This document shows, piece after piece, positions 1 through 63,077 of a stretch of DNA of 63,077 nucleotides. A program made the position numbers and the translations under genes. The notes under the pieces are model-generated. The model was given only the letters and a program-made list of their open reading frames with translations, was not told the DNA's origin and searched no databases. Positions within the stretch are counted from its first letter, which is position 1. The number at the start of each line of letters is the position of its first letter. The DNA is from Deltaproteobacteria bacterium. Its GTDB lineage: Bacteria > Myxococcota_A > UBA796 > GCA-2862545. The stretch spans positions 1-63,077 of the forward strand of contig JAFGVK010000048.1 of assembly GCA_016938035.1 (NCBI GenBank). Reading direction: 5' to 3'.

Positions 1-333
1 CACGCACCCCCGAGATCGCCGCACCCCTGTGCGCGCCCCCTTCCGCACCAGCGGCCCCGCGCTTCGCGCAGGTCGGCGCGCGGTGGCCGGAGCGCGAGCG
101 CCCTCTCAGGCCGGCCGCCCGTCGCGCCCCGCCTGCCTGCGACCTGAGAGGAACCGCACCGAATCCCGAGCCACCGCCTGCCGAACTCCCCGCCCACCGG
201 TCCGAGGCCAAAAATAGCAATCACGTTTCATCCCTTGGAATCGCGAAGGTTTCGCCAACCATCCCCCACAAGCCCTCGATACCCTTGACCCCATCGCCTG
301 CGCTCCGATAGCGTATCGGGCGGAGTCATCGAA
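1..333. other. Left-edge non-coding stretch, no gene recognised
   Basis: Short open frames occur on both strands here but their translations are Arg/Pro/Ala-rich, as expected from GC-rich noncoding DNA, and none resembles a family I recognise. The last ~100 bases presumably carry the promoter of the gene at 334, but I see no convincing -35/-10 pair. Confidence 0.4.
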
Positions 334-1881
334 GTGACCGAACCAGTGCTGCAGACCGACACCTCACGTGCCCTCTGGACCGCCACCCGTGGCGGCTTCA
401 CTGGAAGACTCTCCCTGCCCGCTTCCAGCGACAGCATCTGCGTGATGCTGATGGGCGGTGAGATCATCGCCGCGGAGGCCCCCAACGACATCCCCTCCCT
501 GCTGGGGAGGCTGGCGCGAGAGGGGCACCTGTACGGCAAGTTCGCGCGAGATCTGCTCGAGCAGTGGCAGCGCGGCACCTACATCATGGACTCCCTCAGT
601 CAGGCGCTGGGCCCCGAGTACCTCGATCACGTGCTGATGGAGCGGTTCAAGGAGAACCTCCGGATATTCCTTGGCAACGCGTATCCGCCGGTGATCGCTG
701 AGGACACGGCCCTCTTCCCGGTCAACATGCAGCTCGGCCTGAACACCGAGGCGCTGATCCGCGACTGCTCGGAGGACTGGCTCCTCGCCCACGAGATCGA
801 CGGCCAGGCCGATGTCATCGCGGGCTCTGTGCCCCCTGGACAGGAGCTGGAGGTCCGGCTGACCATGATGGCGAGCGATCCCATCGCCATCCACGACCTG
901 CTCCCCTATGCCTACCTGGAGCCCACCGCGGCGCGCGCGCTGGTGGCGCGGCTGCTGCGCCAGGACAAGCTCGCCTACGCGCTAGAGGAGCTGGGCGAGG
1001 CCGCGCTGGAGGAGCTGGAGGACGCCGCGCTAGAGGAGCTCCCCGGCGAGGACCGGGCGCCAAGCGACGAGCTGGACGACTCCGAGGCCCTCACAGAGGT
1101 GCACGGGGAGCCGGAGGAGGTGGTGTGGGGCCTCTCGGACGGGGCGGACGCCGGTGAGGACTGGACGGGCGAGAGCGAGCTCCACGAGGAAGAGGAGCTC
1201 GACGCCTTCGGTGACTACGACGAGGACCGCGGCTCGACCGGCGACGGCACCTTCACCACCGACAACCACAACCTCGACCGGGTAGAGGTCGCAGCGGAGA
1301 ACGTGCTCGATCCGGCCTCCGAGGACCGCCCCATCGTCGACGAGGTGCAGCGCAGCGAGGTCTACCTCTCCGACGACGTGATCCAGATCGAGGAATTCGA
1401 CGAGGAGGAGCCCGAGCGCCCTGTGCAGGCACCGCAGGCCCCACCCGAGGACGACGAGGTCATCGAGGCGGACGAGGGCCCCAGGGCCAGCTTCGGCGCC
1501 CCCCCCCTCGCAGAGGACGAGGCCGAGGCCAAGATCCAGGTCGCCAACGAGGTGCTCCACTCCTTCGTCAAGGCCTTCGACAGCGCCCACGGATCCGGCG
1601 GCGGGCGGGCCCACCTGCAGATCCTGGTCGACGGCAGCCCCTCCAAATTCAAGGACCTGTTCCGCGACGTGCCCGTGCACGACGACGGCACCCTCTCCTC
1701 GCGGGTGGTGATGCGCAACCTCCGGTTCCGGCCGGTCACAGAGCACCGCCGCAGCCTCAACGACGCGCTCGCCGACCTGATCGAGCGCTCGCTCTCCATG
1801 GCCGCGGATGACCTGCCCGACGACGAGTTCGACGCCATGTACGAAGAGGTCGCGGGGTATCGGCAGCGCCTGGGGCTGTGA
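334..1881 (+). CDS. DUF4388-like (PatA N-terminal type) acidic cytoplasmic protein
   Basis: A 515-residue protein starting at GTG. The first ~130 residues (TRGGFTGRLSLP, then a GGEIIAAE turn and a helical segment) resemble the DUF4388/PatA N-terminal domain that is common in Myxococcota signalling proteins. The middle (about residues 215-400) is strongly acidic, with runs such as ALEELGEAALEELEDAALEE, and is probably disordered. The last ~115 residues form a helical domain after the DEAEAKIQV segment. There is no signal peptide or membrane segment, so a cytoplasmic role is expected. The left neighbour is not in the window and the next gene is about 670 bases downstream, so it appears monocistronic. 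The family assignment is by resemblance only and the function is unknown. Confidence 0.72.
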   Translation: MTEPVLQTDTSRALWTATRGGFTGRLSLPASSDSICVMLMGGEIIAAEAPNDIPSLLGRLAREGHLYGKFARDLLEQWQRGTYIMDSLSQALGPEYLDHVLMERFKENLRIFLGNAYPPVIAEDTALFPVNMQLGLNTEALIRDCSEDWLLAHEIDGQADVIAGSVPPGQELEVRLTMMASDPIAIHDLLPYAYLEPTAARALVARLLRQDKLAYALEELGEAALEELEDAALEELPGEDRAPSDELDDSEALTEVHGEPEEVVWGLSDGADAGEDWTGESELHEEEELDAFGDYDEDRGSTGDGTFTTDNHNLDRVEVAAENVLDPASEDRPIVDEVQRSEVYLSDDVIQIEEFDEEEPERPVQAPQAPPEDDEVIEADEGPRASFGAPPLAEDEAEAKIQVANEVLHSFVKAFDSAHGSGGGRAHLQILVDGSPSKFKDLFRDVPVHDDGTLSSRVVMRNLRFRPVTEHRRSLNDALADLIERSLSMAADDLPDDEFDAMYEEVAGYRQRLGL

Positions 1882-2553
1882 TGCCCTCCCGGCACCGTAT
1901 CGCTGGCGGCCATGATCATCAGTTGGCCCAAGGTCTGGGCACCGCTTGCCGTGCAGGCGGAGGGCGAGGGTGCTGCCAGCGCGCTGAAATCCGAACTTCC
2001 GACGGCCACAGGGCCGCCGCCAAGGGGGCTGCGCCCTCCTTCGCAGCCACCGTTGGGGCCGGGGACTGCCTCCCCCCCAAGCGCCCCCCTGCTGGGGGCT
2101 CGCCGCCCCCTTTCCCCCTGCGTGATCGGGCGCTACGTCCCGTGCCGGAGGCCCCCCCCAGGACCCATCTGGGCGAAGCGATGATCGAGGCCATCGCTCG
2201 CCTCCCGGCGCGTGTCCTTGTTCCTCCGCGCGTCGCGTACAGAAGCACACTTCCTCCCGAGGGAACGGCAGCGACACGCCGACATTCCTGGCGACCCGGT
2301 GCCCGTCTGCACGCCGGGAGATGCGACGAGCAGATTCACCCGTTGGTTCCGTTGAAATATGTTAGTTCGTCCTGTGAGACTGTCCGGATGATGGATCGGT
2401 CTCCCCTCCCTGCCCACGAGATCGGCCCGCAGCGCCTCGCGGCGGGGGCCTTGGCCGCGCGAGATCGCCGCGCGCCGGCCTCCCCCTCCCTGGGGACGCG
2501 CCGGGTCCGCACGCCGCGCGCCTCCCGGCCCCCAGCGGGCGCGGTGTGACCGG
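1882..2553. other. 672-bp intergenic region holding MITE-like copy A
   Basis: The region between the DUF4388-like gene and the DUF1460 gene contains a degenerate copy of the 218-bp dispersed element (2183-2403). Left of it is C/G-rich sequence with a possible G/C stem near 2080-2102 that lacks a T tract. A 223-codon frame crosses the whole region, but its composition and its passage through the repeat argue that it is not a gene. Confidence 0.5.
2183..2403 (+). repeat. MITE-like 218-bp element, copy A (degenerate)
   Basis: It aligns end to end with the four other copies (12168, 18160, 26410, 38609). The best-conserved blocks are GCGTGTCCTTG at 2210, GAGGGAACGGC near 2262 and GTCCGGATGATGGATCGGT near 2382. 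Both termini have drifted from the GGCACCG consensus and no target-site duplication is visible, so this looks like the oldest copy in the window. Confidence 0.75.
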
Positions 2554-3522
2554 ATGCGCCGCTACCTGATCGGCACCGGCGTGGCCCTGCTCAGCTTCGC
2601 GCTGAGCCGCGCCGTGCGGGGAGAGCCAGGCGACGACGAGGTCCCCGCCGAGGAGGCGCCCACAGCCGCAGGGCAAGTGGACAGGATCTCGGTCGGCAGC
2701 CTCCCCGCTGCGCTGGTGGAGCTCGCCAGCGCGGTGCGCGCTCAGCCGATCGCCGCCAGGATGGAGGCGGTCTCCCGCCCGATGTTGGGGCAGCCCTACC
2801 GCTCGGATCCCCTCGGCGAGGGGGAGGGCTACGACCCCGATCCTCCCGCCCGCTACGACGTGTGGGACTGCCTCACCTTCGTCGAGGAGGTGCTCGCCCT
2901 GTCGCTCGCGGGAGACCCCGCCCACGCCGCGTCGGTCCGGACCAGCCTGCGCTACGGGGACCGCACCCCGTCCTACGCCACCCGCCATCACTTCATGGAG
3001 CTCCAGTGGCTGCCCGAGGCCCAAGCCCAGGGCTGGCTGGTGGACACCACCCGCACCTACGGGGCGGTGCAGCGGATGCGACGCGAGGTCCACCGGGGCA
3101 CCTGGGACAGCTGGAGCCGCCGGAGCCTGTTCGCCCTCACCGATGCGCAGCTCCCCCTGGGGACCATGCACCTGGACGTGCTCTCCATCGACGAGGCCCT
3201 GCGCGTGGTGGACCAGCTCCGACCCGGGAGCGTGCTCCTCACCGTGCGCCAGGACCGCGCCTGGGTGCCGATCTGGACCACCCACCTGGGCTTCCTGATC
3301 CCCGCGGAGCGCCCCACGGTCCGCCACGCCACCAGGATGCAGGCGCGGGTGGTGAAGGACCACTCCCTCACCTGGTACCTGGAGCACCTGCGGACATACA
3401 CCAACTGGCCGGTGGCGGGGGTGGCGGTCTTCGAGCCCCGCGAGCAGGGTCCCCGGCTCTCAGCCCTCCCGCAGGGCCGCGATCAGGGCGTCCCCACCGA
3501 GCTCCAAGCGCCCAAGCGCTAG
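2554..3522 (+). CDS. Exported DUF1460 (N-acetylmuramoyl-L-alanine amidase-like) protein
   Basis: A 322-residue protein with an N-terminal hydrophobic signal segment (MRRYLIGTGVALLSFALS). The DUF1460 signature is clear: YDVWDCLTFVEEVLAL around residues 102-117, with the presumed catalytic Cys near 106, followed by YATRHHFMELQW and a later THLGFLI/RHAT block that would supply the His. DUF1460 proteins belong to the NlpC/P60-like cysteine peptidase superfamily and are thought to act on peptidoglycan in the periplasm. The 3' end overlaps the convergent phosphohexomutase gene by 63 bp (3460-3522). Family assignment is fairly confident; the exact substrate is inference. Confidence 0.8.
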   Translation: MRRYLIGTGVALLSFALSRAVRGEPGDDEVPAEEAPTAAGQVDRISVGSLPAALVELASAVRAQPIAARMEAVSRPMLGQPYRSDPLGEGEGYDPDPPARYDVWDCLTFVEEVLALSLAGDPAHAASVRTSLRYGDRTPSYATRHHFMELQWLPEAQAQGWLVDTTRTYGAVQRMRREVHRGTWDSWSRRSLFALTDAQLPLGTMHLDVLSIDEALRVVDQLRPGSVLLTVRQDRAWVPIWTTHLGFLIPAERPTVRHATRMQARVVKDHSLTWYLEHLRTYTNWPVAGVAVFEPREQGPRLSALPQGRDQGVPTELQAPKR

Positions 3523-5448
3523 GGCCAGGGCCCTCCCCTCCCCCGGGAGCAGCGCCAGCAGCTCAGCGGGGTCCCCCCGCCGCGCGGCCTCGGGCAGCGC
3601 GCGCGCGAGGCGCTGGAGCGCGTCCACCGGGACCCTGGCGGGGAACACCGCAGCCCAGTCCGGCAGCGCCACCCCGACCCGCCTCAGCGCCCCCCTGGCC
3701 AGGGCCCAGGCGAGGTGATCGGCCCGCTCCTGGGCGCCGGGGCCCAGGGCCTCGGCGTAGATCTTGGCGCGCGGCTCGGTGCCCGAGGGGCGGATCCACA
3801 CCGCCGCGCCTCCCTCCAAGACGAAGCCGAGCTGATCCCGAGAGGCGGCTGCGGTCCCGGAGGTCACCGGCCCTAGTGGTCCGGCGTTATCGAGCAGATC
3901 GACGAGATCTACCACCGCGACGCCCCCCACCGCGGCGGGGGGGTCCAGGCGCAGCGCCTCCATCATCGCCGCGATCCGCGCCCTGCCCTCCGCCCCCGGC
4001 AGGGCGAGGGGCCGGAGCGCCCAGCCCGCGCCACCCCAGGGGGCGATCAGGCGCTCCAGCACGTCGACCAGGGTCTCACCCCTGGCCCGCGCCTCGCTGG
4101 CCGCCTCCGCGAGGTACAGCGCGGCCCCCGCGGCGTCCTTGTCGCGACAGGCGGGGGTGATCAGCGCCCCGTAGGACTCCTCCACCGCGAGGAGGAAGCC
4201 GGCCTCCCCCCGGGCCTCGATCAGGCGGCCCAGGTACTTGAAGCCCACCGGGCTGTGGTCCTCCACCGCCACCCCGTGCTGGCGCGCGAGGGCGCTCACC
4301 AACCGGGTGGTCACCGCGGTGCGCGCGATCCACCGCCCCTCACCCGAGGTGTGGCGCAGCGCGTGGTCGGTGAGCAGCAGGGCGATCGCCTGACCGGAGA
4401 GGCGCACCCAGCCGGTGGGGGTCAGCGCTGCGGCGCCCAGCCGATCGGCGTCGGGGTCTGAGGCCATCACCAGCCGCACCCCCAGCCTCGCGGCCAGGGC
4501 GACCCCCTCGTCGAGCGCCTCGGGAGACTCGGGGTTGGGCGCGCGGTGCGGCACGGTGGGGAAGGCCCCGTCCGGCCGACACTGATCGGGGTGGCGGTGA
4601 ACGGCGAAGCCGGCGCGCTCCAGCACCTCTGCCACCGTGCCCGCGCCGACCCCGTGCAGGGCACTAAACACCAGCGGCTCTCCCCGCCAGGGCCCCAGGG
4701 AGCGCGCCACCAGGTGGCGCTGGTAGTCCTCACGGAGGGCGGGCGGCAGGGGGGCGATCCACCTCCGCGCCGCGCCAGGCGCGAGCTGGAGGGGCTCCAG
4801 CCCCACCGATCCGGCGATCTCCTCATCCTCGGGCGGGAGCACCTGGCCCCCCAGGGCGTCGTAGAGCTTCAGGCCGTTGTCGTCAGGGGGGTTGTGGGAG
4901 GCCGAGACATACAAACCACCGCTCGCCCCCAGCGCCCTCACCGCGTGTGAGAGCTCGGGGCTGGCGAGGAAGCGGTCGTCGCCCTCTCGCTGGAGGTAGG
5001 AGCGCACCCCGTGGGCCGCGTAGACCCTGGCCGCCTGCGCCGCCAGATCCCTGCTGCTCAGGCCGAGCAGCGCGCCGGCCCGCCCCCCGAAGCGGCCGCC
5101 CTGGTCGAGGAAGCGCCGCACGTCGTAGGCGATCGCCACCGCCGGTGCCGCGTGGCGCGAGGCGAGCCACCTGGCGTGGCCGTCGATGGCGCGCCGGACC
5201 GTCCAGGGGTTCACCCTGTTCGGACCCACCCCCACCTGCCCCCGAAGGCCGCCGGTCCCGAAGGGGAGCTGGCGCGAGAAGCTGTCGAAGAGCTCGGCGG
5301 GATCCAGGTCGAGCAGCGCCTCGATGGCCTGGTGGCTCCAGACCAGCTCCGCCTCAGCCAGCCAGCGCTCGAGGCGCAGCAGCCCCGCCTCGGCCTGCCC
5401 CCGCGGGAGAGGCAGCGCCGAGAAGGCCGCTTCCGCCCGCCCTAGCAC
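3460..5448 (-). CDS. Alpha-D-phosphohexomutase (phosphoglucomutase/phosphomannomutase family)
   Basis: A 662-residue enzyme with the family's four landmarks: the active-site phosphoserine loop YVSASHNPPDDNG (about residues 177-189), the Mg-binding loop SDPDADRLG (about 329-337), the sugar-binding motif VEESYGA, and the phosphate-binding loop RPSGTEPRAK (about 553-562). Such enzymes interconvert sugar 1- and 6-phosphates for cell-envelope polysaccharide and glycogen metabolism. It is longer than typical 450-580-residue members because of extra C-terminal sequence of about 90 residues (Ala/Leu/Arg-rich, helical). The GTG start abuts the stop codon of the upstream lipoprotein gene (5449), so the two are co-transcribed. 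Its tail overlaps the convergent DUF1460 gene. Glucose versus mannose specificity cannot be read from the sequence. Confidence 0.9.
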   Translation of the reverse strand: MLGRAEAAFSALPLPRGQAEAGLLRLERWLAEAELVWSHQAIEALLDLDPAELFDSFSRQLPFGTGGLRGQVGVGPNRVNPWTVRRAIDGHARWLASRHAAPAVAIAYDVRRFLDQGGRFGGRAGALLGLSSRDLAAQAARVYAAHGVRSYLQREGDDRFLASPELSHAVRALGASGGLYVSASHNPPDDNGLKLYDALGGQVLPPEDEEIAGSVGLEPLQLAPGAARRWIAPLPPALREDYQRHLVARSLGPWRGEPLVFSALHGVGAGTVAEVLERAGFAVHRHPDQCRPDGAFPTVPHRAPNPESPEALDEGVALAARLGVRLVMASDPDADRLGAAALTPTGWVRLSGQAIALLLTDHALRHTSGEGRWIARTAVTTRLVSALARQHGVAVEDHSPVGFKYLGRLIEARGEAGFLLAVEESYGALITPACRDKDAAGAALYLAEAASEARARGETLVDVLERLIAPWGGAGWALRPLALPGAEGRARIAAMMEALRLDPPAAVGGVAVVDLVDLLDNAGPLGPVTSGTAAASRDQLGFVLEGGAAVWIRPSGTEPRAKIYAEALGPGAQERADHLAWALARGALRRVGVALPDWAAVFPARVPVDALQRLARALPEAARRGDPAELLALLPGEGRALALALGRLELGGDALIAALREG

Positions 5449-6579
5449 CTAACGAGGCCGGGACATGCCGCGGTCCTGGGGCGCGGGCTCATCGGCCGGG
5501 ACCGCGAGCTCACCGCCCTCCACCGGACGCTGCGTCCCGCGCGCAGGGGGCGCCGCCTCCGCCGCCCGCATCTGCTCCGCGACCCGCTCCGCCTCGCGGA
5601 TGCGGAACTGCAGGGTGGAGACGTACTTGCGGGCCCTGCCGTTGGCCAGGCTCACCGCGGCCTTCTTCGCCCACTCCAGCGCGCCCTCGAGGTCGCCGCC
5701 CACCTCCAGCGCCAGGGCCATGTTGAACTCGGCCTTGCCGCGAATCTTCGGGTCTGCGGCCTTGGCGGCCAGGGTCCACAGGGCCACCGCGCCCTCCCAG
5801 TCCTGCGCCTTGACGTAGTTCTTGGCCTCCTTGAGCCTGGGGCTGCCGCCGCCGTAGTAGGCCCGGCGCTGCCAGACGTAGGTGGGCGCGATCCGCATCC
5901 CGTACCCCACACCCGCGTCGCGTCCCAGGTCCAGCACGGTGAAGGCGCGGGAGGGCAGCTTGTCGGTCGCCTCGCGCCTGCTGGCCCCCTCCTCCTCCCA
6001 GGTGTTGGTGTAGGCGTGGTCGCGCACGTCGTCCAGCACGCGCTCCTCGCTCACGTCGTAGACCCGCCACGCGGCCAGCACCCTGGTCTCGCGGCTGGCG
6101 ACGTGCTTCTGGGTGGTGGTCCCGTTGGTGGTCTGGGTCTCTACCCTGTGGTCGACGAAGGAGTCGGAGTCGAAGGCCTCCAGCGCCACGATGGCGTCGG
6201 CGTTCACGTTGCGGGCCAGGCGGCGGGCCGCGTTCCAGCCAAGCTCCCGGTCCCAGATCGAGGACTCCACCGCCTGGTTGTCAGCGCTGATGATCACCAC
6301 CTCAAACCGGGGCGAGTCGCGCAGCACCTGAGTCAGGCCGCCCATCGCCTCGCGGGCGCCGTCGCGGTCCTCGAGGATCCCCTCGCCGGTGATCGCGGCC
6401 TCCAGGGTGCCGAGGATCTGCTGCCCAGCCCCGGTGGGGGCGCTGCGATCCACCACCGCGAGGGTGTGGATCGTCGCGGGCAGCGCCACGTCCGCGGGGC
6501 GGAGCATCTGCACGCTCACCTTGGGCGCGCAGGCGGTGAGCAGGAGGACAGGGACGGTCAGCAAGGCAAGCGCTCGCAT
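5449..6579 (-). CDS. Lipoprotein with DUF6340-like N-terminal domain and TPR-like C-terminus
   Basis: A 376-residue protein beginning with a lipoprotein signal peptide and lipobox (LLTAC, Cys 17). AGGAG stands 6 bp before the ATG. The region following (VSVQMLRPADVALPATIHTL, then NVNADAIVALEAFDSDS) resembles the DUF6340 lipoprotein family. A TPR-like helical segment follows (LKEAKNYVKAQDWEGAVALW, then FNMALALEVGGDLEGALEWAKKA), and the last ~40 residues are Pro/Ala-rich. It is the first gene of a two-gene unit with the mutase. The predicted location is outer-membrane anchored and facing the periplasm. Function unknown. Confidence 0.8.
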   Translation of the reverse strand: MRALALLTVPVLLLTACAPKVSVQMLRPADVALPATIHTLAVVDRSAPTGAGQQILGTLEAAITGEGILEDRDGAREAMGGLTQVLRDSPRFEVVIISADNQAVESSIWDRELGWNAARRLARNVNADAIVALEAFDSDSFVDHRVETQTTNGTTTQKHVASRETRVLAAWRVYDVSEERVLDDVRDHAYTNTWEEEGASRREATDKLPSRAFTVLDLGRDAGVGYGMRIAPTYVWQRRAYYGGGSPRLKEAKNYVKAQDWEGAVALWTLAAKAADPKIRGKAEFNMALALEVGGDLEGALEWAKKAAVSLANGRARKYVSTLQFRIREAERVAEQMRAAEAAPPARGTQRPVEGGELAVPADEPAPQDRGMSRPR

Positions 6580-6719
6580 GGGAGCTCCTCATAAAGGAAG
6601 GGGTGTTGTGGGTGCCCTTTTAGCACAGCCGCGCCGCGCAGGGGCTCGCACTGGCAGCGAGACGCGGTGAGGCGCGATCCATTCACCGCAGCTCCACCGC
6701 GAGCGCGAGACGGCGCGCC

Positions 6720-7115
6720 CTAGCGGATCAGGCGGGCGGCCAGGATCCAGGCGTCCTCTCCTGGCCAGGGACCGGCACCGCCCAGACAGGGTGCGCAGCC
6801 CTCGCAGGGGAGGTACTCCACCTCGGTCCAGTCCTCGACCAGCGCCACGGGCCCCGCGCCCCCCAGCACTGCGCCCTCCGCGTCCAGGAGCTGGAGGGTG
6901 AAGCGCGGCCCAGCGACAGGTTCCAGCCCGGTGAGGGCGAAGCGCCCGTCGGCCGCCCCCATCGTCCGGGCCACCCCAGCCTCGACGCAGAGGCGGGCGA
7001 GGACGGGCTCCTCTGGCAACGCGCCGAGCACGTCCACCTGTAGATCGGCGGCGACGTGCTCCGTGCGGGCGCAGGCCGCGAGGGCGATCAGTCCAGAGGC
7101 GAGAAATCGGCCCAC
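6720..7115 (-). CDS. Small predicted lipoprotein, unknown function
   Basis: A 131-residue product when started at the GTG at 7115, which yields a compact lipoprotein signal (VGRFLASGLIALAAC, Cys 15). The open frame runs further upstream, but that part is Arg/Gly-rich and antisense-like, and it would hide the signal peptide. The start overlaps the end of the upstream lipoprotein gene (stop at 7088) by 28 bp, consistent with coupling. The mature part carries four Cys residues, including a CEGCAPC cluster near the C-terminus, and a carboxypeptidase-regulatory-like beta pattern (GRFALTGLEPVAGPRFTLQL). No family recognised. Confidence 0.6.
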   Translation of the reverse strand: MGRFLASGLIALAACARTEHVAADLQVDVLGALPEEPVLARLCVEAGVARTMGAADGRFALTGLEPVAGPRFTLQLLDAEGAVLGGAGPVALVEDWTEVEYLPCEGCAPCLGGAGPWPGEDAWILAARLIR

Positions 7116-7741
7116 AGGAGCTTCCACTGGTCCTCCTCCGAGGCGAGCTGCCAGGAGACGATGTTCCAGCCGGTGATCGCCCACCAGGTCCCCGCAGGCC
7201 AGACGTCCCCGGTCGCGCTCACCTCCAGCCGGACGCAGCTGTCCCACTCCTCGGTCCACAGCACCGGGCAGTCCTCGATGGTGACGAAGCGCGAGGTGTA
7301 GGTCCTGCCCACGGACTCAGTGACCACCTCGGTGCCCGCCACCATGTGATCGCCCGCGAGGAGCACCGGCGGGTCGAAGGTCACCTGCCCGTCCGTCGGG
7401 GACTCGTAGGACCACAGCAGCACCCCGCGGGTGCCATCGGCGCTCATCTCGTAGCGCCGGATCAGCGCCCCCTGCTCGCAGGCAGCGCCAGCGGAGAGGC
7501 AGTCCGCGGTCTGCTCCACGGTGAAGATCTTGGTGTGGCCGTCCTCGTCGAGGCGAAAGCCGGTGTCGAGGTCCGCGACCAGCTTGTAGGGGACGTCCGG
7601 GTTGGTGCTGGTAAATTCCCACACCCGCTCGCCGTCAAAGGGGAAATATCCGTCCATCGCGTGGCCGGAGTAGGTGTAGGTGTCCCCTCCACAGCCCGAG
7701 AGGGCCGCCGCAGCGGTCAGGAACAGGGTCCAGCGGGTCAT
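7088..7741 (-). CDS. Predicted lipoprotein, unknown function
   Basis: A 217-residue protein with lipoprotein signal MTRWTLFLTAAAALSGC (Cys 17) and a GGDTYTYSG segment after the lipobox. The body is rich in Trp and acidic residues with four further Cys (ADCLSAGAAC, EDCPVLWTEEWDSC) that could form disulfides in the periplasm. It is divergently placed from the giant MopE-like gene (109 bp between starts) and upstream of a second lipoprotein gene that overlaps it. No family recognised; surface or periplasmic location is inferred from the signal. Confidence 0.75.
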   Translation of the reverse strand: MTRWTLFLTAAAALSGCGGDTYTYSGHAMDGYFPFDGERVWEFTSTNPDVPYKLVADLDTGFRLDEDGHTKIFTVEQTADCLSAGAACEQGALIRRYEMSADGTRGVLLWSYESPTDGQVTFDPPVLLAGDHMVAGTEVVTESVGRTYTSRFVTIEDCPVLWTEEWDSCVRLEVSATGDVWPAGTWWAITGWNIVSWQLASEEDQWKLLWADFSPLD

Positions 7742-7850
7742 CGACAGCCTCCTCGACTAGGGTCTGAGCGGTCTGCAAGATAACAAACCCTCGCGCGATC
7801 CGCGGCCCATTGCGGGTACAATGCGCCGACCTCTCTCGACAGGAGACAGC

Positions 7851-10800
7851 ATGCGTATCCTCGGACTCTTCGGGCTCCTCGCCCCTACCGCAGCCTGGGG
7901 CGCCACCCTGGACGTGTGCACCTCGTGCACCTACACCTCGGTGCAGGGCGCGGTGGACGCGGCGGGCAGCGGTGACACGGTGCGGATCGCCGCGGGAAGC
8001 TGGACCGGCGCGGTCGCCATCCAGGGCAAGAGCCTCACCGTCCAGGGCGCGGGGCAGGGGCTGACCACCCTCACCGGCAGCGGGAGGGTGTTCGGCGTCG
8101 ACAGCTCCTCGCTCATGGTCGAGGGGCTGACCGTGCTGGCGGTCTCTGGCAGGGCGGTGGAGATCCGAAATTCGGCCGTGCAGCTCTCGGACGTCGAGGT
8201 GGCAGGGGGCTCTGGCGGCGACGGCGCGGGGATGCGGCTGGTGAGCTCGGACGTGATCGCCGCGGGCATGCTGTTCCACGACAACAGCGCGGGCACCGGT
8301 GAGGGCGGAGGGGTCGGCGGGCACATCGCGGTGGAGCGCGGGAGCGCCCTGCTGCTCCAGAGCAGCGTGCTGCGCGACGGCGAGGCGCTGCTGGGGGGCG
8401 CCATCGCGGTGAGCGAGGCGGTGCTGGAGGTGGACGGCTGCACCTTCACCGACAACCGCGCGGTGGGGAGCGCCGGGTGGTTCGGGGCCGACGGCGAGGG
8501 TGGCGCGATCTACGCCGACAACGCGTCCCTGAACCTGACCGAGAGCGGCTTCTCCGACAACGCGGCGGAGCAGGGCAGCGGCGGGGCCCTGTCGCTCCAG
8601 GACACCGACCTGGAGCTGACGGACTGCGATCTGTCCGGGTCCATCGCCACGGCCGACGGTGGGGCGCTGATCGCTCGCGGGGGCTGGCTGGAGGCGACGG
8701 GCCTCTCTGTCGACGGGAGCACGGCCACCGGCAGGGGCGGCGCCCTCTTCCTGCGCGACGACGCGGGCATCAGCGTGGTCGGCGGCAGCTTCTCCGACAA
8801 CCGGGCCGCGGGAGGCTACTTCAGCGCTGGCGGCGCCCTCTACCTGCAGGACGGGGGGGCGACCCTGTCCCAGGTCAGCTTCTCCCGAAACAGCACCTCA
8901 AACAGCGGCGGCGCCCTCTACCTGCAAGACGTGGGGTGGGCGGAGGTCAGCGAGGCCACCTTCGGCGACAACCTCGCAGACGCTCACGGGGGAGCGATCT
9001 TCGAGGGCGGCACCTCCGAGCTGGAGCTCCGCCGCGTCTCGCTCAGCGGGAACCGGGCGGGGAACAACGGCGGCGCCATCCGCTGGAACGCCTCCTCCGG
9101 CGGGGCCGGCTACCTCTCGCTCGAGGGCTGCGATCTCAGCGACAACGAGGCCGTCAACTACGGCGGCGCCATCGCCATCAACACCGGCGCGATGTTCAGC
9201 AGCGCCGACAGCGACTTCATCGGCAACACCGCCGCTCAGGGCGGCGCGGTCTCGGTCTACGGCGTCGACGGGGTCGAGGTGCTCCGCTCCCACTTCTGCG
9301 GCAACAGCGCCGACGATGAGGGCGGCGCCCTCCGCCTCAGCAGCGCGGGCGGCGGCTGGGCGACGATCTCCAGCACGGTCTTCTCCTCCAACGCCTCGGC
9401 CGCCGACGGGGGTGCGGTGTGGGCCGACAGCGACGTGGGGTGGATGGACCTGACCAACGACGATTTCCTGGGGAACCAGGCCCGCCACGGGGCCGCGCTC
9501 TACGCGGTCACCGCCCACACCTTCACCAACAACCTCATCGCCTGGAGCGTGGGGAGCGCGGTCTCCATCAACACCCCCGCCCGCACCCCCAGGGTGGACA
9601 TCTACTACTCGGACTTCTGGTCCAACCCAGGCGGCAACACCGAGGGCAACCCCCGCCTCCGGGACGGGGTCTTCTACGCCGACCCGGCGCTGGTCTCGTA
9701 CAGCGGCAGCTGCCTGAGCGACGACTACCGCCCCACCTTGGGCTCGCCCCTGGTGGACGCGGGCTCCCCCTCGATCCTCGATCTGGACGGCTCGGTCTCC
9801 GATGTAGGGGCCTACGGGGGGCAGAGCGCAGACCCCGCGCTCTATCAGGACCTGGACGGGGACGGCTGGACCGGCCTCCACGACTGCGATGACGGCGACC
9901 CCGCCGTGAACCCCGACGCGGCCGAGGTCTGGTATGACGGCGTCGATCAGGACTGCGACGGCGGCTCCGACTTCGACGCAGACGCCGACGGCTACGACAG
10001 CGCCGCCTTCGGCGGGCTCGACTGCGACGACGACCACGGCGGGGTCAACCCCGGCGCGGCGGAGGTCTGGTACGACGGCGCCGATCAGGACTGCGACGGC
10101 GGCTCGGACTTCGACGCAGACGCCGACGGCTACGACAGCGCGGCCTACGGCGGGGACGACTGCGACGACACAGCGCGCGCGGTGTACCCTGGCGCGGCGG
10201 AGGTCTGGTATGACGGCGTGGACCAGGACTGCGACGGCGGCTCCGACTATGATCAGGACGCCGACGGGCACGACAGGCCCCACAGCGGCGGCGGCGACGA
10301 CTGCGATGACACCGACGACTCCGTGTACGCCGGTGCGGTAGAGGTCTGCGACGGCGTCGATCAGGACTGCGACGGGATCGTGGATGACAACCCGGTGGGG
10401 GCGCCCACCTGGTACGCCGACCGCGACGGGGACGGCTACGGTGTCGCGGGAGACACGGTGCAGGCCTGCGCCGCCCCCGCGGGCTACGCGGCCTCGGTGG
10501 GGGACTGCGATGACGCAGACGCCGACGTCTCCCCTGGCGCCCCCGAGTCCTGCGATGGCGCCGACAACGACTGCGATGGCGCGGTGGATGAGGCGGGGGC
10601 CCTGGGCGGCACCCCTTGGTACCAGGACGCGGACGGAGACGGCTTCGGCGCCGACGAGCCGGTGCTCCAGTGCGCCCCGCCGGGCTCCGGCTGGCTCGAC
10701 AGCAGCGGGGACTGTGACGACACCAGCGCGGCGATCCACCCGGGCGCCGACGAGACCTGCGACGAGGTGGACCAAGACTGTGACGGGCAGATCGACGAGG

Positions 10801-11954
10801 ACGCCATCGATCCCCTCACCTGGTACGCCGACGGCGACGGAGACGGGTACGGGGCCCCGGGGGACACGGCGGAGGGCTGCACACCGCCTGCGGGCTTCGG
10901 CGCCTCGGACGGCGACTGCGACGACGAGGACCCGGGCGTCCACCCGGAGGCCGACGAGGTCTGTGACGGCGCGGATCAGGACTGTGACGGGCAGATCGAC
11001 GAGGACGCGGTAGACGCCGGCACCTGGTACCTGGACGCGGACGGCGACGGCTACGGCGACGAGGCGGCCGGGGTGCTCTCCTGCGACGCGGTGGACGGCC
11101 GCATCGAGCTGGGCGGGGACTGCGACGACGACGACGACGAGGTGAACCCCGAGGCCGATGAGCGCTGCAACGAGCACGACGACGACTGCGACGGCGAGCT
11201 CGACGAGGACGCGGTGGACGCCCACGACTGGTATCCCGACGGCGACGGCGACGGGTGGGGCGCCGAAGGGGAGCCGCTGCGCTCCTGCGCGCAGGTAGAG
11301 GGCTACGCCTACCTGCCCGGCGACTGCGACGACGCAGACGCCGCCTTCCACCCAGAGGCCCCAGAGCGCTGTGAGGAGCCCCTGGTCGACACCAACTGCG
11401 ACGGCTCGGTGGGCGACGCGGACGCAGACGGCGACGGCACCATCGCCTGCGACGACTGCAACGACGCAGACGCCGAGGTCCACCCCGGCGCCGAGGAGCT
11501 GTGGTACGACGGGCTGGACCAGGACTGCAGCGGCGGCTCGGACTTCGACGCCGACCTCGACGGCTACGAGGTGAACACCTGGGGCGGCGACGACTGCGAC
11601 GACACCGACGCCACAGTGTCCCCCGAGGCCGCCGAGGTCTGGTACGACGGGGTCGACCAGGACTGCGACGGCGGCTCCGACTACGACCGGGACGGCGACG
11701 GCTTCGAGGGGGCCGACGACGGCTCTGGAGACGACTGCGACGACCAGGCCCCCGCGGTCTACCCTGGCGCAGACGAGGTCCCCGACGATGGGATCGACCA
11801 GGACTGCGACGGCGGCGACCTGATCACCGACGCGCCCATCAACGAGCAGGTCGGCGTGAAGGGCGGCTGCGGCTGCGCCTCTGGCGGCCCCCTGCCCAGC
11901 GCCTGGGCGCTGGCGGGCCTGCTGGGCCTAGCGCTGCGGAGGCGACGGGCCTGA
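7851..11954 (+). CDS. Giant secreted beta-helix protein with 12 MopE-type modules and MYXO-CTERM tail
   Basis: A 1367-residue protein. The ATG at 7851 is preferred to an in-frame ATG 30 bp upstream because it directly opens a signal peptide (MRILGLFGLLAPTAAWG) and follows AGGAG by 5 bp. Residues ~20-640 form a right-handed parallel beta-helix of the polymorphic outer-membrane-protein type, with many GGAL/GGAI...DN turns, ending in DVGAYGG. Residues ~650-1330 hold 12 modules of the MopE putative metal-binding type (DCDD...PGA.E..DG.DQDCDG), dense in Asp and probably Ca-binding. The end has GCGCASGG, a hydrophobic segment and LRRRRA, a MYXO-CTERM-type sorting signal for surface anchoring and processing. 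Adhesin or matrix function is inference. The Asp/Cys repeats make internal recombination likely. Confidence 0.92.
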   Translation: MRILGLFGLLAPTAAWGATLDVCTSCTYTSVQGAVDAAGSGDTVRIAAGSWTGAVAIQGKSLTVQGAGQGLTTLTGSGRVFGVDSSSLMVEGLTVLAVSGRAVEIRNSAVQLSDVEVAGGSGGDGAGMRLVSSDVIAAGMLFHDNSAGTGEGGGVGGHIAVERGSALLLQSSVLRDGEALLGGAIAVSEAVLEVDGCTFTDNRAVGSAGWFGADGEGGAIYADNASLNLTESGFSDNAAEQGSGGALSLQDTDLELTDCDLSGSIATADGGALIARGGWLEATGLSVDGSTATGRGGALFLRDDAGISVVGGSFSDNRAAGGYFSAGGALYLQDGGATLSQVSFSRNSTSNSGGALYLQDVGWAEVSEATFGDNLADAHGGAIFEGGTSELELRRVSLSGNRAGNNGGAIRWNASSGGAGYLSLEGCDLSDNEAVNYGGAIAINTGAMFSSADSDFIGNTAAQGGAVSVYGVDGVEVLRSHFCGNSADDEGGALRLSSAGGGWATISSTVFSSNASAADGGAVWADSDVGWMDLTNDDFLGNQARHGAALYAVTAHTFTNNLIAWSVGSAVSINTPARTPRVDIYYSDFWSNPGGNTEGNPRLRDGVFYADPALVSYSGSCLSDDYRPTLGSPLVDAGSPSILDLDGSVSDVGAYGGQSADPALYQDLDGDGWTGLHDCDDGDPAVNPDAAEVWYDGVDQDCDGGSDFDADADGYDSAAFGGLDCDDDHGGVNPGAAEVWYDGADQDCDGGSDFDADADGYDSAAYGGDDCDDTARAVYPGAAEVWYDGVDQDCDGGSDYDQDADGHDRPHSGGGDDCDDTDDSVYAGAVEVCDGVDQDCDGIVDDNPVGAPTWYADRDGDGYGVAGDTVQACAAPAGYAASVGDCDDADADVSPGAPESCDGADNDCDGAVDEAGALGGTPWYQDADGDGFGADEPVLQCAPPGSGWLDSSGDCDDTSAAIHPGADETCDEVDQDCDGQIDEDAIDPLTWYADGDGDGYGAPGDTAEGCTPPAGFGASDGDCDDEDPGVHPEADEVCDGADQDCDGQIDEDAVDAGTWYLDADGDGYGDEAAGVLSCDAVDGRIELGGDCDDDDDEVNPEADERCNEHDDDCDGELDEDAVDAHDWYPDGDGDGWGAEGEPLRSCAQVEGYAYLPGDCDDADAAFHPEAPERCEEPLVDTNCDGSVGDADADGDGTIACDDCNDADAEVHPGAEELWYDGLDQDCSGGSDFDADLDGYEVNTWGGDDCDDTDATVSPEAAEVWYDGVDQDCDGGSDYDRDGDGFEGADDGSGDDCDDQAPAVYPGADEVPDDGIDQDCDGGDLITDAPINEQVGVKGGCGCASGGPLPSAWALAGLLGLALRRRRA

Positions 11955-12406
11955 GACCCACTCCAAGCCGGCGGGATCGGGTCGCGCGGCGCGCGCCCGG
12001 AGGGCTCCGTCGGTGGGCTCTGACCCGAGAGAGGCCGCGTCGGCGCGCCCCTCTCCACGCCCCGCCGGCAAACGCTATCACGGTTCTTCCATACCTTTCG
12101 GAGCGGCCCTGCGCTCGTCCTCCTCGCCGGCGGCGGGGACGGCGCCCCCCTGGGCCGCGCTCCCGGGGAGCACCGATGGGCTGGCCCCTCGACGCGTGTC
12201 CTTGTTCCCACGCTCGTCGCGCACCAAAGCACGCTCTCTCCCCAGGGAACAGCGGCTTCACGCCGACAGGCCTAGCGACTCGGCGCCCGTTGACCGTCTG
12301 GAAGCTTCGACGAGCGCCTTCGTCTGACTGTTCCTATGGAAGGATGAAGCGATTCTCGGGAGCCTGTCCGGCTGGTGGACCGGTGCGCTCCCGGGAGCGC
12401 GGGCGC
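11955..12406. other. Intergenic region between convergent genes, holding MITE-like copy B
   Basis: 452 bp between the ends of the beta-helix gene (+) and the kinase-ATPase gene (-). About half is element copy B (12168-12387). The left part (11955-12167) is GC-rich with short G/C inverted repeats near 11972-12005 but no T tract; I see no gene in it. Confidence 0.5.
12168..12387 (+). repeat. MITE-like 218-bp element, copy B, with perfect 8-bp target duplication
   Basis: Full-length copy in the same orientation as A and C. Inner blocks are GACGCGTGTCCTTG, TCGTCGCGCACCAAAG, TAGCGACTCGGCGCCCGTT and GTGGACCGGTGC. The termini are GAGCACCG and CGGTGCG, slightly drifted from GGCACCG/CGGTGCC. The flanks are CTCCCGGG at 12160-12167 and CTCCCGGG at 12388-12395, an exact 8-bp direct repeat. 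Because that target is nearly palindromic, the ends also look like a longer inverted repeat. Confidence 0.85.
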
Positions 12407-15400
12407 TCAGGCCCCGCTCAGCAGCGCGCTCATCTTCCCATGCAGGGCCCGCTCGTCCTCTAGCCTGCCCAGCAGCTTGAGCTGGTGGCGGGCGTGCTGC
12501 CCCGCGAGGCGGAGGGTGTTCACCCAGCGCTCCTGATAGGCCGCGTCCGCGATCAGGAGCAGCAGGGCCACCACGTCCTGATCCACGTACTTGTCTAGCC
12601 CTAGCTCCGCCGCGGACCACAGCCAGCGGTAGGTGGAGTCCTCGTCTCCCCGCTGCGCGAGCATCGCCGCGACCACCAGGCGGTAGGGCGCCCAGAGCCA
12701 GTGCTCGGGGATGCGCTGGAGGAAGTGGGCGGTCTGGCTCGCCTGCTCGTGCAGGGCGTCGAGGTCGCCGCGCTCCAGGGCCACCATCGCCAAGCCGAGG
12801 CTCGCGAGCACCGCCCCGTCGAAGGACCGGATCTTGCGGGCCCAGCGCAGGTGCTCCTCGTACAGGGGCGCGGCCTTGCCCACGTCGCCCATCGCCCTGC
12901 TCAGCTCGGCCAGGCTCAGGCGCGCGTCCATGACCACGGGGGTGGCCCCCAGGCCCTCGGCGATCTGCAGCGCCTCCCTCACCTGCTCCAGCGCCTGGTC
13001 CAGCGCCCCCTGCTGCCGATCCACCGCGGCGAGGCCCAGCAGCACCCGCGCGTAGCCCAGGCGGTCGCCCAGCTCGAGGAAGTCCTCCCCCGCCTCGGCG
13101 TACAGCTCCTCCGCCACCTTGAATTCCCCCGCGTGGCGCGAGAGGAAGGCGTGGCCCATCGAGGCCTCGGCGGCACCGCGCGCGTCGCCGTCCTGCCGGC
13201 AGCGGTTGAGCGCCTTGGTGAACAGCACGTCGGCGCCCCCCAGGTTGCGCTGCTGCTGCTCCAGCCAGGCCAGCCCCTGGATCGCCCGGGCCTCGATCGC
13301 GATGTCCCCCGCCGCCTTGGCCCTCCGCTGGGCCGAGGTGAACCTGCGCCGCGCGTCGGCGAGGTCTCCCGCCTGCCGGGCTGCCTCCCCCAGGCCAAGC
13401 AGCGCCTCTACCAACCCGAGCCCGTTCCCCTCCGCCTCGAACAGCGCCCGCGCCCGATCGTGGGCCCGCCAGGCCTCGCGCGCCACCCCCCTGCGCTGCC
13501 AGGCCCTGCCCCGCCAGAAGTAGGCCCACCCCGCGCCGGCCCCCTGATCGCCCATCTCGCCCGCGGCCTTGACCGCCATCGCCGAGGCCTCGTCGAGCTC
13601 GTCGGCCCTGCCCTCGCTCCACGCCTGCTTGCAGGCGGGGATCAGGTCGGCGAGGGCCATGCGCCAGGCCCGCCCCTCGTGGGCGTGGCGCCCCACCTGG
13701 AGGTGTACCGACACGTTCTGAGCGCGCCCGTAGCGGACCCAGGCCCGCGCGAGGCGCAGGTGGAGCCGGTGGGCGTCGGGGCGGTCCTCCGCCTGCCCCC
13801 GGAGCGCCTGGTGGAGCAGCCCGTGGTCGAAGCGGAGCCAGCCGTCCTGCTCGGTCCACAGGCCGCACACCCTGGCAAAATCCTGGAGCTCGTGCCCGGC
13901 GATGGGGAGGAACAGCTCCACCGGGATCTGCTCCCCTACCAACGCGACGGTGTGCACCAGGTCCCAGAAGGCGTCCGGCAGCCCCGAGGCGGCGCCGAGG
14001 GCGTCGACCCGGTCGAAGAACAGCGCCTCTGCGTCGGCGGGGAGGGCCTTGTCCGGGTCCACCCCCTCGACCAGGCCGTACTGCAGCCCGCCCTTGTCCT
14101 CCAGCCAGCCGCGCTCCACCCACTCGATCAGCAGCTGCTTGGCGAAGAGCGGGTTGCCGTCGCAGCGCTCGGCGAGGCGGTCCGCCAGCTCCGTGGTCAG
14201 GGTGAGGGACTCGGAGATCAGCTCCCTGGTGCCGTAGCGGCTCAGGCGGGGGAGGTCTACCCGCGAGGCCCCCTGCTCCACCAGCGCGGCGAGCTTCTCG
14301 TCGATCTCTGGGTGCTGCGAGAGGTCCTCGGAGCGCAGGGTGGCGAAGACCAGCACCTTGCGCCGCTCCCCGTCCCGCTCCGAGCGGAGGATCTTCTCGG
14401 CGATCTCGAGCCCGTCACCGTCCTCGCGCGCCCAGTGGACGTTGTCGAGGAACACCACCGACAGGCCGCGCCAGGTGCGCGCGTCCAGGTGGCGGTAGAC
14501 CTCCTGCAGGCCGTAGCCCGCGGCCACGGTCTCCTCACCATCCCTGGCGAGGCCTGCCCACCTGGCGAGCACCGCGGCCTCCTCGCGCACCGCCTCGTCC
14601 ATCCTGCCGCGCTCGCGCCCGAGCCTGCGCCGCAGGCGCATCTCCAGGCTGGGGCGGCTCTCGTTCCAGGGGCGGATCAGCTGGCGGGCGGCGCCGGCAT
14701 AGCCGTCCTCCTTGCCGGGGGGATCCTGGTAGCTGAGGGCGAGGGGCTCGGCCCAGCCGCCCTCCTCCAGGGTCCAGAGCAGGTCCTGGATCAGGTGGGT
14801 CTTGCCAGACCCCGCCTCGCCCACCACGAAGACCACCCTGCTCCGCCCGTCCTTGGCCACCGCCCGGACCTGGTTCCACAGCTCAGCGCGGAAGCGATCC
14901 CGCCCGACGAGGGGCAGCTCCCGCACCGCGAACAGCGGCAGCGAGGCGCGCGCCACCGCGCCAAACCCGCGCTGGAGCGGCGGTCGCCGGGGGATCCGAC
15001 CGGGGATGGGTCTGTTCCACCGGGGTACCTCAAAGACCGGCGCGTCGTCTTCCTGGTCTGAGCCCGGCGGGGCGCCGTCCGCGCCAGACGCCCCCCCGCT
15101 GTCGGGGAAGGACGCGAAGGAGCGGGCCACGGTCCCGTCCGCGCGCCCCTCCGCCGGGAGCCTCCCCGCACCCTCTGGGGAGGCGAGGGCCAGCAGCTCG
15201 GTGCGCAGGTCCGCGGCGAGGTCGTAGCGGGCCAGCGGCTCGGGGTGGAGGAGGTTCTGGAGGATCAGCTCCAGCCCCTCCGGCACCTGCATCCCCGCGC
15301 GCGGCACCAGGGGCCCCAGCGTGTCGTCCAGCGGCGAGCGCCCGATCGGGAAGGGCAGCGCACCGGTCACCAGCTCCCACAGCACCACCCCCACCGAGAA

Positions 15401-15994
15401 CAGGTCGGTCCAGGGACCGTACTCGCGTGGGAGGCCCAGGAGCTGCTCCGGCGCCATGAAGCCGGGCGTGCCCTCCACCCGCCCCTTGCGCTGCGCCAGG
15501 GTGTTGGCGGTCTTGGCGAGCCCAAGATCGGCGAGCCAGACGTGGCGGCGCCCGTCCTCTCCCGTGTGGAGGAGGATGTTCTCGGGCTTGAGGTCGCGGT
15601 GCAGCACCCCCCGGGTGTGGAGGTGCGACAGCGCGTCGATCAGCTCCTGGGTCAGCCGCAGGGCCTCGGTCCAGGCGGGGGGGTGCTCCCGAAAGCTCGC
15701 GAAGCTCCCCGCGTCCGCGAAGGCAAGCCCCAGAAAGGGCGTCCGATCCGCCATCTCACCCACGTCGTGCAGCGGCACGATGTGCTGGTGGGTGAAGCGG
15801 GCCGAGATCTTCACCTCAAGGTCGAACAGCTTGCGAAAGCGCTCATCGGCCGCAAACTCTGGTTTGACCACCTTGATCGCAACCGGGACCCCGAGGACCT
15901 GGTCGATGGCCTTGAGCACGCGGCCCATCCCGCCCTCACCCAAGATGGGGTGCGAGGGATCAAGGGTGTAGCGCTTAGGTAGCTGGTGCTCCAC
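12407..15994 (-). CDS. Ser/Thr protein kinase - AAA ATPase - TPR signalling protein
   Basis: A 1195-residue protein from GTG. Residues ~1-280 are a Hanks-type kinase: Gly loop GEGGMG (19-24), Lys41 in VAIKVVK, HRDLKPEN with catalytic Asp134, DLG (156-158) in place of the usual DFG, and an APEQ activation-segment end. After a Pro/Asp-rich linker, an AAA_16-type ATPase follows with Walker A GEAGSGKTH near residue 391 and a VVFLDNVHWA Walker B. The last ~500 residues are helical TPR-like repeats. This plan is that of MalT/LuxR-like STAND regulators with a kinase sensor, common in Myxococcota. It is cytoplasmic, with no membrane segment. The kinase residues are intact, so it is probably active. 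Substrates are unknown; the nearest genes do not identify a pathway. Confidence 0.92.
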   Translation of the reverse strand: MEHQLPKRYTLDPSHPILGEGGMGRVLKAIDQVLGVPVAIKVVKPEFAADERFRKLFDLEVKISARFTHQHIVPLHDVGEMADRTPFLGLAFADAGSFASFREHPPAWTEALRLTQELIDALSHLHTRGVLHRDLKPENILLHTGEDGRRHVWLADLGLAKTANTLAQRKGRVEGTPGFMAPEQLLGLPREYGPWTDLFSVGVVLWELVTGALPFPIGRSPLDDTLGPLVPRAGMQVPEGLELILQNLLHPEPLARYDLAADLRTELLALASPEGAGRLPAEGRADGTVARSFASFPDSGGASGADGAPPGSDQEDDAPVFEVPRWNRPIPGRIPRRPPLQRGFGAVARASLPLFAVRELPLVGRDRFRAELWNQVRAVAKDGRSRVVFVVGEAGSGKTHLIQDLLWTLEEGGWAEPLALSYQDPPGKEDGYAGAARQLIRPWNESRPSLEMRLRRRLGRERGRMDEAVREEAAVLARWAGLARDGEETVAAGYGLQEVYRHLDARTWRGLSVVFLDNVHWAREDGDGLEIAEKILRSERDGERRKVLVFATLRSEDLSQHPEIDEKLAALVEQGASRVDLPRLSRYGTRELISESLTLTTELADRLAERCDGNPLFAKQLLIEWVERGWLEDKGGLQYGLVEGVDPDKALPADAEALFFDRVDALGAASGLPDAFWDLVHTVALVGEQIPVELFLPIAGHELQDFARVCGLWTEQDGWLRFDHGLLHQALRGQAEDRPDAHRLHLRLARAWVRYGRAQNVSVHLQVGRHAHEGRAWRMALADLIPACKQAWSEGRADELDEASAMAVKAAGEMGDQGAGAGWAYFWRGRAWQRRGVAREAWRAHDRARALFEAEGNGLGLVEALLGLGEAARQAGDLADARRRFTSAQRRAKAAGDIAIEARAIQGLAWLEQQQRNLGGADVLFTKALNRCRQDGDARGAAEASMGHAFLSRHAGEFKVAEELYAEAGEDFLELGDRLGYARVLLGLAAVDRQQGALDQALEQVREALQIAEGLGATPVVMDARLSLAELSRAMGDVGKAAPLYEEHLRWARKIRSFDGAVLASLGLAMVALERGDLDALHEQASQTAHFLQRIPEHWLWAPYRLVVAAMLAQRGDEDSTYRWLWSAAELGLDKYVDQDVVALLLLIADAAYQERWVNTLRLAGQHARHQLKLLGRLEDERALHGKMSALLSGA

Positions 15995-16221
15995 GCCCGG
16001 CCTTCCACTTCGTGCTGTGCGCCGAACCTCAGCGCAATGTCGAGGAGATCAGAGGGGGCCCCTCACCCGCCATTCTAGCCGGTTCGCCCCGTGCAGGAGG
16101 GTGCAAAATTGCCGACGGGGCGGTCTGCGCTGGCGACCTCGACGGTATCCCCGACGCTTTCTCCACGGGGTAGCCTAGCGGCCCTCAGATCCGCTATGGT
16201 GCTCACTGTCTGGAGGCCGCC

Positions 16222-17076
16222 ATGCAGCTCCCCCTGGTTGAGCAGATTCGAGAAGCGCGCCGCCTGGCGGAGGAGGCAGCCGCTGCCTTCAAGGACTTCA
16301 ACATGCTGGGCGCGACGCTCACCACGATTGAGATCCTTGAGCTCCGACTGGCGAGGTTCACATCCCTCAAGACCGACATCCCAGGGACCAGCCTGGTCGC
16401 GGAGGTCTCTGCGCGGTGGGACGAGCTGGGTTGGATGCAGGGGCAGATCCCCTCTGGGGACACCCCCTTTGAGGTGGCGCTCCCCAGGCAGCGCGCCCTG
16501 GTAGAGAGCGCGCGATCCCACCTCAAGGACCTCGCTGACACCTCCGAGGAGCGCACCCACCACCTCGCGCACCTGCAGGAGGAGCAGCAGGCGCTCCTCG
16601 CGGCGCCGGTCTACGCTCAAGCGGTGGAGGACCTGCGCACCATCGGCGCAGAGCGGGAGGTCGCGGCGCACGCGATCGGCCCTCTCCGGCACCGCCTCTC
16701 GCTGGTGGAGCCCTCCCGGGCGGTCATCTCCCACCTTCGGGGCAAGCTGGACCAGGAGCTGGAGCTGCTCCAGAGGCGCCCGGACGACAAGGGCGTCCAT
16801 CGGGCCCGCACGGTGTCGATGATGCACACCATCCTCGACTCCCTCGGGGCGATGCTCAAGCAACAGGGGCTGGAGCTCGCGCTCCCCGCCATGCCGGAGG
16901 TGACGGTGTCCACCGAGGTGGCGGACATCCTGAGCGCGGGCGCCGCCCTCAACCAAGAGCTCGGCGAGCTGCTGGCAGACTTCAACACCCTCGGCGAGCG
17001 CCTCGGCAGGGAGGAGGCAGAGATCGCCCGGCAGCTGGACAGGCTCACCAAGCAGCTGGTCGAGCGGCTGGGATGA
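16222..17076 (+). CDS. Coiled-coil protein of unknown function
   Basis: A 284-residue, almost wholly helical protein rich in Leu, Glu, Arg and Ala with heptad-like patterns (IREARRLAEEAAAAF; EEAEIARQLDRLTKQLVERLG). No signal peptide or membrane span. The ATG codes MQLPLVEQ. The stop codon overlaps the start of the downstream exported phosphatase gene by 4 bp (ATGA at 17073), so they are translationally coupled. No family recognised; a cytoplasmic scaffolding role would be speculation. Confidence 0.8.
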   Translation: MQLPLVEQIREARRLAEEAAAAFKDFNMLGATLTTIEILELRLARFTSLKTDIPGTSLVAEVSARWDELGWMQGQIPSGDTPFEVALPRQRALVESARSHLKDLADTSEERTHHLAHLQEEQQALLAAPVYAQAVEDLRTIGAEREVAAHAIGPLRHRLSLVEPSRAVISHLRGKLDQELELLQRRPDDKGVHRARTVSMMHTILDSLGAMLKQQGLELALPAMPEVTVSTEVADILSAGAALNQELGELLADFNTLGERLGREEAEIARQLDRLTKQLVERLG

Positions 17077-17846
17077 TCCGTGCCCTGCTCGCTGGGGCGG
17101 GAGTGGCCATAGCGCTCCCCGCCCTCGCCGGCCCCGCGCTGGCGCAGGGCCGGTGGTCGCCAGAGGTGTACGCCTCGCTGGTCGCGATGCTGGAGGCGCC
17201 CACCGCGGGGCGGCAGGTGGCGGTGCTGGACTGGGACAACACCTGCATCCGGGGCGACGTGGGCGAGACCCTGCTCAGAGTCCTCGACGCCCGGGACGGC
17301 GGCGCGCGGCACCTCTCCTACGAGGCGCTCTGCGCCTCAGAGGGGCCCATGCGCTGCTACGCCTGGGCGGCGGGGGTGCTGGCGGGGCGCACCGAGGCAG
17401 AGGCGCGGGCGCTAGGCGACGAGGTGATCGCCGAGGGGCTGGCCTCCGGAGCGCTGGAGGAGCGCGAGGAGCTGCGCGACCTCATCCACGCCCTCCACCA
17501 GCGGGGCTGGGAGGTGTGGATCGTCTCAGCGTCGGCGCAGCCGGTGGTGCAGGCCTTCGCCAGCAGGTACGGCGTCCCAGCCGAGCGCGTGATCGGGGTG
17601 CGCCTCACCCTGGACGATCAGGGTGTGCTGCAGCCGGACCTCGCCGAGCCCCTCACCTACCGGCGGGGCAAGGTGTACGCGATCCAGCACCACATCGGGC
17701 TGGCACCCGCCTTCGCGGCGGGGGACACCGTCACCGACATCGAGATGCTGCTGGAGGCTCCACAGGTGCTGCTGATGGACCGCGGAGACCTTCAGCTCCG
17801 CGCGCTCGCCGCCCAGCACGGGTGGTGGACACAGCCGGCCTGGTAG
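17073..17846 (+). CDS. Exported HAD-superfamily phosphatase (phosphoserine-phosphatase-like, subclass IB)
   Basis: A 257-residue protein with a typical signal peptide (hydrophobic core VAIALPALAG, likely cleavage after PALA). HAD motifs in order: motif I DWDNT (nucleophile Asp53, acid Asp55), motif II VSAS, the motif III Lys in RRGKV, and motif IV GDTVTDIEM. The helical cap between motifs I and II resembles phosphoserine phosphatase-like enzymes (type IB). It would hydrolyse a phosphate monoester in the periplasm, which is less usual for this subclass. It overlaps the coiled-coil gene by 4 bp. Substrate unknown. Confidence 0.87.
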   Translation: MIRALLAGAGVAIALPALAGPALAQGRWSPEVYASLVAMLEAPTAGRQVAVLDWDNTCIRGDVGETLLRVLDARDGGARHLSYEALCASEGPMRCYAWAAGVLAGRTEAEARALGDEVIAEGLASGALEEREELRDLIHALHQRGWEVWIVSASAQPVVQAFASRYGVPAERVIGVRLTLDDQGVLQPDLAEPLTYRRGKVYAIQHHIGLAPAFAAGDTVTDIEMLLEAPQVLLMDRGDLQLRALAAQHGWWTQPAW

Positions 17847-17884
17847 CCGGACGATGGGAGGATGCGATAGGCGAACAGGGGTGG

Positions 17885-18103
17885 ATGCCGCCAGGAGCGG
17901 GTGAAGGCAGCGGGAACGGGAGCTGGCGGCTGCGGTGGAGGATGGTGCTCCTGCGCCTGGTCGAGGTGGAGGTGGAGAGCGAGCTCACGATGGACATGGC
18001 GATGCACGCCCAGCTGGGGCGCAGGCTGCGCCTCCGCGCCGCGCTCCCCAGGGTCCGCCGCTCCCTCAACCTGCGCTGGCGCGGCCCGGCCGCGGAGGCC
18101 TGA
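17885..18103 (+). CDS. Possible small basic protein (weak)
   Basis: A 72-codon frame just after the HAD phosphatase, with an internal ATG at 17942 that would leave 53 residues. The inner part (VLLRLVEVEVESELTMDM) has a plausible amphipathic pattern and the end is Arg-rich. A GGTGGAGG lies before the internal ATG. It resembles nothing I know and may be chance; it is listed because it lacks the Pro/Gly/Arg look of most spurious frames here. Confidence 0.25.
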   Translation: MPPGAGEGSGNGSWRLRWRMVLLRLVEVEVESELTMDMAMHAQLGRRLRLRAALPRVRRSLNLRWRGPAAEA

Positions 18104-19148
18104 GCGGTCCCAGCCGCCGCCCATCGGAGCGCTCGCCGGGGCGCCTGCTGCGGCGTCACGGCACCGACGCGCTGGCCTCTCGACGCGGGTCCTGCTCCTG
18201 CGCTCGTCGCGCACAGGAGCGCGCTTCGTCCCCAAGGGACGGCGGCTACGCGCCGATTTGCGTAGCGACTCGGCGCCCGTTCTCAGGCTGGAGGACTCGA
18301 CGAGCAAGCTCATCGGAGGGTTCTTGTGGAAGGATGAAGCGGCTCCGGTGTGACGGTCGGGCTGATGGACCGGTGCCGACGTCCCCCTGGGGCGCGCGCG
18401 GGGCAGGCGCCTCCCCCCCGAGGACTACGCCCCCACCGGGCTCGCGGTGCGCTGCTCGCGGCTTGTACCACCGGTCCACTGCGATGACCGAGGCCTCTAC
18501 GGCCCCGGTGGCCCTCACACCCACCCGATCCGGAGCATCACCCCATGGCCGAAGGGTCTGTCCGTCTGGCGCTGTGGACCGGCTCACCGCCACTTCGACG
18601 GAACGTTGCATACTTCCGTTGTTGTTGCGCACCAAGAGCTCCGTCCAGTGAGAGGGACCGGGCTACCGTTCCACCAGGTACAGGCGAGCCACCTCTGAAC
18701 CACCGGTCAGGACCACCGGCCCATGCGTCCGCTCGCGGCAGCCGTCGATTCACATGGTGTGATCCTGCGCTATGAACGATGTCGCGATCATCGTGACCGA
18801 TCGGCTCGGGAGCAGCGCCCCGCGCCGGGCCCGGGGAGCCTCGCGGCAGGGTGGAAAAACGAACGAACCACCGTGATCGACGCATGCCTCACGCTCCGCA
18901 CCGAGCGCTGGGTCATGCTGAGCCTTGGGCGAGCGGGTGGGTCCACGAGGTTGTGCGCTCGGACCCGATGACCTTCCGGTCGGATGCGGTGCCTTGGAGC
19001 CCCCACGGGCGGAGCGCAGAGGTCCAGGGCGGCGAGGGCGAGGAGGACGGAAGGAAGCGAACGCTCGTTCGCGACAGACGCAAGCGAGCGCAGCGAGCGG
19101 CCGACAACGCCCTCGGCGCCCTGGGCCCAGCGATCCGGAGCCCGTGGG
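18104..19148. other. 1045-bp intergenic region between convergent genes, holding MITE-like copy C
   Basis: Apart from element copy C (18160-18377), no gene, RNA or terminator is recognised. Around 18467-18725 there are several ACCACCGGTC/ACCACCGGCCC-like words and a TTGCGCACCAAGAG segment recalling the element's interior, possibly a badly decayed relative. At 19068-19098 lies a short GCGAGCG-type inverted repeat. The local base mixture is less GC-extreme than in the flanking genes. Confidence 0.45.
18160..18377 (+). repeat. MITE-like 218-bp element, copy C
   Basis: Full-length copy with near-consensus ends: GGCACCGACGCGCTGG on the left and GATGGACCGGTGCC on the right, giving inverted termini GGCACCG. 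The inner blocks TCGTCGCGCAC, GCGACTCGGCGCCCGTT, CTCGACGAGCAA and TGGAAGGATGAAGC match the other copies. Flanking octamers GGCGTCAC (18152-18159) and GACGTCCC (18378-18385) agree at 6 of 8 positions, as expected for an eroded target duplication. Confidence 0.85.
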
Positions 19149-21380
19149 TCACAGGCGCGGCCGCACCAGCACCAACAGCGCGGGGAGCAGGAGGACGTCC
19201 GCCACCAGCGCCGTCCCAGCGGCGACCGCCACCAGCAGTCCGAAGTAGGCCACCGACCGCACCGTGGCGATCGCCAGGATCGAGAAGCCCAGCACCAGCA
19301 CCACGGTGGTGACCAACATCGCCACCCCGGCGCTGTCCAGGGTGCGCGCCACCGCCTCCTCCGGGCTGCGCCCCGCGCGCACCTCCTCCCGGTAGCGGAA
19401 CAGGAAGTGGGTGGTGTCGTCGACCACCAGGCCCAGCACCAGGGCGGCGATGGTGACGGTCGCCACGTCGAGGCGGATCCCCAGCGCCCCCATCAGCCCC
19501 AGGCTCACCACCACCGGCAGCAGGTTGGGCGGCACCGCCAGCAGCGACAGGCGCACCGAGCGCAGCATCACCGCCAACAGCCCGAAGATCAGCACCGAGG
19601 CGATGGCGAAGCTGCTCACCTGGGCCCGCACCACGTAGTCCATCATCGTCACGTAGAGCGGCAGGTAGCCGGAGGGCACGATGCGCGCCCCCGCCGGGAG
19701 CTGCGCCAGGGCGGTGAGGCGCTCCAGGGCCTCACCGATGTGGGTGGCGGACATCATCCGGAGGCCCACGGTCACCCGCACCTTGGTCCAGTCCGGGTCG
19801 ACCAGATCGGGGAGATCGTCGCCCGCGTCGGCCTCATAGAGCCAGAGCAGCTGCTCCAGCGCGGCGGCGTCCTGGGGCACACGGCGCGAGGCTGGCTCCC
19901 CGTCGGTCAGGAGCTGGTTCATCCGCCGAGGCACGTCGGCCACCGAGCGGCTCCAGCCCACATCCCGGTCGCCCTCCATCGCGTCCTGCCAGGCGGCGAT
20001 CGCCGCGAGCACCTCCGGGTCTCGGGCGCCGTCCGGCACCTCTACCACGAACTCCAGCGGAGTCGACGGGCCAAAGGTGCGCTCGATCCGGTCCGAGTCC
20101 AGCCGCACCCTGTTGTCCTCGCGGAAGTAGTCGATCGAGAAGGTGTCGGGCACCACCCAGGTCACTGCCCACGAGAAGCCCAGTGTCAGCGCGATCCCAA
20201 CCGCGACGATCTGCCTGGGGTAGCGCACCGCGAACCGGCCCACCCCCCCGAGCACCCGCCGCGCCGCGCTCCCCTCCTGGCTGCCCGGCGCGAAGAAGGG
20301 CCACCGCCCCGCGATCAGCACGAGCAACACCGTGATCCCCAGCGCCGCCAGCACCCCGGCGGTGGCGAACAAGCCGAGCTGGCGCACCACCGGAACCCGC
20401 GCGCTGGCGAGGGAGAGGAAGCCCGCCGCGGTGGTGAGGGAGGTGAAGACGCAGGGCCAGAACACCGCGCTCACCGCACGCCTCACCCGGTGTGGTCCGA
20501 GCGGCTCCCGGCCCAGGGCGTTGAGCAGGTGCACCGCGTCCGCTACCCCGATGATGAACACCAGGGTGGGCAGCACCATGGTGACAGTGTTCATGTCCAC
20601 CCCCGCCCAGCCCATCAGCCCCAGGGGCACCAGCGCCGAGCTGCCCACCGCCACCAGCGCCACCAGCACCGGCCCAGGGCGCCCGAAAAAGACCCACAGG
20701 AGGCCGAACACTAGCAGGTAGGACGCCCCCCCAAGCAGCGCCACGTCCCGGGACGAGGCCAGGTTCAGCGCCGAGAAGATCACCCCGATCCCCGCTCTGG
20801 GGGTGGGCCCCGCCGCGACCTCCACCCTGCGGTAGAGCTCCTCCAGGATCCCGTCCCGCACCCCGTCCATGTTCTCGTGCTCGGCCATCCAGGCCATCAC
20901 CAGGGCCGACCTGCCGTCGGCGGAGATCAGCCGCCCCGAGAGCAGGGGATCTGCGAGGAGATCGGCGCTGTCCGTCTCGCCGTCGAGGGCCTGCCCGATG
21001 CGCAGGGGCGGGGCCTCGTCCGGCTCCTGGGCCACCCCCTGCGCCACCCTGGTCACGTTGGCGAGCGAGAGGACCCGCGCGACACCGGGCGTCGCCTCCG
21101 CCGCCGCTGTGGCCTGCCGCAGGCGGGCGAGGCCCCGCGGGCTCAGGATGCCCCCCTCGTCCTGCACCAGGAACACCGCCACCTCGTCGTTCCCGAAGGC
21201 CTCCTGGAAGTCGTCGTAGCTGTCCAGGGCAGGGTCGCCCTCGACGAACCAGACGTGGACCCCGTTGTCCACCCCCACCGAGGCGGCGCCCGCCACCACC
21301 AGGAGCCAGAGGGGCATCCCCAGCGCCAGCAGCAGCCACCGCAGGCGCCACAGCAGCCCGATCAGGGAGCCGGTGTTCAT
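19149..21380 (-). CDS. MMPL/RND-family membrane transporter
   Basis: A 743-residue protein starting at the ATG at 21380, which overlaps the stop of the BtaA-like gene (ATGA); the open frame upstream of this is antisense-like. Topology is the duplicated RND plan: TM1 (LLLALGMPLWLLVVAG), a periplasmic loop with HVWFVEGDPALDSYDDF, a five-helix bundle, then a second TM (IVAVGIALTLGFSWAVTW), a second large loop with FREDNRVRLDSDRI, and a final bundle with VLGLVVDDTTHFLF. GVADAVHLL and VVDDTTHF are the proton-relay helices typical of MMPL/patched-like exporters. As last gene of the operon it is the obvious candidate to move the product of the three enzymes upstream. The substrate is inference. Confidence 0.88.
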   Translation of the reverse strand: MNTGSLIGLLWRLRWLLLALGMPLWLLVVAGAASVGVDNGVHVWFVEGDPALDSYDDFQEAFGNDEVAVFLVQDEGGILSPRGLARLRQATAAAEATPGVARVLSLANVTRVAQGVAQEPDEAPPLRIGQALDGETDSADLLADPLLSGRLISADGRSALVMAWMAEHENMDGVRDGILEELYRRVEVAAGPTPRAGIGVIFSALNLASSRDVALLGGASYLLVFGLLWVFFGRPGPVLVALVAVGSSALVPLGLMGWAGVDMNTVTMVLPTLVFIIGVADAVHLLNALGREPLGPHRVRRAVSAVFWPCVFTSLTTAAGFLSLASARVPVVRQLGLFATAGVLAALGITVLLVLIAGRWPFFAPGSQEGSAARRVLGGVGRFAVRYPRQIVAVGIALTLGFSWAVTWVVPDTFSIDYFREDNRVRLDSDRIERTFGPSTPLEFVVEVPDGARDPEVLAAIAAWQDAMEGDRDVGWSRSVADVPRRMNQLLTDGEPASRRVPQDAAALEQLLWLYEADAGDDLPDLVDPDWTKVRVTVGLRMMSATHIGEALERLTALAQLPAGARIVPSGYLPLYVTMMDYVVRAQVSSFAIASVLIFGLLAVMLRSVRLSLLAVPPNLLPVVVSLGLMGALGIRLDVATVTIAALVLGLVVDDTTHFLFRYREEVRAGRSPEEAVARTLDSAGVAMLVTTVVLVLGFSILAIATVRSVAYFGLLVAVAAGTALVADVLLLPALLVLVRPRL

Positions 21381-22453
21381 CGGCGCTCCGCCACCCTGGG
21401 GGGTGCGTAGAAGGGGACGCGGTCCTCCACCGCGAGGCGGGCCGCCAGCTCGGTGAGGGGCTCCATCCCCGCGCCTGCGGGGCGTGGCACCAGCACCTCC
21501 CACCACACCGCCCGCGCCCCGCTCAGGGAGGCGGCACGCAGGCGCGTCCACAGGTCTGCGGACTGGGCGGGATCGAGGTACTCGAAGATGTCCGAGAGGT
21601 TGAGCGCGTCGTAGCCGCCCTCCTCGCCCAGGTGCTCCTGCAGGGAGCGATGGTAGAGGTGGACCCGCTCCGCCGCCTGGCCCAGGGCCCCGTGCCCCTC
21701 GGGTGTGAGCCACGCGGGCATCACCCCCTCCTCACGCCAGCGCCCGAAGAGCAGCCACTGAGCGTAGCGGTTGTCGCGGATCGAGGGGCCGACGAACATG
21801 CGCCGCGCCCGCTCCAGCAGCACCGAGGCCACCGGGCCCTCCACCTGCGCGAACTGCTCGGGCGAGCGCCCTAGCCAGGCCATCACCCGCTGCGAGAAGA
21901 ACACCCGGAACAGGGCGCGCCACCTGGGGCTGTCCCACGCCTCGGCGTAGTAGCGCCGCCGCGCCTCCTCGCTGTCGAGGGTCAGCCAGCGCTCCCGCCG
22001 CCCGGCGCCGTGGATCAGCGGCAGCAGCCTGCGCCGGAACAGCTCCAGGTAGCGCTCAAAGCGCCCTGCCCCGAGCAGGCCCCCGGCGATCAGCTCGGGG
22101 TGAGCGTCCCACCAGCCGCGCGCGCCGTCGCTGAGGTGGGCGCGCAGCCGCAGGTAGAGCACCCCCGCCGCGGTCCCCGCGCCCACCCCGAACAGGGCCC
22201 TGGCCTCGTCGAGAGACAGGCGGTGGCTGGCGAGCTTGAGCTCGGTGAGGGCGAGCTGCGGGAGCGAGAGATCCACCGCGTCCACCCGCTCGGCGCCGGC
22301 CAGCGCGAGGGCGAGGGCGTTGTCGCCCCCCGAGGCGATGGAGAGCGCCCTGCCCCCCACCCGCGCCCCGAGCCCCGCCAGGAGCACCTGATCGTCCTCC
22401 CACACCTGGGCGTAGTTGAGCCTCGCCGCCAGCGGTCGCGCCACCTCAGACAT
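21377..22453 (-). CDS. BtaA-like S-adenosylmethionine 3-amino-3-carboxypropyl transferase (DUF3419)
   Basis: A 358-residue cytoplasmic enzyme. The N-terminal LNYAQVWEDDQVLLAGL corresponds to the YSQCWEDP-type hallmark of DUF3419/BtaA, followed by the SAM-binding loop LSIASGGDNALAL and VDAVDLS. A C-terminal YDALNLSDIFEYL block also matches the family. BtaA moves the aminocarboxypropyl group of SAM to diacylglycerol, the first step of betaine-lipid (DGTS) synthesis. No BtaB-type methyltransferase is visible nearby, so the product may be different. It overlaps the PEP-dikinase gene (22446-22453) and the MMPL gene (21377-21380). Family confident, substrate not. Confidence 0.85.
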   Translation of the reverse strand: MSEVARPLAARLNYAQVWEDDQVLLAGLGARVGGRALSIASGGDNALALALAGAERVDAVDLSLPQLALTELKLASHRLSLDEARALFGVGAGTAAGVLYLRLRAHLSDGARGWWDAHPELIAGGLLGAGRFERYLELFRRRLLPLIHGAGRRERWLTLDSEEARRRYYAEAWDSPRWRALFRVFFSQRVMAWLGRSPEQFAQVEGPVASVLLERARRMFVGPSIRDNRYAQWLLFGRWREEGVMPAWLTPEGHGALGQAAERVHLYHRSLQEHLGEEGGYDALNLSDIFEYLDPAQSADLWTRLRAASLSGARAVWWEVLVPRPAGAGMEPLTELAARLAVEDRVPFYAPPRVAERR

Positions 22454-24989
22454 CGCCGCCCCTCCGCACCACCCCGGTGCTCCCGTCCATGCAGAGGACC
22501 TCGCCCTCCCTCGCCCAGTCCATCAGGCCGCCAAGCCCCACGATCGCAGGCAGCCCGAGCTCTCGCGCCACCACCGCCGAGTGCGAGAGCAGGCTGCCCC
22601 GCTCCACCAGGATCCCCGAGGCGCTCGCGAAGAGCGGGACCCAGCCGGGATCGGTACGGTGCGCGACCAGCAGGCCGCCCCCCAGATCGGGCACCTCGCG
22701 CGGGTCGAGCACCAGCCGGGCGGGGGCGGTGACCACCCCCGCAGAGGAGGCGGTGCCGACCAAGCGGTCGCCCTCTGCTGCCGCGGCCCTGCCCTTCCCG
22801 GCGAAGCGGTTGTGCAGGTGGACGGCGCCCCAGGTGGTGAAGCGATCGGCGGGAGCGGGGGTGGCGCGCCAGCCGTCGAACTCGGCCCGCCGCACGGCCA
22901 CCAGGCCCATCAGGTCCACGGTGACGGTGGTGCCGCGCACAAAGCCGAGCAGCTCCTCCACCGTGAGGTAGAACACGTCCTCGCGCGCCCCCAGGTGCCC
23001 TCCCTCCACCAGCCGGTCGGCGAGGGCCCGGAACAGGTCGCGGACGAGACCAAAGACCCTGGTGCGCTCCAGGCGCAGCGCCTCGCGCATCGCGACCCTG
23101 CGCCGCGCCTGCCTGAGCACGAACGCGCGCCACGCCTTCCCCAGCAGTCCCCTGTTGAGCCTGCGCCACTCCGCCTCCGCCCGCTGCCGGCGCGCGCGCT
23201 CCTCGGCGCCGTCGGGCACAGCGCCGGATCGCACCTGGGCCCGCAGGGCCTGGAGCACAAAGTGGGGGGTGTCGCGCAGGGTGGGGGCCTCCAGCTTCAG
23301 CTCGTCGGGGGAGCGGTCACCGTAGCGCTCGAACCAACGGTCCCAGCGGCTGCGGAAGAGGTCGTGCCGCAGGGCCTCCCGCAGCACCAGCGCGTCCTCC
23401 TCAGGCGACGAGAGCCACGAGGAGAGTATGTCCGAGTCGCGGCAGATCACCGCCAGCTCCGCCAGCTCTCTGGCAGGAGCCGCCGAGGCCAGCGCACCGT
23501 CCCCTGCCAGGAGCAGGTTGTGGAGTTGGGTCTCCGGATCGCCGGTGAGCTGCTGGGCGGTCTTCTGCAGCAGCTTGTAGAAGATCATGGTGAAGAAGTC
23601 GTTGACCAGCGGTGGGGTCCAAGCCCAGAGCAGCTCGCGCTCAGCGCGCTCATAGACCTGCAGCAGCTCGTCCGGCCGCAGGGTGTAGGGGTCGCGCGCC
23701 CTTGCGGCGGCGAGGGCCCGAACGAATTGCCCGCGGAAGACCCGCGCGTCTGACTCCAGGCGCAGCAGGCGCCACCCCAGGCGACCCAGCAGGCGCAGGA
23801 GCGACAGGCCCTCCCCCAGGCGGGAGCGCTCCACCCCCGCCTCCTGGTCCGAGGCCACCTCGGAGACACCCATCATCGTCTCCATCGCCGCCTTGTTGAA
23901 GGAGAAGCCCGGGAGCAGCGAGAGCACCTTGTACCAGGCGTTGAGGTTGTAGAAGATCCTCCCGCGCACCAGCCCGATCATCCTGCGGTAGGTGGGCTCG
24001 TTGGCGCGCACCGTGGCGGGGTCCACCCCCATCACCCGCGAGAAGAGCTGGTAGACGATGGTGTAGGCGCGCGAGGCGAAGGAGAAGGTGAGCGGGGTTG
24101 TGACCCCCGAGTAGCTCTCGACAATGTTGGAATTGTCCCACAGGAGCCGGCCCCCCATCGGCATCGGCGCGGTGATCGGCCGCACCTGCAGGAGGGAGAT
24201 CGCCCCTCCGGCCACCGTGAACTCCACGTCCACCGGCACCCCTAGCTCGCGCTCCAGCAGGCGCCCGAAGTGCGCCAGCTCCCGCGCCTGATCCTCGCTC
24301 AGGCAGGGCGCGGAGGCCCGCTCAGCGGGCACAAGGCAGGCGCGCAGCGCCCCGTCCACCAGGAGGATCTCCTCGTCCTTCAGGGCGATCTCCGCCTCTA
24401 CCTCGCCCGCGCCGCCCACCCGGAAGGTGTCACAGGCGATCCGCCCTTGCACCACCCCCTCGCCAAGGCCAGGCCCCGCCGAGATGAGGGTCACATCGGG
24501 CTGTTCGGGGTCCCTGCTGAACAGCACCCCGCTCACCTCGCCCTGGACGAGCCGCTGGAGCACCACCGCCACAGGCCCTGGCGAGGTGCCGCGCATCGCC
24601 GCGTAGGCCAGCGCCCGCTCCCCCCTCCCCGAGGCCCAGGCCCGCTCCACCGCGGCGCTCAGGGCAGCGGGGCCCTCGGCCCCCAGGGTGGAGTCCAGCT
24701 GCCCCGCCCACGAGGCCGCGCCGCCGTCCTCGGCCACCGCCGAGGAGCGCACCGCGAGGGGGCCGCCGCCCAGCGCCTGCCATGCCTCCACCAGCTCGCG
24801 CCGCAGCGCTACCGGGAGCGGCGCGCGCCCCTCGTCGCACTGCTCCCAGGCCTTGGTGGTGAGCACCGAGAAGGCGGGCACCGGGAGCCCCAGCTTGGCC
24901 AGCTGCACCAGGCCCATCCCCTTACCCCCGATCCGCTCGAGCAGCGCCAGCTCCAGCAGCAGCTCCCCCGGGACGATCGTTCCGCTCAT
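22446..24989 (-). CDS. PEP-synthase/rifampicin-phosphotransferase-like dikinase homologue
   Basis: An 847-residue protein starting at the ATG at 24989 (ATGA overlap with the UbiA-like gene). Residues ~1-290 are the ATP-grasp domain of pyruvate-phosphate dikinases (GGKGMGLVQLAKLGLPVP, VRSSAVAEDG, LQVRPIT). Residues ~300-740 are a helical middle domain beginning WDNSNIVESYSGVTTPLTF. Residues ~750-847 are the swivelling phosphohistidine domain, ERGSLLSHSAVVAREL with His near 803. The C-terminal PEP/pyruvate TIM barrel of true PEP synthase is absent, so the plan matches rifampicin phosphotransferase, in which the middle domain binds the acceptor. It should transfer a phosphate from ATP to an unknown acceptor; given its neighbours, a lipid or isoprenoid is plausible but unproved. 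Confidence 0.85.
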   Translation of the reverse strand: MSGTIVPGELLLELALLERIGGKGMGLVQLAKLGLPVPAFSVLTTKAWEQCDEGRAPLPVALRRELVEAWQALGGGPLAVRSSAVAEDGGAASWAGQLDSTLGAEGPAALSAAVERAWASGRGERALAYAAMRGTSPGPVAVVLQRLVQGEVSGVLFSRDPEQPDVTLISAGPGLGEGVVQGRIACDTFRVGGAGEVEAEIALKDEEILLVDGALRACLVPAERASAPCLSEDQARELAHFGRLLERELGVPVDVEFTVAGGAISLLQVRPITAPMPMGGRLLWDNSNIVESYSGVTTPLTFSFASRAYTIVYQLFSRVMGVDPATVRANEPTYRRMIGLVRGRIFYNLNAWYKVLSLLPGFSFNKAAMETMMGVSEVASDQEAGVERSRLGEGLSLLRLLGRLGWRLLRLESDARVFRGQFVRALAAARARDPYTLRPDELLQVYERAERELLWAWTPPLVNDFFTMIFYKLLQKTAQQLTGDPETQLHNLLLAGDGALASAAPARELAELAVICRDSDILSSWLSSPEEDALVLREALRHDLFRSRWDRWFERYGDRSPDELKLEAPTLRDTPHFVLQALRAQVRSGAVPDGAEERARRQRAEAEWRRLNRGLLGKAWRAFVLRQARRRVAMREALRLERTRVFGLVRDLFRALADRLVEGGHLGAREDVFYLTVEELLGFVRGTTVTVDLMGLVAVRRAEFDGWRATPAPADRFTTWGAVHLHNRFAGKGRAAAAEGDRLVGTASSAGVVTAPARLVLDPREVPDLGGGLLVAHRTDPGWVPLFASASGILVERGSLLSHSAVVARELGLPAIVGLGGLMDWAREGEVLCMDGSTGVVRRGGDV

Positions 24990-25846
24990 CAGACCCCCAG
25001 CACCATGGAGACAACCATCGAGAGGAGCAGGGCCCCCGAGGACCCGCCCTCCACCGCCTTCGCCCCACCGCCCAGGGTGGCGAGGCCCGGCGCCAGCGCC
25101 AGCGCGGCGCCACCCACCGACCCCAGGGGCGCCGCTCCCAGCGCACCCCCCAGACCGATCACCGCCCCCGCCAGGCCGAGGTAGACCAGCCCGAGCAGGG
25201 CCCGCGCCCGCCCGGATCCCAGCACCGACGAGTAGGTCCGCAGCCCCTCCTGCTCCTCCTCGGGGCGCCGAAGCTTCCGCCCCAGCTCGAAGCCCAGGCT
25301 CCCCAGCGAGGCCACCGCCACATACCACAGGTAGTCCCACGACCAGCCAGCGCCCGCCGCCGCGGCGAGGATCAGGGTCAGGCCCGCGACCACCGGGTTG
25401 TGGGTGAGCGCGTAGAGCAGCAGGTGCTGCCGCAGGAAGCGCCCCACCCCGAATTCCACCCGCATCCCCAGGGTGAACAGGGCGGTGCCAGCCCAGGCGA
25501 CCAGGGTCCAGCGCCCGATCAGCGCCGCGAGCAGCCCCTCCGCCAGCAGCACGCCCCACCCGAGCCGGGTGAGCAGGTCCAGGGACACCAGCCCGCGCGA
25601 GAGCACCCTCTCGGGGTGCAGCACCACGTCCTCCGCGAAGTCCTTGCCCTCATCGAAGAGCCGGAGCCGCAGAAACACCAGCCACACCAGCGGGAACGCC
25701 AGCCACGGCCAGCTCCCGTCGCCCTCCCCGAGCCACCCTGCCACCGCGAGCCCCGAGGAGGCGAACACGCCGACCAGCACCGTGTAGACCACCGGGGGGA
25801 AGCGCTCCTGAAACCAGGCCGCGAGGCCTGCCAGCGTCGCGTTCAT
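24989..25846 (-). CDS. UbiA-like integral membrane (prenyl)transferase family protein
   Basis: A 285-residue polytopic membrane protein with about eight hydrophobic helices. The ATG at 25846 is chosen over one 21 bp upstream because GAGGTG lies 5 bp before it. The loop LRLFDEGKDFAEDVVLHPER...SRG matches the Asp-rich first motif region of UbiA-superfamily enzymes (D-x-x-x-D with downstream P-x-R). The second Asp-rich motif is weaker (FELGRKLRRPEEEQEGL). UbiA enzymes transfer prenyl or other lipid diphosphates at the membrane. It is the first gene of the four-gene overlapping operon 25846-19149. A divergent non-coding stretch with element copy D lies upstream. Confidence 0.7.
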   Translation of the reverse strand: MNATLAGLAAWFQERFPPVVYTVLVGVFASSGLAVAGWLGEGDGSWPWLAFPLVWLVFLRLRLFDEGKDFAEDVVLHPERVLSRGLVSLDLLTRLGWGVLLAEGLLAALIGRWTLVAWAGTALFTLGMRVEFGVGRFLRQHLLLYALTHNPVVAGLTLILAAAAGAGWSWDYLWYVAVASLGSLGFELGRKLRRPEEEQEGLRTYSSVLGSGRARALLGLVYLGLAGAVIGLGGALGAAPLGSVGGAALALAPGLATLGGGAKAVEGGSSGALLLSMVVSMVLGV

Positions 25847-26289
25847 CGACACCTCACACCCGAACACCTAGCGCCTCGCCACGCCCCGCGCGACCAGCAC
25901 CGCCGCGACGACACCTCAGCAGCTGCGCTGGGGCCGCAGATCTCGGCCCAGAGACCCCTCACTACCTCGGTGCTGGCCACGGCGACGGTGTGGCACACCA
26001 GGCCCGCAGCGGCCCGCGCAACCCAGGCCAGCTGAGCACCCAGTCCGCGCATCGGCCGGTTGACGCGCGACCCTCCGCCCATGGTAGCCTCCACCGCCCT
26101 CCTCCAGCGCGGGAGGCCCTGCGGCGCCACAGCAGGCCACACCTCACAGGCGGCGCGCCCTCCCCATCGCAGCGTCCTGTGGGTGAAGCGGCAGACCGCT
26201 CGGGTAGCGTCCCGCTGTGCACCGAGGGCCGGTCGTCTCGGCGCGCCATCCCCGCGCCCCCTGGCCGACCTCCACCCTCGCCCCCAGCG

Positions 26290-26383
26290 GACCGACACGA
26301 GGCGCCGCGCCGGTGGCGGGGGCCTACGGCCACCAAGGGGCCGCTCGCCTCCAGGGGACCGGTACGAGGCGCCGCGCCGGGGG
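26290..26383 (+). repeat. Pair of imperfect 27-bp direct repeats
   Basis: The units lie at 26290-26316 and 26357-26383. They share the core ACGAGGCGCCGCGCCGG and differ at about three positions, with unit starts 67 bp apart. They lie immediately beside element copy D and upstream of both divergent genes. They could be operator-like sites or a local duplication. Confidence 0.55.
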
Positions 26384-26409
26384 ACCTCTGGGGCCGCTGC
26401 TGGCAGGAC

Positions 26410-26627
26410 GGCACCGGTCCATCCGTCGGACGGTGTCCCAAGATGGGCTTTATCCTTCCATAAGAACCATCCGACGAGGTTGCTCGTCGAGGCTTCCGAG
26501 CCGTACACGGGCGCCGAGTCGCCTGCATATCGGCGTGTCACCACCGTTCCCCAGGGAGGACGGGTACTCTTGTGCGCGTGGAGCGTAGGGACAAGGCCCC
26601 GCGTCGAGACGCCAGCGAATCGGCGCC
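26410..26627 (-). repeat. MITE-like 218-bp element, copy D (inverted)
   Basis: Full-length copy in reverse orientation. The left end reads GGCACCGGTCCATCCG and the right end CGGCGCC. Internal blocks CTTCCATAAGAACCATCC, GACGAGGTTGCTCGTCGAG and ACGGGCGCCGAGTCGCC match the reverse complement of the others. Flanks GGCAGGAC (26402-26409) and GGCAGTAC (26628-26635) agree at 7 of 8 bases, a near-perfect target duplication. Confidence 0.87.
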
Positions 26628-26710
26628 GGCAGTACCAGGGCGCGTCTCCGTGGAGCCCCCAGCCGCCGCTGCCGGTGGTGCCCCGGACAGGGCGGCGTTA
26701 GCAGCGGCCC

Positions 26711-27895
26711 ATGAGCACACGTATCGCCACCACAGCCAAGGACCTCAAGGAGGCAGCGGAGCAGATCCGCGCCTCCTCGGTGGTCTACCTCGACACCGAA
26801 TTTCACGCGGAGCGGCGCTACCTGCCCAAGCTGTACCTGGTCCAGGTGCTGGTGGAGGGGGGGACGGTGTGGATCCTCGATCCCCTCACTCAGGGGACGA
26901 TCGACGCGGTGCGCGAGCCGCTGCTGGAGACGCCGTGGATCCTCCACGCGGGGCACCAGGACATGCGGGTGATGCTGCGGGTGCTGGGGGACCTCCCGGA
27001 GCGCATCCTCGACGTGCAGCTCGCCCACGGCCTCCTGAGCACCGAGTTTCCCGCGCCCCTGGGCCGCCTCGCCGTGGCTCACCTCGGCGCCCCGATCGAC
27101 AAGAGCGCCACCCTCACCGACTGGTCGCGCCGGCCGCTCTCGCCAGAGCAGCTCCACTACGCGGCGCAGGACGTGCTGCTGCTGCCCGCCCTCTGGGAGC
27201 GCCTGCAGGCCGCGCTAGCGGTGCGAGGACGGGTGGAGCTCCACAGCGCGGCGTGCGCTCAGGCGCGGTCGGCGGTGCTCGATCCCCCCGACCCCGCCCT
27301 GGCCTGGGAGGAGGTGCAGGGGGTGGAGCACCTGACGCCGCAGCAGGCGATGGTCGCCGCAGAGCTGGCCCTCTGGCGACGCGAGGTGGCGGAGGACGAG
27401 GACACCCCGGAGCGCTCGGTGCTCTCAGACGGGCTGCTCAACGAATTGTCCCGATCCCAGCCCGCCTCGGTGGCGGCGCTCCACGCCAACCGGCGCTTCC
27501 CCAAGCGGGTCATCCAGCGGCACGGCGCCGCGCTGGTGGACCGGATCCAGCGCGCGGCGCACCGCCCCCAGTGGGGGTGGCCGCAGATGGTCACCCCAGG
27601 GACCCACGCGGCGCTCAGGTTCCACTGGCTGGAGACCTTCGCCCTGGCGCTAGGCCTGCGCGACCAGTGGGCGGTGCGCCTGGTGATGCCCCCAGACATC
27701 GTGAGGCAGGCCTGCTTCTGTACGGATCCAACCGCGCTCTCATCCAGGCTGGGGTGGCGCGCGCCGCTCCTCCAGCCAGGGCTGGGGGAGGCCCTGCGAG
27801 GGTCCCGCACCCTCGCGTTCGACGGTGCGATCTCCACCCGAGATCCTCACGAACAAAATATTTCCAACGAAAGCGACGGTTCTACCGGTAGTTGA
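26711..27895 (+). CDS. rnd: Ribonuclease D (DEDD-family 3'-5' exonuclease)
   Basis: A 394-residue protein. Exonuclease motifs: Exo I LDTEF (Asp28, Glu30), Exo II HAGHQDMRV, and Exo III YAAQD (Tyr150, Asp154), the DEDDy set. Two C-terminal HRDC-like helical regions follow (ALWRREVAEDEDTPERSVLSD and the 280-360 region), as in RNase D. It trims 3' ends of tRNA precursors and other small RNAs in the cytoplasm. The last ~20 residues are polar, Ser/Asn-rich and come from a more AT-rich DNA stretch than the rest of the gene. Stands alone on the plus strand before the Tad locus. Confidence 0.88.
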   Translation: MSTRIATTAKDLKEAAEQIRASSVVYLDTEFHAERRYLPKLYLVQVLVEGGTVWILDPLTQGTIDAVREPLLETPWILHAGHQDMRVMLRVLGDLPERILDVQLAHGLLSTEFPAPLGRLAVAHLGAPIDKSATLTDWSRRPLSPEQLHYAAQDVLLLPALWERLQAALAVRGRVELHSAACAQARSAVLDPPDPALAWEEVQGVEHLTPQQAMVAAELALWRREVAEDEDTPERSVLSDGLLNELSRSQPASVAALHANRRFPKRVIQRHGAALVDRIQRAAHRPQWGWPQMVTPGTHAALRFHWLETFALALGLRDQWAVRLVMPPDIVRQACFCTDPTALSSRLGWRAPLLQPGLGEALRGSRTLAFDGAISTRDPHEQNISNESDGSTGS

Positions 27896-28008
27896 AAATA
27901 ATTCTCCGGTCCGCGAAAATTATTTATAGACGCGGCCCGGCGGTCGGAGCACAGTAGAGATGCAAGCGACGTTGATGTCGCCGACCCACCCCATGCAGGA
28001 GTAACACG
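27896..28008 (+). promoter_or_regulatory. AT-rich leader/promoter region of the Flp pilin gene
   Basis: The stretch 27850-27945 is strikingly AT-rich for this genome (TTGAAAATAATT, AAAATTATTTATAG) and lies just upstream of the pilin gene, so it probably contains the promoter. I could not place a -35/-10 pair with normal spacing nor a sigma-54 GG/GC box. A good ribosome binding site (AGGAG, 8 bp before ATG) is at 27997-28001. Confidence 0.4.
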
Positions 28009-28188
28009 ATGATTACCCGCTTCTTCCAGGACGAGACCGGCGCAACCGCAATCGAGTACGGCCTCATCGCCGCCCTCATCGCCGTGGTGCTCATCACCGC
28101 GCTGACCGCCGTCGGCTCCGCCCTCGACGCCAAGCTCAGCTCCGTCGCGGCCTCCATCAACGGCGCCGGGACTGCCGCCGGCGCGTAG
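28009..28188 (+). CDS. flp: Flp-type (Tad) pilin precursor
   Basis: A 59-residue prepilin, too short for many ORF callers. It has the hydrophilic leader MITRFFQDETG followed by the Flp processing motif ATAIEYGLIAALIAVV: cleavage after Gly11, conserved Glu at mature position 5 and Tyr at 6, then a single hydrophobic helix. Strong AGGAG ribosome binding site. It is the structural subunit of the Tad pilus assembled by the genes at 28341-35838. It is followed by a strong terminator, which would let pilin mRNA exceed that of the assembly genes. The dedicated prepilin peptidase (TadV/CpaA) is not in the window. Confidence 0.95.
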   Translation: MITRFFQDETGATAIEYGLIAALIAVVLITALTAVGSALDAKLSSVAASINGAGTAAGA

Positions 28189-28224
28189 TCGTCGCTCCGC
28201 TGGCTGTCTCTGCAGCCACACTCT

Positions 28225-28254
28225 AGAGACCCCTCACGGGGTCTCTTTTTTTTT
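28225..28254 (+). terminator. Rho-independent terminator after flp
   Basis: A perfect 9-bp stem AGAGACCCC/GGGGTCTCT (28225-28233 with 28238-28246) with a TCAC loop is followed by a run of nine T (28246-28254). It is the clearest intrinsic terminator in the window and separates pilin from the cpaB operon. Confidence 0.93.
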
Positions 28255-28340
28255 GCCCGCCGGTGATGTCTCAATCCCCCCCTATGCGGAGGCCCTGCAA
28301 GCGGTATAGTCTTGCAAGCCAGAACCCCGGAGAGGCTAAG

Positions 28341-29228
28341 ATGGCCACAAAGACGGGCGGACGCGCCCGCGCACTCGTGTTCATGCTCTTTTCACTGCTC
28401 TCTGCGGTGTTCGCCGCTGGAATTATCTACCGGGTCATTCAGGGCTATGACCAGACCCTCGCCGAGCTCGCGCAGGACCCCCACAAGAAGGTGACCGTCG
28501 TCGTCGCAGCGCATGAGCTCTCCCAAGGATCTACCCTGAAGGCCACCGATCTGGAGATCAAGGAGATCCCGGAGGAGCTGCTCCCGGACCTGACCTTCTT
28601 CGAGCTGGATGAGGTAGTGGGCCGCGTTCCTACCGAGCGGGTGCTGGCGGGTGAGATCCTGCGCGAGGAGCGGCTCGCCGACCCACAAGCGGGCAAGGGG
28701 CTCAACGCCATCATCCCGCAGGGGATGCGCGCGATCTCTCTCAACCTCGCCAACGAGGCCGCGGTGTCCGGCTTCCTCAACCCCGGCAACTACGTGGACG
28801 TGCTGCTGACCATCTCCTCTGATGACATCCCCGTGACCACCATGACCCTGGAGCAGGCCCTGCTGATCGTGGGCGTGGACGCGGCGATGGAGGTAAAGAC
28901 CGCTGGGGGAAAGAAGAAGGCCAAGGGCGCCCCGAGCATCACCCTGGCGGTGACGCCACAGCAGGGCGAGCGCCTGGTCCACGCCAACAGCCAGGGGACC
29001 CTCACCCTCACCCTCCGCAACGACGTGGACGTGACCTCGGTGGAGACCCAGGGAGCCACCGCCTCCAAGCTCATCGGGCTAGCGGCGAGCCCGGCGATCG
29101 CCATCAGCGAGGTGAAGACCCGCACCACCCCGGACGGATCGATGATGATCATCCGGGGGGGCTCTCAATCTGAGCTGAAGGTGGGGGCTGACGGGATGAT
29201 CCGCGGGCAAAAGCGCGGCAGGCGCTGA
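28341..29228 (+). CDS. cpaB: Tad pilus assembly protein CpaB/RcpC (SAF domain)
   Basis: A 295-residue protein from the ATG at 28341, preceded by GGAGAGG; the longer frame from 28263 runs through the untranslated leader after the terminator. It has an N-terminal membrane anchor (LVFMLFSLLSAVFAAGIIY), then an SAF domain (VTVVVAAHELSQGSTLKATDL ... VLAGEILREERL) and the RcpC/CpaB C-terminal region (GMRAISLNLANEAAVSGFLNPGNYVDV). CpaB acts in the periplasm and is thought to stabilise the secretin. First gene of the long operon 28341-38602. Confidence 0.93.
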   Translation: MATKTGGRARALVFMLFSLLSAVFAAGIIYRVIQGYDQTLAELAQDPHKKVTVVVAAHELSQGSTLKATDLEIKEIPEELLPDLTFFELDEVVGRVPTERVLAGEILREERLADPQAGKGLNAIIPQGMRAISLNLANEAAVSGFLNPGNYVDVLLTISSDDIPVTTMTLEQALLIVGVDAAMEVKTAGGKKKAKGAPSITLAVTPQQGERLVHANSQGTLTLTLRNDVDVTSVETQGATASKLIGLAASPAIAISEVKTRTTPDGSMMIIRGGSQSELKVGADGMIRGQKRGRR

Positions 29229-29278
29229 CGCGGCCCCTGTCCTGTTGTAGGCTGTCCTTCCTTCTCGGGGTGTTGTCG

Positions 29279-30655
29279 ATGTCTGGAATGTTCTCTCTCA
29301 TCACATCGCTGTGGCTGGCCATGAGCCCGGCCGCCTGGGCCCAGGACGAGCCCGCGGGCTCGGACTGGCTCGACATCGAGCTGGGCAAGAGCCAGGTCGT
29401 CGAGACGCCGCAGAACGCCACGGTGATCGCGATCACCGACCCCGCGATCGCGGACATCATCCCGATGAACTCCGCCAACAAGATCCAGATCCAGGGCAAG
29501 GCGGTGGGCAGCACCGACCTGATCATCCAGCTCGGCCCCAAGAGCGAGCCCTTCATCTACGAGATCACGGTGCACCGGGACCTCACCGACCTGGTGCGGC
29601 GCATCGACAATATCGTCACCGGGCCGCCCCCCAAGGTCTACCCGATCGGCGACCGCATCGTGGTTCAGGGCGACGTGGCGGACCTCCAGACCCTGGAGGG
29701 CATCGCCCTGGTGGCCCGGATCTACGATCCAGAATTCGTCAACCTGATGCACGTCGTCGGCGACCACCAGGTGCAGCTAGAGGTGGTGATCGCCGAGGTC
29801 TCGCGCTCAGGGCTCCGCGAGCTGGGGATGAACTTCCTGTTTGGCAACTCGGCCATCGGCGCGGGGCTCACCTCGCCCTCCGCGTCCAGCCAGCTCGTCA
29901 CACACCCCACTCAGACCCTGATCAACGGGGGCGTGGTGCAGGCCGCCGCCGCAGGCACCTTCCAAGCCGCCACCTACATCAGCGCCGCGAACCTGGGCGC
30001 CGTGCTGTCGGTCCTCGACGACTACAAGCTCTCCAAGGTGCTCGCGCAGCCCACGATGGTCTGCCTGTCGGGGCAGGAGGCACAGTTCCTCGCGGGCGGC
30101 GAGATCCCCATCCCCAAGGCCAGCGGCTCCGGCACCATCTCGGTGCAGTTCAAGGAGTATGGCGTCAAGATGGGCTTTGTACCCACGGTGCTCGGGAACA
30201 ACGTCATCGACACCCAGGTCAACGTGGAGATGTCCGAGCCGGACTACGGCAACGCGACGCGGGCCACGGGACTGGAGATCCCCGGCTTCCGGTCGCGCAA
30301 GGGGAGCACCCACCTTCGGCTGGAGAGCGGCACGACCTTCGCGATGATGGGCCTGCTCAGCGAGCAGATGACCTACTCGCGCGCAGAGTTTCCCGGCCTC
30401 GGGCGCATCCCCGTCGTCGGATCGCTCTTCCGGTACACCAAGCACACCAGGGAAGAGAAGGAGCTGATGGTCTTCGTCACCCCCAGGCTGGTGCGTCCCT
30501 TGGCCGCAGGCGAGGCGCCCCTCCCTCCCGGAGTCAACGAGATCAACGACCCCGGAGACCTGGAATTCTTCTTCCTGGGCAGGGACATTCATCGTTCAGG
30601 GACTGAGGGCGGGCCCGCTGGGCTGATGGGTCTTCAGCGCGGGAGCATGCAGTGA
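29279..30655 (+). CDS. cpaC: Tad pilus secretin CpaC/RcpA
   Basis: A 458-residue protein from the ATG at 29279; GTG at 29270 is an alternative start. Signal peptide FSLITSLWLAMSPAAWA. The N-terminal pilus-assembly domain (VETPQNATVIAITDPAIADI), a BON-like segment (VYPIGDRIVVQGDVADLQTL) and the type II/III secretin core follow, with VLAQPTMVCLSGQEAQFLAGGEIPIP and the end VFVTPRLVRPL. It forms the outer-membrane channel for the Tad pilus. The C-terminus (GLMGLQRGSMQ) overlaps the cpaE start (GTGA). Confidence 0.94.
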   Translation: MSGMFSLITSLWLAMSPAAWAQDEPAGSDWLDIELGKSQVVETPQNATVIAITDPAIADIIPMNSANKIQIQGKAVGSTDLIIQLGPKSEPFIYEITVHRDLTDLVRRIDNIVTGPPPKVYPIGDRIVVQGDVADLQTLEGIALVARIYDPEFVNLMHVVGDHQVQLEVVIAEVSRSGLRELGMNFLFGNSAIGAGLTSPSASSQLVTHPTQTLINGGVVQAAAAGTFQAATYISAANLGAVLSVLDDYKLSKVLAQPTMVCLSGQEAQFLAGGEIPIPKASGSGTISVQFKEYGVKMGFVPTVLGNNVIDTQVNVEMSEPDYGNATRATGLEIPGFRSRKGSTHLRLESGTTFAMMGLLSEQMTYSRAEFPGLGRIPVVGSLFRYTKHTREEKELMVFVTPRLVRPLAAGEAPLPPGVNEINDPGDLEFFFLGRDIHRSGTEGGPAGLMGLQRGSMQ

Positions 30656-31845
30656 GAAATGTCCAGGCGGCGCGCACCGCGGCCGCGGTAGTCATCATCG
30701 GGTTGGACCGTGACACCCTGGGGCTGGTACGCGAGGCGCTCGCCGCAGAGGCGGTGCTCCCCTCCTCTTCCACGGCCTTCGGGGACGCGATCACCGTGGT
30801 CAAGCGCAACAAGCCTGACGTGGTGCTCGTGGGCTTTCAGGAGCACCTGGACGCGGCCCTCAACCTGGGTGAGGTGCTCCAGCGGGAGGCCCCCAACGTC
30901 ACCCTGGTGGCCCTCGCGACCGCGAGCGACGCCAGCACCATCCTCGCCGCGATGCGGGTGGGCTACAAGGAATACGTGGTGCTCCCGGCCGACGTGGAGC
31001 GGCTGCGCAAGGCGGTCCACCAGGCGGCCTACTCCGGAGACCTGGAGGAGGACAAGGGCCTGGTGGTGTCGGTGTGTGGGGCCAAGGGAGGGGTGGGCAC
31101 CACCACCCTGCTGAGCAACCTCGCCGCCGAGCTGGGAGCCATCCACAGGGTCATCGCCCTGGACCTCGACTTCTCGATGGGCGACGTCGCGCCGATGCTC
31201 GACCTGAACCCCAAGGACACCATCGCCGACGTGCTCCCGCGGGCCAGCAGCATGGACGAGCGGCTGCTGACGGGCGCGGTGGCGGTGCACCGGACCAAGG
31301 TCCACGTGCTCGCCCAGCCCGGAGACCTGTCCATGCTCGGCGACGTGGTCCCGGACGACATCTTCTCCATCATCAACTCCGCCGCCAAGGGCTACCAGTT
31401 CGTGCTGATGGACATCGGCACCCACTTCGACGAGCCCTCAGAGATCGCCCTGAGCGTCTCGGACATGGTCCTGCTGGTCACGACCCCTGACGTGATCTCC
31501 GTGCGAGACGCCTTCCGCCGGATCAAGCTGCTGGAACAGCTCGGGGTGGAGGCGGATCGCATCCGCCTGATCTTGAACCGGGACCACAAGGGCGCCTACG
31601 TCAGCCAGGCCAACATCGCCTCCAGCCTGCAGATGGAGATCGCGGCGGTGATCCCGAACGACTCCAAGGTGGTCGACCAGGCGATCAACCAGGGCCGCCT
31701 GATCCGCGAGATCAACCGCAAGAGCGACGTCGCCCAGAGCATCTCCACCCTGGTGGGGCTGCTCACGCACAGCGACGAGGACAGCCCAGAAGAGGCCGAG
31801 GAGGAGAGCAAGGGCTTTCTCTTTGGAATGTTCGGAAAAAAGTAG
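30652..31845 (+). CDS. cpaE: Tad pilus localisation ATPase CpaE/TadZ
   Basis: A 397-residue protein from a GTG overlapping the cpaC stop. Residues ~10-125 are a receiver-like domain (VVIIGLDRDTLGLVREAL; VDVERL-type end) in which I do not see the full set of phosphorylation residues, as is usual for TadZ. A ParA/MinD-type ATPase follows with deviant Walker A CGAKGGVGTTT and VIALDLDFSMGD. It positions the Tad machine at the cell pole. Low-similarity acidic tail (DEDSPEEAEEESKGFLFGMFGKK). 21 bp before cpaF. Confidence 0.92.
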   Translation: MRNVQAARTAAAVVIIGLDRDTLGLVREALAAEAVLPSSSTAFGDAITVVKRNKPDVVLVGFQEHLDAALNLGEVLQREAPNVTLVALATASDASTILAAMRVGYKEYVVLPADVERLRKAVHQAAYSGDLEEDKGLVVSVCGAKGGVGTTTLLSNLAAELGAIHRVIALDLDFSMGDVAPMLDLNPKDTIADVLPRASSMDERLLTGAVAVHRTKVHVLAQPGDLSMLGDVVPDDIFSIINSAAKGYQFVLMDIGTHFDEPSEIALSVSDMVLLVTTPDVISVRDAFRRIKLLEQLGVEADRIRLILNRDHKGAYVSQANIASSLQMEIAAVIPNDSKVVDQAINQGRLIREINRKSDVAQSISTLVGLLTHSDEDSPEEAEEESKGFLFGMFGKK

Positions 31846-31866
31846 CGTACAGCGAAGAGGTCTTCA

Positions 31867-33231
31867 ATGGGTGGAAGTCGACTGCTCGATCGTGTCAAGG
31901 GTGCGCAGGGTCGCTACAGGACCGGCGCGGCGCCGAGCGGCGGAGGCATGGCCCAGAACTCTGAGGAGTTCAAGAGGATCACCCACGAGCTGCACAACGA
32001 GCTGCTGGAGTCGCTGGACTTTGAGCAGGTCAGCAACACCGCTCGTGAGGAGCTACAGGCCCGGCTGCGGGTGACGCTGGCCGAGCGGATCGAGTCGCGG
32101 CAGCTCCCACTCAACCGCATGGAGCGCGAGCGGCTCGCGGACGACATCCTCGACAACATCCTGGGCCTGGGGCCGCTGGAGCAGATCCTCCGCGACCCAG
32201 AGGTCTCGGACATCATGATCAACGGCCCCTCGGTCGTCTTCGTCGAGCGCAAGGGGAAGCTGGTCAAGACCAACATCCAGTTCAACGACAACGACCACCT
32301 CAAGCAGATCATCGACCGCATCGTCGCCGCGGTGGGGCGGCGCGTCGACGAGACCATGCCGATGGTGGACGCGCGCATGGCGGACGGATCGCGCTTCAAC
32401 GCGATCATCCCCCCCCTCGCCCTCGACGGCGCCGCGGTGTCCATCCGGCGGTTCGGCACGGTGCCCATCGCCGCAGACGACCTCGTCGCCCTAGGCTCCG
32501 TGCCCCGCCCGATCATGGAGGTGCTCAGGGGCGCGGTGCGCTCCAAGCTCAACATCATCATCTCCGGCGGCACCGGCTCTGGCAAGACCACCCTCCTCAA
32601 CGTGCTCTCGTCCTTCATCCCCGATGGCGAGCGCATCATCACCATCGAAGACTCAGCGGAGCTGCAGCTGCAGCAGGACCACGTCGTGCGCCTGGAGACC
32701 CGCCCAGCCAACCTTGAGGGCAAGGGCGAGGTGAACCAGCGCGAGCTGGTGAAGAACTGCCTGCGGATGCGCCCAGACCGGATCATCCTCGGCGAGATCC
32801 GCGGCGCCGAGGCGATCGACATGCTCACCGCCATGAACACGGGCCACGACGGCTCCCTGGCGACGGTCCACTCCAACAACACCCGTGACGCCCTGGCGCG
32901 CTTCGAGACCATGGTCGGCATCGGCATGCCCAACATGTCCGACAAATCCATCCGCGAGACCATCGCGCGCGCGCTGGACATCGTCATCCAGCTCGACCGG
33001 CTGCCGGACGGGACCCGCCGGATCATGGCGGTCACCGAGGTGACCGGGATGGAGGGGCCGGTCATCACCTCCCAGGACATCTTCGTCTTTCAGCAGAGCA
33101 CCATCGACGAGAACGGCAAGGTGCGCGGCAAGTTCAAGGCCACAGGCGTCCGGCCACGCTTCGCCTCCAAGCTGGCGGCGAACGGGATCCGCCTCGCGCC
33201 CGAGCTGTTCCGCTTCCAGATGGAGGTCTAG
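31867..33231 (+). CDS. cpaF: Tad pilus assembly ATPase CpaF/TadA
   Basis: A 454-residue secretion ATPase of the GspE/VirB11 superfamily. Walker A GGTGSGKTT near residues 234-242, the Asp box IITIEDSAEL, Walker B ILGEIRGAEA and the His box HDGSLATVHSNN are all present. The N-terminal domain contains LGPLEQILRDPEVSDIMINGP, typical of CpaF. It powers pilus extension, and in many Tad systems retraction, at the inner-membrane face. The stop codon shares a base with the tadB GTG start. Confidence 0.95.
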   Translation: MGGSRLLDRVKGAQGRYRTGAAPSGGGMAQNSEEFKRITHELHNELLESLDFEQVSNTAREELQARLRVTLAERIESRQLPLNRMERERLADDILDNILGLGPLEQILRDPEVSDIMINGPSVVFVERKGKLVKTNIQFNDNDHLKQIIDRIVAAVGRRVDETMPMVDARMADGSRFNAIIPPLALDGAAVSIRRFGTVPIAADDLVALGSVPRPIMEVLRGAVRSKLNIIISGGTGSGKTTLLNVLSSFIPDGERIITIEDSAELQLQQDHVVRLETRPANLEGKGEVNQRELVKNCLRMRPDRIILGEIRGAEAIDMLTAMNTGHDGSLATVHSNNTRDALARFETMVGIGMPNMSDKSIRETIARALDIVIQLDRLPDGTRRIMAVTEVTGMEGPVITSQDIFVFQQSTIDENGKVRGKFKATGVRPRFASKLAANGIRLAPELFRFQMEV

Positions 33232-34175
33232 TGGGCGCGCTCTCTCTTATCGTCATGGCGGTGGTGTTCACCGCGGCCCTCGCGGTCTTCCAGAGCATGT
33301 ACTGGGGGTGGGTGTCCAAGCGGGACCAGGACGCTCAAGAGATGGTCCGCCGGCTGGGGATGGGGGACGACGACTCCCCAGAGTCGCTCTTCAGAGAGAA
33401 GGCGAAGGACGCGGCAGCCGACGCGCTGGGTGGCATAGGGGCACACCTTCAGCGCACCATCGCCCGGGCGGACGTCTCCATGTCGGTGGCCAACCTCGTC
33501 GGGAGGATGGCCTCCTTCGGGCTGGTGGGCCTGGTCGGCGGGGCCTTCTTCCTGGGGGTTGGCGGCTTCGCCGTCGCGGTGGTGGCCTCGCTGATCCCCT
33601 ATTTTCTCCTCAAGTCCAAGGGCAACAAGCGCCAGGCGGCGCTGCTGCAGCAGCTGCCCGACGCCCTCGACCTGATGGCGCGCTCCATGCAAGCGGGGCT
33701 GGGACTCACCGACACCTTCCGGCTGGTCGCGGAGGAGATGCCCCTCCCGATCGCCTATGAGTTCGCCCGCATCTTCGAAGAGATCCGCCTGGGTCGTGAG
33801 TACCGCGACGCGCTCACTAAGCTGGTGGACCGCAACCCCGACATCTTCGACCTGCGCCTGTTCGTCTCCTCGGTGCTCCTGCAGCGAGAGACCGGCGGTA
33901 ACCTGATCGAGGTGCTGAACAACATCTCCGGCACCATCCGAGCGCGCTTCATGTTCCAAGGCAAGGTCAAGGCGATGACCTCAGAGGCCAAGTTCACAGG
34001 CTATATCATCGCCCTCCTCCCGGTCGGCGTCGCCACCTTCGTGTCTCTGGCCAACCCCGCCTACCTCGAGCCGCTGGTCGCCGAGCCCCTGGGGTGGATG
34101 ATCCTGGGATACGCGATCAGCTCGTACTCACTGGGGCTCTTCATCATGAACCGCATGGCGCAGGTGGAGGTCTGA
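33231..34175 (+). CDS. tadB: Tad pilus inner-membrane platform protein TadB
   Basis: A 314-residue membrane protein (GTG start) with a first TM (LSLIVMAVVFTAALAVFQ), a paired TM region (ASFGLVGLVGGAFFLGVGGF), the T2SSF domain (QLPDALDLMARSMQAGLGLTDTF ... LRLFVSSVLLQRETGGNLIEVL) and two C-terminal TMs. With TadC it forms the platform of the assembly complex. Overlaps tadC by one base. Confidence 0.93.
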   Translation: MGALSLIVMAVVFTAALAVFQSMYWGWVSKRDQDAQEMVRRLGMGDDDSPESLFREKAKDAAADALGGIGAHLQRTIARADVSMSVANLVGRMASFGLVGLVGGAFFLGVGGFAVAVVASLIPYFLLKSKGNKRQAALLQQLPDALDLMARSMQAGLGLTDTFRLVAEEMPLPIAYEFARIFEEIRLGREYRDALTKLVDRNPDIFDLRLFVSSVLLQRETGGNLIEVLNNISGTIRARFMFQGKVKAMTSEAKFTGYIIALLPVGVATFVSLANPAYLEPLVAEPLGWMILGYAISSYSLGLFIMNRMAQVEV

Positions 34176-35095
34176 TGGGCGGGATTTTCTCAAGCCAGGC
34201 GCTCGCGCTGGGTGGTGGGTTCGTCATCCTGTTGGCCCTCATCGGGCTGGCCTACGCCGGCTGGACGCTCCTCAACCCGACGCGCACGGCCTCTGACCGG
34301 CTCCACGACCTCCAGGGGAACGAGAACGAGATCCCGATCGATCCCGCCCTGGAGAAGCTCGCTGAGCGGCTGGGGTCCTTCGCCGAGACCAAGGACCAGG
34401 AGACGGTAGACCAGCTCCGCGCGAAGCTGATCCAGGCGGGCTACCGCCACAAGCAGGCGGTCCAGATCTTCAACGGGATCCGCGTCACCGGCGCCCTGAG
34501 CCTCCCGATGTTGGCCCTGCCCTTCGCCGCGTCCGCCCCCCTGATGAAGATGGCAACCATCACCATGGTCGCGGTGGCCGCCGGATACTACCTGCCCCAG
34601 ATGATCCTGAACAGCCAGGTAGAGGCGCGCCAGAAGCTCCTCGCGCGCCCCTTCCCAGACGCCCTGGACCTGCTGGTCTCATCCGTCGAGGCGGGGCTGG
34701 GGCTGGACTCCGCCTTCCAGCGGGTGGCCTCGGAGCTGGAGAGCATCGGGCCAGAGCTCTCGTTCGAGTTCAAGATGGTCAACCACGAGATCAACGCGGG
34801 CGTGTCGCGAATCGACGCCCTCAAGCACCTTCAGGAGCGCACAGGGCTCGATCAGGTCCGGTCGCTGGTGAACATGCTCTCGCAGGCCGAGCGCTTCGGG
34901 ACCTCCATCGCCCGCTCCCTGCGCATCCACTCCCACGTGGCCCGGGAGCGCCGCATGGCCGAGGCCGAGGAGAAGGCCGCGCAGGTGTCGCCCAAGCTGA
35001 CGGTGGTGATGATCCTGTTCCTGCTCCCCACCCTGATGGCGGTGCTCCTCGGCCCCGCCGCGGTGCGGATCAAGAACAACCTGCTCGACAAATGA
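34175..35095 (+). CDS. tadC: Tad pilus inner-membrane platform protein TadC
   Basis: A 306-residue membrane protein from the ATG at 34175, which lies in a TGATG junction with tadB; a longer frame starting at 34094 lies inside tadB. It has an N-terminal TM (FVILLALIGLAYAGWTLL), a pair of central hydrophobic segments, the T2SSF domain (RPFPDALDLLVSSVEAGLGLDSAF ... LVNMLSQAERFGTSIARSLR) and a final TM (VVMILFLLPTLMAVLL). Paralogue of TadB. Stop overlaps the next start (ATGA). Confidence 0.93.
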   Translation: MGGIFSSQALALGGGFVILLALIGLAYAGWTLLNPTRTASDRLHDLQGNENEIPIDPALEKLAERLGSFAETKDQETVDQLRAKLIQAGYRHKQAVQIFNGIRVTGALSLPMLALPFAASAPLMKMATITMVAVAAGYYLPQMILNSQVEARQKLLARPFPDALDLLVSSVEAGLGLDSAFQRVASELESIGPELSFEFKMVNHEINAGVSRIDALKHLQERTGLDQVRSLVNMLSQAERFGTSIARSLRIHSHVARERRMAEAEEKAAQVSPKLTVVMILFLLPTLMAVLLGPAAVRIKNNLLDK

Positions 35096-35838
35096 CAGGG
35101 CTGTGGCTGCTCGCGGCGCTGGCTGCCTGTGGGCCGCACCGGGCGGACGCCCTCCCAGAGCCTCCAAAGTGGCAGGAGCGCCACGGCGGAGACGCGCTGC
35201 GCCTGGACCTGGCCCGCGCCTTCCTGGAGCAGGGCGCGTCGCAGCGCGCCCTCGATCTGCTCGCCGAGGTGGAGGACAGGGACCGACAGCACGGCGAGCT
35301 GGTGCTGCTCCAAGGATGGGGGCTGCGCGAGCAGGGGGCGCTGGTGGAGGCAGAGGCCCTGCTGACGCGCGCGACCGAGGCGCTCCCCCGAGACGCGCGA
35401 CCCTACACTCAGCTGGGCCTCCTCTACGCCGAGGAGCAGCGCAGGGCCGAGGCCGCTGCGGCCTTCAGGCGGGCGACGGAGCTGGCTCCAGACGACGCAT
35501 CCACATGGAACAACCTTGGCTTTGTCCAGACTGCCGCGGCACAGACGGAGGAGGCGGTCGCGTCCCTTCAGCGCGCCGTGGCCCTGGACGGGAGCCAGAC
35601 GCGCTACCGCAACAACCTGGGCTTCGCCTACGCCAGCGCGGGCAGGTGGGAGGACGCGGCCTCGGCGTTCACCAGCGCCAACCCCCCGCTGGACGCCCAG
35701 CTCAATCTAGGCCTGGCCAACGAGCTGGCCGACAGGAAAGCGCAGGCCCTGGTACACTACCAGCGGGCCCTGGAGTACAATCCTTCCCACCCCGCCGCCC
35801 TCTCATCCGTCAGGCGCCTCTCCGCGGAGTCACCATGA
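35092..35838 (+). CDS. tadD: TPR lipoprotein, TadD-like
   Basis: A 248-residue lipoprotein (MTGLWLLAALAAC lipobox, Cys 13) containing about five tetratricopeptide repeats, for example PYTQLGLLYAEEQRRAEAAA and WNNLGFVQTAAAQTEEAVAS. TadD proteins of this kind are periplasmic pilotin-like factors that help the secretin. Position directly after tadC and overlapping start and stop codons on both sides support the assignment; the gene name rests on that context. Confidence 0.82.
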   Translation: MTGLWLLAALAACGPHRADALPEPPKWQERHGGDALRLDLARAFLEQGASQRALDLLAEVEDRDRQHGELVLLQGWGLREQGALVEAEALLTRATEALPRDARPYTQLGLLYAEEQRRAEAAAAFRRATELAPDDASTWNNLGFVQTAAAQTEEAVASLQRAVALDGSQTRYRNNLGFAYASAGRWEDAASAFTSANPPLDAQLNLGLANELADRKAQALVHYQRALEYNPSHPAALSSVRRLSAESP

Positions 35839-36068
35839 AGTTCCTCGCCCTCAGCGTGCTCCTCACCGGCTGCACCTCCTCCGCCCACATCGCTCCGGAC
35901 TACGGGGACGCCTATACCCAGGTGTTCACCATGCAGGCCGATCTCTCCCGAGAGTCGGTCAGCACGGACAACCTGTGGCTGAGCGGGACCGAGGCCGAGC
36001 AGATCCGCATCCGCGTCGAGGAAGCGGCGACGGACCAGGCTGCCCCGACGATCACCCTCGGCAGCTGA
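35835..36068 (+). CDS. Small lipoprotein of the Tad operon
   Basis: A 77-residue protein, lipobox LLTGC (Cys 13), followed by an acidic, Ser/Thr-rich chain (DLSRESVSTDNLWLSGTEAEQ). The ATG overlaps the TadD stop and the histidine kinase follows after 6 bp. No family recognised; it may be an operon-specific accessory such as a pilotin. Confidence 0.75.
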   Translation: MKFLALSVLLTGCTSSAHIAPDYGDAYTQVFTMQADLSRESVSTDNLWLSGTEAEQIRIRVEEAATDQAAPTITLGS

Positions 36069-36074
36069 GGGCAC

Positions 36075-37412
36075 ATGGGTCAGCGGCGCGTCCCCTCAGC
36101 CGCCTTTGTCCTCGGGATGTTCTCAGGTCTGCTCGCGGCGCTGACGGTGCTCCCCACCGCCGCCCCGCTGATCCACAGGGTCAGCGCCAGCGAGCAGCGG
36201 CTAGCCCTCTACCACGTCGACAAGGTGGCCACGCTCGCAGACCAGCTCGCCTCGCGCGGGCAGCTGAGCCTGTCCACCTTCCAGAACCTGGGCGTGGACC
36301 ACCTCACCCTCCACGAAGAGGGCGGAGACACGACCTCCTACGGCATCTCGCTGGAGTCACCGCTCCGTGATCGCGCCTGCGCCAGCCCAACGCCCTCGGT
36401 CGCGGGGCCGGACAGCAAGGGCCGCTACTGGGCGGTCACCTGCTATCAGGGCGACCACTCCCAGATCATCTCGGGGTGGATCAGCGAGCGGACCTCTCCC
36501 TTCGACCTCTTCAGCTACGTCTTCCTCCTCGCCGTGGCGGTAGGGCTGGTGACCGCGCTCGGCGTGCTCCGCCTGCTGGCCCCGATCGGCAGGGTCTCGA
36601 GGGCGCTGGAGCAGGTCAGCATGGGGGAGCGCGGGGTGCGCCTACAGAGCACCGGGCTCGCGGAGCTCGACGAGCTGGTCAAGCGACTCAACGACGCCGC
36701 GGCCACCATGGACGGGCGGGAGGAGGAGGTAGTGGGCCGGATCCAGGCCATGGATCAGCTCACCAGGATGGTCGCCCACGAGGTCCGCAACCCCCTCCAG
36801 AGCCTGGAGCTGCTCACCTCGCTGGTCGCCTCCGAGGAGGATCCCCAGGAGCGCCGGGAGATCGCGCGGTCGATCCACGACGAGATCCACGGCCTCAACC
36901 TCATCGTGCAGCGCCTCCTCAAGGAGGGGTCGCTGCCCGGGCAGCTGCGGCTCATCCAGACCGACGAGGACATGGAGACGGTGCTGCGCGGGGTGATCCG
37001 CATGCGCACCCCAGAGGCCACCGCCCACGGGGTGGCCCTGTCCCTGGTGGTGGAGCTCCCGCAGCCGGTGGTGGTGTCCATCGACCGGGCGCTGCTCAGC
37101 CGCTCCATCGAGAACCTCGTCCTCAACGGCATGCAGTTCACCCCCCGGCAGGGGGCCGTTCGGATGACGCTCAGCGAGAGCCCAGACCTGGTGCGGATCT
37201 CCGTGGAGGACAACGGCCCAGGGGTGGACGAGGCCCTCGTCGACCACATCTTCGACGCCAACATCTCCGGCCGCACCGGAGGTACAGGCCTGGGGCTCGC
37301 CCTGGTCCGCGCGGTAGTGCTCGCCCACCAGGGGGAGATCACCGTGGGGCGGAGCCCCCTGGGAGGGGCCCTGTTCACGGTGACCATCCCCCGCACAGAG
37401 AGGACCCGATGA
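36075..37412 (+). CDS. Membrane sensor histidine kinase
   Basis: A 445-residue protein with two TM helices (FVLGMFSGLLAALTVLPTAA and FSYVFLLAVAVGLVTALGVL) enclosing a ~115-residue periplasmic sensor domain with two Cys (RDRACASP, AVTCYQ). A HAMP-like linker follows, then HisKA with MVAHEVRNPLQSLE (phospho-His near 235) and the HATPase domain with N box NLVLNGMQF, G1 EDNGPGV and G2 GGTGLGLALV. Cognate regulator is the overlapping next gene. Inclusion in the tad operon suggests it senses the envelope or pilus state. Confidence 0.93.
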   Translation: MGQRRVPSAAFVLGMFSGLLAALTVLPTAAPLIHRVSASEQRLALYHVDKVATLADQLASRGQLSLSTFQNLGVDHLTLHEEGGDTTSYGISLESPLRDRACASPTPSVAGPDSKGRYWAVTCYQGDHSQIISGWISERTSPFDLFSYVFLLAVAVGLVTALGVLRLLAPIGRVSRALEQVSMGERGVRLQSTGLAELDELVKRLNDAAATMDGREEEVVGRIQAMDQLTRMVAHEVRNPLQSLELLTSLVASEEDPQERREIARSIHDEIHGLNLIVQRLLKEGSLPGQLRLIQTDEDMETVLRGVIRMRTPEATAHGVALSLVVELPQPVVVSIDRALLSRSIENLVLNGMQFTPRQGAVRMTLSESPDLVRISVEDNGPGVDEALVDHIFDANISGRTGGTGLGLALVRAVVLAHQGEITVGRSPLGGALFTVTIPRTERTR

Positions 37413-38602
37413 CCCACCGCTCCCTCCGCGTCCTCGTGGTGGACGACAACCGCTCCGGCGCCGACGCGCTCGCGAGGGTGATGCGCAAACAGGGCGACGC
37501 AGTGGACGTCACCTACGATGGGGCCTCCGCCATCCAGGCCATCGAGGGGGGGGACTACGATCTGGTGCTCACCGACCTGAAGATGGAGCCGGTAGACGGG
37601 ATGCAGGTGCTCCAGGCGGCGCGGGCCCTGAGGCCGCCGGTGGAGGTGATCGTCTTCACCGCCTACGGCGCCACCGACATCGCGGTGAAGGCGATGCGGA
37701 TGGGCGCGCGGGACTTCCTCACCAAGCCGGTCACCGTCGAGCAGATCGAGACCCGCCTCGACCGCCTGCGCACCCAGCGCGAGGACGATCCCCAGCTCCC
37801 CTTCACCGCCGGCTCCCAGGCGGGTCAGCGCCTGCTGGGGGAGCTCCAGGCCCTGGCCGAGGTGCAGTCCCCGGTGTGGCTGGAGGGGGAGATCGGCTCG
37901 GGGAGAGGGCACGCCGCCCGGACCCTGCACGCCCTCAGCGGCGCCAGCTCGGACCTGGTGATCCGCGACCTGGGTCGCGCCGACGCGCCTTGGCCCGCAG
38001 AGGGGACGGTGCTCCTCCCCAACGTGGACCAGCTCCCCCAGGACCTGCAGCTCGCCCTGCACCGCGCCCTGCTCCGCAAGCCGGAGCGGGTGCGCCTCAT
38101 CGCCACCGCCGCCCCCGAGAGCAGCCAGGCCCTGAGCGGCGGCACCCTGCGCCCGGAGCTCTACTACCAGCTCGCGGTGATCGTGGTCCGGGTCCCGCCC
38201 CTGCGGGAGCGCACCGAGGACATCCCCGCGCTCCTCACCAGGGCGATGTCCCATTTCGCCGACCGATACCTCAGGACCGCCCCGGAGGTGCAGCCCAGCA
38301 CCCTGCAGCAGCTCCAGCGGCACGGCTGGCCGGGGAACATCCGAGAGCTGATCAACCTCGCGGAGCGGGCGGTCGTGCTGGGGCAGCAGGCCCTGCAGAT
38401 CAGCACCGTCACCCCCACCACCTCCTGCCTGCCGCGCATCGAGCCGGGCTTCTCGGTGTCCGCCTGGCTGGAGTCCCAGGAGCGCATGGTGCTGGAGGAG
38501 GCGCTCCGGATCGCCAACGGGGACCGCAACCTTGTGGCCCGCCTGCTGGGCCTGGAGCGCAACACCCTCCGCTACAAGCTCAACAAGTACGGGCTGCTCT
38601 AG
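37409..38602 (+). CDS. NtrC-like response regulator with a degenerate AAA domain
   Basis: A 397-residue protein: receiver domain (VLVVDDN, phosphoacceptor Asp56 in LVLTDLKM, Thr/Lys in FTAYG and LTKPV), a sigma-54-type ATPase-like domain, and a C-terminal Fis-type helix-turn-helix (NLVARLLGLERNTLRYKLNKYGLL). The ATPase is unusual. The Walker A position reads GEIGSGRGHA, not GESGTGKE. The segment that should carry GAFTGA is missing. Walker B reads GTVLLPNVDQLP, not a GGTLFLDE pattern. The GWPGNIRELINL sensor-II motif persists. It therefore probably binds DNA and responds to the kinase but cannot remodel sigma-54 holoenzyme in the classical way. Its stop lies 7 bp before element copy E. Confidence 0.92.
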   Translation: MTHRSLRVLVVDDNRSGADALARVMRKQGDAVDVTYDGASAIQAIEGGDYDLVLTDLKMEPVDGMQVLQAARALRPPVEVIVFTAYGATDIAVKAMRMGARDFLTKPVTVEQIETRLDRLRTQREDDPQLPFTAGSQAGQRLLGELQALAEVQSPVWLEGEIGSGRGHAARTLHALSGASSDLVIRDLGRADAPWPAEGTVLLPNVDQLPQDLQLALHRALLRKPERVRLIATAAPESSQALSGGTLRPELYYQLAVIVVRVPPLRERTEDIPALLTRAMSHFADRYLRTAPEVQPSTLQQLQRHGWPGNIRELINLAERAVVLGQQALQISTVTPTTSCLPRIEPGFSVSAWLESQERMVLEEALRIANGDRNLVARLLGLERNTLRYKLNKYGLL

Positions 38603-38608
38603 CGATCA

Positions 38609-38827
38609 GGCACCGGTCCATCAGCCGGACGGTCTCCAAGGAAACGCTTCATCATTCTGTGGGAACAATCCTACGAAGTTGCTCATCGAATCTACCAGAC
38701 CGCAAACGGGCGCCGAGTCGCTAGGCCTATCAGCGTGTGGCCGCCGTTCCCTAGGGAGGAAGCGTACTTTGGTGCGCGACGAGCGTAGGAGCAAGGACAC
38801 GCGTCGAGAGGCCAGCGCATCGGTGCC
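38609..38827 (-). repeat. MITE-like 218-bp element, copy E (inverted), with perfect 8-bp target duplication
   Basis: Full-length copy with clean ends GGCACCGG (left) and CGGTGCC (right) in inverted arrangement. Flanks AGCGATCA at 38601-38608 and AGCGATCA at 38828-38835 are an exact 8-bp direct repeat. The left copy overlaps the stop of the response-regulator gene (38600-38602) and the right copy contains the stop of the GAF gene (38833-38835). Removing the element and one octamer leaves the two convergent stop codons 3 bp apart, so this is an insertion into a pre-existing junction. Confidence 0.92.
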
Positions 38828-38832
38828 AGCGA

Positions 38833-39534
38833 TCATCCCGCGGCGCCCAGCGCCACCAGCCGCTCCCCCAGCTGGCGCCCCACCTGGCGCAGCGCCTGCA
38901 GGTGCGCCCGCGAGGCCTCGAAGCCTGGGGGGGTGTTCATCACCTCCAGCACCCCCAGCACCACCTCTCCGCTCCCGACCACGACGCAGATGAGGTCCCT
39001 GGTCCGGTAGCCGGTCAGCGCGTCGACCCGCCCAAAATGGCGCTGATCACACTGAGCGTCCGGGACCGACACCGCCCTCCTGGTCCGGAGGCAGAGCCCC
39101 GCCACCCCCGTCTCGCGTGGAATTCGAACCCCCTGCAGCTCGTCCCTGGAGGGGCCGCTCGCGGCCACGAAGCGGAGGTACTCGCCCTCCAACAGCAGCA
39201 CCGCGCCGCTCTCGGCAGGCAGGATCGCCTGAGCGCTCTGCAGGGCCACCGCCCAGGCCTCGGCGGCGCTGCTCACCCCCTCAAAGGGCTCGTCGGGGAG
39301 CGGCTCCACCTCCGGCAGCTCCGGCTCCACCGCCATCGGCTGCACCACGTAGCGGCGGCCCGCCGCCACGTCATTGGCGATCACCGTGCCGTTGGGGAGC
39401 GTCTCACAGACCAGGCGCTCCAGCCCCCGCGAGACGCCCCACCGCTCCAGGCCCCGGCCCAGGGCGATCAACCAATTCTCTCCCGACACCTCGATATCGG
39501 AGTGGCTGCGCGTGGTGACGGAATAAAGGCCCAT
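38833..39534 (-). CDS. GAF-domain protein
   Basis: A 233-residue protein from the ATG at 39534, preceded by GGAGAGGAG; a longer frame to 39612 has no ribosome binding site and would run past the divergent gene start. The first ~65 residues (GLYSVTTRSHSDIEVSGENW ... NGTVIANDV) are a small domain often seen before GAF in Myxococcota proteins (recalled, not checked). A GAF domain covers about 90-230 (SAQAILPAESGAVLLLEGEYL, TGVAGLCLRTRRAVSVPD, GVLEVMNTP). No output domain. The stop codon lies in the target duplication of element copy E, so the C-terminus was kept. Cytoplasmic sensor or adaptor by inference. Confidence 0.8.
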   Translation of the reverse strand: MGLYSVTTRSHSDIEVSGENWLIALGRGLERWGVSRGLERLVCETLPNGTVIANDVAAGRRYVVQPMAVEPELPEVEPLPDEPFEGVSSAAEAWAVALQSAQAILPAESGAVLLLEGEYLRFVAASGPSRDELQGVRIPRETGVAGLCLRTRRAVSVPDAQCDQRHFGRVDALTGYRTRDLICVVVGSGEVVLGVLEVMNTPPGFEASRAHLQALRQVGRQLGERLVALGAAG

Positions 39535-39597
39535 GTCTGCGCTCCTCTCCCGGAGGGCTATCACGGCCACCCCAAGCCTCCCAGGCAGCCACTCCCC

Positions 39598-40590
39598 ATG
39601 TCCACTCCCCATGACGCCCTCACCCGCTTCCGTCCCTGGGCGGCGCTGTTCGTCGCCCTCGCTGTGCTCGGTTACGTCGCAATTGCCGTCTGGACCGGCC
39701 TAGACCAGACCGCCACCGCCCTCGCCACCTTCCGCTGGTGGATCTTCGCGCCGGTGCTCGCCCTGACCCTGGTCAACTACGGCCTGCGCTACCTCAAATG
39801 GCACTACCTGCTGGGGAGGCTGGGGGTGAGGCTGCCCCACCGCCGGGACCTGTGGGTGTTCGGCACGGGGCTCGCCATGGTGATCTCCCCCGGCAGAGCG
39901 GGAGAGCTGGTGAAGCCCTACCTGGTGCGATCCCTCACCGGCGCCCCCATCGCCAGGACCCTCCCGGCGCTGGTCTCCGAGCGCGTCACCGACGGGCTCG
40001 CGGTGGTGCTGCTCGCGGGGCTGGGGGTGGGGACCTGGCACCCGGAGGGGGCCTGGATCCTCCTGGCGCTGCTGGGGATGGTGGGCCTGGGCCTGGTCGC
40101 CCTGTTCCTCGACCCGGTGGTGGCGGCCGCGCTGGCCCTGCTCCGCGGCCTCCCCCTGTTGGGGCGCGCCGCGCCGAAGGTGGAGGAGGTGGTGAGCGCC
40201 CTGCGGACCTGCCTCTCCCCCGCGCCGCTGCTCCTGACGCTGAGCCTGTCGCTGGTGGCGTGGGGTGCCGAGTGCGTGGGCTACTGGCTGGTGTTCCAGG
40301 GCCTCCAGGCGCCGGCGACCCTGGAGGCGGCCACCTTCCTCTACGCGAGCGCGACGGTGTTCGGGGGGCCCTCACCGGGCGGCATGGGGATCGCCGACGG
40401 CGCCCTCGTGGAGGGGGCGATCCGCCTGGTGGCCGGCATGGAGCCGGGGAGCGCGGTAGCCGCGGCGCTGCTGATCCGGGTGGCGACCCTCTGGTTCGGG
40501 GTGGCGCTGGGTGCGGTGGCCCTGGTGCGGGTGGAGCGCCTGCTGGCTACCGCAGCAGCGCCGCGAGCACCTGGAGCCCCCTCCGAGTGA
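39598..40590 (+). CDS. Lysylphosphatidylglycerol-synthase-type transmembrane (UPF0104) protein
   Basis: A 330-residue polytopic membrane protein with about eight hydrophobic helices. ISPGRAGELVKPYLV and ...GGPSPGGMGIADGALV are the conserved signatures of the LPG_synthase_TM (PF03706) family, a flippase-like membrane domain without the aminoacyl-transferase part. The gene is divergent from the GAF gene (63 bp between starts) and overlaps the convergent aminotransferase gene by 44 bp (40547-40590). Lipid flipping is inference from the family. Confidence 0.85.
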   Translation: MSTPHDALTRFRPWAALFVALAVLGYVAIAVWTGLDQTATALATFRWWIFAPVLALTLVNYGLRYLKWHYLLGRLGVRLPHRRDLWVFGTGLAMVISPGRAGELVKPYLVRSLTGAPIARTLPALVSERVTDGLAVVLLAGLGVGTWHPEGAWILLALLGMVGLGLVALFLDPVVAAALALLRGLPLLGRAAPKVEEVVSALRTCLSPAPLLLTLSLSLVAWGAECVGYWLVFQGLQAPATLEAATFLYASATVFGGPSPGGMGIADGALVEGAIRLVAGMEPGSAVAAALLIRVATLWFGVALGAVALVRVERLLATAAAPRAPGAPSE

Positions 40591-41689
40591 CCTCTGGCGG
40601 GCTGGCGGTGTAGCAGACCCTGATGTGGTGGGGGTAGGGCCCAAACGACGGGCCGGGCGCCACGAGCAGGCCGCGATCCACCGCGTCGAGGAGCAGCCCC
40701 TCCAGGCCCCGCTCGTCCAGGGCCTGCGCCACATCGAGGAACAGGAAGGTGCTCCCCTGGGGCGCGGGCACCCTCAGCAGGGCGGCGGCCTCCTCTCCCA
40801 GCTCCCGGTAGAGCGCCGCAGCCCGGCCAGACCACAGGTCCCCCGAGCCGCTCTCCAGCGCCTGGAGCGCCGCGATCTGCCCGGCGGTCGGCGCGGCGTA
40901 GTAGGTGTGGGTCCCCACCCTGCGGGCCATGCCCACCACCTCCTCCGGCCCGATCAGGTAGCCGACCCTGTTGCCCGCCATGCCCCAGGCCTTGGAGAAG
41001 GAGTGGAGCGAGAGGGTGCGCTCAGGCGCGAGGCCCCGACAGGGGACGTGCTCCCCGCCCCAGGCGTAGGCCTCGTAGACCTCGTCAGCGTAGATCCACA
41101 GGTCGTGCGCGCGCGCCCAGGCCACCAGCGCCACCAGCCACGCCCTGGGGATCAGCAGCCCGGTGGGGTTGCTGGGGTTGTTGAGGTAGAGAGCGACCGT
41201 GGCCTGAGTGCGGTGCGCCTCCACCGCGGCGACCGCCTCCTCCGCGCTGCTCACCGCTCCGAAGAACGGCACCTCCACCGCCCGGCCGTGGAAGGCCTTG
41301 ACCACCCCCGCGATCAGCGGCCAGTGGGGAGAGAGGATCAGCACCTCGTCCCCCGGCCCGACGGTAGCCCCCACCGCGGCGCCCAAGGCCCCCGTGGCGC
41401 CCGCAGCGATGAGGAGGTTGGCGGGGGCGGTCGGCGCCTGGTGGCGCTGCTGGTAGCGCGCTGCCAGCGCCCTCAGCAGCGACTCCCGGCCCCTGGGGGG
41501 ATCATACCTGTGCATCCCGGGGAAGCGCTCTACCGTGAGGTCCTGCATCCTGGCGCCCACCGGGGGCTCCATCCAGGTGTCGCCCACGTGGAAGGGATAG
41601 ACCTCGCCCTGGAGCTGCGAGAGGCGGTGCGCGTAGGCCGAGTAGAGCGGCCCTCCCATCGCGAGGACGCTGGACGCCAGCCGTGGCAT
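40547..41689 (-). CDS. Class I/II PLP-dependent aminotransferase (fold type I)
   Basis: A 380-residue enzyme with the usual landmarks: AAGATGALGAAV (cofactor phosphate contact), YLNNPSNPTGLLIP (Asn contacting PLP), IYADEVYEAY (Asp-Glu-x-Tyr) and the PLP Lys in SFSKAWGMAGNRVGY (near residue 233). C-terminal substrate Arg in HIRVCYTAS. It resembles the aspartate-aminotransferase superfamily; the substrate cannot be fixed. The next gene (antiporter) is on the same strand upstream, 10 bp away, which allows co-transcription. Confidence 0.9.
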   Translation of the reverse strand: MPRLASSVLAMGGPLYSAYAHRLSQLQGEVYPFHVGDTWMEPPVGARMQDLTVERFPGMHRYDPPRGRESLLRALAARYQQRHQAPTAPANLLIAAGATGALGAAVGATVGPGDEVLILSPHWPLIAGVVKAFHGRAVEVPFFGAVSSAEEAVAAVEAHRTQATVALYLNNPSNPTGLLIPRAWLVALVAWARAHDLWIYADEVYEAYAWGGEHVPCRGLAPERTLSLHSFSKAWGMAGNRVGYLIGPEEVVGMARRVGTHTYYAAPTAGQIAALQALESGSGDLWSGRAAALYRELGEEAAALLRVPAPQGSTFLFLDVAQALDERGLEGLLLDAVDRGLLVAPGPSFGPYPHHIRVCYTASPPEVTRRGLQVLAALLR

Positions 41690-41699
41690 AGGGCCTCCG

Positions 41700-42632
41700 T
41701 CAGGACTGTGAGAAGAACATATAGCCGGCGTACACTGCGATCATCAGCGCGCCGGTCCCTCTGCTGACCCTGCCCCACAGGGCGAGGGGGAGGAGCAGCG
41801 CCATGCTGACCAGCACCGCCCCCGTGTCCCACCACACCGCGCTGGAGCCCAGGTCGATGGGGTAGATGATGGCGGTGATCCCCAGCACCATCGAGATGTT
41901 GAGGATGTTGGAGCCCACCGAGTTCCCCACCGCCATGTCGGACTCGCCGCGGAAGGCGCTCACCATCGAGGTGGCGATCTCTGGGGCGCTGGTGCCCACC
42001 GCCACCACCGTGAGGCCGATGAAGCGATCGGAGAAGCCGAGGCGCTCGGCTAGGATCACGGCGCCATCGACAAAATAGCCGGCGCCTACCACCAACACCA
42101 CCACCCCCGCCACCAGCATCAACAGGTTCACCGCCCAGTGACGCTCGCCGCCGAAGTCCACCTCCTCGGGGTCGACCTTGACCCGCCCGGAGAAAGCGGC
42201 CCGCAGCAACAGGACGTTGTAGATCACCCCCACCAGCACCAGCACCACCCCCTCACCCCGACAGATGCGGTTGGAGGTGAGGAGGAACAGCGGCACCAGC
42301 GCCGAGAGCAGCATCGCCGCCCCCAGATCGCGCTTGATGACCGAGCGCTCCACCCGGATCGGGCTGACCATCGCCCCCAGCCCGAGCACCAGCAGCACAT
42401 TGGCGATGTTGGAGCCGTTCACGTTGGCGAGGGCCATCTGGGTGCTCGCCTGCCAGGCCGCGGTGACGCTCACCGCCAGCTCGGGGGTAGAGGTCCCAAA
42501 GGCGACCACCGTCAGCCCCACCACCAACGCGGGGATGCGGAGCTTGAGCGCCAGCTCGCCGCCGCCGCGCACGAGCAGCTCCGCCCCCCCTACAAGAGCG
42601 ACCAGACCGATGAGCAGAGAGACTAGGAACAC
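41700..42632 (-). CDS. Na+/Ca2+ antiporter of the CaCA (YrbG) family
   Basis: A 310-residue membrane protein with the two alpha-repeats of the CaCA superfamily: VVGLTVVAFGTSTPELAVSV with a following NGSNIANVLLVLG, and IGLTVVAVGTSAPEIATSM with GNSVGSNILNISMVLG. The Glu in each TPEL/APEI motif is the ion-binding residue. GTG at 42632 follows AGGAG and gives the normal family N-terminus; an ATG at 42704 would add 24 non-hydrophobic residues. It exchanges Na+ or H+ for Ca2+ across the inner membrane. Confidence 0.88.
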   Translation of the reverse strand: MFLVSLLIGLVALVGGAELLVRGGGELALKLRIPALVVGLTVVAFGTSTPELAVSVTAAWQASTQMALANVNGSNIANVLLVLGLGAMVSPIRVERSVIKRDLGAAMLLSALVPLFLLTSNRICRGEGVVLVLVGVIYNVLLLRAAFSGRVKVDPEEVDFGGERHWAVNLLMLVAGVVVLVVGAGYFVDGAVILAERLGFSDRFIGLTVVAVGTSAPEIATSMVSAFRGESDMAVGNSVGSNILNISMVLGITAIIYPIDLGSSAVWWDTGAVLVSMALLLPLALWGRVSRGTGALMIAVYAGYMFFSQS

Positions 42633-42714
42633 ACGCGCTCCTCGCAACAGCCCACAGGGGACCACCGCACCAAGGGATATTGAGGTCAGCCCCCTCCTGT
42701 CCACCCCCGACGGG

Positions 42715-44388
42715 TCACGGGCGCTGCTTCCACCTGCGAGATCGCGTCACCTCAGCGCGATAGATCGCCACCTCCTCAGCGCGGCGCGCCGCGTCCCACC
42801 CGAGCAGCGCGGCCATCCGCTCGCTCACCGCGTCGAGGGCACCCAGGCCCTGGTCCAGGTCGCGGTAGTAGAGCTGAGTGCGGCGCAGCATCACGTCCTC
42901 GAGCCTGGTGGCGCACTCCTCCTCCACCGCCCAGTCCACCGCGGCGAGGATCTCTGGCCTCCCCTCCACCAGGCGCGCGGCGAGGGAGGGGTCCCTGCGG
43001 ACCCACCTGGCCAGCTCGACCCCCCTGGTGCCGTAGGTGTTGGCGAGCCACAGGGCGGTGTCCTGAGCGATGTGGGGGGTCCCCACGTCGAGGATGCGGC
43101 GCGCGACCCGCTCAGCGTCGTCGTCCGAGGGCCAGCCCACCGCGCCGGGGAGCGGCTCAGTGTCCGTCTCTGGCGCGAGCAGCTTCGCTGGCAGGCCACT
43201 GGAGAGGCGCAGGAGCTTGACCGCGGTGTCCACCACCTCGCCGGACATGCGCCGGTAGGTTGTGAGCTTGCCGCCCGCGATGGAGATCAACCCGTCCCTG
43301 CCCACCTCGATGTGGTGCTCGCGGCTCACCGCAGACTCGTCGGCGGCGTCCCCAGACGGCGGCGCGATCAGCGGCCGCAGCCCGGCCCAGGTGGAGATCA
43401 CGTCCGCGCGCTGGAGGGCCGCGTCGGGGAAGTAGGAGCCCATCGCCCGGAGCAGGTAGTCCACGTCCTCCCCGGTGGCAGCGAGGTCATCGAGGGGTCC
43501 GTCGTAGTCGGTGTCGGTGGTGCCCACGTAGGAGCGGTCCCCCCAGGGGATGGCGAACAGCGCCCTCCCGTCGTCGGGGTGGAAGCAGACCACCGCGTGC
43601 TGGAGGGGCAAGCGGCCGGCGTCCACCACGATGTGGACCCCCTTGGTGGGGCGGAGCAGGGGCGCGGGTGCGGCCTGAGCCCCCATCGCCCGGACCCCGT
43701 CGGTCCAGGGACCCGTGGCGTTGATCACCACGTGGGCCCGCACCTCCTTGCGCTCGCCGCTGAGGGTGTCCTCCACCACCGCGCCGCACACCCTGCCGCC
43801 CTCGTCCCGGAGCAGAGAGGTCACCCGAGCCCTGGTCACCACCACCGCCCCCGCCCTGGTGGCGTCCATCGCGGTCTCCAGGGTGAGGCGCGCGTCGTCG
43901 GTGGCGCAGTCGTAGTACAGCGGGGCCCCGGTGAGCTCGCGCTGCCGCAGCCCAGGTTCCCGCTCCCGCAGCTCGGCGGGGCTGAGGTTCTCGTGCAGCT
44001 TGGGAGATCGGAACAGCGACAGGCCCTCGTAGATCCACATCCCGGTCTTGATGAACCAGAGGTTGCGCCGGGAGTCCTTGTACACCGGGAACAGGAAGGC
44101 CAGCGGGTTCACGAGGTGGGGGGCGATGTCCATCAGGATGCGCCGCTCGCTCACCGCCTCGAACACCAGCGAGAACTCGTAGTGCTCCAGGTAGCGGAGC
44201 CCCCCGTGCACCAGCTTGGAGGAGCGTGAGGAGGTGCCAGAGGCGAGGTCGTCCTGCTCGACGAGCGCCACCCGTAGGCCCCGCCGCGCCCCGTCGCGCG
44301 CCACCCCGGTCCCGGTGATCCCCCCACCGATCACGAGGAGATCCACCTGTGAGCTCAACCTCTCCCACATCTCCGCACGCTTGGGCAT
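42715..44388 (-). CDS. glpD: FAD-dependent glycerol-3-phosphate dehydrogenase
   Basis: A 557-residue enzyme. The ATG at 44388 follows AGGAGAGG; the frame above it runs into the divergent gene. N-terminal FAD-binding DLLVIGGGITGTGVARD (16-32), the family motif GTSSRSSKLVHGGLRYLE, a VINATGPWTD segment, GTTDTDYDGP and the C-terminal GGKLTTYRRM followed by the helical GlpD C-domain. It oxidises sn-glycerol 3-phosphate to dihydroxyacetone phosphate at the inner membrane, feeding the quinone pool. It is divergent from the TPR-like gene (67 bp between starts) and probably shares a promoter region with it. Confidence 0.93.
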   Translation of the reverse strand: MPKRAEMWERLSSQVDLLVIGGGITGTGVARDGARRGLRVALVEQDDLASGTSSRSSKLVHGGLRYLEHYEFSLVFEAVSERRILMDIAPHLVNPLAFLFPVYKDSRRNLWFIKTGMWIYEGLSLFRSPKLHENLSPAELREREPGLRQRELTGAPLYYDCATDDARLTLETAMDATRAGAVVVTRARVTSLLRDEGGRVCGAVVEDTLSGERKEVRAHVVINATGPWTDGVRAMGAQAAPAPLLRPTKGVHIVVDAGRLPLQHAVVCFHPDDGRALFAIPWGDRSYVGTTDTDYDGPLDDLAATGEDVDYLLRAMGSYFPDAALQRADVISTWAGLRPLIAPPSGDAADESAVSREHHIEVGRDGLISIAGGKLTTYRRMSGEVVDTAVKLLRLSSGLPAKLLAPETDTEPLPGAVGWPSDDDAERVARRILDVGTPHIAQDTALWLANTYGTRGVELARWVRRDPSLAARLVEGRPEILAAVDWAVEEECATRLEDVMLRRTQLYYRDLDQGLGALDAVSERMAALLGWDAARRAEEVAIYRAEVTRSRRWKQRP

Positions 44389-44455
44389 GTCCTCTCCTGC
44401 GGCCGCGCTGGTGTCGGGCCTCCCGCACCTGATACCCTCTTGGCGAGGAGGACGG

Positions 44456-45547
44456 GTGCAGGAACTCGACCAGCTGATCGGCGTAGCGCTCGCACACCAG
44501 ACTGAGCGGGACTGGGAGTCCGCGGGGCGGGCCTGGGAGGCGGTCGCCGCTCGCGGGGTCCACACCGGGCAGCTCGGGGTCTCCCTGCAGGCCTGGGACC
44601 GGGCGGGGGAGACCTGGCGCAGGGCGGACCTGCTCAGGCCCGCGAGCAGGGCCCTGCACCAGGCCCTCGTGCTGTCAGGAGGCGCCCCGGCGCTGGCTGC
44701 CATGCCCCGCATCAAGCTCGCCGCCACCCTGGGCGAGCTCGGTCAGTACCGCGCGGGCTGCGCCCTGTGCGAGGAGGCCCTCCAGCACCCCCTCACCGAG
44801 GACCAGCGGGCGCTGGCCCTGGACACCTGGCTGGGGGCGAGGGTGAACCTGGGCGAGAAGTGGGGCACAGAGGGCGCGCTGGCGGAGCTCGCCGCGCTGT
44901 CCCCGATCGCGGGGGCCTTCCGTCAGGTCCAGCGCGATCACCTCGACGGCGCGCTGGAGCGGGCCCTCGACGCTCTCGACGCCCTGATCGACACCCTCAG
45001 CCAGACCGCGGGCATGGAGGCCGGCGTGGCGGGGGCGACGGGGGAGCGGGGCGAGGTGCTCCTCCTGTTAGGCGACGCCGTGGAGGCCGAGGAGGCCTTC
45101 TCCTACGCCGCCGAGACCCTCACCGCGCTGGGGCGCCCCTCCCTCACCTGGCGGGCCGAGGCCGGCAGGGCGAGGGCCCAGCTCGCCACCGGAGCGCGCC
45201 CCCTCACCACATCGCTAGAGGAGGGGCTGGCCTACGCCCAGCGCAGGGAGCTGCCGATGCTGGAGGCGGACCTGCTGCTGGTGCTGGCGGAGGTGGGAGG
45301 CGGGACGGGCGGGCTGGAGCGGGTGATCGCCCTGTGCGGCGAGTCCGCTCTCCGCAGGGGCAGGGCCCACCTGCTGCTGACCCAGCGCGGACGCCCAGGT
45401 CACAGCGCGGCGGCGCTCAGCGGCCTGAGCTCCAGCCGCACCTGGTACGCGCGCGCGATGCTGGCAGACGGGCAGCTCGCCGCCGCCCGGGCCGCGATGG
45501 AGGAGATGGGGATGCGCCTGGACCTCGCGCGGCTCCCCACAGGCTGA
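44456..45547 (+). CDS. Helical (TPR-like) repeat protein, unknown function
   Basis: A 363-residue, Ala/Leu/Arg-rich protein with tandem helix pairs resembling TPRs (WESAGRAWEAVAARG; AAMPRIKLAATLGELGQYRAG; LLGDAVEAEEAFSYAAETLTALG). GTG at 44456 is chosen because GAGGAGGAC precedes it; an upstream ATG frame is antisense to glpD. No signal peptide. Divergent from glpD. Function unknown. Confidence 0.75.
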   Translation: MQELDQLIGVALAHQTERDWESAGRAWEAVAARGVHTGQLGVSLQAWDRAGETWRRADLLRPASRALHQALVLSGGAPALAAMPRIKLAATLGELGQYRAGCALCEEALQHPLTEDQRALALDTWLGARVNLGEKWGTEGALAELAALSPIAGAFRQVQRDHLDGALERALDALDALIDTLSQTAGMEAGVAGATGERGEVLLLLGDAVEAEEAFSYAAETLTALGRPSLTWRAEAGRARAQLATGARPLTTSLEEGLAYAQRRELPMLEADLLLVLAEVGGGTGGLERVIALCGESALRRGRAHLLLTQRGRPGHSAAALSGLSSSRTWYARAMLADGQLAAARAAMEEMGMRLDLARLPTG

Positions 45548-45708
45548 CCGCGGCGAGAGCTCCCGCCAGGGCGAGGCGAGGCACAGGAGCCCCGCTGCGA
45601 CCCAGTGCGCTCGCCGCGACGTTCCCTGCACGGCGCGGGCGCGCGCTCCTGGCGCGACGCGGCACCATCGCCGGGGGGCCGATGGGCGAGGAGCCCCGCG
45701 GCGCCGCT

Positions 45709-47400
45709 CTACTTGCAGTCGCCGGTCCAGTCCCTTGTGGCCACGTCGAAGGTCATGGCGCAGGCGCGCTTGCCTCCGACGATCTTGAACTTGCCGCGGG
45801 CGCTGTCCTCTCCGACCGTCACGAAGGTGCGGTAGGTGCCGTCACCAAACTGGCCGAGGTCCAGCTCGCCCTTGCCGTCCCACTCCATCGCGTAGTCGAA
45901 GCCAAAGCCGTTGACCTTGACCCTGCTGACCTTGTCGGGATCCGACACCTTGAGCACGGTGGGGGACCGCTTGGCGTCGGCGCGAGCATCGGGGGTCTGC
46001 ACCACGTGGCCGACAAACTCGGGCTCGGCGGGGGCCTCGACGACCTCTGGCGGGGGCTCGACCACCACCGGGGCGCTGACCGCCTGCTGACCGCTGAGGT
46101 AGTACCACACACCGCCCGCCACACCGATGACCACCACCAGCAGCATCCCAAGCCCGAAGATCGCGGCGGCAGCGCCGAAGATGACCTTCATCCCTCCGCC
46201 CTTCGCGGCCTGCTCCTCGTCCTCTTCCTCCGCAACCACCACCGGCTCCACCGCACGTGGCTGTGGGACGGTGCGGGGCGGGGGATCCACAGGGCGCGGC
46301 CTAGGGGGAGGCACATCGCCGGGGGTCTGCGAGGGGGGCGGGGCCGCCCCGAATTCATCGGTCACACCAGAGGCCCCGCCCAGCTCTGGCACCCCGCCGG
46401 CGCCCACACCGAAGGCGGAGGACTCGTCCTCGTCCACCGTCGCGCCGACCAGCGGATCGCCGGTGTCCAGGTCGGGCTCCGCACCCTTCGCCTCTGCGAC
46501 GGAGGTGCGGCAGAACTTGCGGAGCGGGGTGTCGCCGGCGCCCTGCGCGAGGTCCTCGAAGAGGTCCACCAGCGCCGCCGCAGACGGGCGCTCCACCGGC
46601 TCGTAGGTGAGCATCTTGCGGACCAGCTCGCGGACCGCGTCGTTCCACTGAGGCTTGCCCTTGAGGGGCATCGCCGCGACGCGCTCCTCCACCTTGGCGA
46701 TGAACTTGTTGGGCCGAGGAGGGATCCTCCCGAAACTCTCCTGGGTGAGCAGCTCGTAGAGGGTCACCCCCAGCGAGAACACGTCTGCGGCGGAGGTGTC
46801 CTCCTCACCCAGCATCCGCTCCGGCGCCATGTAGCCCTGGGAGCCAAAGGCCAGCGCCTGCGTCTTGGCCTCGCGCTGCGCGAAGTTGGCCCGCGCGGTG
46901 CCGAAATCGAGCAGTTTGACCTGCCCGTTGATCGCCAGGAACACGTTGGATGGCTTGATGTCCCTGTGCAGCACCCTGAGCGGATCTCCCCCCTGGAGCG
47001 GTCGCCCGTTGTAGGCCGCGTCCAGCGCAGAGGCCACCAAGGCCATGATCTCGAACAGCGCGTGGACCGGGAAGGTCTCGCCACGCTCCGCCAGGAAGGT
47101 GGACATGCCCTTGAGATCGACGCCCTCCAGGTACTCCATCACCAGCGCGCACTTGCCGTCGATCGAGGTGAGGTCCTCGACCTTGACGATGTTCTGGTGA
47201 CGGATCAGCCCGAGCAGACGCGCCTCGTCGCGCGTCCGCATCACCACCTCGTCGTGGGTGGACCACTTGGCGTGGAGCAGCTTGATCGCGACGATGCGCG
47301 AGAAGCCGTCAGAGGAGAGCTGCTCGGCAAGGTAGACCTTGCCGAACCCACCCTCGGCGATCTCCTTGATGAATCGGAAGCGGCGCCGCCCTATGCTCAT
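45709..47400 (-). CDS. Transmembrane Ser/Thr protein kinase
   Basis: A 563-residue protein. The kinase domain (1-275) has an intact Gly loop AEGGFGKV, Lys40 in VAIKLL, HRDIKPSN (catalytic Asp near 143), DFG near 165 and the APE segment MAPERML, so it should be active. A Pro/Asp-rich linker (PPPRPRPVDPPPRT) leads to one TM helix (VIFGAAAAIFGLGMLLVVV, ~403-425) and a ~130-residue extracytoplasmic domain ending in two Cys (KRACAMTF, WTGDC). It is the last gene of the minus-strand cluster that includes the FHA-like and injection-system baseplate genes, and it resembles PpkA-type kinases that control contractile secretion systems. That link is inference. Confidence 0.9.
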   Translation of the reverse strand: MSIGRRRFRFIKEIAEGGFGKVYLAEQLSSDGFSRIVAIKLLHAKWSTHDEVVMRTRDEARLLGLIRHQNIVKVEDLTSIDGKCALVMEYLEGVDLKGMSTFLAERGETFPVHALFEIMALVASALDAAYNGRPLQGGDPLRVLHRDIKPSNVFLAINGQVKLLDFGTARANFAQREAKTQALAFGSQGYMAPERMLGEEDTSAADVFSLGVTLYELLTQESFGRIPPRPNKFIAKVEERVAAMPLKGKPQWNDAVRELVRKMLTYEPVERPSAAALVDLFEDLAQGAGDTPLRKFCRTSVAEAKGAEPDLDTGDPLVGATVDEDESSAFGVGAGGVPELGGASGVTDEFGAAPPPSQTPGDVPPPRPRPVDPPPRTVPQPRAVEPVVVAEEEDEEQAAKGGGMKVIFGAAAAIFGLGMLLVVVIGVAGGVWYYLSGQQAVSAPVVVEPPPEVVEAPAEPEFVGHVVQTPDARADAKRSPTVLKVSDPDKVSRVKVNGFGFDYAMEWDGKGELDLGQFGDGTYRTFVTVGEDSARGKFKIVGGKRACAMTFDVATRDWTGDCK

Positions 47401-47479
47401 CCATCTGCTCCAATCGCAACGGTTCAGACCCGGCGACTATAACCCACCGCGGTCCATCACACCGAATTCACCGCGAAGA

Positions 47480-48193
47480 CTAACCCTGTTCACACAGACC
47501 ACCCGGCTTGTTGGCGATCTCAGTGAGCAGGTGCATCAGAGAAAAATAGGCCGCAAGCTGCTGCTCCAGCCCCGGGTTGTTCTTGAGCAGCTTCTTGTAG
47601 CTCCACCCCCCCAGGCTGGTGCTGCCCCAGGGGTTCTTGCGGCGCAGGGCCTCGTCCTCCTGCCGGAGGAGCACCGCCCCGACCATCATCACCGTGGAAT
47701 CGTGCTGATCCATCCGCACCACCAGCTTGTCATAGAGCTGCTCGACCGACGCGTTGCCCACCGCCCACCACTCCTGCTCCTCGAGCGTGGCGAGGTAGGC
47801 GGGGTCGATCACCCTGCGCTGGTCGTTGACCTGCTGTACCAGGATCGCCAGCGCGCCCACCCGCTGCGGCATGCGGTTGGGGCAGAAGACCAGCGACGCG
47901 TCCTCGGGAAAATCGTTGAGCAGCTCCTCCAGCTTGGGCCCGTAGCTCTTCTCGAGCCTCGCGGTGCGGCGCGCGACCTCCTCGGCCTGCTCGTCGGTGA
48001 AGCCGAAGGCCTCAAAATTATTCTGTCGGGTGGAGGGCGTGAAGACCAGGCCGAGGAGCGCGTCCTGGAAGTTGTCCTGGAGCCCCTGCTCCTCCTCGTC
48101 CGGCTGCGGCACGCGCTCCTGAACAATGAGGGCCACGTTGACGATGGTCGCGGCGAAGACCGCGCCTGCAATAAAGAATCCTCGCCAGCCCAC
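47480..48193 (-). CDS. Membrane-anchored protein of unknown function in the injection-system cluster
   Basis: A 237-residue protein (GTG start, GGGGG before it) with one N-terminal TM (FFIAGAVFAATIVNVALIV) and a largely helical soluble domain with two Cys (VFCPNRMPQ, GGLCEQG). It lies 13 bp downstream of the FHA/transglycosylase gene and 80 bp before the kinase gene. No family recognised. Topology suggests the bulk is periplasmic. Confidence 0.75.
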   Translation of the reverse strand: MGWRGFFIAGAVFAATIVNVALIVQERVPQPDEEEQGLQDNFQDALLGLVFTPSTRQNNFEAFGFTDEQAEEVARRTARLEKSYGPKLEELLNDFPEDASLVFCPNRMPQRVGALAILVQQVNDQRRVIDPAYLATLEEQEWWAVGNASVEQLYDKLVVRMDQHDSTVMMVGAVLLRQEDEALRRKNPWGSTSLGGWSYKKLLKNNPGLEQQLAAYFSLMHLLTEIANKPGGLCEQG

Positions 48194-48206
48194 GCCCGCC
48201 CCCTTT

Positions 48207-49844
48207 CTACTTGTTCCGCTTCCGGACCTCGGCCGCGGTGGGGATGTTCAGATCGACACAATACCCCTTGTCACGAGCGTAGTGGGCCCATGACTTGAAG
48301 GCCGGCTCGTCGCCGTAGGACGCCCCGTAATAGCACACCGCCAGGAGGTGAACCGCGACGATCGGATAGGCGTAGTGCTGTGTCTCCGCCGGGATCGTCG
48401 AGCCACACAGGTTCTCCTCGTGGTTCGTGGGGCAGAGGATGTTCTCGCCGTAGAACCTATGGCGATCCTCGTCTTCAACCCCCTTCGACCAGCGCTTGAA
48501 GGCGGGCAGCAGGTTGGTCTTCCGGTTGTAGCCGAACCTGCTGTCGTCGTAGCCGGCGTTGTGGGAGAGGATGGTGATCTCAGTCACCGCCCCCGAGCGC
48601 CTCAGCTCCTGGTCGTCCCAGGCCTCCTTGAGCGCGGCCATCGCCGCCTCAGTGCTCTTCTCCAGGTCCTCGCGGTCGTCCACCCTGCAGTTGCGGATCC
48701 GGCACTTGCCCTCGAAGTCCAGGTACTCGCGGTCCTTGACCCTGGGAGGCGCCATCAGGCTCGGAGACCACTTGAGGTCGTCCGCACCGATAAAGGAGCA
48801 ATTCTTGACGTGGAAGTCCATCCCCTGGCTAGAGAGGCGGAAGGCCAGCTCAGGCATGAACTGCCAGTAGCCCCTGGCGCAGACCACCGACTGGGCGTCG
48901 GAGGTGTAGCGGCTCTCGATGTAGGGGATCGCCGCGAAGACCTCCGGGAGGTTCTCGGAGCGCATCTGCTGGACGACGTAGCCGTACTCCTTGCGGATCG
49001 ACTCCAGGCGCTTGAAGACGTTCCAGGCGCTGAGGTGCTGATCCACCGAGGCGGTGGTGTAGTCGAAGAAGCGCTGGTCCCAGTTCTCGTCCCTGGTCAG
49101 GCGCATCTCCCCCGCTGCGTCGGCGTTTGGCGTCGCGACGAAGTCGAGGAAGGGCTGCTTCACGCCCTCGAGGAGCTGCGGGTTGACGGGCTTGCCCGCG
49201 TTCAGCGTGACGAAGGCGTAGGCGTCCTCGCCGTCGTCCTTTGGGCCCAGGGGCTTGATCATCCGCCCCTGGATCAACACCAGCGCAGCGATGAGCACCG
49301 CGGTGCTGGTGGCCATCAGGAAGAAGCACCCCACGAACCAGACCGGCACCGCAGAGGCGGAGAGCATCCGCACCCTGGTGCGCTCTGGCGACACCTGGAT
49401 CGCCTTGGGCACCGCCGAGAGGTCCACCGCCTCGACCTTGTCGGCCTCAGACCCCAGCGCCCCCTGCGTCCAGACCCCCAGCCGGCGCGCCTGCACGAAC
49501 TGGATCGTGACCCCGCGCCCCACCGGGCCCAGGTGCATGGCGCCCCCGTCGTTGAGGTACTGGGGGCTGGAGATGGGGTCGATCTCCTTCCACCTGACGT
49601 GGGGGTGCGGAGCGAGGCGGACCGGGTTGGTCCCCATCGGCGCGACCTGCACCGAGGTCCCGTCATAGGCGGTGATCACGCAGTGGCGGACGTCCAGCCC
49701 TCTGTAGCCGGTGGAGATCGCGAGGCCGCCAGGGCCTGGGTTGGAGCCCACCCGCACCACGGGGCCGCGAAGCACCTGCTCCCCCTGCCCCGCCATCGGC
49801 CCGTCGAGGACCTTGAGGACTACGTCCCACCGCTCCTGACTCAC
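48207..49844 (-). CDS. FHA-like / transmembrane / lytic transglycosylase-like fusion
   Basis: A 545-residue protein. Residues ~8-115 resemble an FHA or YscD-like fold (VVRVGSNPGPGGLAI, RGLDVRHCVITAYDG, MGTNPVRL), without an obvious full phosphothreonine-binding set. One TM (VWFVGCFFLMATSTAVLIAAL, ~168-190) follows. The periplasmic part contains an SLT-type transglycosylase motif: AIPYIESRYTSDAQS with presumed catalytic Glu near 306, then ARGYWQFMPELAFRL, plus several Cys. This puts phospho-signal reading inside and murein cutting outside on one chain. GTG start overlaps the stop of the pseudokinase gene (GTGA). A role in letting the injection machine pass the wall is inference. Confidence 0.82.
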   Translation of the reverse strand: MSQERWDVVLKVLDGPMAGQGEQVLRGPVVRVGSNPGPGGLAISTGYRGLDVRHCVITAYDGTSVQVAPMGTNPVRLAPHPHVRWKEIDPISSPQYLNDGGAMHLGPVGRGVTIQFVQARRLGVWTQGALGSEADKVEAVDLSAVPKAIQVSPERTRVRMLSASAVPVWFVGCFFLMATSTAVLIAALVLIQGRMIKPLGPKDDGEDAYAFVTLNAGKPVNPQLLEGVKQPFLDFVATPNADAAGEMRLTRDENWDQRFFDYTTASVDQHLSAWNVFKRLESIRKEYGYVVQQMRSENLPEVFAAIPYIESRYTSDAQSVVCARGYWQFMPELAFRLSSQGMDFHVKNCSFIGADDLKWSPSLMAPPRVKDREYLDFEGKCRIRNCRVDDREDLEKSTEAAMAALKEAWDDQELRRSGAVTEITILSHNAGYDDSRFGYNRKTNLLPAFKRWSKGVEDEDRHRFYGENILCPTNHEENLCGSTIPAETQHYAYPIVAVHLLAVCYYGASYGDEPAFKSWAHYARDKGYCVDLNIPTAAEVRKRNK

Positions 49845-52144
49845 GAGACCACCACCATGTCGAGCTCCTCCGCGTCGGAGAGGGATCCTAGCACCAGCAA
49901 CTCATCGAGCTCCTGCCCTCCCCACAGGATACGCCGGGCCGGCCGCCTGAGCCACCCAGCAAGTCCCCCTCGCAGCTCTCGCACCGTCAGCCCACTGCTC
50001 ACGACGAGGGTCTGTGAGGCGCCGTCCACGTCCAGGCGCAGGCGGATCATCTTCGCGAGCACCGTGCGCAGGCGCAGCGGCCCCCCCTCGCTCAGGGCGC
50101 GGAGGGGCGCGGTCGGCGGAGGCCCATCCTCCAGCGCGATCCAGGACTCCAACTGGCCACCGAGGCCCAGGCCCCTGCCCACCAGGGCCTCGGTGATGGC
50201 GTAGAGCAGGCTGGCCACGGACCCAGAGGCCCGCACCTCCAAGGTCTGCTCAGCCTCCTGATCCAGCACCACCCGCCACGACGAGAGCGGGGGATCCTCC
50301 CCTCCCCTCCGCCTGCGGCGCCGCTGCACCACGAGCTCCTCCTCCTCTGCAGGCGGCGCGTCGGCCACCAGCGGCTCGACCGGCGAGGGTGGCCCCTTGG
50401 TGCGCGCCTTGAGGCGGTCCGCCGCGCTCTGAGGCGCATCAGAGGCGTCGTCCTCACCCCGCCGCGTGATCCTCCGCGCGCCGGTGACGTCGTCGTCATC
50501 CCTGCCGCGCCGACGGCGCGTCGCGCGATCGTCCTGCTGCGGCTCCTCTGGCGCATCGCCGCGGGCGGTCCGCCTGGGCCGCCGCGCCGACAGCTCCTCG
50601 TCTGCGCTCTGCCCGCGCGCGAGCCGGCGGGCCGCACCAAGCTCCCCCTCAGGCTCGTCGGTGGAGCCCCCTGGCCCTCCGCGCAGGCGGCGCGAGCGCG
50701 CCCCGGCCTGGTCCTCTCCCTCCGGCTCCCCACCGCGGGACCTGCGGGGAGCAGGGCCCCCGTCCTCGTCGAGACCCCGCGCGGCGCGGCGCGGCGCGGG
50801 CCCCTGCCCACCGTCCGGCGCAGCGCCAAGCCGGCGAGGCGCGTCCGCGTCGGTGGCCGCGTCCTCGGCGCCAAAGCGCGAGCGCCTCAGGCGCGGGATC
50901 TCCGGCCCCGGGGCCGCGGGAGCTGGCGGCGTCCCCTCGGGTCCCCTCCGGACACGACGAGGCGAGGCGTCGTCCTCTGGCGGTGCCGCACCCCGCCTCA
51001 GGCGCCGTCCCCCCGCCGGTTCTTCTGTTGAGGGTTCAGGCTCTGCGGACCGCCGAGGCGCGAGGCCCCTGCCCACCCCGGGCCTCCCGCTCAGGCCGCC
51101 GGATCGCCCAGAGGGGGCAGGAGACGGCTCTAGAGGGAGCTCGTCGGCGACGGCGGCGCGGCGCGAGCGGCCTCCAAACCGGCTCTGGTTGGGGTCCACC
51201 TCCGGCGCGGCCGCCTCCTCCAGTGGCGCGGGCGGCGCGGGTGCCTCAGAGGCTCCCACCTGATCGGCCACGCGCCCCATCAGCTCCATCAGGCTTGGGC
51301 CCTCCAGGTCCGGCGCGGTGAGCAGGTCCTTCACCGAGTACACGAAGTCGTCCCCGTCCTGAAAGCGGGAGTCTGGATCGTACTTCATGCACCGCGACAG
51401 CACCTCTCGCACCTCTGTCGAGATCAGGTGCCGCAGCTGGTACAGTCGCCGCTGCCCCTCTCCGCGGGAGGCCTGCCGCTCGATGTCGGCGACGGTCCCC
51501 TCGTAGACCGGGCGCCCGGTGATCATCTCGAACACGATCAGCGCCAGCGCAAGCAGGTCCGACGTGAAGTCCTCGTCATTCCCCTCCAGCCGCTCGGGAG
51601 GCGCGAAGCGCAGCGAGTCCTCCCCGGGCACCGCGGCTGGGTCCTCGCGGTACAGCGCGAGCTCTGGCTGCGTGATCCCATACCCGATCACCCTCACCTG
51701 CCCGTCCGCCCGCACGAAGATCCTCCACGGGGACAGCGAGCCGTGGGAGAACACCCCCTCGTCGGCACCCACCGAGGCGGCCTCCAGCAGCACCTGCCCC
51801 GCCTGATACAGCAGCTCCAGGCCGGCCCGCGCACCGGCTGGTCGCCCGTCCGCGGCGCAGACGCCGAGGACCTCCGCCACCGACCAGACCGTGCCGGTTG
51901 GGTAGATGAACAGGCCCTCGGTGGGGTCGTGGAACACGAGGTTGGCGAGGCCATCGACCCCGGTGCGCTCCATGAAGCCCAGCCCGGCCTGCAGCGCCGA
52001 GCGAAGCTCGCCCCTGGCCCGGAGGTGGTGCGGGAACACCAACGCGAAATGCTTGAGCCCCCGGTCCGAGACCACCTCGACCAGCTCCGCCACAGGCCCA
52101 GAGATGCGCCGCAGGGTCGGCGTCATTCCCCCGTAGATGTCCAT
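49841..52144 (-). CDS. Pseudokinase with Arg-rich linker and C-terminal ubiquitin-like domain(s)
   Basis: A 767-residue protein. Residues ~30-280 have the fold order of a protein kinase but the catalytic residues are lost: no Gly loop, HGSLSPWRIF in place of HRDLKPEN (near 133), VIGYG in place of DFG, though FAPPERL (APE) and DLLALALIVFEMITG remain. Residues ~300-600 are a long charged linker repeating RRxRRG/RRLxRG units. The last ~70 residues (IRLRLDVDG, SSGLTVRELRGGLAGWL, ILWGGQELDELLVLG, AEELDMVVV) match the ubiquitin/YukD beta-grasp pattern, and the ~80 residues before may be a second such fold. No C-terminal GG. Probably a scaffold, not an enzyme. Confidence 0.83.
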   Translation of the reverse strand: MDIYGGMTPTLRRISGPVAELVEVVSDRGLKHFALVFPHHLRARGELRSALQAGLGFMERTGVDGLANLVFHDPTEGLFIYPTGTVWSVAEVLGVCAADGRPAGARAGLELLYQAGQVLLEAASVGADEGVFSHGSLSPWRIFVRADGQVRVIGYGITQPELALYREDPAAVPGEDSLRFAPPERLEGNDEDFTSDLLALALIVFEMITGRPVYEGTVADIERQASRGEGQRRLYQLRHLISTEVREVLSRCMKYDPDSRFQDGDDFVYSVKDLLTAPDLEGPSLMELMGRVADQVGASEAPAPPAPLEEAAAPEVDPNQSRFGGRSRRAAVADELPLEPSPAPSGRSGGLSGRPGVGRGLAPRRSAEPEPSTEEPAGGRRLRRGAAPPEDDASPRRVRRGPEGTPPAPAAPGPEIPRLRRSRFGAEDAATDADAPRRLGAAPDGGQGPAPRRAARGLDEDGGPAPRRSRGGEPEGEDQAGARSRRLRGGPGGSTDEPEGELGAARRLARGQSADEELSARRPRRTARGDAPEEPQQDDRATRRRRGRDDDDVTGARRITRRGEDDASDAPQSAADRLKARTKGPPSPVEPLVADAPPAEEEELVVQRRRRRRGGEDPPLSSWRVVLDQEAEQTLEVRASGSVASLLYAITEALVGRGLGLGGQLESWIALEDGPPPTAPLRALSEGGPLRLRTVLAKMIRLRLDVDGASQTLVVSSGLTVRELRGGLAGWLRRPARRILWGGQELDELLVLGSLSDAEELDMVVVS

Positions 52145-52291
52145 TGATCCTCGCTCCGCGAAAGTGCCGTGAACAGGGTCCCAACCCTAGCAGACTCCCC
52201 GGAGGCGCGCGGCACCTTACCCGCAGTTGACGCTAGAAGGGAGGATAATACTTCCGCCGTCCCGTGGCGGGATCGCGAGAGGTGCCGCGAG

Positions 52292-54166
52292 ATGCCGACC
52301 GACCGCTATGACCAGAAGAAGAAGGGCCCCTCTCCGCAGGTAGAAGCCCAGGACCTCGAGCAGGAGGAGCAGGCCCCACAGCACGAGGCCGCAGAGCTCG
52401 CGCAGCAGAACCAGCTCGGCAACCAGGCGATCGCGGCGCAGCTCGCCCAGGAGGGCATGGGCGGGATGGACGTTGGCGTGGAGCTGATGGGCCCTGTGCG
52501 CCGCGAGGAGAAGGAGGGGCCCCAGTACGGCGGCGACGGCGACGCGGGAGACGACGGGCAGCTCACCCTCGATGACCTCGTGCGGAGCTGGAACCCCTCG
52601 GGCCGTCACGGGGAGGACCACGCCCGCTTCATGGAGGCGATGCCGGACGACACCCTGCCACCAGAGGACGCGGCCTTCTTGGGGCAGGTGCGGGAGAGCC
52701 CCGCCGCGCTTCCCCCAGCGGAGCGGTGGTTCCCGGACAGCATGCTTCAGCCCTCAGCGGTGGTCGTCGCCGCGTCGCTCACCAGGTGGAGCGAGGGCGT
52801 CCGCGCCTGGGCGGGGCCATCCCTCCTGCAGCGGGCCCTCTCGCAGGCCCTCGCCAGCCCGATCCCCACCCTGCAGGATCCCTGGGGGAGGGTCCTCATC
52901 GGGCGCGCGAGGGGAGCCTGCCTCGGCCTGTGGCTGCTCACCGGCGCCTCCCGCGCGGTGCAGCCCACCAGCGCCGCCACCGCCGGCCTGATGAGCTTCC
53001 ACCTGGAGCTGCTCGGGAGGGCCCACACCCTGAAGAACCTCGACCTGGCGTTCGAGCAGTCCGAGGAGAAGCTGCCACAGGCGGGGGCCCTGTACGAGCG
53101 CTGGCACAGGTCGCGCGGGGGCAAGGTGTTGCTGCGAGAGCTGCCAGAGGCCGCGGCGGAGCAGCTGCGGACCGCGCTGCGCCTCCTGCTAGACCTCCCC
53201 GACGCGCACGCGCTGCTCCCTCCTGCCCCTGGGGCCGACCCCGCAGGGGGCCTGGACGACGATCCGCTGGGCTTGGACGCGATCCTCGCGCAGTTCACCG
53301 CCACGGGAGGCGATCGCGAGACCCTCGCGTATCAGGGGGCGGTGCAGGCGGCAGAGCGAATGGCCCACGCCGCGGCCCGGACCAGGGTGCAGCTCGCGTC
53401 GGTGGCGGTGCTGCTGTCCAGGGTGTCAGCGGCCTGGAGCGCGGGAGATCCCCAGGCGACGCTGCTCCAGATCCTCGGGCTCCTCGACAAGGACGTGCAG
53501 TCGATGCTCAGGCTGCTGGTCGAGGTGGCGAGGGCGGCTCAGGCCCGGACTGTGGACCTCGCCGGTGTCCGGAACGGGCTCACGCGGGCGGCGCGAGCCC
53601 TGCAGAAGGCCCAGAGCAAGGGGACCGAGCTGCTCCTCCGCGTGGTGGGGGGCGTGCTGCCCGGGGAGCCGACCCTCTCGCCCGCCCTGGCGCTCCCCGA
53701 GGACCCCCTGTCCCTCGCCTGGGCCGCAGGCTCCCCAGCCGACGCGATCCCCTGGCTGCGCGCCAGGGCCTCCAGCCCCGAGGACCTCCTGGCGCTGCTC
53801 CTCACCAGGAGCGCCGTCGCCGGCCCCGGAGACCTCGCCGAGGACCTCTGGAGCGCCTGGCGAGCGCTTCCAGCGGCGCTGCGCCCCGTCGCGGGCCTCC
53901 TGCTGGGAGCCAACCTGCTGTGGATGGGCGACACCGCCGGCGCGCGGGAGATCGCCAGCGCGCAGCGGCACACCGCCCTGCAGCGCCGGAGCGGCGCGCT
54001 GCTGGCCGAGGCCGCGCTGCTAGAGATGGAGGCGCTGCGCCTGGAGGGGCGGGAGGAGGCGCTGATCGCCGCCAGGCTGCAGGCGGGCCGCGAGCTCTGG
54101 ACGCTGGGTGCGGCGGGGGGCCTGTCCCTGCTCGCGCGCTGGGCCCCCCCCGAGGATGACGCCTGA
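52292..54166 (+). CDS. Injection-system-associated helical protein, candidate cargo
   Basis: A 624-residue protein from the ATG at 52292 (GAGAGG upstream; an earlier frame from 52169 is the divergent promoter region). The first ~60 residues are Gln/Glu-rich and disordered and end in QNQLGNQAIAAQLAQ. A short G-N-Q/A-A-I/V motif like this recurs near the N-terminus of proteins found beside eCIS loci. The rest is all-helical, Leu/Ala-rich, with no membrane span or Cys cluster and no enzyme motif that I recognise. It is the only plus-strand gene inside the minus-strand cluster and is divergent from the pseudokinase gene. Cargo status is inference from position and the motif. Confidence 0.72.
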   Translation: MPTDRYDQKKKGPSPQVEAQDLEQEEQAPQHEAAELAQQNQLGNQAIAAQLAQEGMGGMDVGVELMGPVRREEKEGPQYGGDGDAGDDGQLTLDDLVRSWNPSGRHGEDHARFMEAMPDDTLPPEDAAFLGQVRESPAALPPAERWFPDSMLQPSAVVVAASLTRWSEGVRAWAGPSLLQRALSQALASPIPTLQDPWGRVLIGRARGACLGLWLLTGASRAVQPTSAATAGLMSFHLELLGRAHTLKNLDLAFEQSEEKLPQAGALYERWHRSRGGKVLLRELPEAAAEQLRTALRLLLDLPDAHALLPPAPGADPAGGLDDDPLGLDAILAQFTATGGDRETLAYQGAVQAAERMAHAAARTRVQLASVAVLLSRVSAAWSAGDPQATLLQILGLLDKDVQSMLRLLVEVARAAQARTVDLAGVRNGLTRAARALQKAQSKGTELLLRVVGGVLPGEPTLSPALALPEDPLSLAWAAGSPADAIPWLRARASSPEDLLALLLTRSAVAGPGDLAEDLWSAWRALPAALRPVAGLLLGANLLWMGDTAGAREIASAQRHTALQRRSGALLAEAALLEMEALRLEGREEALIAARLQAGRELWTLGAAGGLSLLARWAPPEDDA

Positions 54167-54333
54167 CCTCAGGCCCTGGTCGAGACGCTCGGCGCCATGC
54201 GCGCCGCCAGCGCGCGGAGGGAGGTGTGGCCCCTCCGCCAGCACCCGCCCGGCGTGATCCTCGGGGTGGGCGCCGGGCCGGCTCGCGCCTGGACCTGGCG
54301 GACGCCGCGCGGTCCGATGACCCCTGAGCGCGC

Positions 54334-55275
54334 CTAGGCGCCGGAAGGCTGCGCGCCGGGTGTCCAGCCGCAGACCGCGCAGGAGTCGCCGACGTGGACC
54401 GAGGCCCTCGCGGTGTAGCAGCCCACGTGGAAGGTCCGACCACAGCCGTGAGGACAGGGGTGCAACACCTCAGGCTCGATCGGGAGGCCGCACAGGGCGC
54501 AGGTGGGCAGCACCACCTCCTGAGCCTCCTGCACCAGCTGCTTGGGCAGCTTCTCCACCGCGCCGTACCACGCGAGCCAGGCCAGCATGACCCCGAACAG
54601 CCCCGCCAGCAGACCCGGCCCCAGCACAACGGACATCTGAATCGCCCGCTGTGCCATGGGCAACGACAGGAGCGCGGGCGACAAGAACAGCGGCGGCACC
54701 GCGGCCAGCACCACCAGCGGCAGGTAGATCAGCAGGCCGAGGATGGGCACCTTGACCGAGGACCCCTCTCCCCCCACCGCGTGCCGCGCAAAGGACGTGG
54801 TGAGCAGGGCGAGCCCCACCGAGGGGAGCCCCCCCACCCACAGGCTCTGCACCGCGAGGAGCGCGACACTCCACAGGAGTGTCCACCCCAGCACCATCGC
54901 CAGCCCCGCCAACAGGTTGAGGGTTCCAGAGCCGGCATAGTCATGGGTGGGAGGATACTGCGGACGCTGCTCTACCACCTCATCGCCCTTGGGGGGCTGC
55001 GGGAGCAGGTGCAGCAGCTCGTGGGGGACAACGCCCAGATCCTCCAGGCGCTCCTCGTCCCGGAGCAGGCGTCCCCTGGCCCGCAGCCAGTAGAGCCGGC
55101 GAGAGCCATCCTCCCAGTATCCGCCCAGCCCAGCGTCCCGCGCGATCCGCTGCGTGAGGTCGCGCGCGGGCAGGTAAGACGGCACCACCAAGTTGAGCGC
55201 GAAGGGCTCGACGTCGATAACCTGGATGCGGACGGGGAGGGTCCCCGCCGCGGCTGGCAGGCTGGCGCTCGTCAC
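54334..55275 (-). CDS. Membrane protein with N-terminal ubiquitin-like domain and C-terminal RING-CH/PHD-like zinc motif
   Basis: A 313-residue protein (GTG start, GTGA overlap with the upstream gene). Residues ~14-95 fit a YukD/EsaB-type ubiquitin-like domain (VRIQVIDVEPFALNLVVPS, LPARDLTQRIARDAGL, GRLLRDEERLEDLGVVPHEL). Residues ~115-245 hold about four to five TM helices. The C-terminus has eight zinc ligands in the order C-x2-C-x11-C-x3-C-x4-H-x2-C-x13-C-x2-C (CALC, HPCPHGC, FHVGC, CAVC), a C4HC3 arrangement as in RING-CH or PHD fingers. Ub-like domain plus TMs recalls type VII EccD; the zinc finger does not. Function unknown, in the baseplate operon. Confidence 0.83.
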   Translation of the reverse strand: MTSASLPAAAGTLPVRIQVIDVEPFALNLVVPSYLPARDLTQRIARDAGLGGYWEDGSRRLYWLRARGRLLRDEERLEDLGVVPHELLHLLPQPPKGDEVVEQRPQYPPTHDYAGSGTLNLLAGLAMVLGWTLLWSVALLAVQSLWVGGLPSVGLALLTTSFARHAVGGEGSSVKVPILGLLIYLPLVVLAAVPPLFLSPALLSLPMAQRAIQMSVVLGPGLLAGLFGVMLAWLAWYGAVEKLPKQLVQEAQEVVLPTCALCGLPIEPEVLHPCPHGCGRTFHVGCYTARASVHVGDSCAVCGWTPGAQPSGA

Positions 55276-56204
55276 CGCATGGCCTCCACGGTGGCCTCCA
55301 GCTCATCGGAGATGCGCTGAAGGGGCTGGAGCAGGCGCTCAAAGGCCTGGAACCACCGAAGCCACGCCTCGTCACCCTGGTCGGCGCCAGGGATCTCAGC
55401 GTTGACCCGCCGGATGAAGTCCGTGAACTGGACGATGCGATCGGTGGTGCGCGGCATGGGGTCGTAGAAGTCGTGGGCGTAGTGGATCAGGGTGCCCGCG
55501 GAGCGGTAAAGCACCCGATCCGAGGTCCCCTCCTCGATGAGGAGGAACTCGGCTGAGACCAGCGAGGAGTAGAAGCCGAAGGCCCCGATCGCCATCTCCT
55601 GCAGCATCGCGGTCCTGAACAGCGCGTTCATGATCTTCTTGTTGAGGCTGACAAATTGAAGCACCCGGGGCTTGAGATAGGACTCCGCCGCCCTGGTCTG
55701 GCGACCGGCGCGGGGCACCGGGAGCTGCACCTGCACCATCCGCCCCAGGCGGACGTTGATGCGGCAGATGGCGACCCCGTCGGGGTACTCCTGATCCGCC
55801 TGGTGGAGGCGCGGGGCGGCGCTCTCAACCACCCGAGACTCGCGCCGCTCGTTGGTGTCGTACACGGGGCGTCCCGACTCAGCGTCCGGCTGCTCCACAT
55901 GGAAGAGCCACAGGATGTACTCACCGTCGGCCTTGGGGACCACAAGGGGCACGACCACGTCGGTGAGCAGCTGCACGCCCTGCCCGTGCCGGGTGATGCC
56001 GTAGCCACTCTTGATGATCGCGGTGTACTTCTTCTTGGCCTGCTCCAGCTCCACCTGGAGTCCCTGCACGATGCCATAGCCGTGCATAAACAGCGCGTGC
56101 CGCTGGAGGGAGCGGCGGTGGTAGAGCTGCTCGTCGAGGAGGTCATCGGCCGTAAGGCAGAGCCCCTCGAACGGCTTCACGCGAATGAGCTGGTGTTCAA
56201 ACAT
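55272..56204 (-). CDS. Conserved injection-system (eCIS)-associated protein
   Basis: A 310-residue soluble protein. Its opening (FEGLCLTADDLLDEQLYHRRSLQRH, then MHGYGIVQGLQVEL) matches, as far as I recall, a widespread uncharacterised family in Afp/PVC-like clusters, with the G-x-G-[IV]-V-x-G-L-x-V turn. The C-terminal half is helical and alludes to a TssK-like baseplate role, which I cannot prove. ATG at 56204. Stop overlaps the start of the ubiquitin-like/zinc protein gene. It follows the tail protein gene by 58 bp. Confidence 0.75.
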   Translation of the reverse strand: MFEHQLIRVKPFEGLCLTADDLLDEQLYHRRSLQRHALFMHGYGIVQGLQVELEQAKKKYTAIIKSGYGITRHGQGVQLLTDVVVPLVVPKADGEYILWLFHVEQPDAESGRPVYDTNERRESRVVESAAPRLHQADQEYPDGVAICRINVRLGRMVQVQLPVPRAGRQTRAAESYLKPRVLQFVSLNKKIMNALFRTAMLQEMAIGAFGFYSSLVSAEFLLIEEGTSDRVLYRSAGTLIHYAHDFYDPMPRTTDRIVQFTDFIRRVNAEIPGADQGDEAWLRWFQAFERLLQPLQRISDELEATVEAMR

Positions 56205-56262
56205 CCGGGAGTCTCCCGTCTAGCAGAGAAAGAAACGAGCGAAGGTACCCGGCTGACCTGGG

Positions 56263-57378
56263 TCACCGGGCATCGAACTGGATCGTGAACGCGATATGAG
56301 TAGGCCGCTCCTGGCTTACAACCTGGACAATGCGGCGCAGCACGTGAGCGGCGCGCTCGCCGAAGCGGTCGCGAAAGCGCTGGATGGGCTCGAGCTTCAG
56401 GACGAAGAAGCTGGTGTCGGCCCGCTGCCCCGGCTCCAACAGGTAGCTCCCCGGCGGCTCGCCCCTGTTGTAGCGCTCCACCACGTCCTTGCCCCCCACC
56501 AGCACGCCCCTGCCCAGCGCCATCGGCATGGGCTTCTGCCGCTCGAGGATCCGGACCGGCGCGGCGGTGAGCACGCGAACCATCTCGCCGATCCCCTCCC
56601 TGGTGCCTCTGGTGCGGTAGAGCCGGATGGCGCGCCTCACCAGCTCGCGCTGCTGGTAGACCGGCAGCGAGCCGTCCAGGTCGAAGCTGACCCAGGACGC
56701 CAGCCAGGGCAGGAACTTCGGCTCGCACAGCATGGGGTCCGTCAGGTGCTCCAGATCGTCGATCCGCTCGGAGACAGAGGTCATGACGTGCTGAAAGACG
56801 AAGAGGAAGCGACGCATCGGGTCCTCATCGAGCTTGACGTCGATCCCCTGCTCGTCCGGCAGGCCGCTGCCCCACCGCTGGAGCGCCGTGGACCTGCTCT
56901 GCGTGAGCGCCTTCGCGCTGACCGGGCCCTGCCCCTGAAAGACCGCGGGGAGGAACCGCAGGTAGCCCCGGACGGGGACATGGACGATGATCTCGTCTCT
57001 GTTCCCCAACGCAAAGGAGTATCGCGAGGCGCCAGCCACCCGGGGCACGATGCTGACCAGGTGGTCGGGGACGTAGTAGCTGGCGGGCTCACCGTTCGCG
57101 AGCACGCGCTCCCCGCGGATCCAGGTCTTCTCGCCGCCGTTCTCGTGGCGGACCTCGATCATGCGGACTACGCCGGGGGTCTCGCCCCTCCGGGCCTCCA
57201 CCAGGCGGAACTGGATGGGGTTCCCCATGTTCCGCCTGAGGTAGGTGGTCGCGGAGCGCACCGGGTAGGCGATGGTCACCACCTGCTCCAGAAACCGGAG
57301 GTCTGAGGTGGACCGCGCCTGGACGAGGGAGGTCCCCCCCTTGCCGGTGCGCCGAGTGGGCAGGGCGCGGCGCCTCAT
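56263..57378 (-). CDS. Contractile-tail baseplate protein, phage tail protein I-like (TIGR02242/Afp12 type)
   Basis: A 371-residue protein. Residues ~195-290 carry the TIGR02242-like tail domain: RRFLFVFQHVMTSVSERIDD, then FLPWLASWVSFDL, YQQRELVRRAIRLYRTRGTR and EGIGEMVRVL. This fold (gpI-like) forms part of the baseplate wedge. The ATG overlaps the stop of the J-like gene (ATGA), so the two are coupled, in the same order as Afp11-Afp12. Confidence 0.88.
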   Translation of the reverse strand: MRRRALPTRRTGKGGTSLVQARSTSDLRFLEQVVTIAYPVRSATTYLRRNMGNPIQFRLVEARRGETPGVVRMIEVRHENGGEKTWIRGERVLANGEPASYYVPDHLVSIVPRVAGASRYSFALGNRDEIIVHVPVRGYLRFLPAVFQGQGPVSAKALTQSRSTALQRWGSGLPDEQGIDVKLDEDPMRRFLFVFQHVMTSVSERIDDLEHLTDPMLCEPKFLPWLASWVSFDLDGSLPVYQQRELVRRAIRLYRTRGTREGIGEMVRVLTAAPVRILERQKPMPMALGRGVLVGGKDVVERYNRGEPPGSYLLEPGQRADTSFFVLKLEPIQRFRDRFGERAAHVLRRIVQVVSQERPTHIAFTIQFDAR

Positions 57379-60300
57379 GCCTCACCCTCGTCCGAAGTGA
57401 CCCTGACCCGCCGGATGACAAACACGTCGCGATGCTCGAGCACCAGCGAGGCCACCCCCTGTCCCCGCTCCCAGCCGGGAGAGAGGTCCTCAACGTCATC
57501 TATCGCGAAGAGCTGCACGTCCGAGACGTGGCGCACCTCGGGGATCGCCGACACCATACGCCCAAAGTCCTGCGCGTAGAGCGTGCCGTGGAACGGCCAG
57601 CCATCTCCGTCGATCCCACCCTCGTAGGCATCTACGAACCGCTGAATCCACTGAGTCGCCCTGGCCCGCACCGCGATCAGGTTCGCGTTGGGACGGAGCC
57701 TGACGACCACCGAGATGTCGATCTCCTGGAAGGTCGCGAGGCGCACCACGGGGCGCACGTTGACAAGGGAGCGCCGCGCCAGGTAGCGCTGCACGTGTTC
57801 CTTGAGACCGGCGGACATGAAGGTGTCGGGCATGCGCTCGTCCTCCCGCCGCCGGGGGAGGATCACCACCTCCACCTCACCGTCCTGGGTCATGTGCCCG
57901 TCGCAGGCTGCGCGAGCGACCTCACCCGACGCCTCCTTGGCGATGATCTCGAAATCGAGGCGTGTGACCGCCCGATCCCTGCTGGTGAGGATCGAGGGCG
58001 CCCGCCGGATGATCTCGTCGATGCTCTCGGCGTTCCGCCCACCTGTGGCCGGCAGCAGGTTGTCTACCGCGACGACGTCCGCGTAGCCCTCCACGAGCCG
58101 CACCGCTGAAGGACCGATGTTTCCGGCCTCTCCGGGGACGGTGTGGTAGACCTCCACCGCGATGTTGAAGTTGCCGACGGGGAGCATCTTGCCGCGGATC
58201 CCATTGCCGAAGGTCAGGGTGCCGTCCACTGCGTCCACCACGAAGACCCGGTCGTCCTTCGTCGCGGTGAGGAACGAGTTGCCCTGAGCCCGGCGCCACT
58301 CACGACGCTGTTCGTCCTCCTCGGTCACGTAGACCCGGATGTCGGGGAACTGGTCCGGGTGCTTGAACACCCCCTTTCCCGCTTCATCGGGGTGCAGATA
58401 GAGCGGGAAGCGCCTGAGCTGGAAGCTCTGATGCGGGACGCCCAGCCCGGAGAACTTCTCCATCCGGAAGGTGTGGAGGTTGACCGCCTCCACCGTGTTG
58501 GCCATCGCGTGGGTGAGCGGCGGCAGGGCAGGCATCGCGGTGCCCGCGGGCGTGCGGAAGACGGCCCTGATCCAGACGCCCTCCTCCTCCGCCACGTCCT
58601 TCAGGTCCGTGTAGGACCACGCGAGGACACCCGACTTGTTGAGCATGTACTGCGGGCTGTCGGCCTCCTCATCGACGGCGGCCAGACGGCTCCACCCCAG
58701 GCGCCCGTTGCCGAGCGACTCGAGCATCTCCCACGTCACCTGGACGCCCCGGGGGAGGAAGGTCTCACCCCTGGTCTTGAAGAGCATGGTGAGGCGCTGC
58801 CCTAGCGGGTAGGGCTTGTCCATCTTCATGTACACCGCGGAGTGGCCCTGGAGCTGAAGCGCCTCGTCACCCGCCGCCGCGTCATCGTTCACATCGATGA
58901 ACTTATCGAACGGGAAATCACGGTGCAGCTCCCCGGCGTGGCGGATCACCACATCGGAGAGCCGGCGGTTGGCCTCCCGCCAGGAGACCGTGGCCACCTT
59001 GGGCGCGGGGAGCGGCTGCTCGTACACGTCCCTGCCGATGACCCCGTCCACACCCAATCGAAGGGAATGCAGCCGGATCGAGATGGGCTGCGGCGGGCTC
59101 TTCTTGTCCTTCTGGAAGGTCATCAGCGCGCGCACCAGCTCGAGGCGCATCCAGACGGTCTCCTTGTTGCCAACCTCAGCCCGGTAGAGGTCCTTGAGCT
59201 GGGTCTTGGGGTCAACGAGGAACCTGATCCGGCGCTTGCCCGGCTCCAGGGCCCCCTCGGGATCCAGATCCGCGAAGGTGAACTCGTTGTACCTTCCCTC
59301 AGGGTGATGGACGACCCGCCAGGAGTCGCCGGTCCGGTACGTGAGCTGCATCGCGTACTTGTCTGACGGCTCCTCGACGTCGTCTCCCTCGATATCAAAG
59401 GAGACCTCCATCTCCACCATGATCGGCTTTTGTGCGCGGTTTTCGAAGAGATCGGACCCAAAGAAAAACTTCATCCCCATCAGCGGCGGGATGGTAGGAG
59501 CGGACTGGAACGGCAGCGCCGGAAGCTCCCACGACGGCAGCTCAAGCACCGACTTGGAGTCCGGCCCGAAGCTCAGCGAAAGGTCCACGGGGCGCAGCCA
59601 GGTGAGCTCCACGTTGAGCGCGGGGAGGAAGCTCTCCAAGGAGACGGTCTCAATGCGCTCCGCCCGGAGGTTGAACCCGTCGGCGGCCATGTCAGACAGG
59701 GGCCCGGTCAGCACCACCGAGGTCCCGCTGTACCGCACGCGCTCCTCCGGGATCGTCTCCCACTGCTCGCCGCGCCGGAAGGTCCAGCGGTAGCGCGGCA
59801 GGTAGGCGCCGTTGCGGCCAGCGGGAAGCGAGCGGTCGATCAACACAAAGCGCATCGTCCAGCCGGGCCGGATCGGCGGCATGTCCCGGAGATAGAACTC
59901 GAGGTTGCGCCCGGTGGCCCGGACCTCCCAGTTGGAGATCGGACGCTCCTCACCTCCGCGGTCGTCCGCCCAGAAGATCTCGAGATCGTCGATCATCTGG
60001 TGCGACAGCCACTTCTCGTAGTCCACCACCCCGCGGATCCAGTACTTGTCGTCCTTGAACTGCTCGGGCATGGCGATGGGATCTTCGGTGTCCCCGAAAT
60101 AATGCAGCTCCTCCTGCCGCTGGAGGAAGGCCATCAGCGGCACCTCCGGAAGGCCCAGCACCTCCTCCTCGTCCTCTGAGGGCTCAACCGGTGCCCAGGG
60201 CTCCTCCATGTCACCGGTGTAGTACTCCCAGCGGAACAGCGCGCCGATGGGCAGGTTCTCCTGGTTGGCGGACCGAATCCGAAGTTTGCCAACCTTGATC

Positions 60301-60923
60301 CCTGGGTTGGGAACAAAGTCCATCAATCGGAAGTCATCGTGGGCCACATACAGGAACTGGTACGAGGTGTACGCGGTGGGGCCATGCTCCACCGAGTCCA
60401 TCTTGAAGAACTGCACCCCTGTTCCCCCCCCAAACAACACCGCCTTGGCGTTCTCTGGGTGGGCCGCGAAGGGGATCTCACGTACCATCGGCTTGGATCC
60501 AGCCCGCACCGCCACGATCCGCTCTAGGTTCACGTCGTGGACCGAGACAGGGGCGGTGGTGAGGTAGTGGAGCGCCTCCCTTCCCTCTACCTGCCGGGTG
60601 GACGACCTGGTGAACGGAGGGATCTCCACCACCTTCATGCCCTCCTTCCGGTGCTGGAAGGTGAGCGGCACGATGGCGGGCTGAGCCTCACGGCGCTCCT
60701 CCCCAATAAAATTGAGGAAGTGGATGTACGTCTTGTCCGGGACGCGGTTCAGACGGTAGATCGTCATCTCCGTCATCCAAGCGAACAGCTGGACGAGCGT
60801 CATCCCGGGATCAGCGTCTCCCAGGTTGGTCCACTCGGGGCAGTATTGGGGGATCAGAGCGCGGGCCTCGCGGACTATGTCCTCGTAGCGCCGGTCATCG
60901 AGATTTGGTGGCTTGATGGGCAT
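57375..60923 (-). CDS. Contractile-tail baseplate wedge protein, J-like (Afp11/PVC11 type)
   Basis: A 1182-residue protein, the length usual for the large eCIS wedge component. N-terminal DDRRYEDIVREARALIPQYCPEW ... LGDADPGMTLVQLFAWMTEM is diagnostic of the baseplate assembly family TIGR02243. The C-terminal part contains the J-type core: GTLTFGNGIRGKMLP, VVRLVEGYADVVAVDNLLPA-like and FEIIAKEASGEVARA segments. It builds the iris around the spike that triggers sheath contraction. 9 bp after the gp25-like gene and overlapping the tail protein I-like gene. Confidence 0.93.
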   Translation of the reverse strand: MPIKPPNLDDRRYEDIVREARALIPQYCPEWTNLGDADPGMTLVQLFAWMTEMTIYRLNRVPDKTYIHFLNFIGEERREAQPAIVPLTFQHRKEGMKVVEIPPFTRSSTRQVEGREALHYLTTAPVSVHDVNLERIVAVRAGSKPMVREIPFAAHPENAKAVLFGGGTGVQFFKMDSVEHGPTAYTSYQFLYVAHDDFRLMDFVPNPGIKVGKLRIRSANQENLPIGALFRWEYYTGDMEEPWAPVEPSEDEEEVLGLPEVPLMAFLQRQEELHYFGDTEDPIAMPEQFKDDKYWIRGVVDYEKWLSHQMIDDLEIFWADDRGGEERPISNWEVRATGRNLEFYLRDMPPIRPGWTMRFVLIDRSLPAGRNGAYLPRYRWTFRRGEQWETIPEERVRYSGTSVVLTGPLSDMAADGFNLRAERIETVSLESFLPALNVELTWLRPVDLSLSFGPDSKSVLELPSWELPALPFQSAPTIPPLMGMKFFFGSDLFENRAQKPIMVEMEVSFDIEGDDVEEPSDKYAMQLTYRTGDSWRVVHHPEGRYNEFTFADLDPEGALEPGKRRIRFLVDPKTQLKDLYRAEVGNKETVWMRLELVRALMTFQKDKKSPPQPISIRLHSLRLGVDGVIGRDVYEQPLPAPKVATVSWREANRRLSDVVIRHAGELHRDFPFDKFIDVNDDAAAGDEALQLQGHSAVYMKMDKPYPLGQRLTMLFKTRGETFLPRGVQVTWEMLESLGNGRLGWSRLAAVDEEADSPQYMLNKSGVLAWSYTDLKDVAEEEGVWIRAVFRTPAGTAMPALPPLTHAMANTVEAVNLHTFRMEKFSGLGVPHQSFQLRRFPLYLHPDEAGKGVFKHPDQFPDIRVYVTEEDEQRREWRRAQGNSFLTATKDDRVFVVDAVDGTLTFGNGIRGKMLPVGNFNIAVEVYHTVPGEAGNIGPSAVRLVEGYADVVAVDNLLPATGGRNAESIDEIIRRAPSILTSRDRAVTRLDFEIIAKEASGEVARAACDGHMTQDGEVEVVILPRRREDERMPDTFMSAGLKEHVQRYLARRSLVNVRPVVRLATFQEIDISVVVRLRPNANLIAVRARATQWIQRFVDAYEGGIDGDGWPFHGTLYAQDFGRMVSAIPEVRHVSDVQLFAIDDVEDLSPGWERGQGVASLVLEHRDVFVIRRVRVTSDEGEA

Positions 60924-60932
60924 GAAAAACGA

Positions 60933-61328
60933 CTACCCTCCAGAGGTGAGGAGTAGGCCCAGCTCTTGCTCAGAGAGCGTTGAGCGGATCTTGTAGCGGA
61001 TCTGAAGACGGATCTGACCGCCATCGTCGGGCCAGGAATCGACACTCACGAGTTCAATACGGGGCTCCCACCTGACGAGAGCGGACTCTACATGCCGGGC
61101 GATCGTGTGTGCGGTCGCGGCGGTCGCGGGGGCGAACATCATCTCATGGGCCCGGCATCCGAACTCGGGGAGCATCTGCCGCTCACCGGGGCGGGTCCCC
61201 AGAATTACGGTGATACAGTCGCGGATGTTCTCCTCGTACTCGCTCATCTGCAAGCCGCCGGAGCTGGGGTCGAACTGAAAGGGGAATTTCCACCCCCTAC
61301 CGAGAAAGTCCTTTCGCAAGAGACACAC
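60933..61328 (-). CDS. gp25-like baseplate protein (Afp9 type)
   Basis: A 131-residue protein with the gp25/lysozyme-like family pattern: FLGRGWKFPFQFDPSSGGL, EYEENIRDCITVILGTRPGERQMLPEFGCRAHEMMF, and a C-terminal IRLQIRYKI strand. Known gp25-like proteins link the baseplate to the sheath. The listed start is GTG at 61328; a TTG at 61316 is possible. First of the cluster of four coupled baseplate-type genes (60933-55272). Confidence 0.92.
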   Translation of the reverse strand: MCLLRKDFLGRGWKFPFQFDPSSGGLQMSEYEENIRDCITVILGTRPGERQMLPEFGCRAHEMMFAPATAATAHTIARHVESALVRWEPRIELVSVDSWPDDGGQIRLQIRYKIRSTLSEQELGLLLTSGG

Positions 61329-61479
61329 TCACCCAGGTTGAAGCGAGACGAGGCACAGCTTGGAAGCAAGCCCTCCGAGACCGGCATTGCATCACATGGG
61401 GACCAAGGAGGGAAGGCGAGGAAGCTAATGGCCGGACTATTAGCGTTAGATGCGGGCTATTCAGACTGACAACCCCCGA

Positions 61480-61507
61480 AAAGGAACGGCACCTGTGTAG
61501 GTGCCGG
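61480..61507 (-). terminator. Probable Rho-independent terminator after the hub gene
   Basis: A perfect 8-bp stem CGGCACCT/AGGTGCCG (61488-61495 with 61500-61507), read on the minus strand, is followed by TTCCTTTT (61480-61487). It lies between the hub gene (ends 61565) and the gp25-like gene (starts 61328), so the two may be separate transcripts or linked by read-through. Confidence 0.6.
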
Positions 61508-61564
61508 TGCATTGCTCCGTGCGCTGGCGGTGGCCCCTCGCGAGGAACCACCGCCCGACCGCCC

Positions 61565-62593
61565 CTACTCGGGCGCGGTGTTGCCCACGAAATGAATCTC
61601 AGAGACGAAGCGCTCCTCCAGTTCGACCGTGTGGCGCGCCGCGATCACGAACCCCGTAGGGTTGAACCCCTTCCTCTGCCCGCTGGTCTTGATCTTGACC
61701 CCAGCGTGCAGCGCCCCGTTCCCATTGACGATGAGCTTGCCGCGAACAAAGGAGCGCGCAAGCCGGTTGAGCTCCCCCTCGGCCATCGCCTGCGCCCCGC
61801 CCTGGGAGGTGACCAACACGTCGGAGATGTAGGCGGTCTCGGCCCAGGTCTTGGCCTCTGAGACCCCGTTCGCACCGCCACCGATGGACACGATGGCGCC
61901 CGAGGAGGCGGTCCCCTCCACCTTCTCCTTGGTGATGTAGTCCCAGCCGATCACGGTGAGCTCTGGGGGAATCCCGAAGTCGGACACCGTGTAGTCAAGG
62001 TGCAGGATCTGATCCTCCTTGAACTCCACCGGCGACCCGGAGTACTGGGCCTTGACGAAGTCGATCTTGCCCTCGTTCGCCAACAACAGGTACCCGTTGC
62101 GTGCGGCGAGGCGCTTGGCGAAGTTGAGATCAGACTCGTTGCGCTGGAAGATATACTTGTGCGTGCCGCTGGTGGAGTCCACCGTCCCTGCGGTGGCCTT
62201 CGACGATGAGATCACCGCCGACACCGCCTGATCGTCGGTCTTCTCCTCATAGACAAGCGTGCGACGGGACGCAGCCATCTTCACCAGGGGGTCCATCGCC
62301 TCGACCTGCACCACCTGGTTTCCCTGTCCCCAGCTGTGGCGGATCGCGGTGATCTGCCCGACGAACACCTTGCGGGAGGAGCCACCCACCGAGATCTTCA
62401 CGTCCGCACCGATCTTGAACGAGCCCCAGGATGAGTTCTCAGCAGAGAACCGGATCTGGGCGATGCCGATCATGTCGACGTGATCCTCGACAGTGAACCC
62501 CTTGATGCCCGAGGGCTCGGCGTGCGTATACTTGGTGCCCGCGATCTCCACCTCGAAGCGCGGAGCCGCACTGGGCTGTTCATTTCCACTCAT
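61565..62593 (-). CDS. Baseplate hub protein, phage late control gpD/Afp8-like
   Basis: A 342-residue protein from the ATG at 62593 (GGAG before it; a longer frame lacks a site). The chain shows the gpD/gp27-like hub pattern (VEDHVDMIGIAQIRFSAEN, VFVGQITAIRHSW, VVQVEAMDPLVKMAASRRTLVYE, FQRNESDLNFAKRLAARNGY). It lacks the C-terminal gp5 OB-fold and beta-helix of full-length VgrG/Afp8, so the spike tip must be another protein. Followed by the hairpin at 61488. Confidence 0.88.
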   Translation of the reverse strand: MSGNEQPSAAPRFEVEIAGTKYTHAEPSGIKGFTVEDHVDMIGIAQIRFSAENSSWGSFKIGADVKISVGGSSRKVFVGQITAIRHSWGQGNQVVQVEAMDPLVKMAASRRTLVYEEKTDDQAVSAVISSSKATAGTVDSTSGTHKYIFQRNESDLNFAKRLAARNGYLLLANEGKIDFVKAQYSGSPVEFKEDQILHLDYTVSDFGIPPELTVIGWDYITKEKVEGTASSGAIVSIGGGANGVSEAKTWAETAYISDVLVTSQGGAQAMAEGELNRLARSFVRGKLIVNGNGALHAGVKIKTSGQRKGFNPTGFVIAARHTVELEERFVSEIHFVGNTAPE

Positions 62594-62665
62594 GACTTCA
62601 CTCCGTCCGCGAAGGTGGTTGGCAGGGAGAGAGACACCCCCCTCCCTGCTGAACAAGCGCTAGAC

Positions 62666-63077
62666 TCAATTACGGCCACGGCCCTTGTTGGACATGCTCT
62701 CGCCAGCCTGCTTGGCAGCCTCACCGAGCGCCTCGCCGAGGCCGCTGATACCGGGTGAGGACGCGCTGGAGGCCGCGGGGCTAACGCTGGGCGCGCCTGA
62801 CCCGGCCGGTCCGCCGGCCGAGGGGGCCGACGCCTGGGCTCCGGCAGCCTGCGCCGCAGCGGACGAGGAGGCAGAAGGAGCCCCCTGCGCCGGCGCGTTG
62901 GCAGAGGCGATCCCTGGGGCGGGTGCGGCACCAGCTGGCGTGGCAGACGCGGGCTGAGCGGCGGCAGGAGCCGACCTTACCTCAGGAGCGGCGTCACGGG
63001 CAGAGGGCGCGGCCTCAGCGGCGGGTGCCGCGTCACGGGCAGAGGGCGCGGCCTCAGCGGCGGGTGCCGCGTCACGG
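62666..63077 (-). CDS. C-terminal end of an Ala/Pro-rich injection-system gene (cut by the window edge)
   Basis: The frame is open to the right edge and ends TGA at 62666. About 137 residues are visible. The first part is a tandem 13-residue repeat (AAPAAEAAPSARD), then Ala/Pro/Ser-rich sequence, then GISGLGEALGEAAKQAGESM and a basic tail SNKGRGRN. It lies upstream of the hub gene, where Afp7 (LysM-type) would lie in Afp order, but the visible part gives no domain. The low-complexity chain looks like a flexible linker. Confidence 0.65.
   Translation of the reverse strand, partial: RDAAPAAEAAPSARDAAPAAEAAPSARDAAPEVRSAPAAAQPASATPAGAAPAPGIASANAPAQGAPSASSSAAAQAAGAQASAPSAGGPAGSGAPSVSPAASSASSPGISGLGEALGEAAKQAGESMSNKGRGRN
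62991..63077. repeat. 39-bp tandem repeat within the edge gene
   Basis: Two identical 39-bp units (62991-63029, 63030-63068) and the first 9 bases of a third run off the window. The unit length is a multiple of three and encodes the 13-residue Ala/Pro repeat, so copy number could vary in frame. Confidence 0.9.

Follow-up and report, generated by a model that had tools for sequence, protein, structure and literature searches.

A 219-bp family of prokaryotic MITEs with 8-bp target-site duplications in the genome of a high-GC uncultured deltaproteobacterium

The closest described systems are the prokaryotic MITEs, among them Correia of Neisseria, Chunjie and QMITE2. According to the available excerpt of PMC10969869, MITEs are typically AT-rich; the direct repeats of QMITE2 (Coxiella) measure 7-9 bp, and Chunjie-1 (Geobacter) is 235 bp long, with 37 further copies that keep the ends and the repeats. 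Set against the same excerpt (PMC10969869), a 219-bp repeat in the genome of an uncultured deltaproteobacterium resembles these elements in its length of about 200 bp, its inverted ends and short direct repeats, its intergenic location, a copy number of about 100, a predicted foldback and the presence of many decayed or shortened copies. It is unlike the typical AT-rich MITE in that its 219-bp consensus has a GC content of 59.8%, a comparison made by description in the case of Correia, Chunjie and QMITE2 (excerpt of PMC10969869).

A literature search, which covered top-ranked titles and the openings of abstracts, returned no publication on the 219-bp element. Target duplications of 8 bp are generated by ISL3, IS1595 and IS6, which share this duplication length with the 219-bp element; ISL3 and IS1595 had no match in the assembly. 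The ends of IS6 start with GGCACTG, which is similar to the GGCAC(C/T)G ends of the 219-bp element. Tn3-family target duplications are 5 bp long rather than 8 bp, and in this respect the element differs from the Tn3-derived TIMEs. As described in the available excerpts of PMC13367494 and PMC4133298, the TIMEs resemble it in being non-autonomous, short and bounded by inverted ends.

Copies in the window and across the host genome

The window, i.e. the whole 63,077-bp stretch of DNA that was analysed, is contig C166 of the host assembly, which comprises 5.19 Mb in 246 contigs and is 89% complete. It contains five copies of the 219-bp element (A-E), as well as members of two other repeat families, termed F3 and F4:

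1891-2402, plus strand: copy A, a 219-bp-family element in two pieces, 1891-1907 and 2193-2402; right end at 2402 or 2403
1908-2192, plus strand: F4 insert in copy A, 285 bp, MITE-like, with ends GGCCATGATCATC... / ...GATCGAGGCC; the repeat also occurs elsewhere in the genome
12160-12167, no strand: left target duplication of copy B, CTCCCGGG
12168-12387, plus strand: copy B, 220 bp, with a MopE-repeat protein gene on one side and a kinase gene on the other
12388-12395, no strand: right target duplication of copy B, CTCCCGGG, identical to the left one (8/8)
18160-18377, plus strand: copy C, 218 bp, with flanking octamers matching at 6/8
18708-18979, plus strand: F3 copy, a neighbour outside the 219-bp family that belongs to a third MITE-like family of about 282 bp with ends CAGGA.../...TCCTG
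26410-26627, minus strand: copy D, 218 bp, with flanking octamers matching at 7/8
38601-38608, no strand: left target duplication of copy E, AGCGATCA
38609-38827, minus strand: copy E, 219 bp, flanked by a sigma-54 response-regulator gene and a GAF-domain gene
38828-38835, no strand: right target duplication of copy E, AGCGATCA, identical to the left one (8/8)

The initial annotation had aligned five copies end to end. All five places are real, but copy A starts at 1891 rather than at 2183 and is split by the repeat at 1908-2192, its GGCACCG left end lying at 1891 and 17 bases of the element preceding the 285-bp insert. The outer octamers of copy A (GCCCTCCC / CCCCTCCC) match at 7/8 if the right end is placed at 2402 and at 4/8 if it is placed at 2403, and the F4 insert is itself flanked by ATCGCTGGC / ATCGCTCGC, with 8 of 9 bases matching. 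The octamer figures previously given for the remaining copies (8/8 for B and E, 7/8 for D and 6/8 for C) were reproduced, and the earlier statement that the window lacks a transposase agrees with a Pfam scan of 18 window ORFs, none of which was recognized as one. Copies B and C are oriented one way, and copies D and E the opposite way. The stop codon of the sigma-54 response-regulator gene overlaps the left duplication of copy E; a comparison of conserved neighbours around this copy yielded no usable empty site.

Pattern searches of the 5.19-Mb genome, allowing at most 3 mismatches, returned 137 matches to the right end, 122 to the left end and 112 to the core, and reversed-pattern controls in the same genome returned none for any of the three. 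The full-genome search that had been suggested at the outset thus places the element at more than 100 positions in its host. The DNA that was modelled consisted of 99 fetched stretches, a part of the genome that amounts to 286 kb including the window, and contained 134 profile matches including partial ones. A copy counted as full-length if both of its ends fell no more than 3 positions from those of the model, if it measured 195-230 bp and if 30 bp of flank was available; 73 copies qualified, a set that leaves out partial and nested copies. These copies are found in both orientations (34 plus, 39 minus) and span 78-97% identity to the consensus (3-22% difference). The terminal inverted repeats, GGCACCG / GGCAC(T/C)G, extend imperfectly to about 18 bp; that they are short, with mismatches past the first bases, is a point against the MITE model. 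The young consensus carries stops in all six frames, with stop-free runs of at most 63 codons. One reverse frame is fully open in 35/73 copies, the most in which any single frame stays open throughout, and this too counts against the MITE model, yet the frame is closed in the young consensus. The GC content of the consensus, as given above, compares with 70% for the window.

Flanks that never show 8-bp repeats, which the initial annotation held would argue against transposition, are not what was observed: the two flanks match exactly at 8 bp in 22/73 full copies, with 0.03 expected from the flanks of other copies. At other lengths exact matches numbered 0 at both 6 and 7 bp, 1 at 9 bp, 0-2 across 3-6 bp and 8 at 2 bp (8.1 expected); the counts at 2-7 and 9-12 bp all lie within 1 of expectation. 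At least 6 of 8 flank bases match in 54 of the 73 copies, compared with approximately 1.3 expected. The 22 perfect octamers are GC-rich targets without a single fixed base. Against the MITE model, 19/73 full copies have a flank match of 5/8 or less; at least one of these, copy B, owes its place there to a shifted end.

The features tested, namely the short length, the ends, the 8-bp duplication, the dispersed copies and a nested empty site (described below), identify the repeat as a prokaryotic MITE in the sense of the available excerpt of PMC10969869, and, within this kind of element, the 219-bp repeats form a new family. With high confidence, the 219-bp repeats can be regarded as one MITE that was likely mobilised in trans and is probably decaying without selection; no matching transposase was found among the three families tried in the assembly.

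Predicted folding and decay of the interior

The initial annotation considered the interior unusually well kept and selection on its RNA or DNA possible. A corresponding alternative to the MITE reading holds that transposition dispersed a structured mobile RNA or DNA under selection for its fold, for instance as a small RNA, terminator or riboregulator. In the young consensus, the D/E strand has a predicted folding energy of -98 kcal/mol (z = -5.57) and the opposite strand one of -79.3 kcal/mol (z = -2.57), each calculated for one sequence. The left half of the element is self-palindromic, and a hairpin block of the element, TCGCGTACNNNNGTACGCTTCC, is found again in three other genera, within palindromes that are unlike it in other respects; both observations favor a selected fold. 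The copies themselves do not bear this out. RNAalifold over the 73 copies kept 2 pairs, and when the founder fold (74 pairs) was imposed on them, 86.1% of cells were paired, compared with 86.0% for shuffled partners, with covariation of 0.093 in both cases. Thus the covariance folding that had been recommended gave covariation no higher than that of shuffles. Slid structures had 33-39% of cells paired and covariation of 0.036-0.050, a gap that is expected for a structure derived from one member sequence. The slid structures also contain more pairs changed on both sides, 29-34 vs 16 in the founder fold. The selected-fold reading is weakened by this comparison with shuffled and slid structures.

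Decay was simulated for the 48 of 73 copies without length change. On the D/E strand the observed fold is stronger than the average of the copy's own simulations in 30/48 cases (mean -91.7 observed vs -87.9 simulated), which would again favor selection, but the other strand has the same slight excess in 29/48 copies. An excess that appears on both strands is not counted as evidence. In the same 48 copies, the 18 inner blocks (10 columns each) change at an average rate of about 0.13, with a range of 0.05-0.22, and the 4 end blocks at an average of about 0.09; in these values the conservation of ends and core is biased upwards, because the copies were picked by end and core patterns. Change per column is uneven (mean 5.9, variance 44), beyond what a single rate would give; this unevenness, which pools composition, subfamilies and constraint, is a further point against the model of a MITE decaying without selection. 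A/T sites change at a rate of 0.20 and G/C sites at 0.066, a threefold difference (48/73 copies), and across all 73 copies GC content climbs with divergence (r = -0.72 against identity to the consensus). The A/T-biased change and the rise in GC form the pattern of neutral decay from a lower-GC founder to host composition. The suggestion that selection keeps the interior therefore finds no backing in inner blocks that change faster than the ends, in covariation equal to that of shuffled columns or in the drift to host GC. The window also had no Rfam match, and a selected fold appears improbable.

Nested repeat families, location and distribution

Three other repeat families were graded according to their duplication evidence, i.e. 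counts and repeats seen by eye. F2 (141 bp, ends GAGCC(A/C)CTCG) carries duplications of 6 bp at half of its full copies (6/12, vs 0.09 expected) and is firmly established as a second MITE. F4 (about 285 bp, ends GGCC(A/T)TGATCATC) is likely a MITE: visual inspection suggests an 8-9 bp duplication both at C61 and for the insert in window copy A, and an automatic count of exact duplications found none in 3 full copies. The assignment of F3 (about 282 bp, ends CAGGA) as a MITE is tentative, since it rests on a 5-bp duplication seen by eye at C113, an automatic count having found none in 2 copies with a poor model of the right end.

Empty sites were sought through nesting within the host genome, the genomes searched including none of the same genus. 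On contig C146 of the host assembly, a 141-bp MITE is interrupted by a 219-bp copy (G000:C146:15035-15253) whose flanks are TACGAACC / TAAGGACC (6/8 matching). The member of the 141-bp repeat on C151 reads through the place of this insertion with one copy of the octamer, and the comparison of C146 with C151 provides one empty site inside the host genome. Nesting also occurs in the other direction: 141-bp elements sit in 219-bp copies at C132, C76, C151, C201 and C4, a ~282-bp element in the copy at C202, and 285-bp-family elements in window copy A as well as in the C61 copy. Internally deleted forms of 140 and 157 bp (C225) keep both ends and have perfect octamers, and a 67-bp form (C18) keeps both ends with an octamer match of 3/8.

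End pairs with odd spacing were considered as full transposons; among the matches listed (about 100 of the 137 right ends and about 100 of the 122 left ends), those fetched could be explained as neighbouring copies, as nesting of one element in another or as deletion derivatives. The right half, from about position 106-118, was likewise rejected as a mobile unit of its own, as the partial copies listed have no 8/8 border repeat; the best among them is 7/8, in GC-rich flanks.

For location, 69 copies were tested (the 73 full copies minus 4 with short flank) after removal of the element and one octamer. Coding-like ORFs, a heuristic call from stop-free length and codon-position GC and not an annotation, hold 2/69 copies, as opposed to 1517/2000 random points (76%) in the window and 273/718 (38%) in the other fetched stretches, where the low figure indicates that repeat-rich surroundings explain part of the contrast. 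Among those tested, the copies avoid gene-like stretches.

The position mostly outside gene-like stretches, the palindromes, the more than 100 copies and the REP-like hairpin block inside would also suit REP, ERIC or BIME-like repeats dispersed without target duplication, for example via RAYT. Such an origin is very unlikely: the sharp inverted ends and nested insertions speak against it and the 8-bp duplications refute it. Transposition rather than REP or ERIC dispersal, as proposed from the window copies, is thus upheld by family-wide 8-bp duplications together with nested insertions. Segmental duplication or assembly artefacts of the metagenome bin, to which the 246 contigs and the contigs that stop inside copies might point, have a negligible likelihood and are refuted by the 22 copies with perfect octamers of their own, in a set whose 73 members diverge from the consensus by 3-22%.

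The consensus had no full-length match in the 62 genomes of the order searched besides the host's, none of which is of the same genus. An RNase D-like protein encoded in the window led to 6 related loci, all distant (27-40% identity). Hits of 23-50 bp occurred in 2 of the 62, in searches that for some genomes scored first-look candidates in part (e.g. 12/36 in G019 and 21/36 in another search), and are due to the hairpin block TCGCGTACNNNNGTACGCTTCC. A pattern search located this block in G001, G004 and G006, which represent three other genera of the same family. There the palindromes that contain it bear no other resemblance to the MITE, and on visual inspection it often directly follows a gene or belongs to a tandem array. 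The consensus had no match in plasmids, the exact right-end pattern none in the genome contig collection or in viral contigs, and the left-end pattern none in viral contigs, all collections from which records of the own or near genomes may have been excluded.

The partner transposase and the proposed mechanism

The initial annotation had proposed looking for insertion sequences with the same ends and 8-bp duplications; among PF01610, PF12762 and PF01609 matches there were none. In the host genome (assembly 89% complete), the ISL3 transposase domain (PF01610) had 0 matches, and derivation of the 219-bp element from ISL3 was rejected on this ground. IS1595 (PF12762) also had 0 matches in the host. 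Matches to PF12762 were present in 10/71 genomes of the class, where ends accompanied by 8-bp repeats could be read convincingly at 2 of 10 loci (ends like TATGCCTATCCGG and GGTGCCTATACGG); both are unlike the 219-bp ends, and an IS1595 origin was rejected as well. PF01609 had 4 matches in the host genome, 3 of them above the cut-off. No inverted ends with 8-bp repeats like those of the 219-bp element were found around these loci, two of which look by eye, from a sequence motif, like broken IS4-type fragments. The lack of a transposase with matching ends among these searches counts against the MITE model; the partner may have been lost, may be missing from the bin or may belong to a family other than the three tried.

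For a MITE mobilised in trans, a DDE-type transposase of some IS would cut at the 219-bp ends and join them to a target opened with an 8-bp stagger. The source element may have been lost, left unbinned or gone unrecognised. Present copies would be mostly inert, and their strong foldback was presumably inherited from the founder rather than maintained by selection. As a more speculative and rather doubtful proposal, an undescribed family of transposases, acting on GGCAC(C/T)G ends and cutting with an 8-bp stagger, might drive the 219-bp element and perhaps the GGCC-ended 285-bp family, and at least three MITE families would have invaded the genome and interrupted each other in a readable order.

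A high-GC uncultured bacterium can thus carry one MITE in more than 100 copies, into which other short mobile elements have inserted. The graded series of copies (identity, GC drift and nesting order) could serve to measure decay and the order of invasion, and the ends of the 219-bp element could guide the hunt for the missing transposase.

Contig ends within the 219-bp element

Several contigs of the host's own genome assembly (C5, C214, C231, C233, C241 and C242) terminate within copies of the 219-bp MITE, with break points near positions 106-114, 187 or 30 of the element. The assembly was therefore probably broken by highly similar copies, and the true copy number is likely to exceed that counted.

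Other repeat families and a MopE-repeat protein

Features in the window
1908-2192: GGCC-ended, MITE-like element of 285 bp (F4), interrupting copy A of the 219-bp family
7821-11954: gene whose 1377-aa product contains ten metal-binding repeats of the MopE type and has a match to a beta-helix
18708-18979: copy of a third repeat family, ~282 bp long and with CAGGA ends

Counting partial matches, the CAGGA-ended family has 20 matches in the analysed part of the host genome, window included. Internal tandem repeats of ~90 bp are present within the F4 members on contigs C61 and C58.

A second MITE in the host genome measures 141 bp and has GAGCC ends; its 6-bp target duplications are exact in 6 of 12 full copies.

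Copies of the 141-bp MITE, among others
C132:6843-6983
C76:19894-20034
C151:17861-18001
C201:9171-9310

Several 219-bp copies in this genome contain an inserted 141-bp MITE, as does, judged by eye, the F4 copy at C151:4332-4470.

A hairpin block in other genera

The hairpin block TCGCGTACNNNNGTACGCTTCC lies inside the 219-bp MITE and also occurs in otherwise dissimilar palindromes from other genera of the host's taxonomic family.

Loci with the block in three other genomes
G001: L142
G004: L033, L143
G006: L032, L037, L147, L150

In G001 the block is present three times with a spacing of 100 bp.
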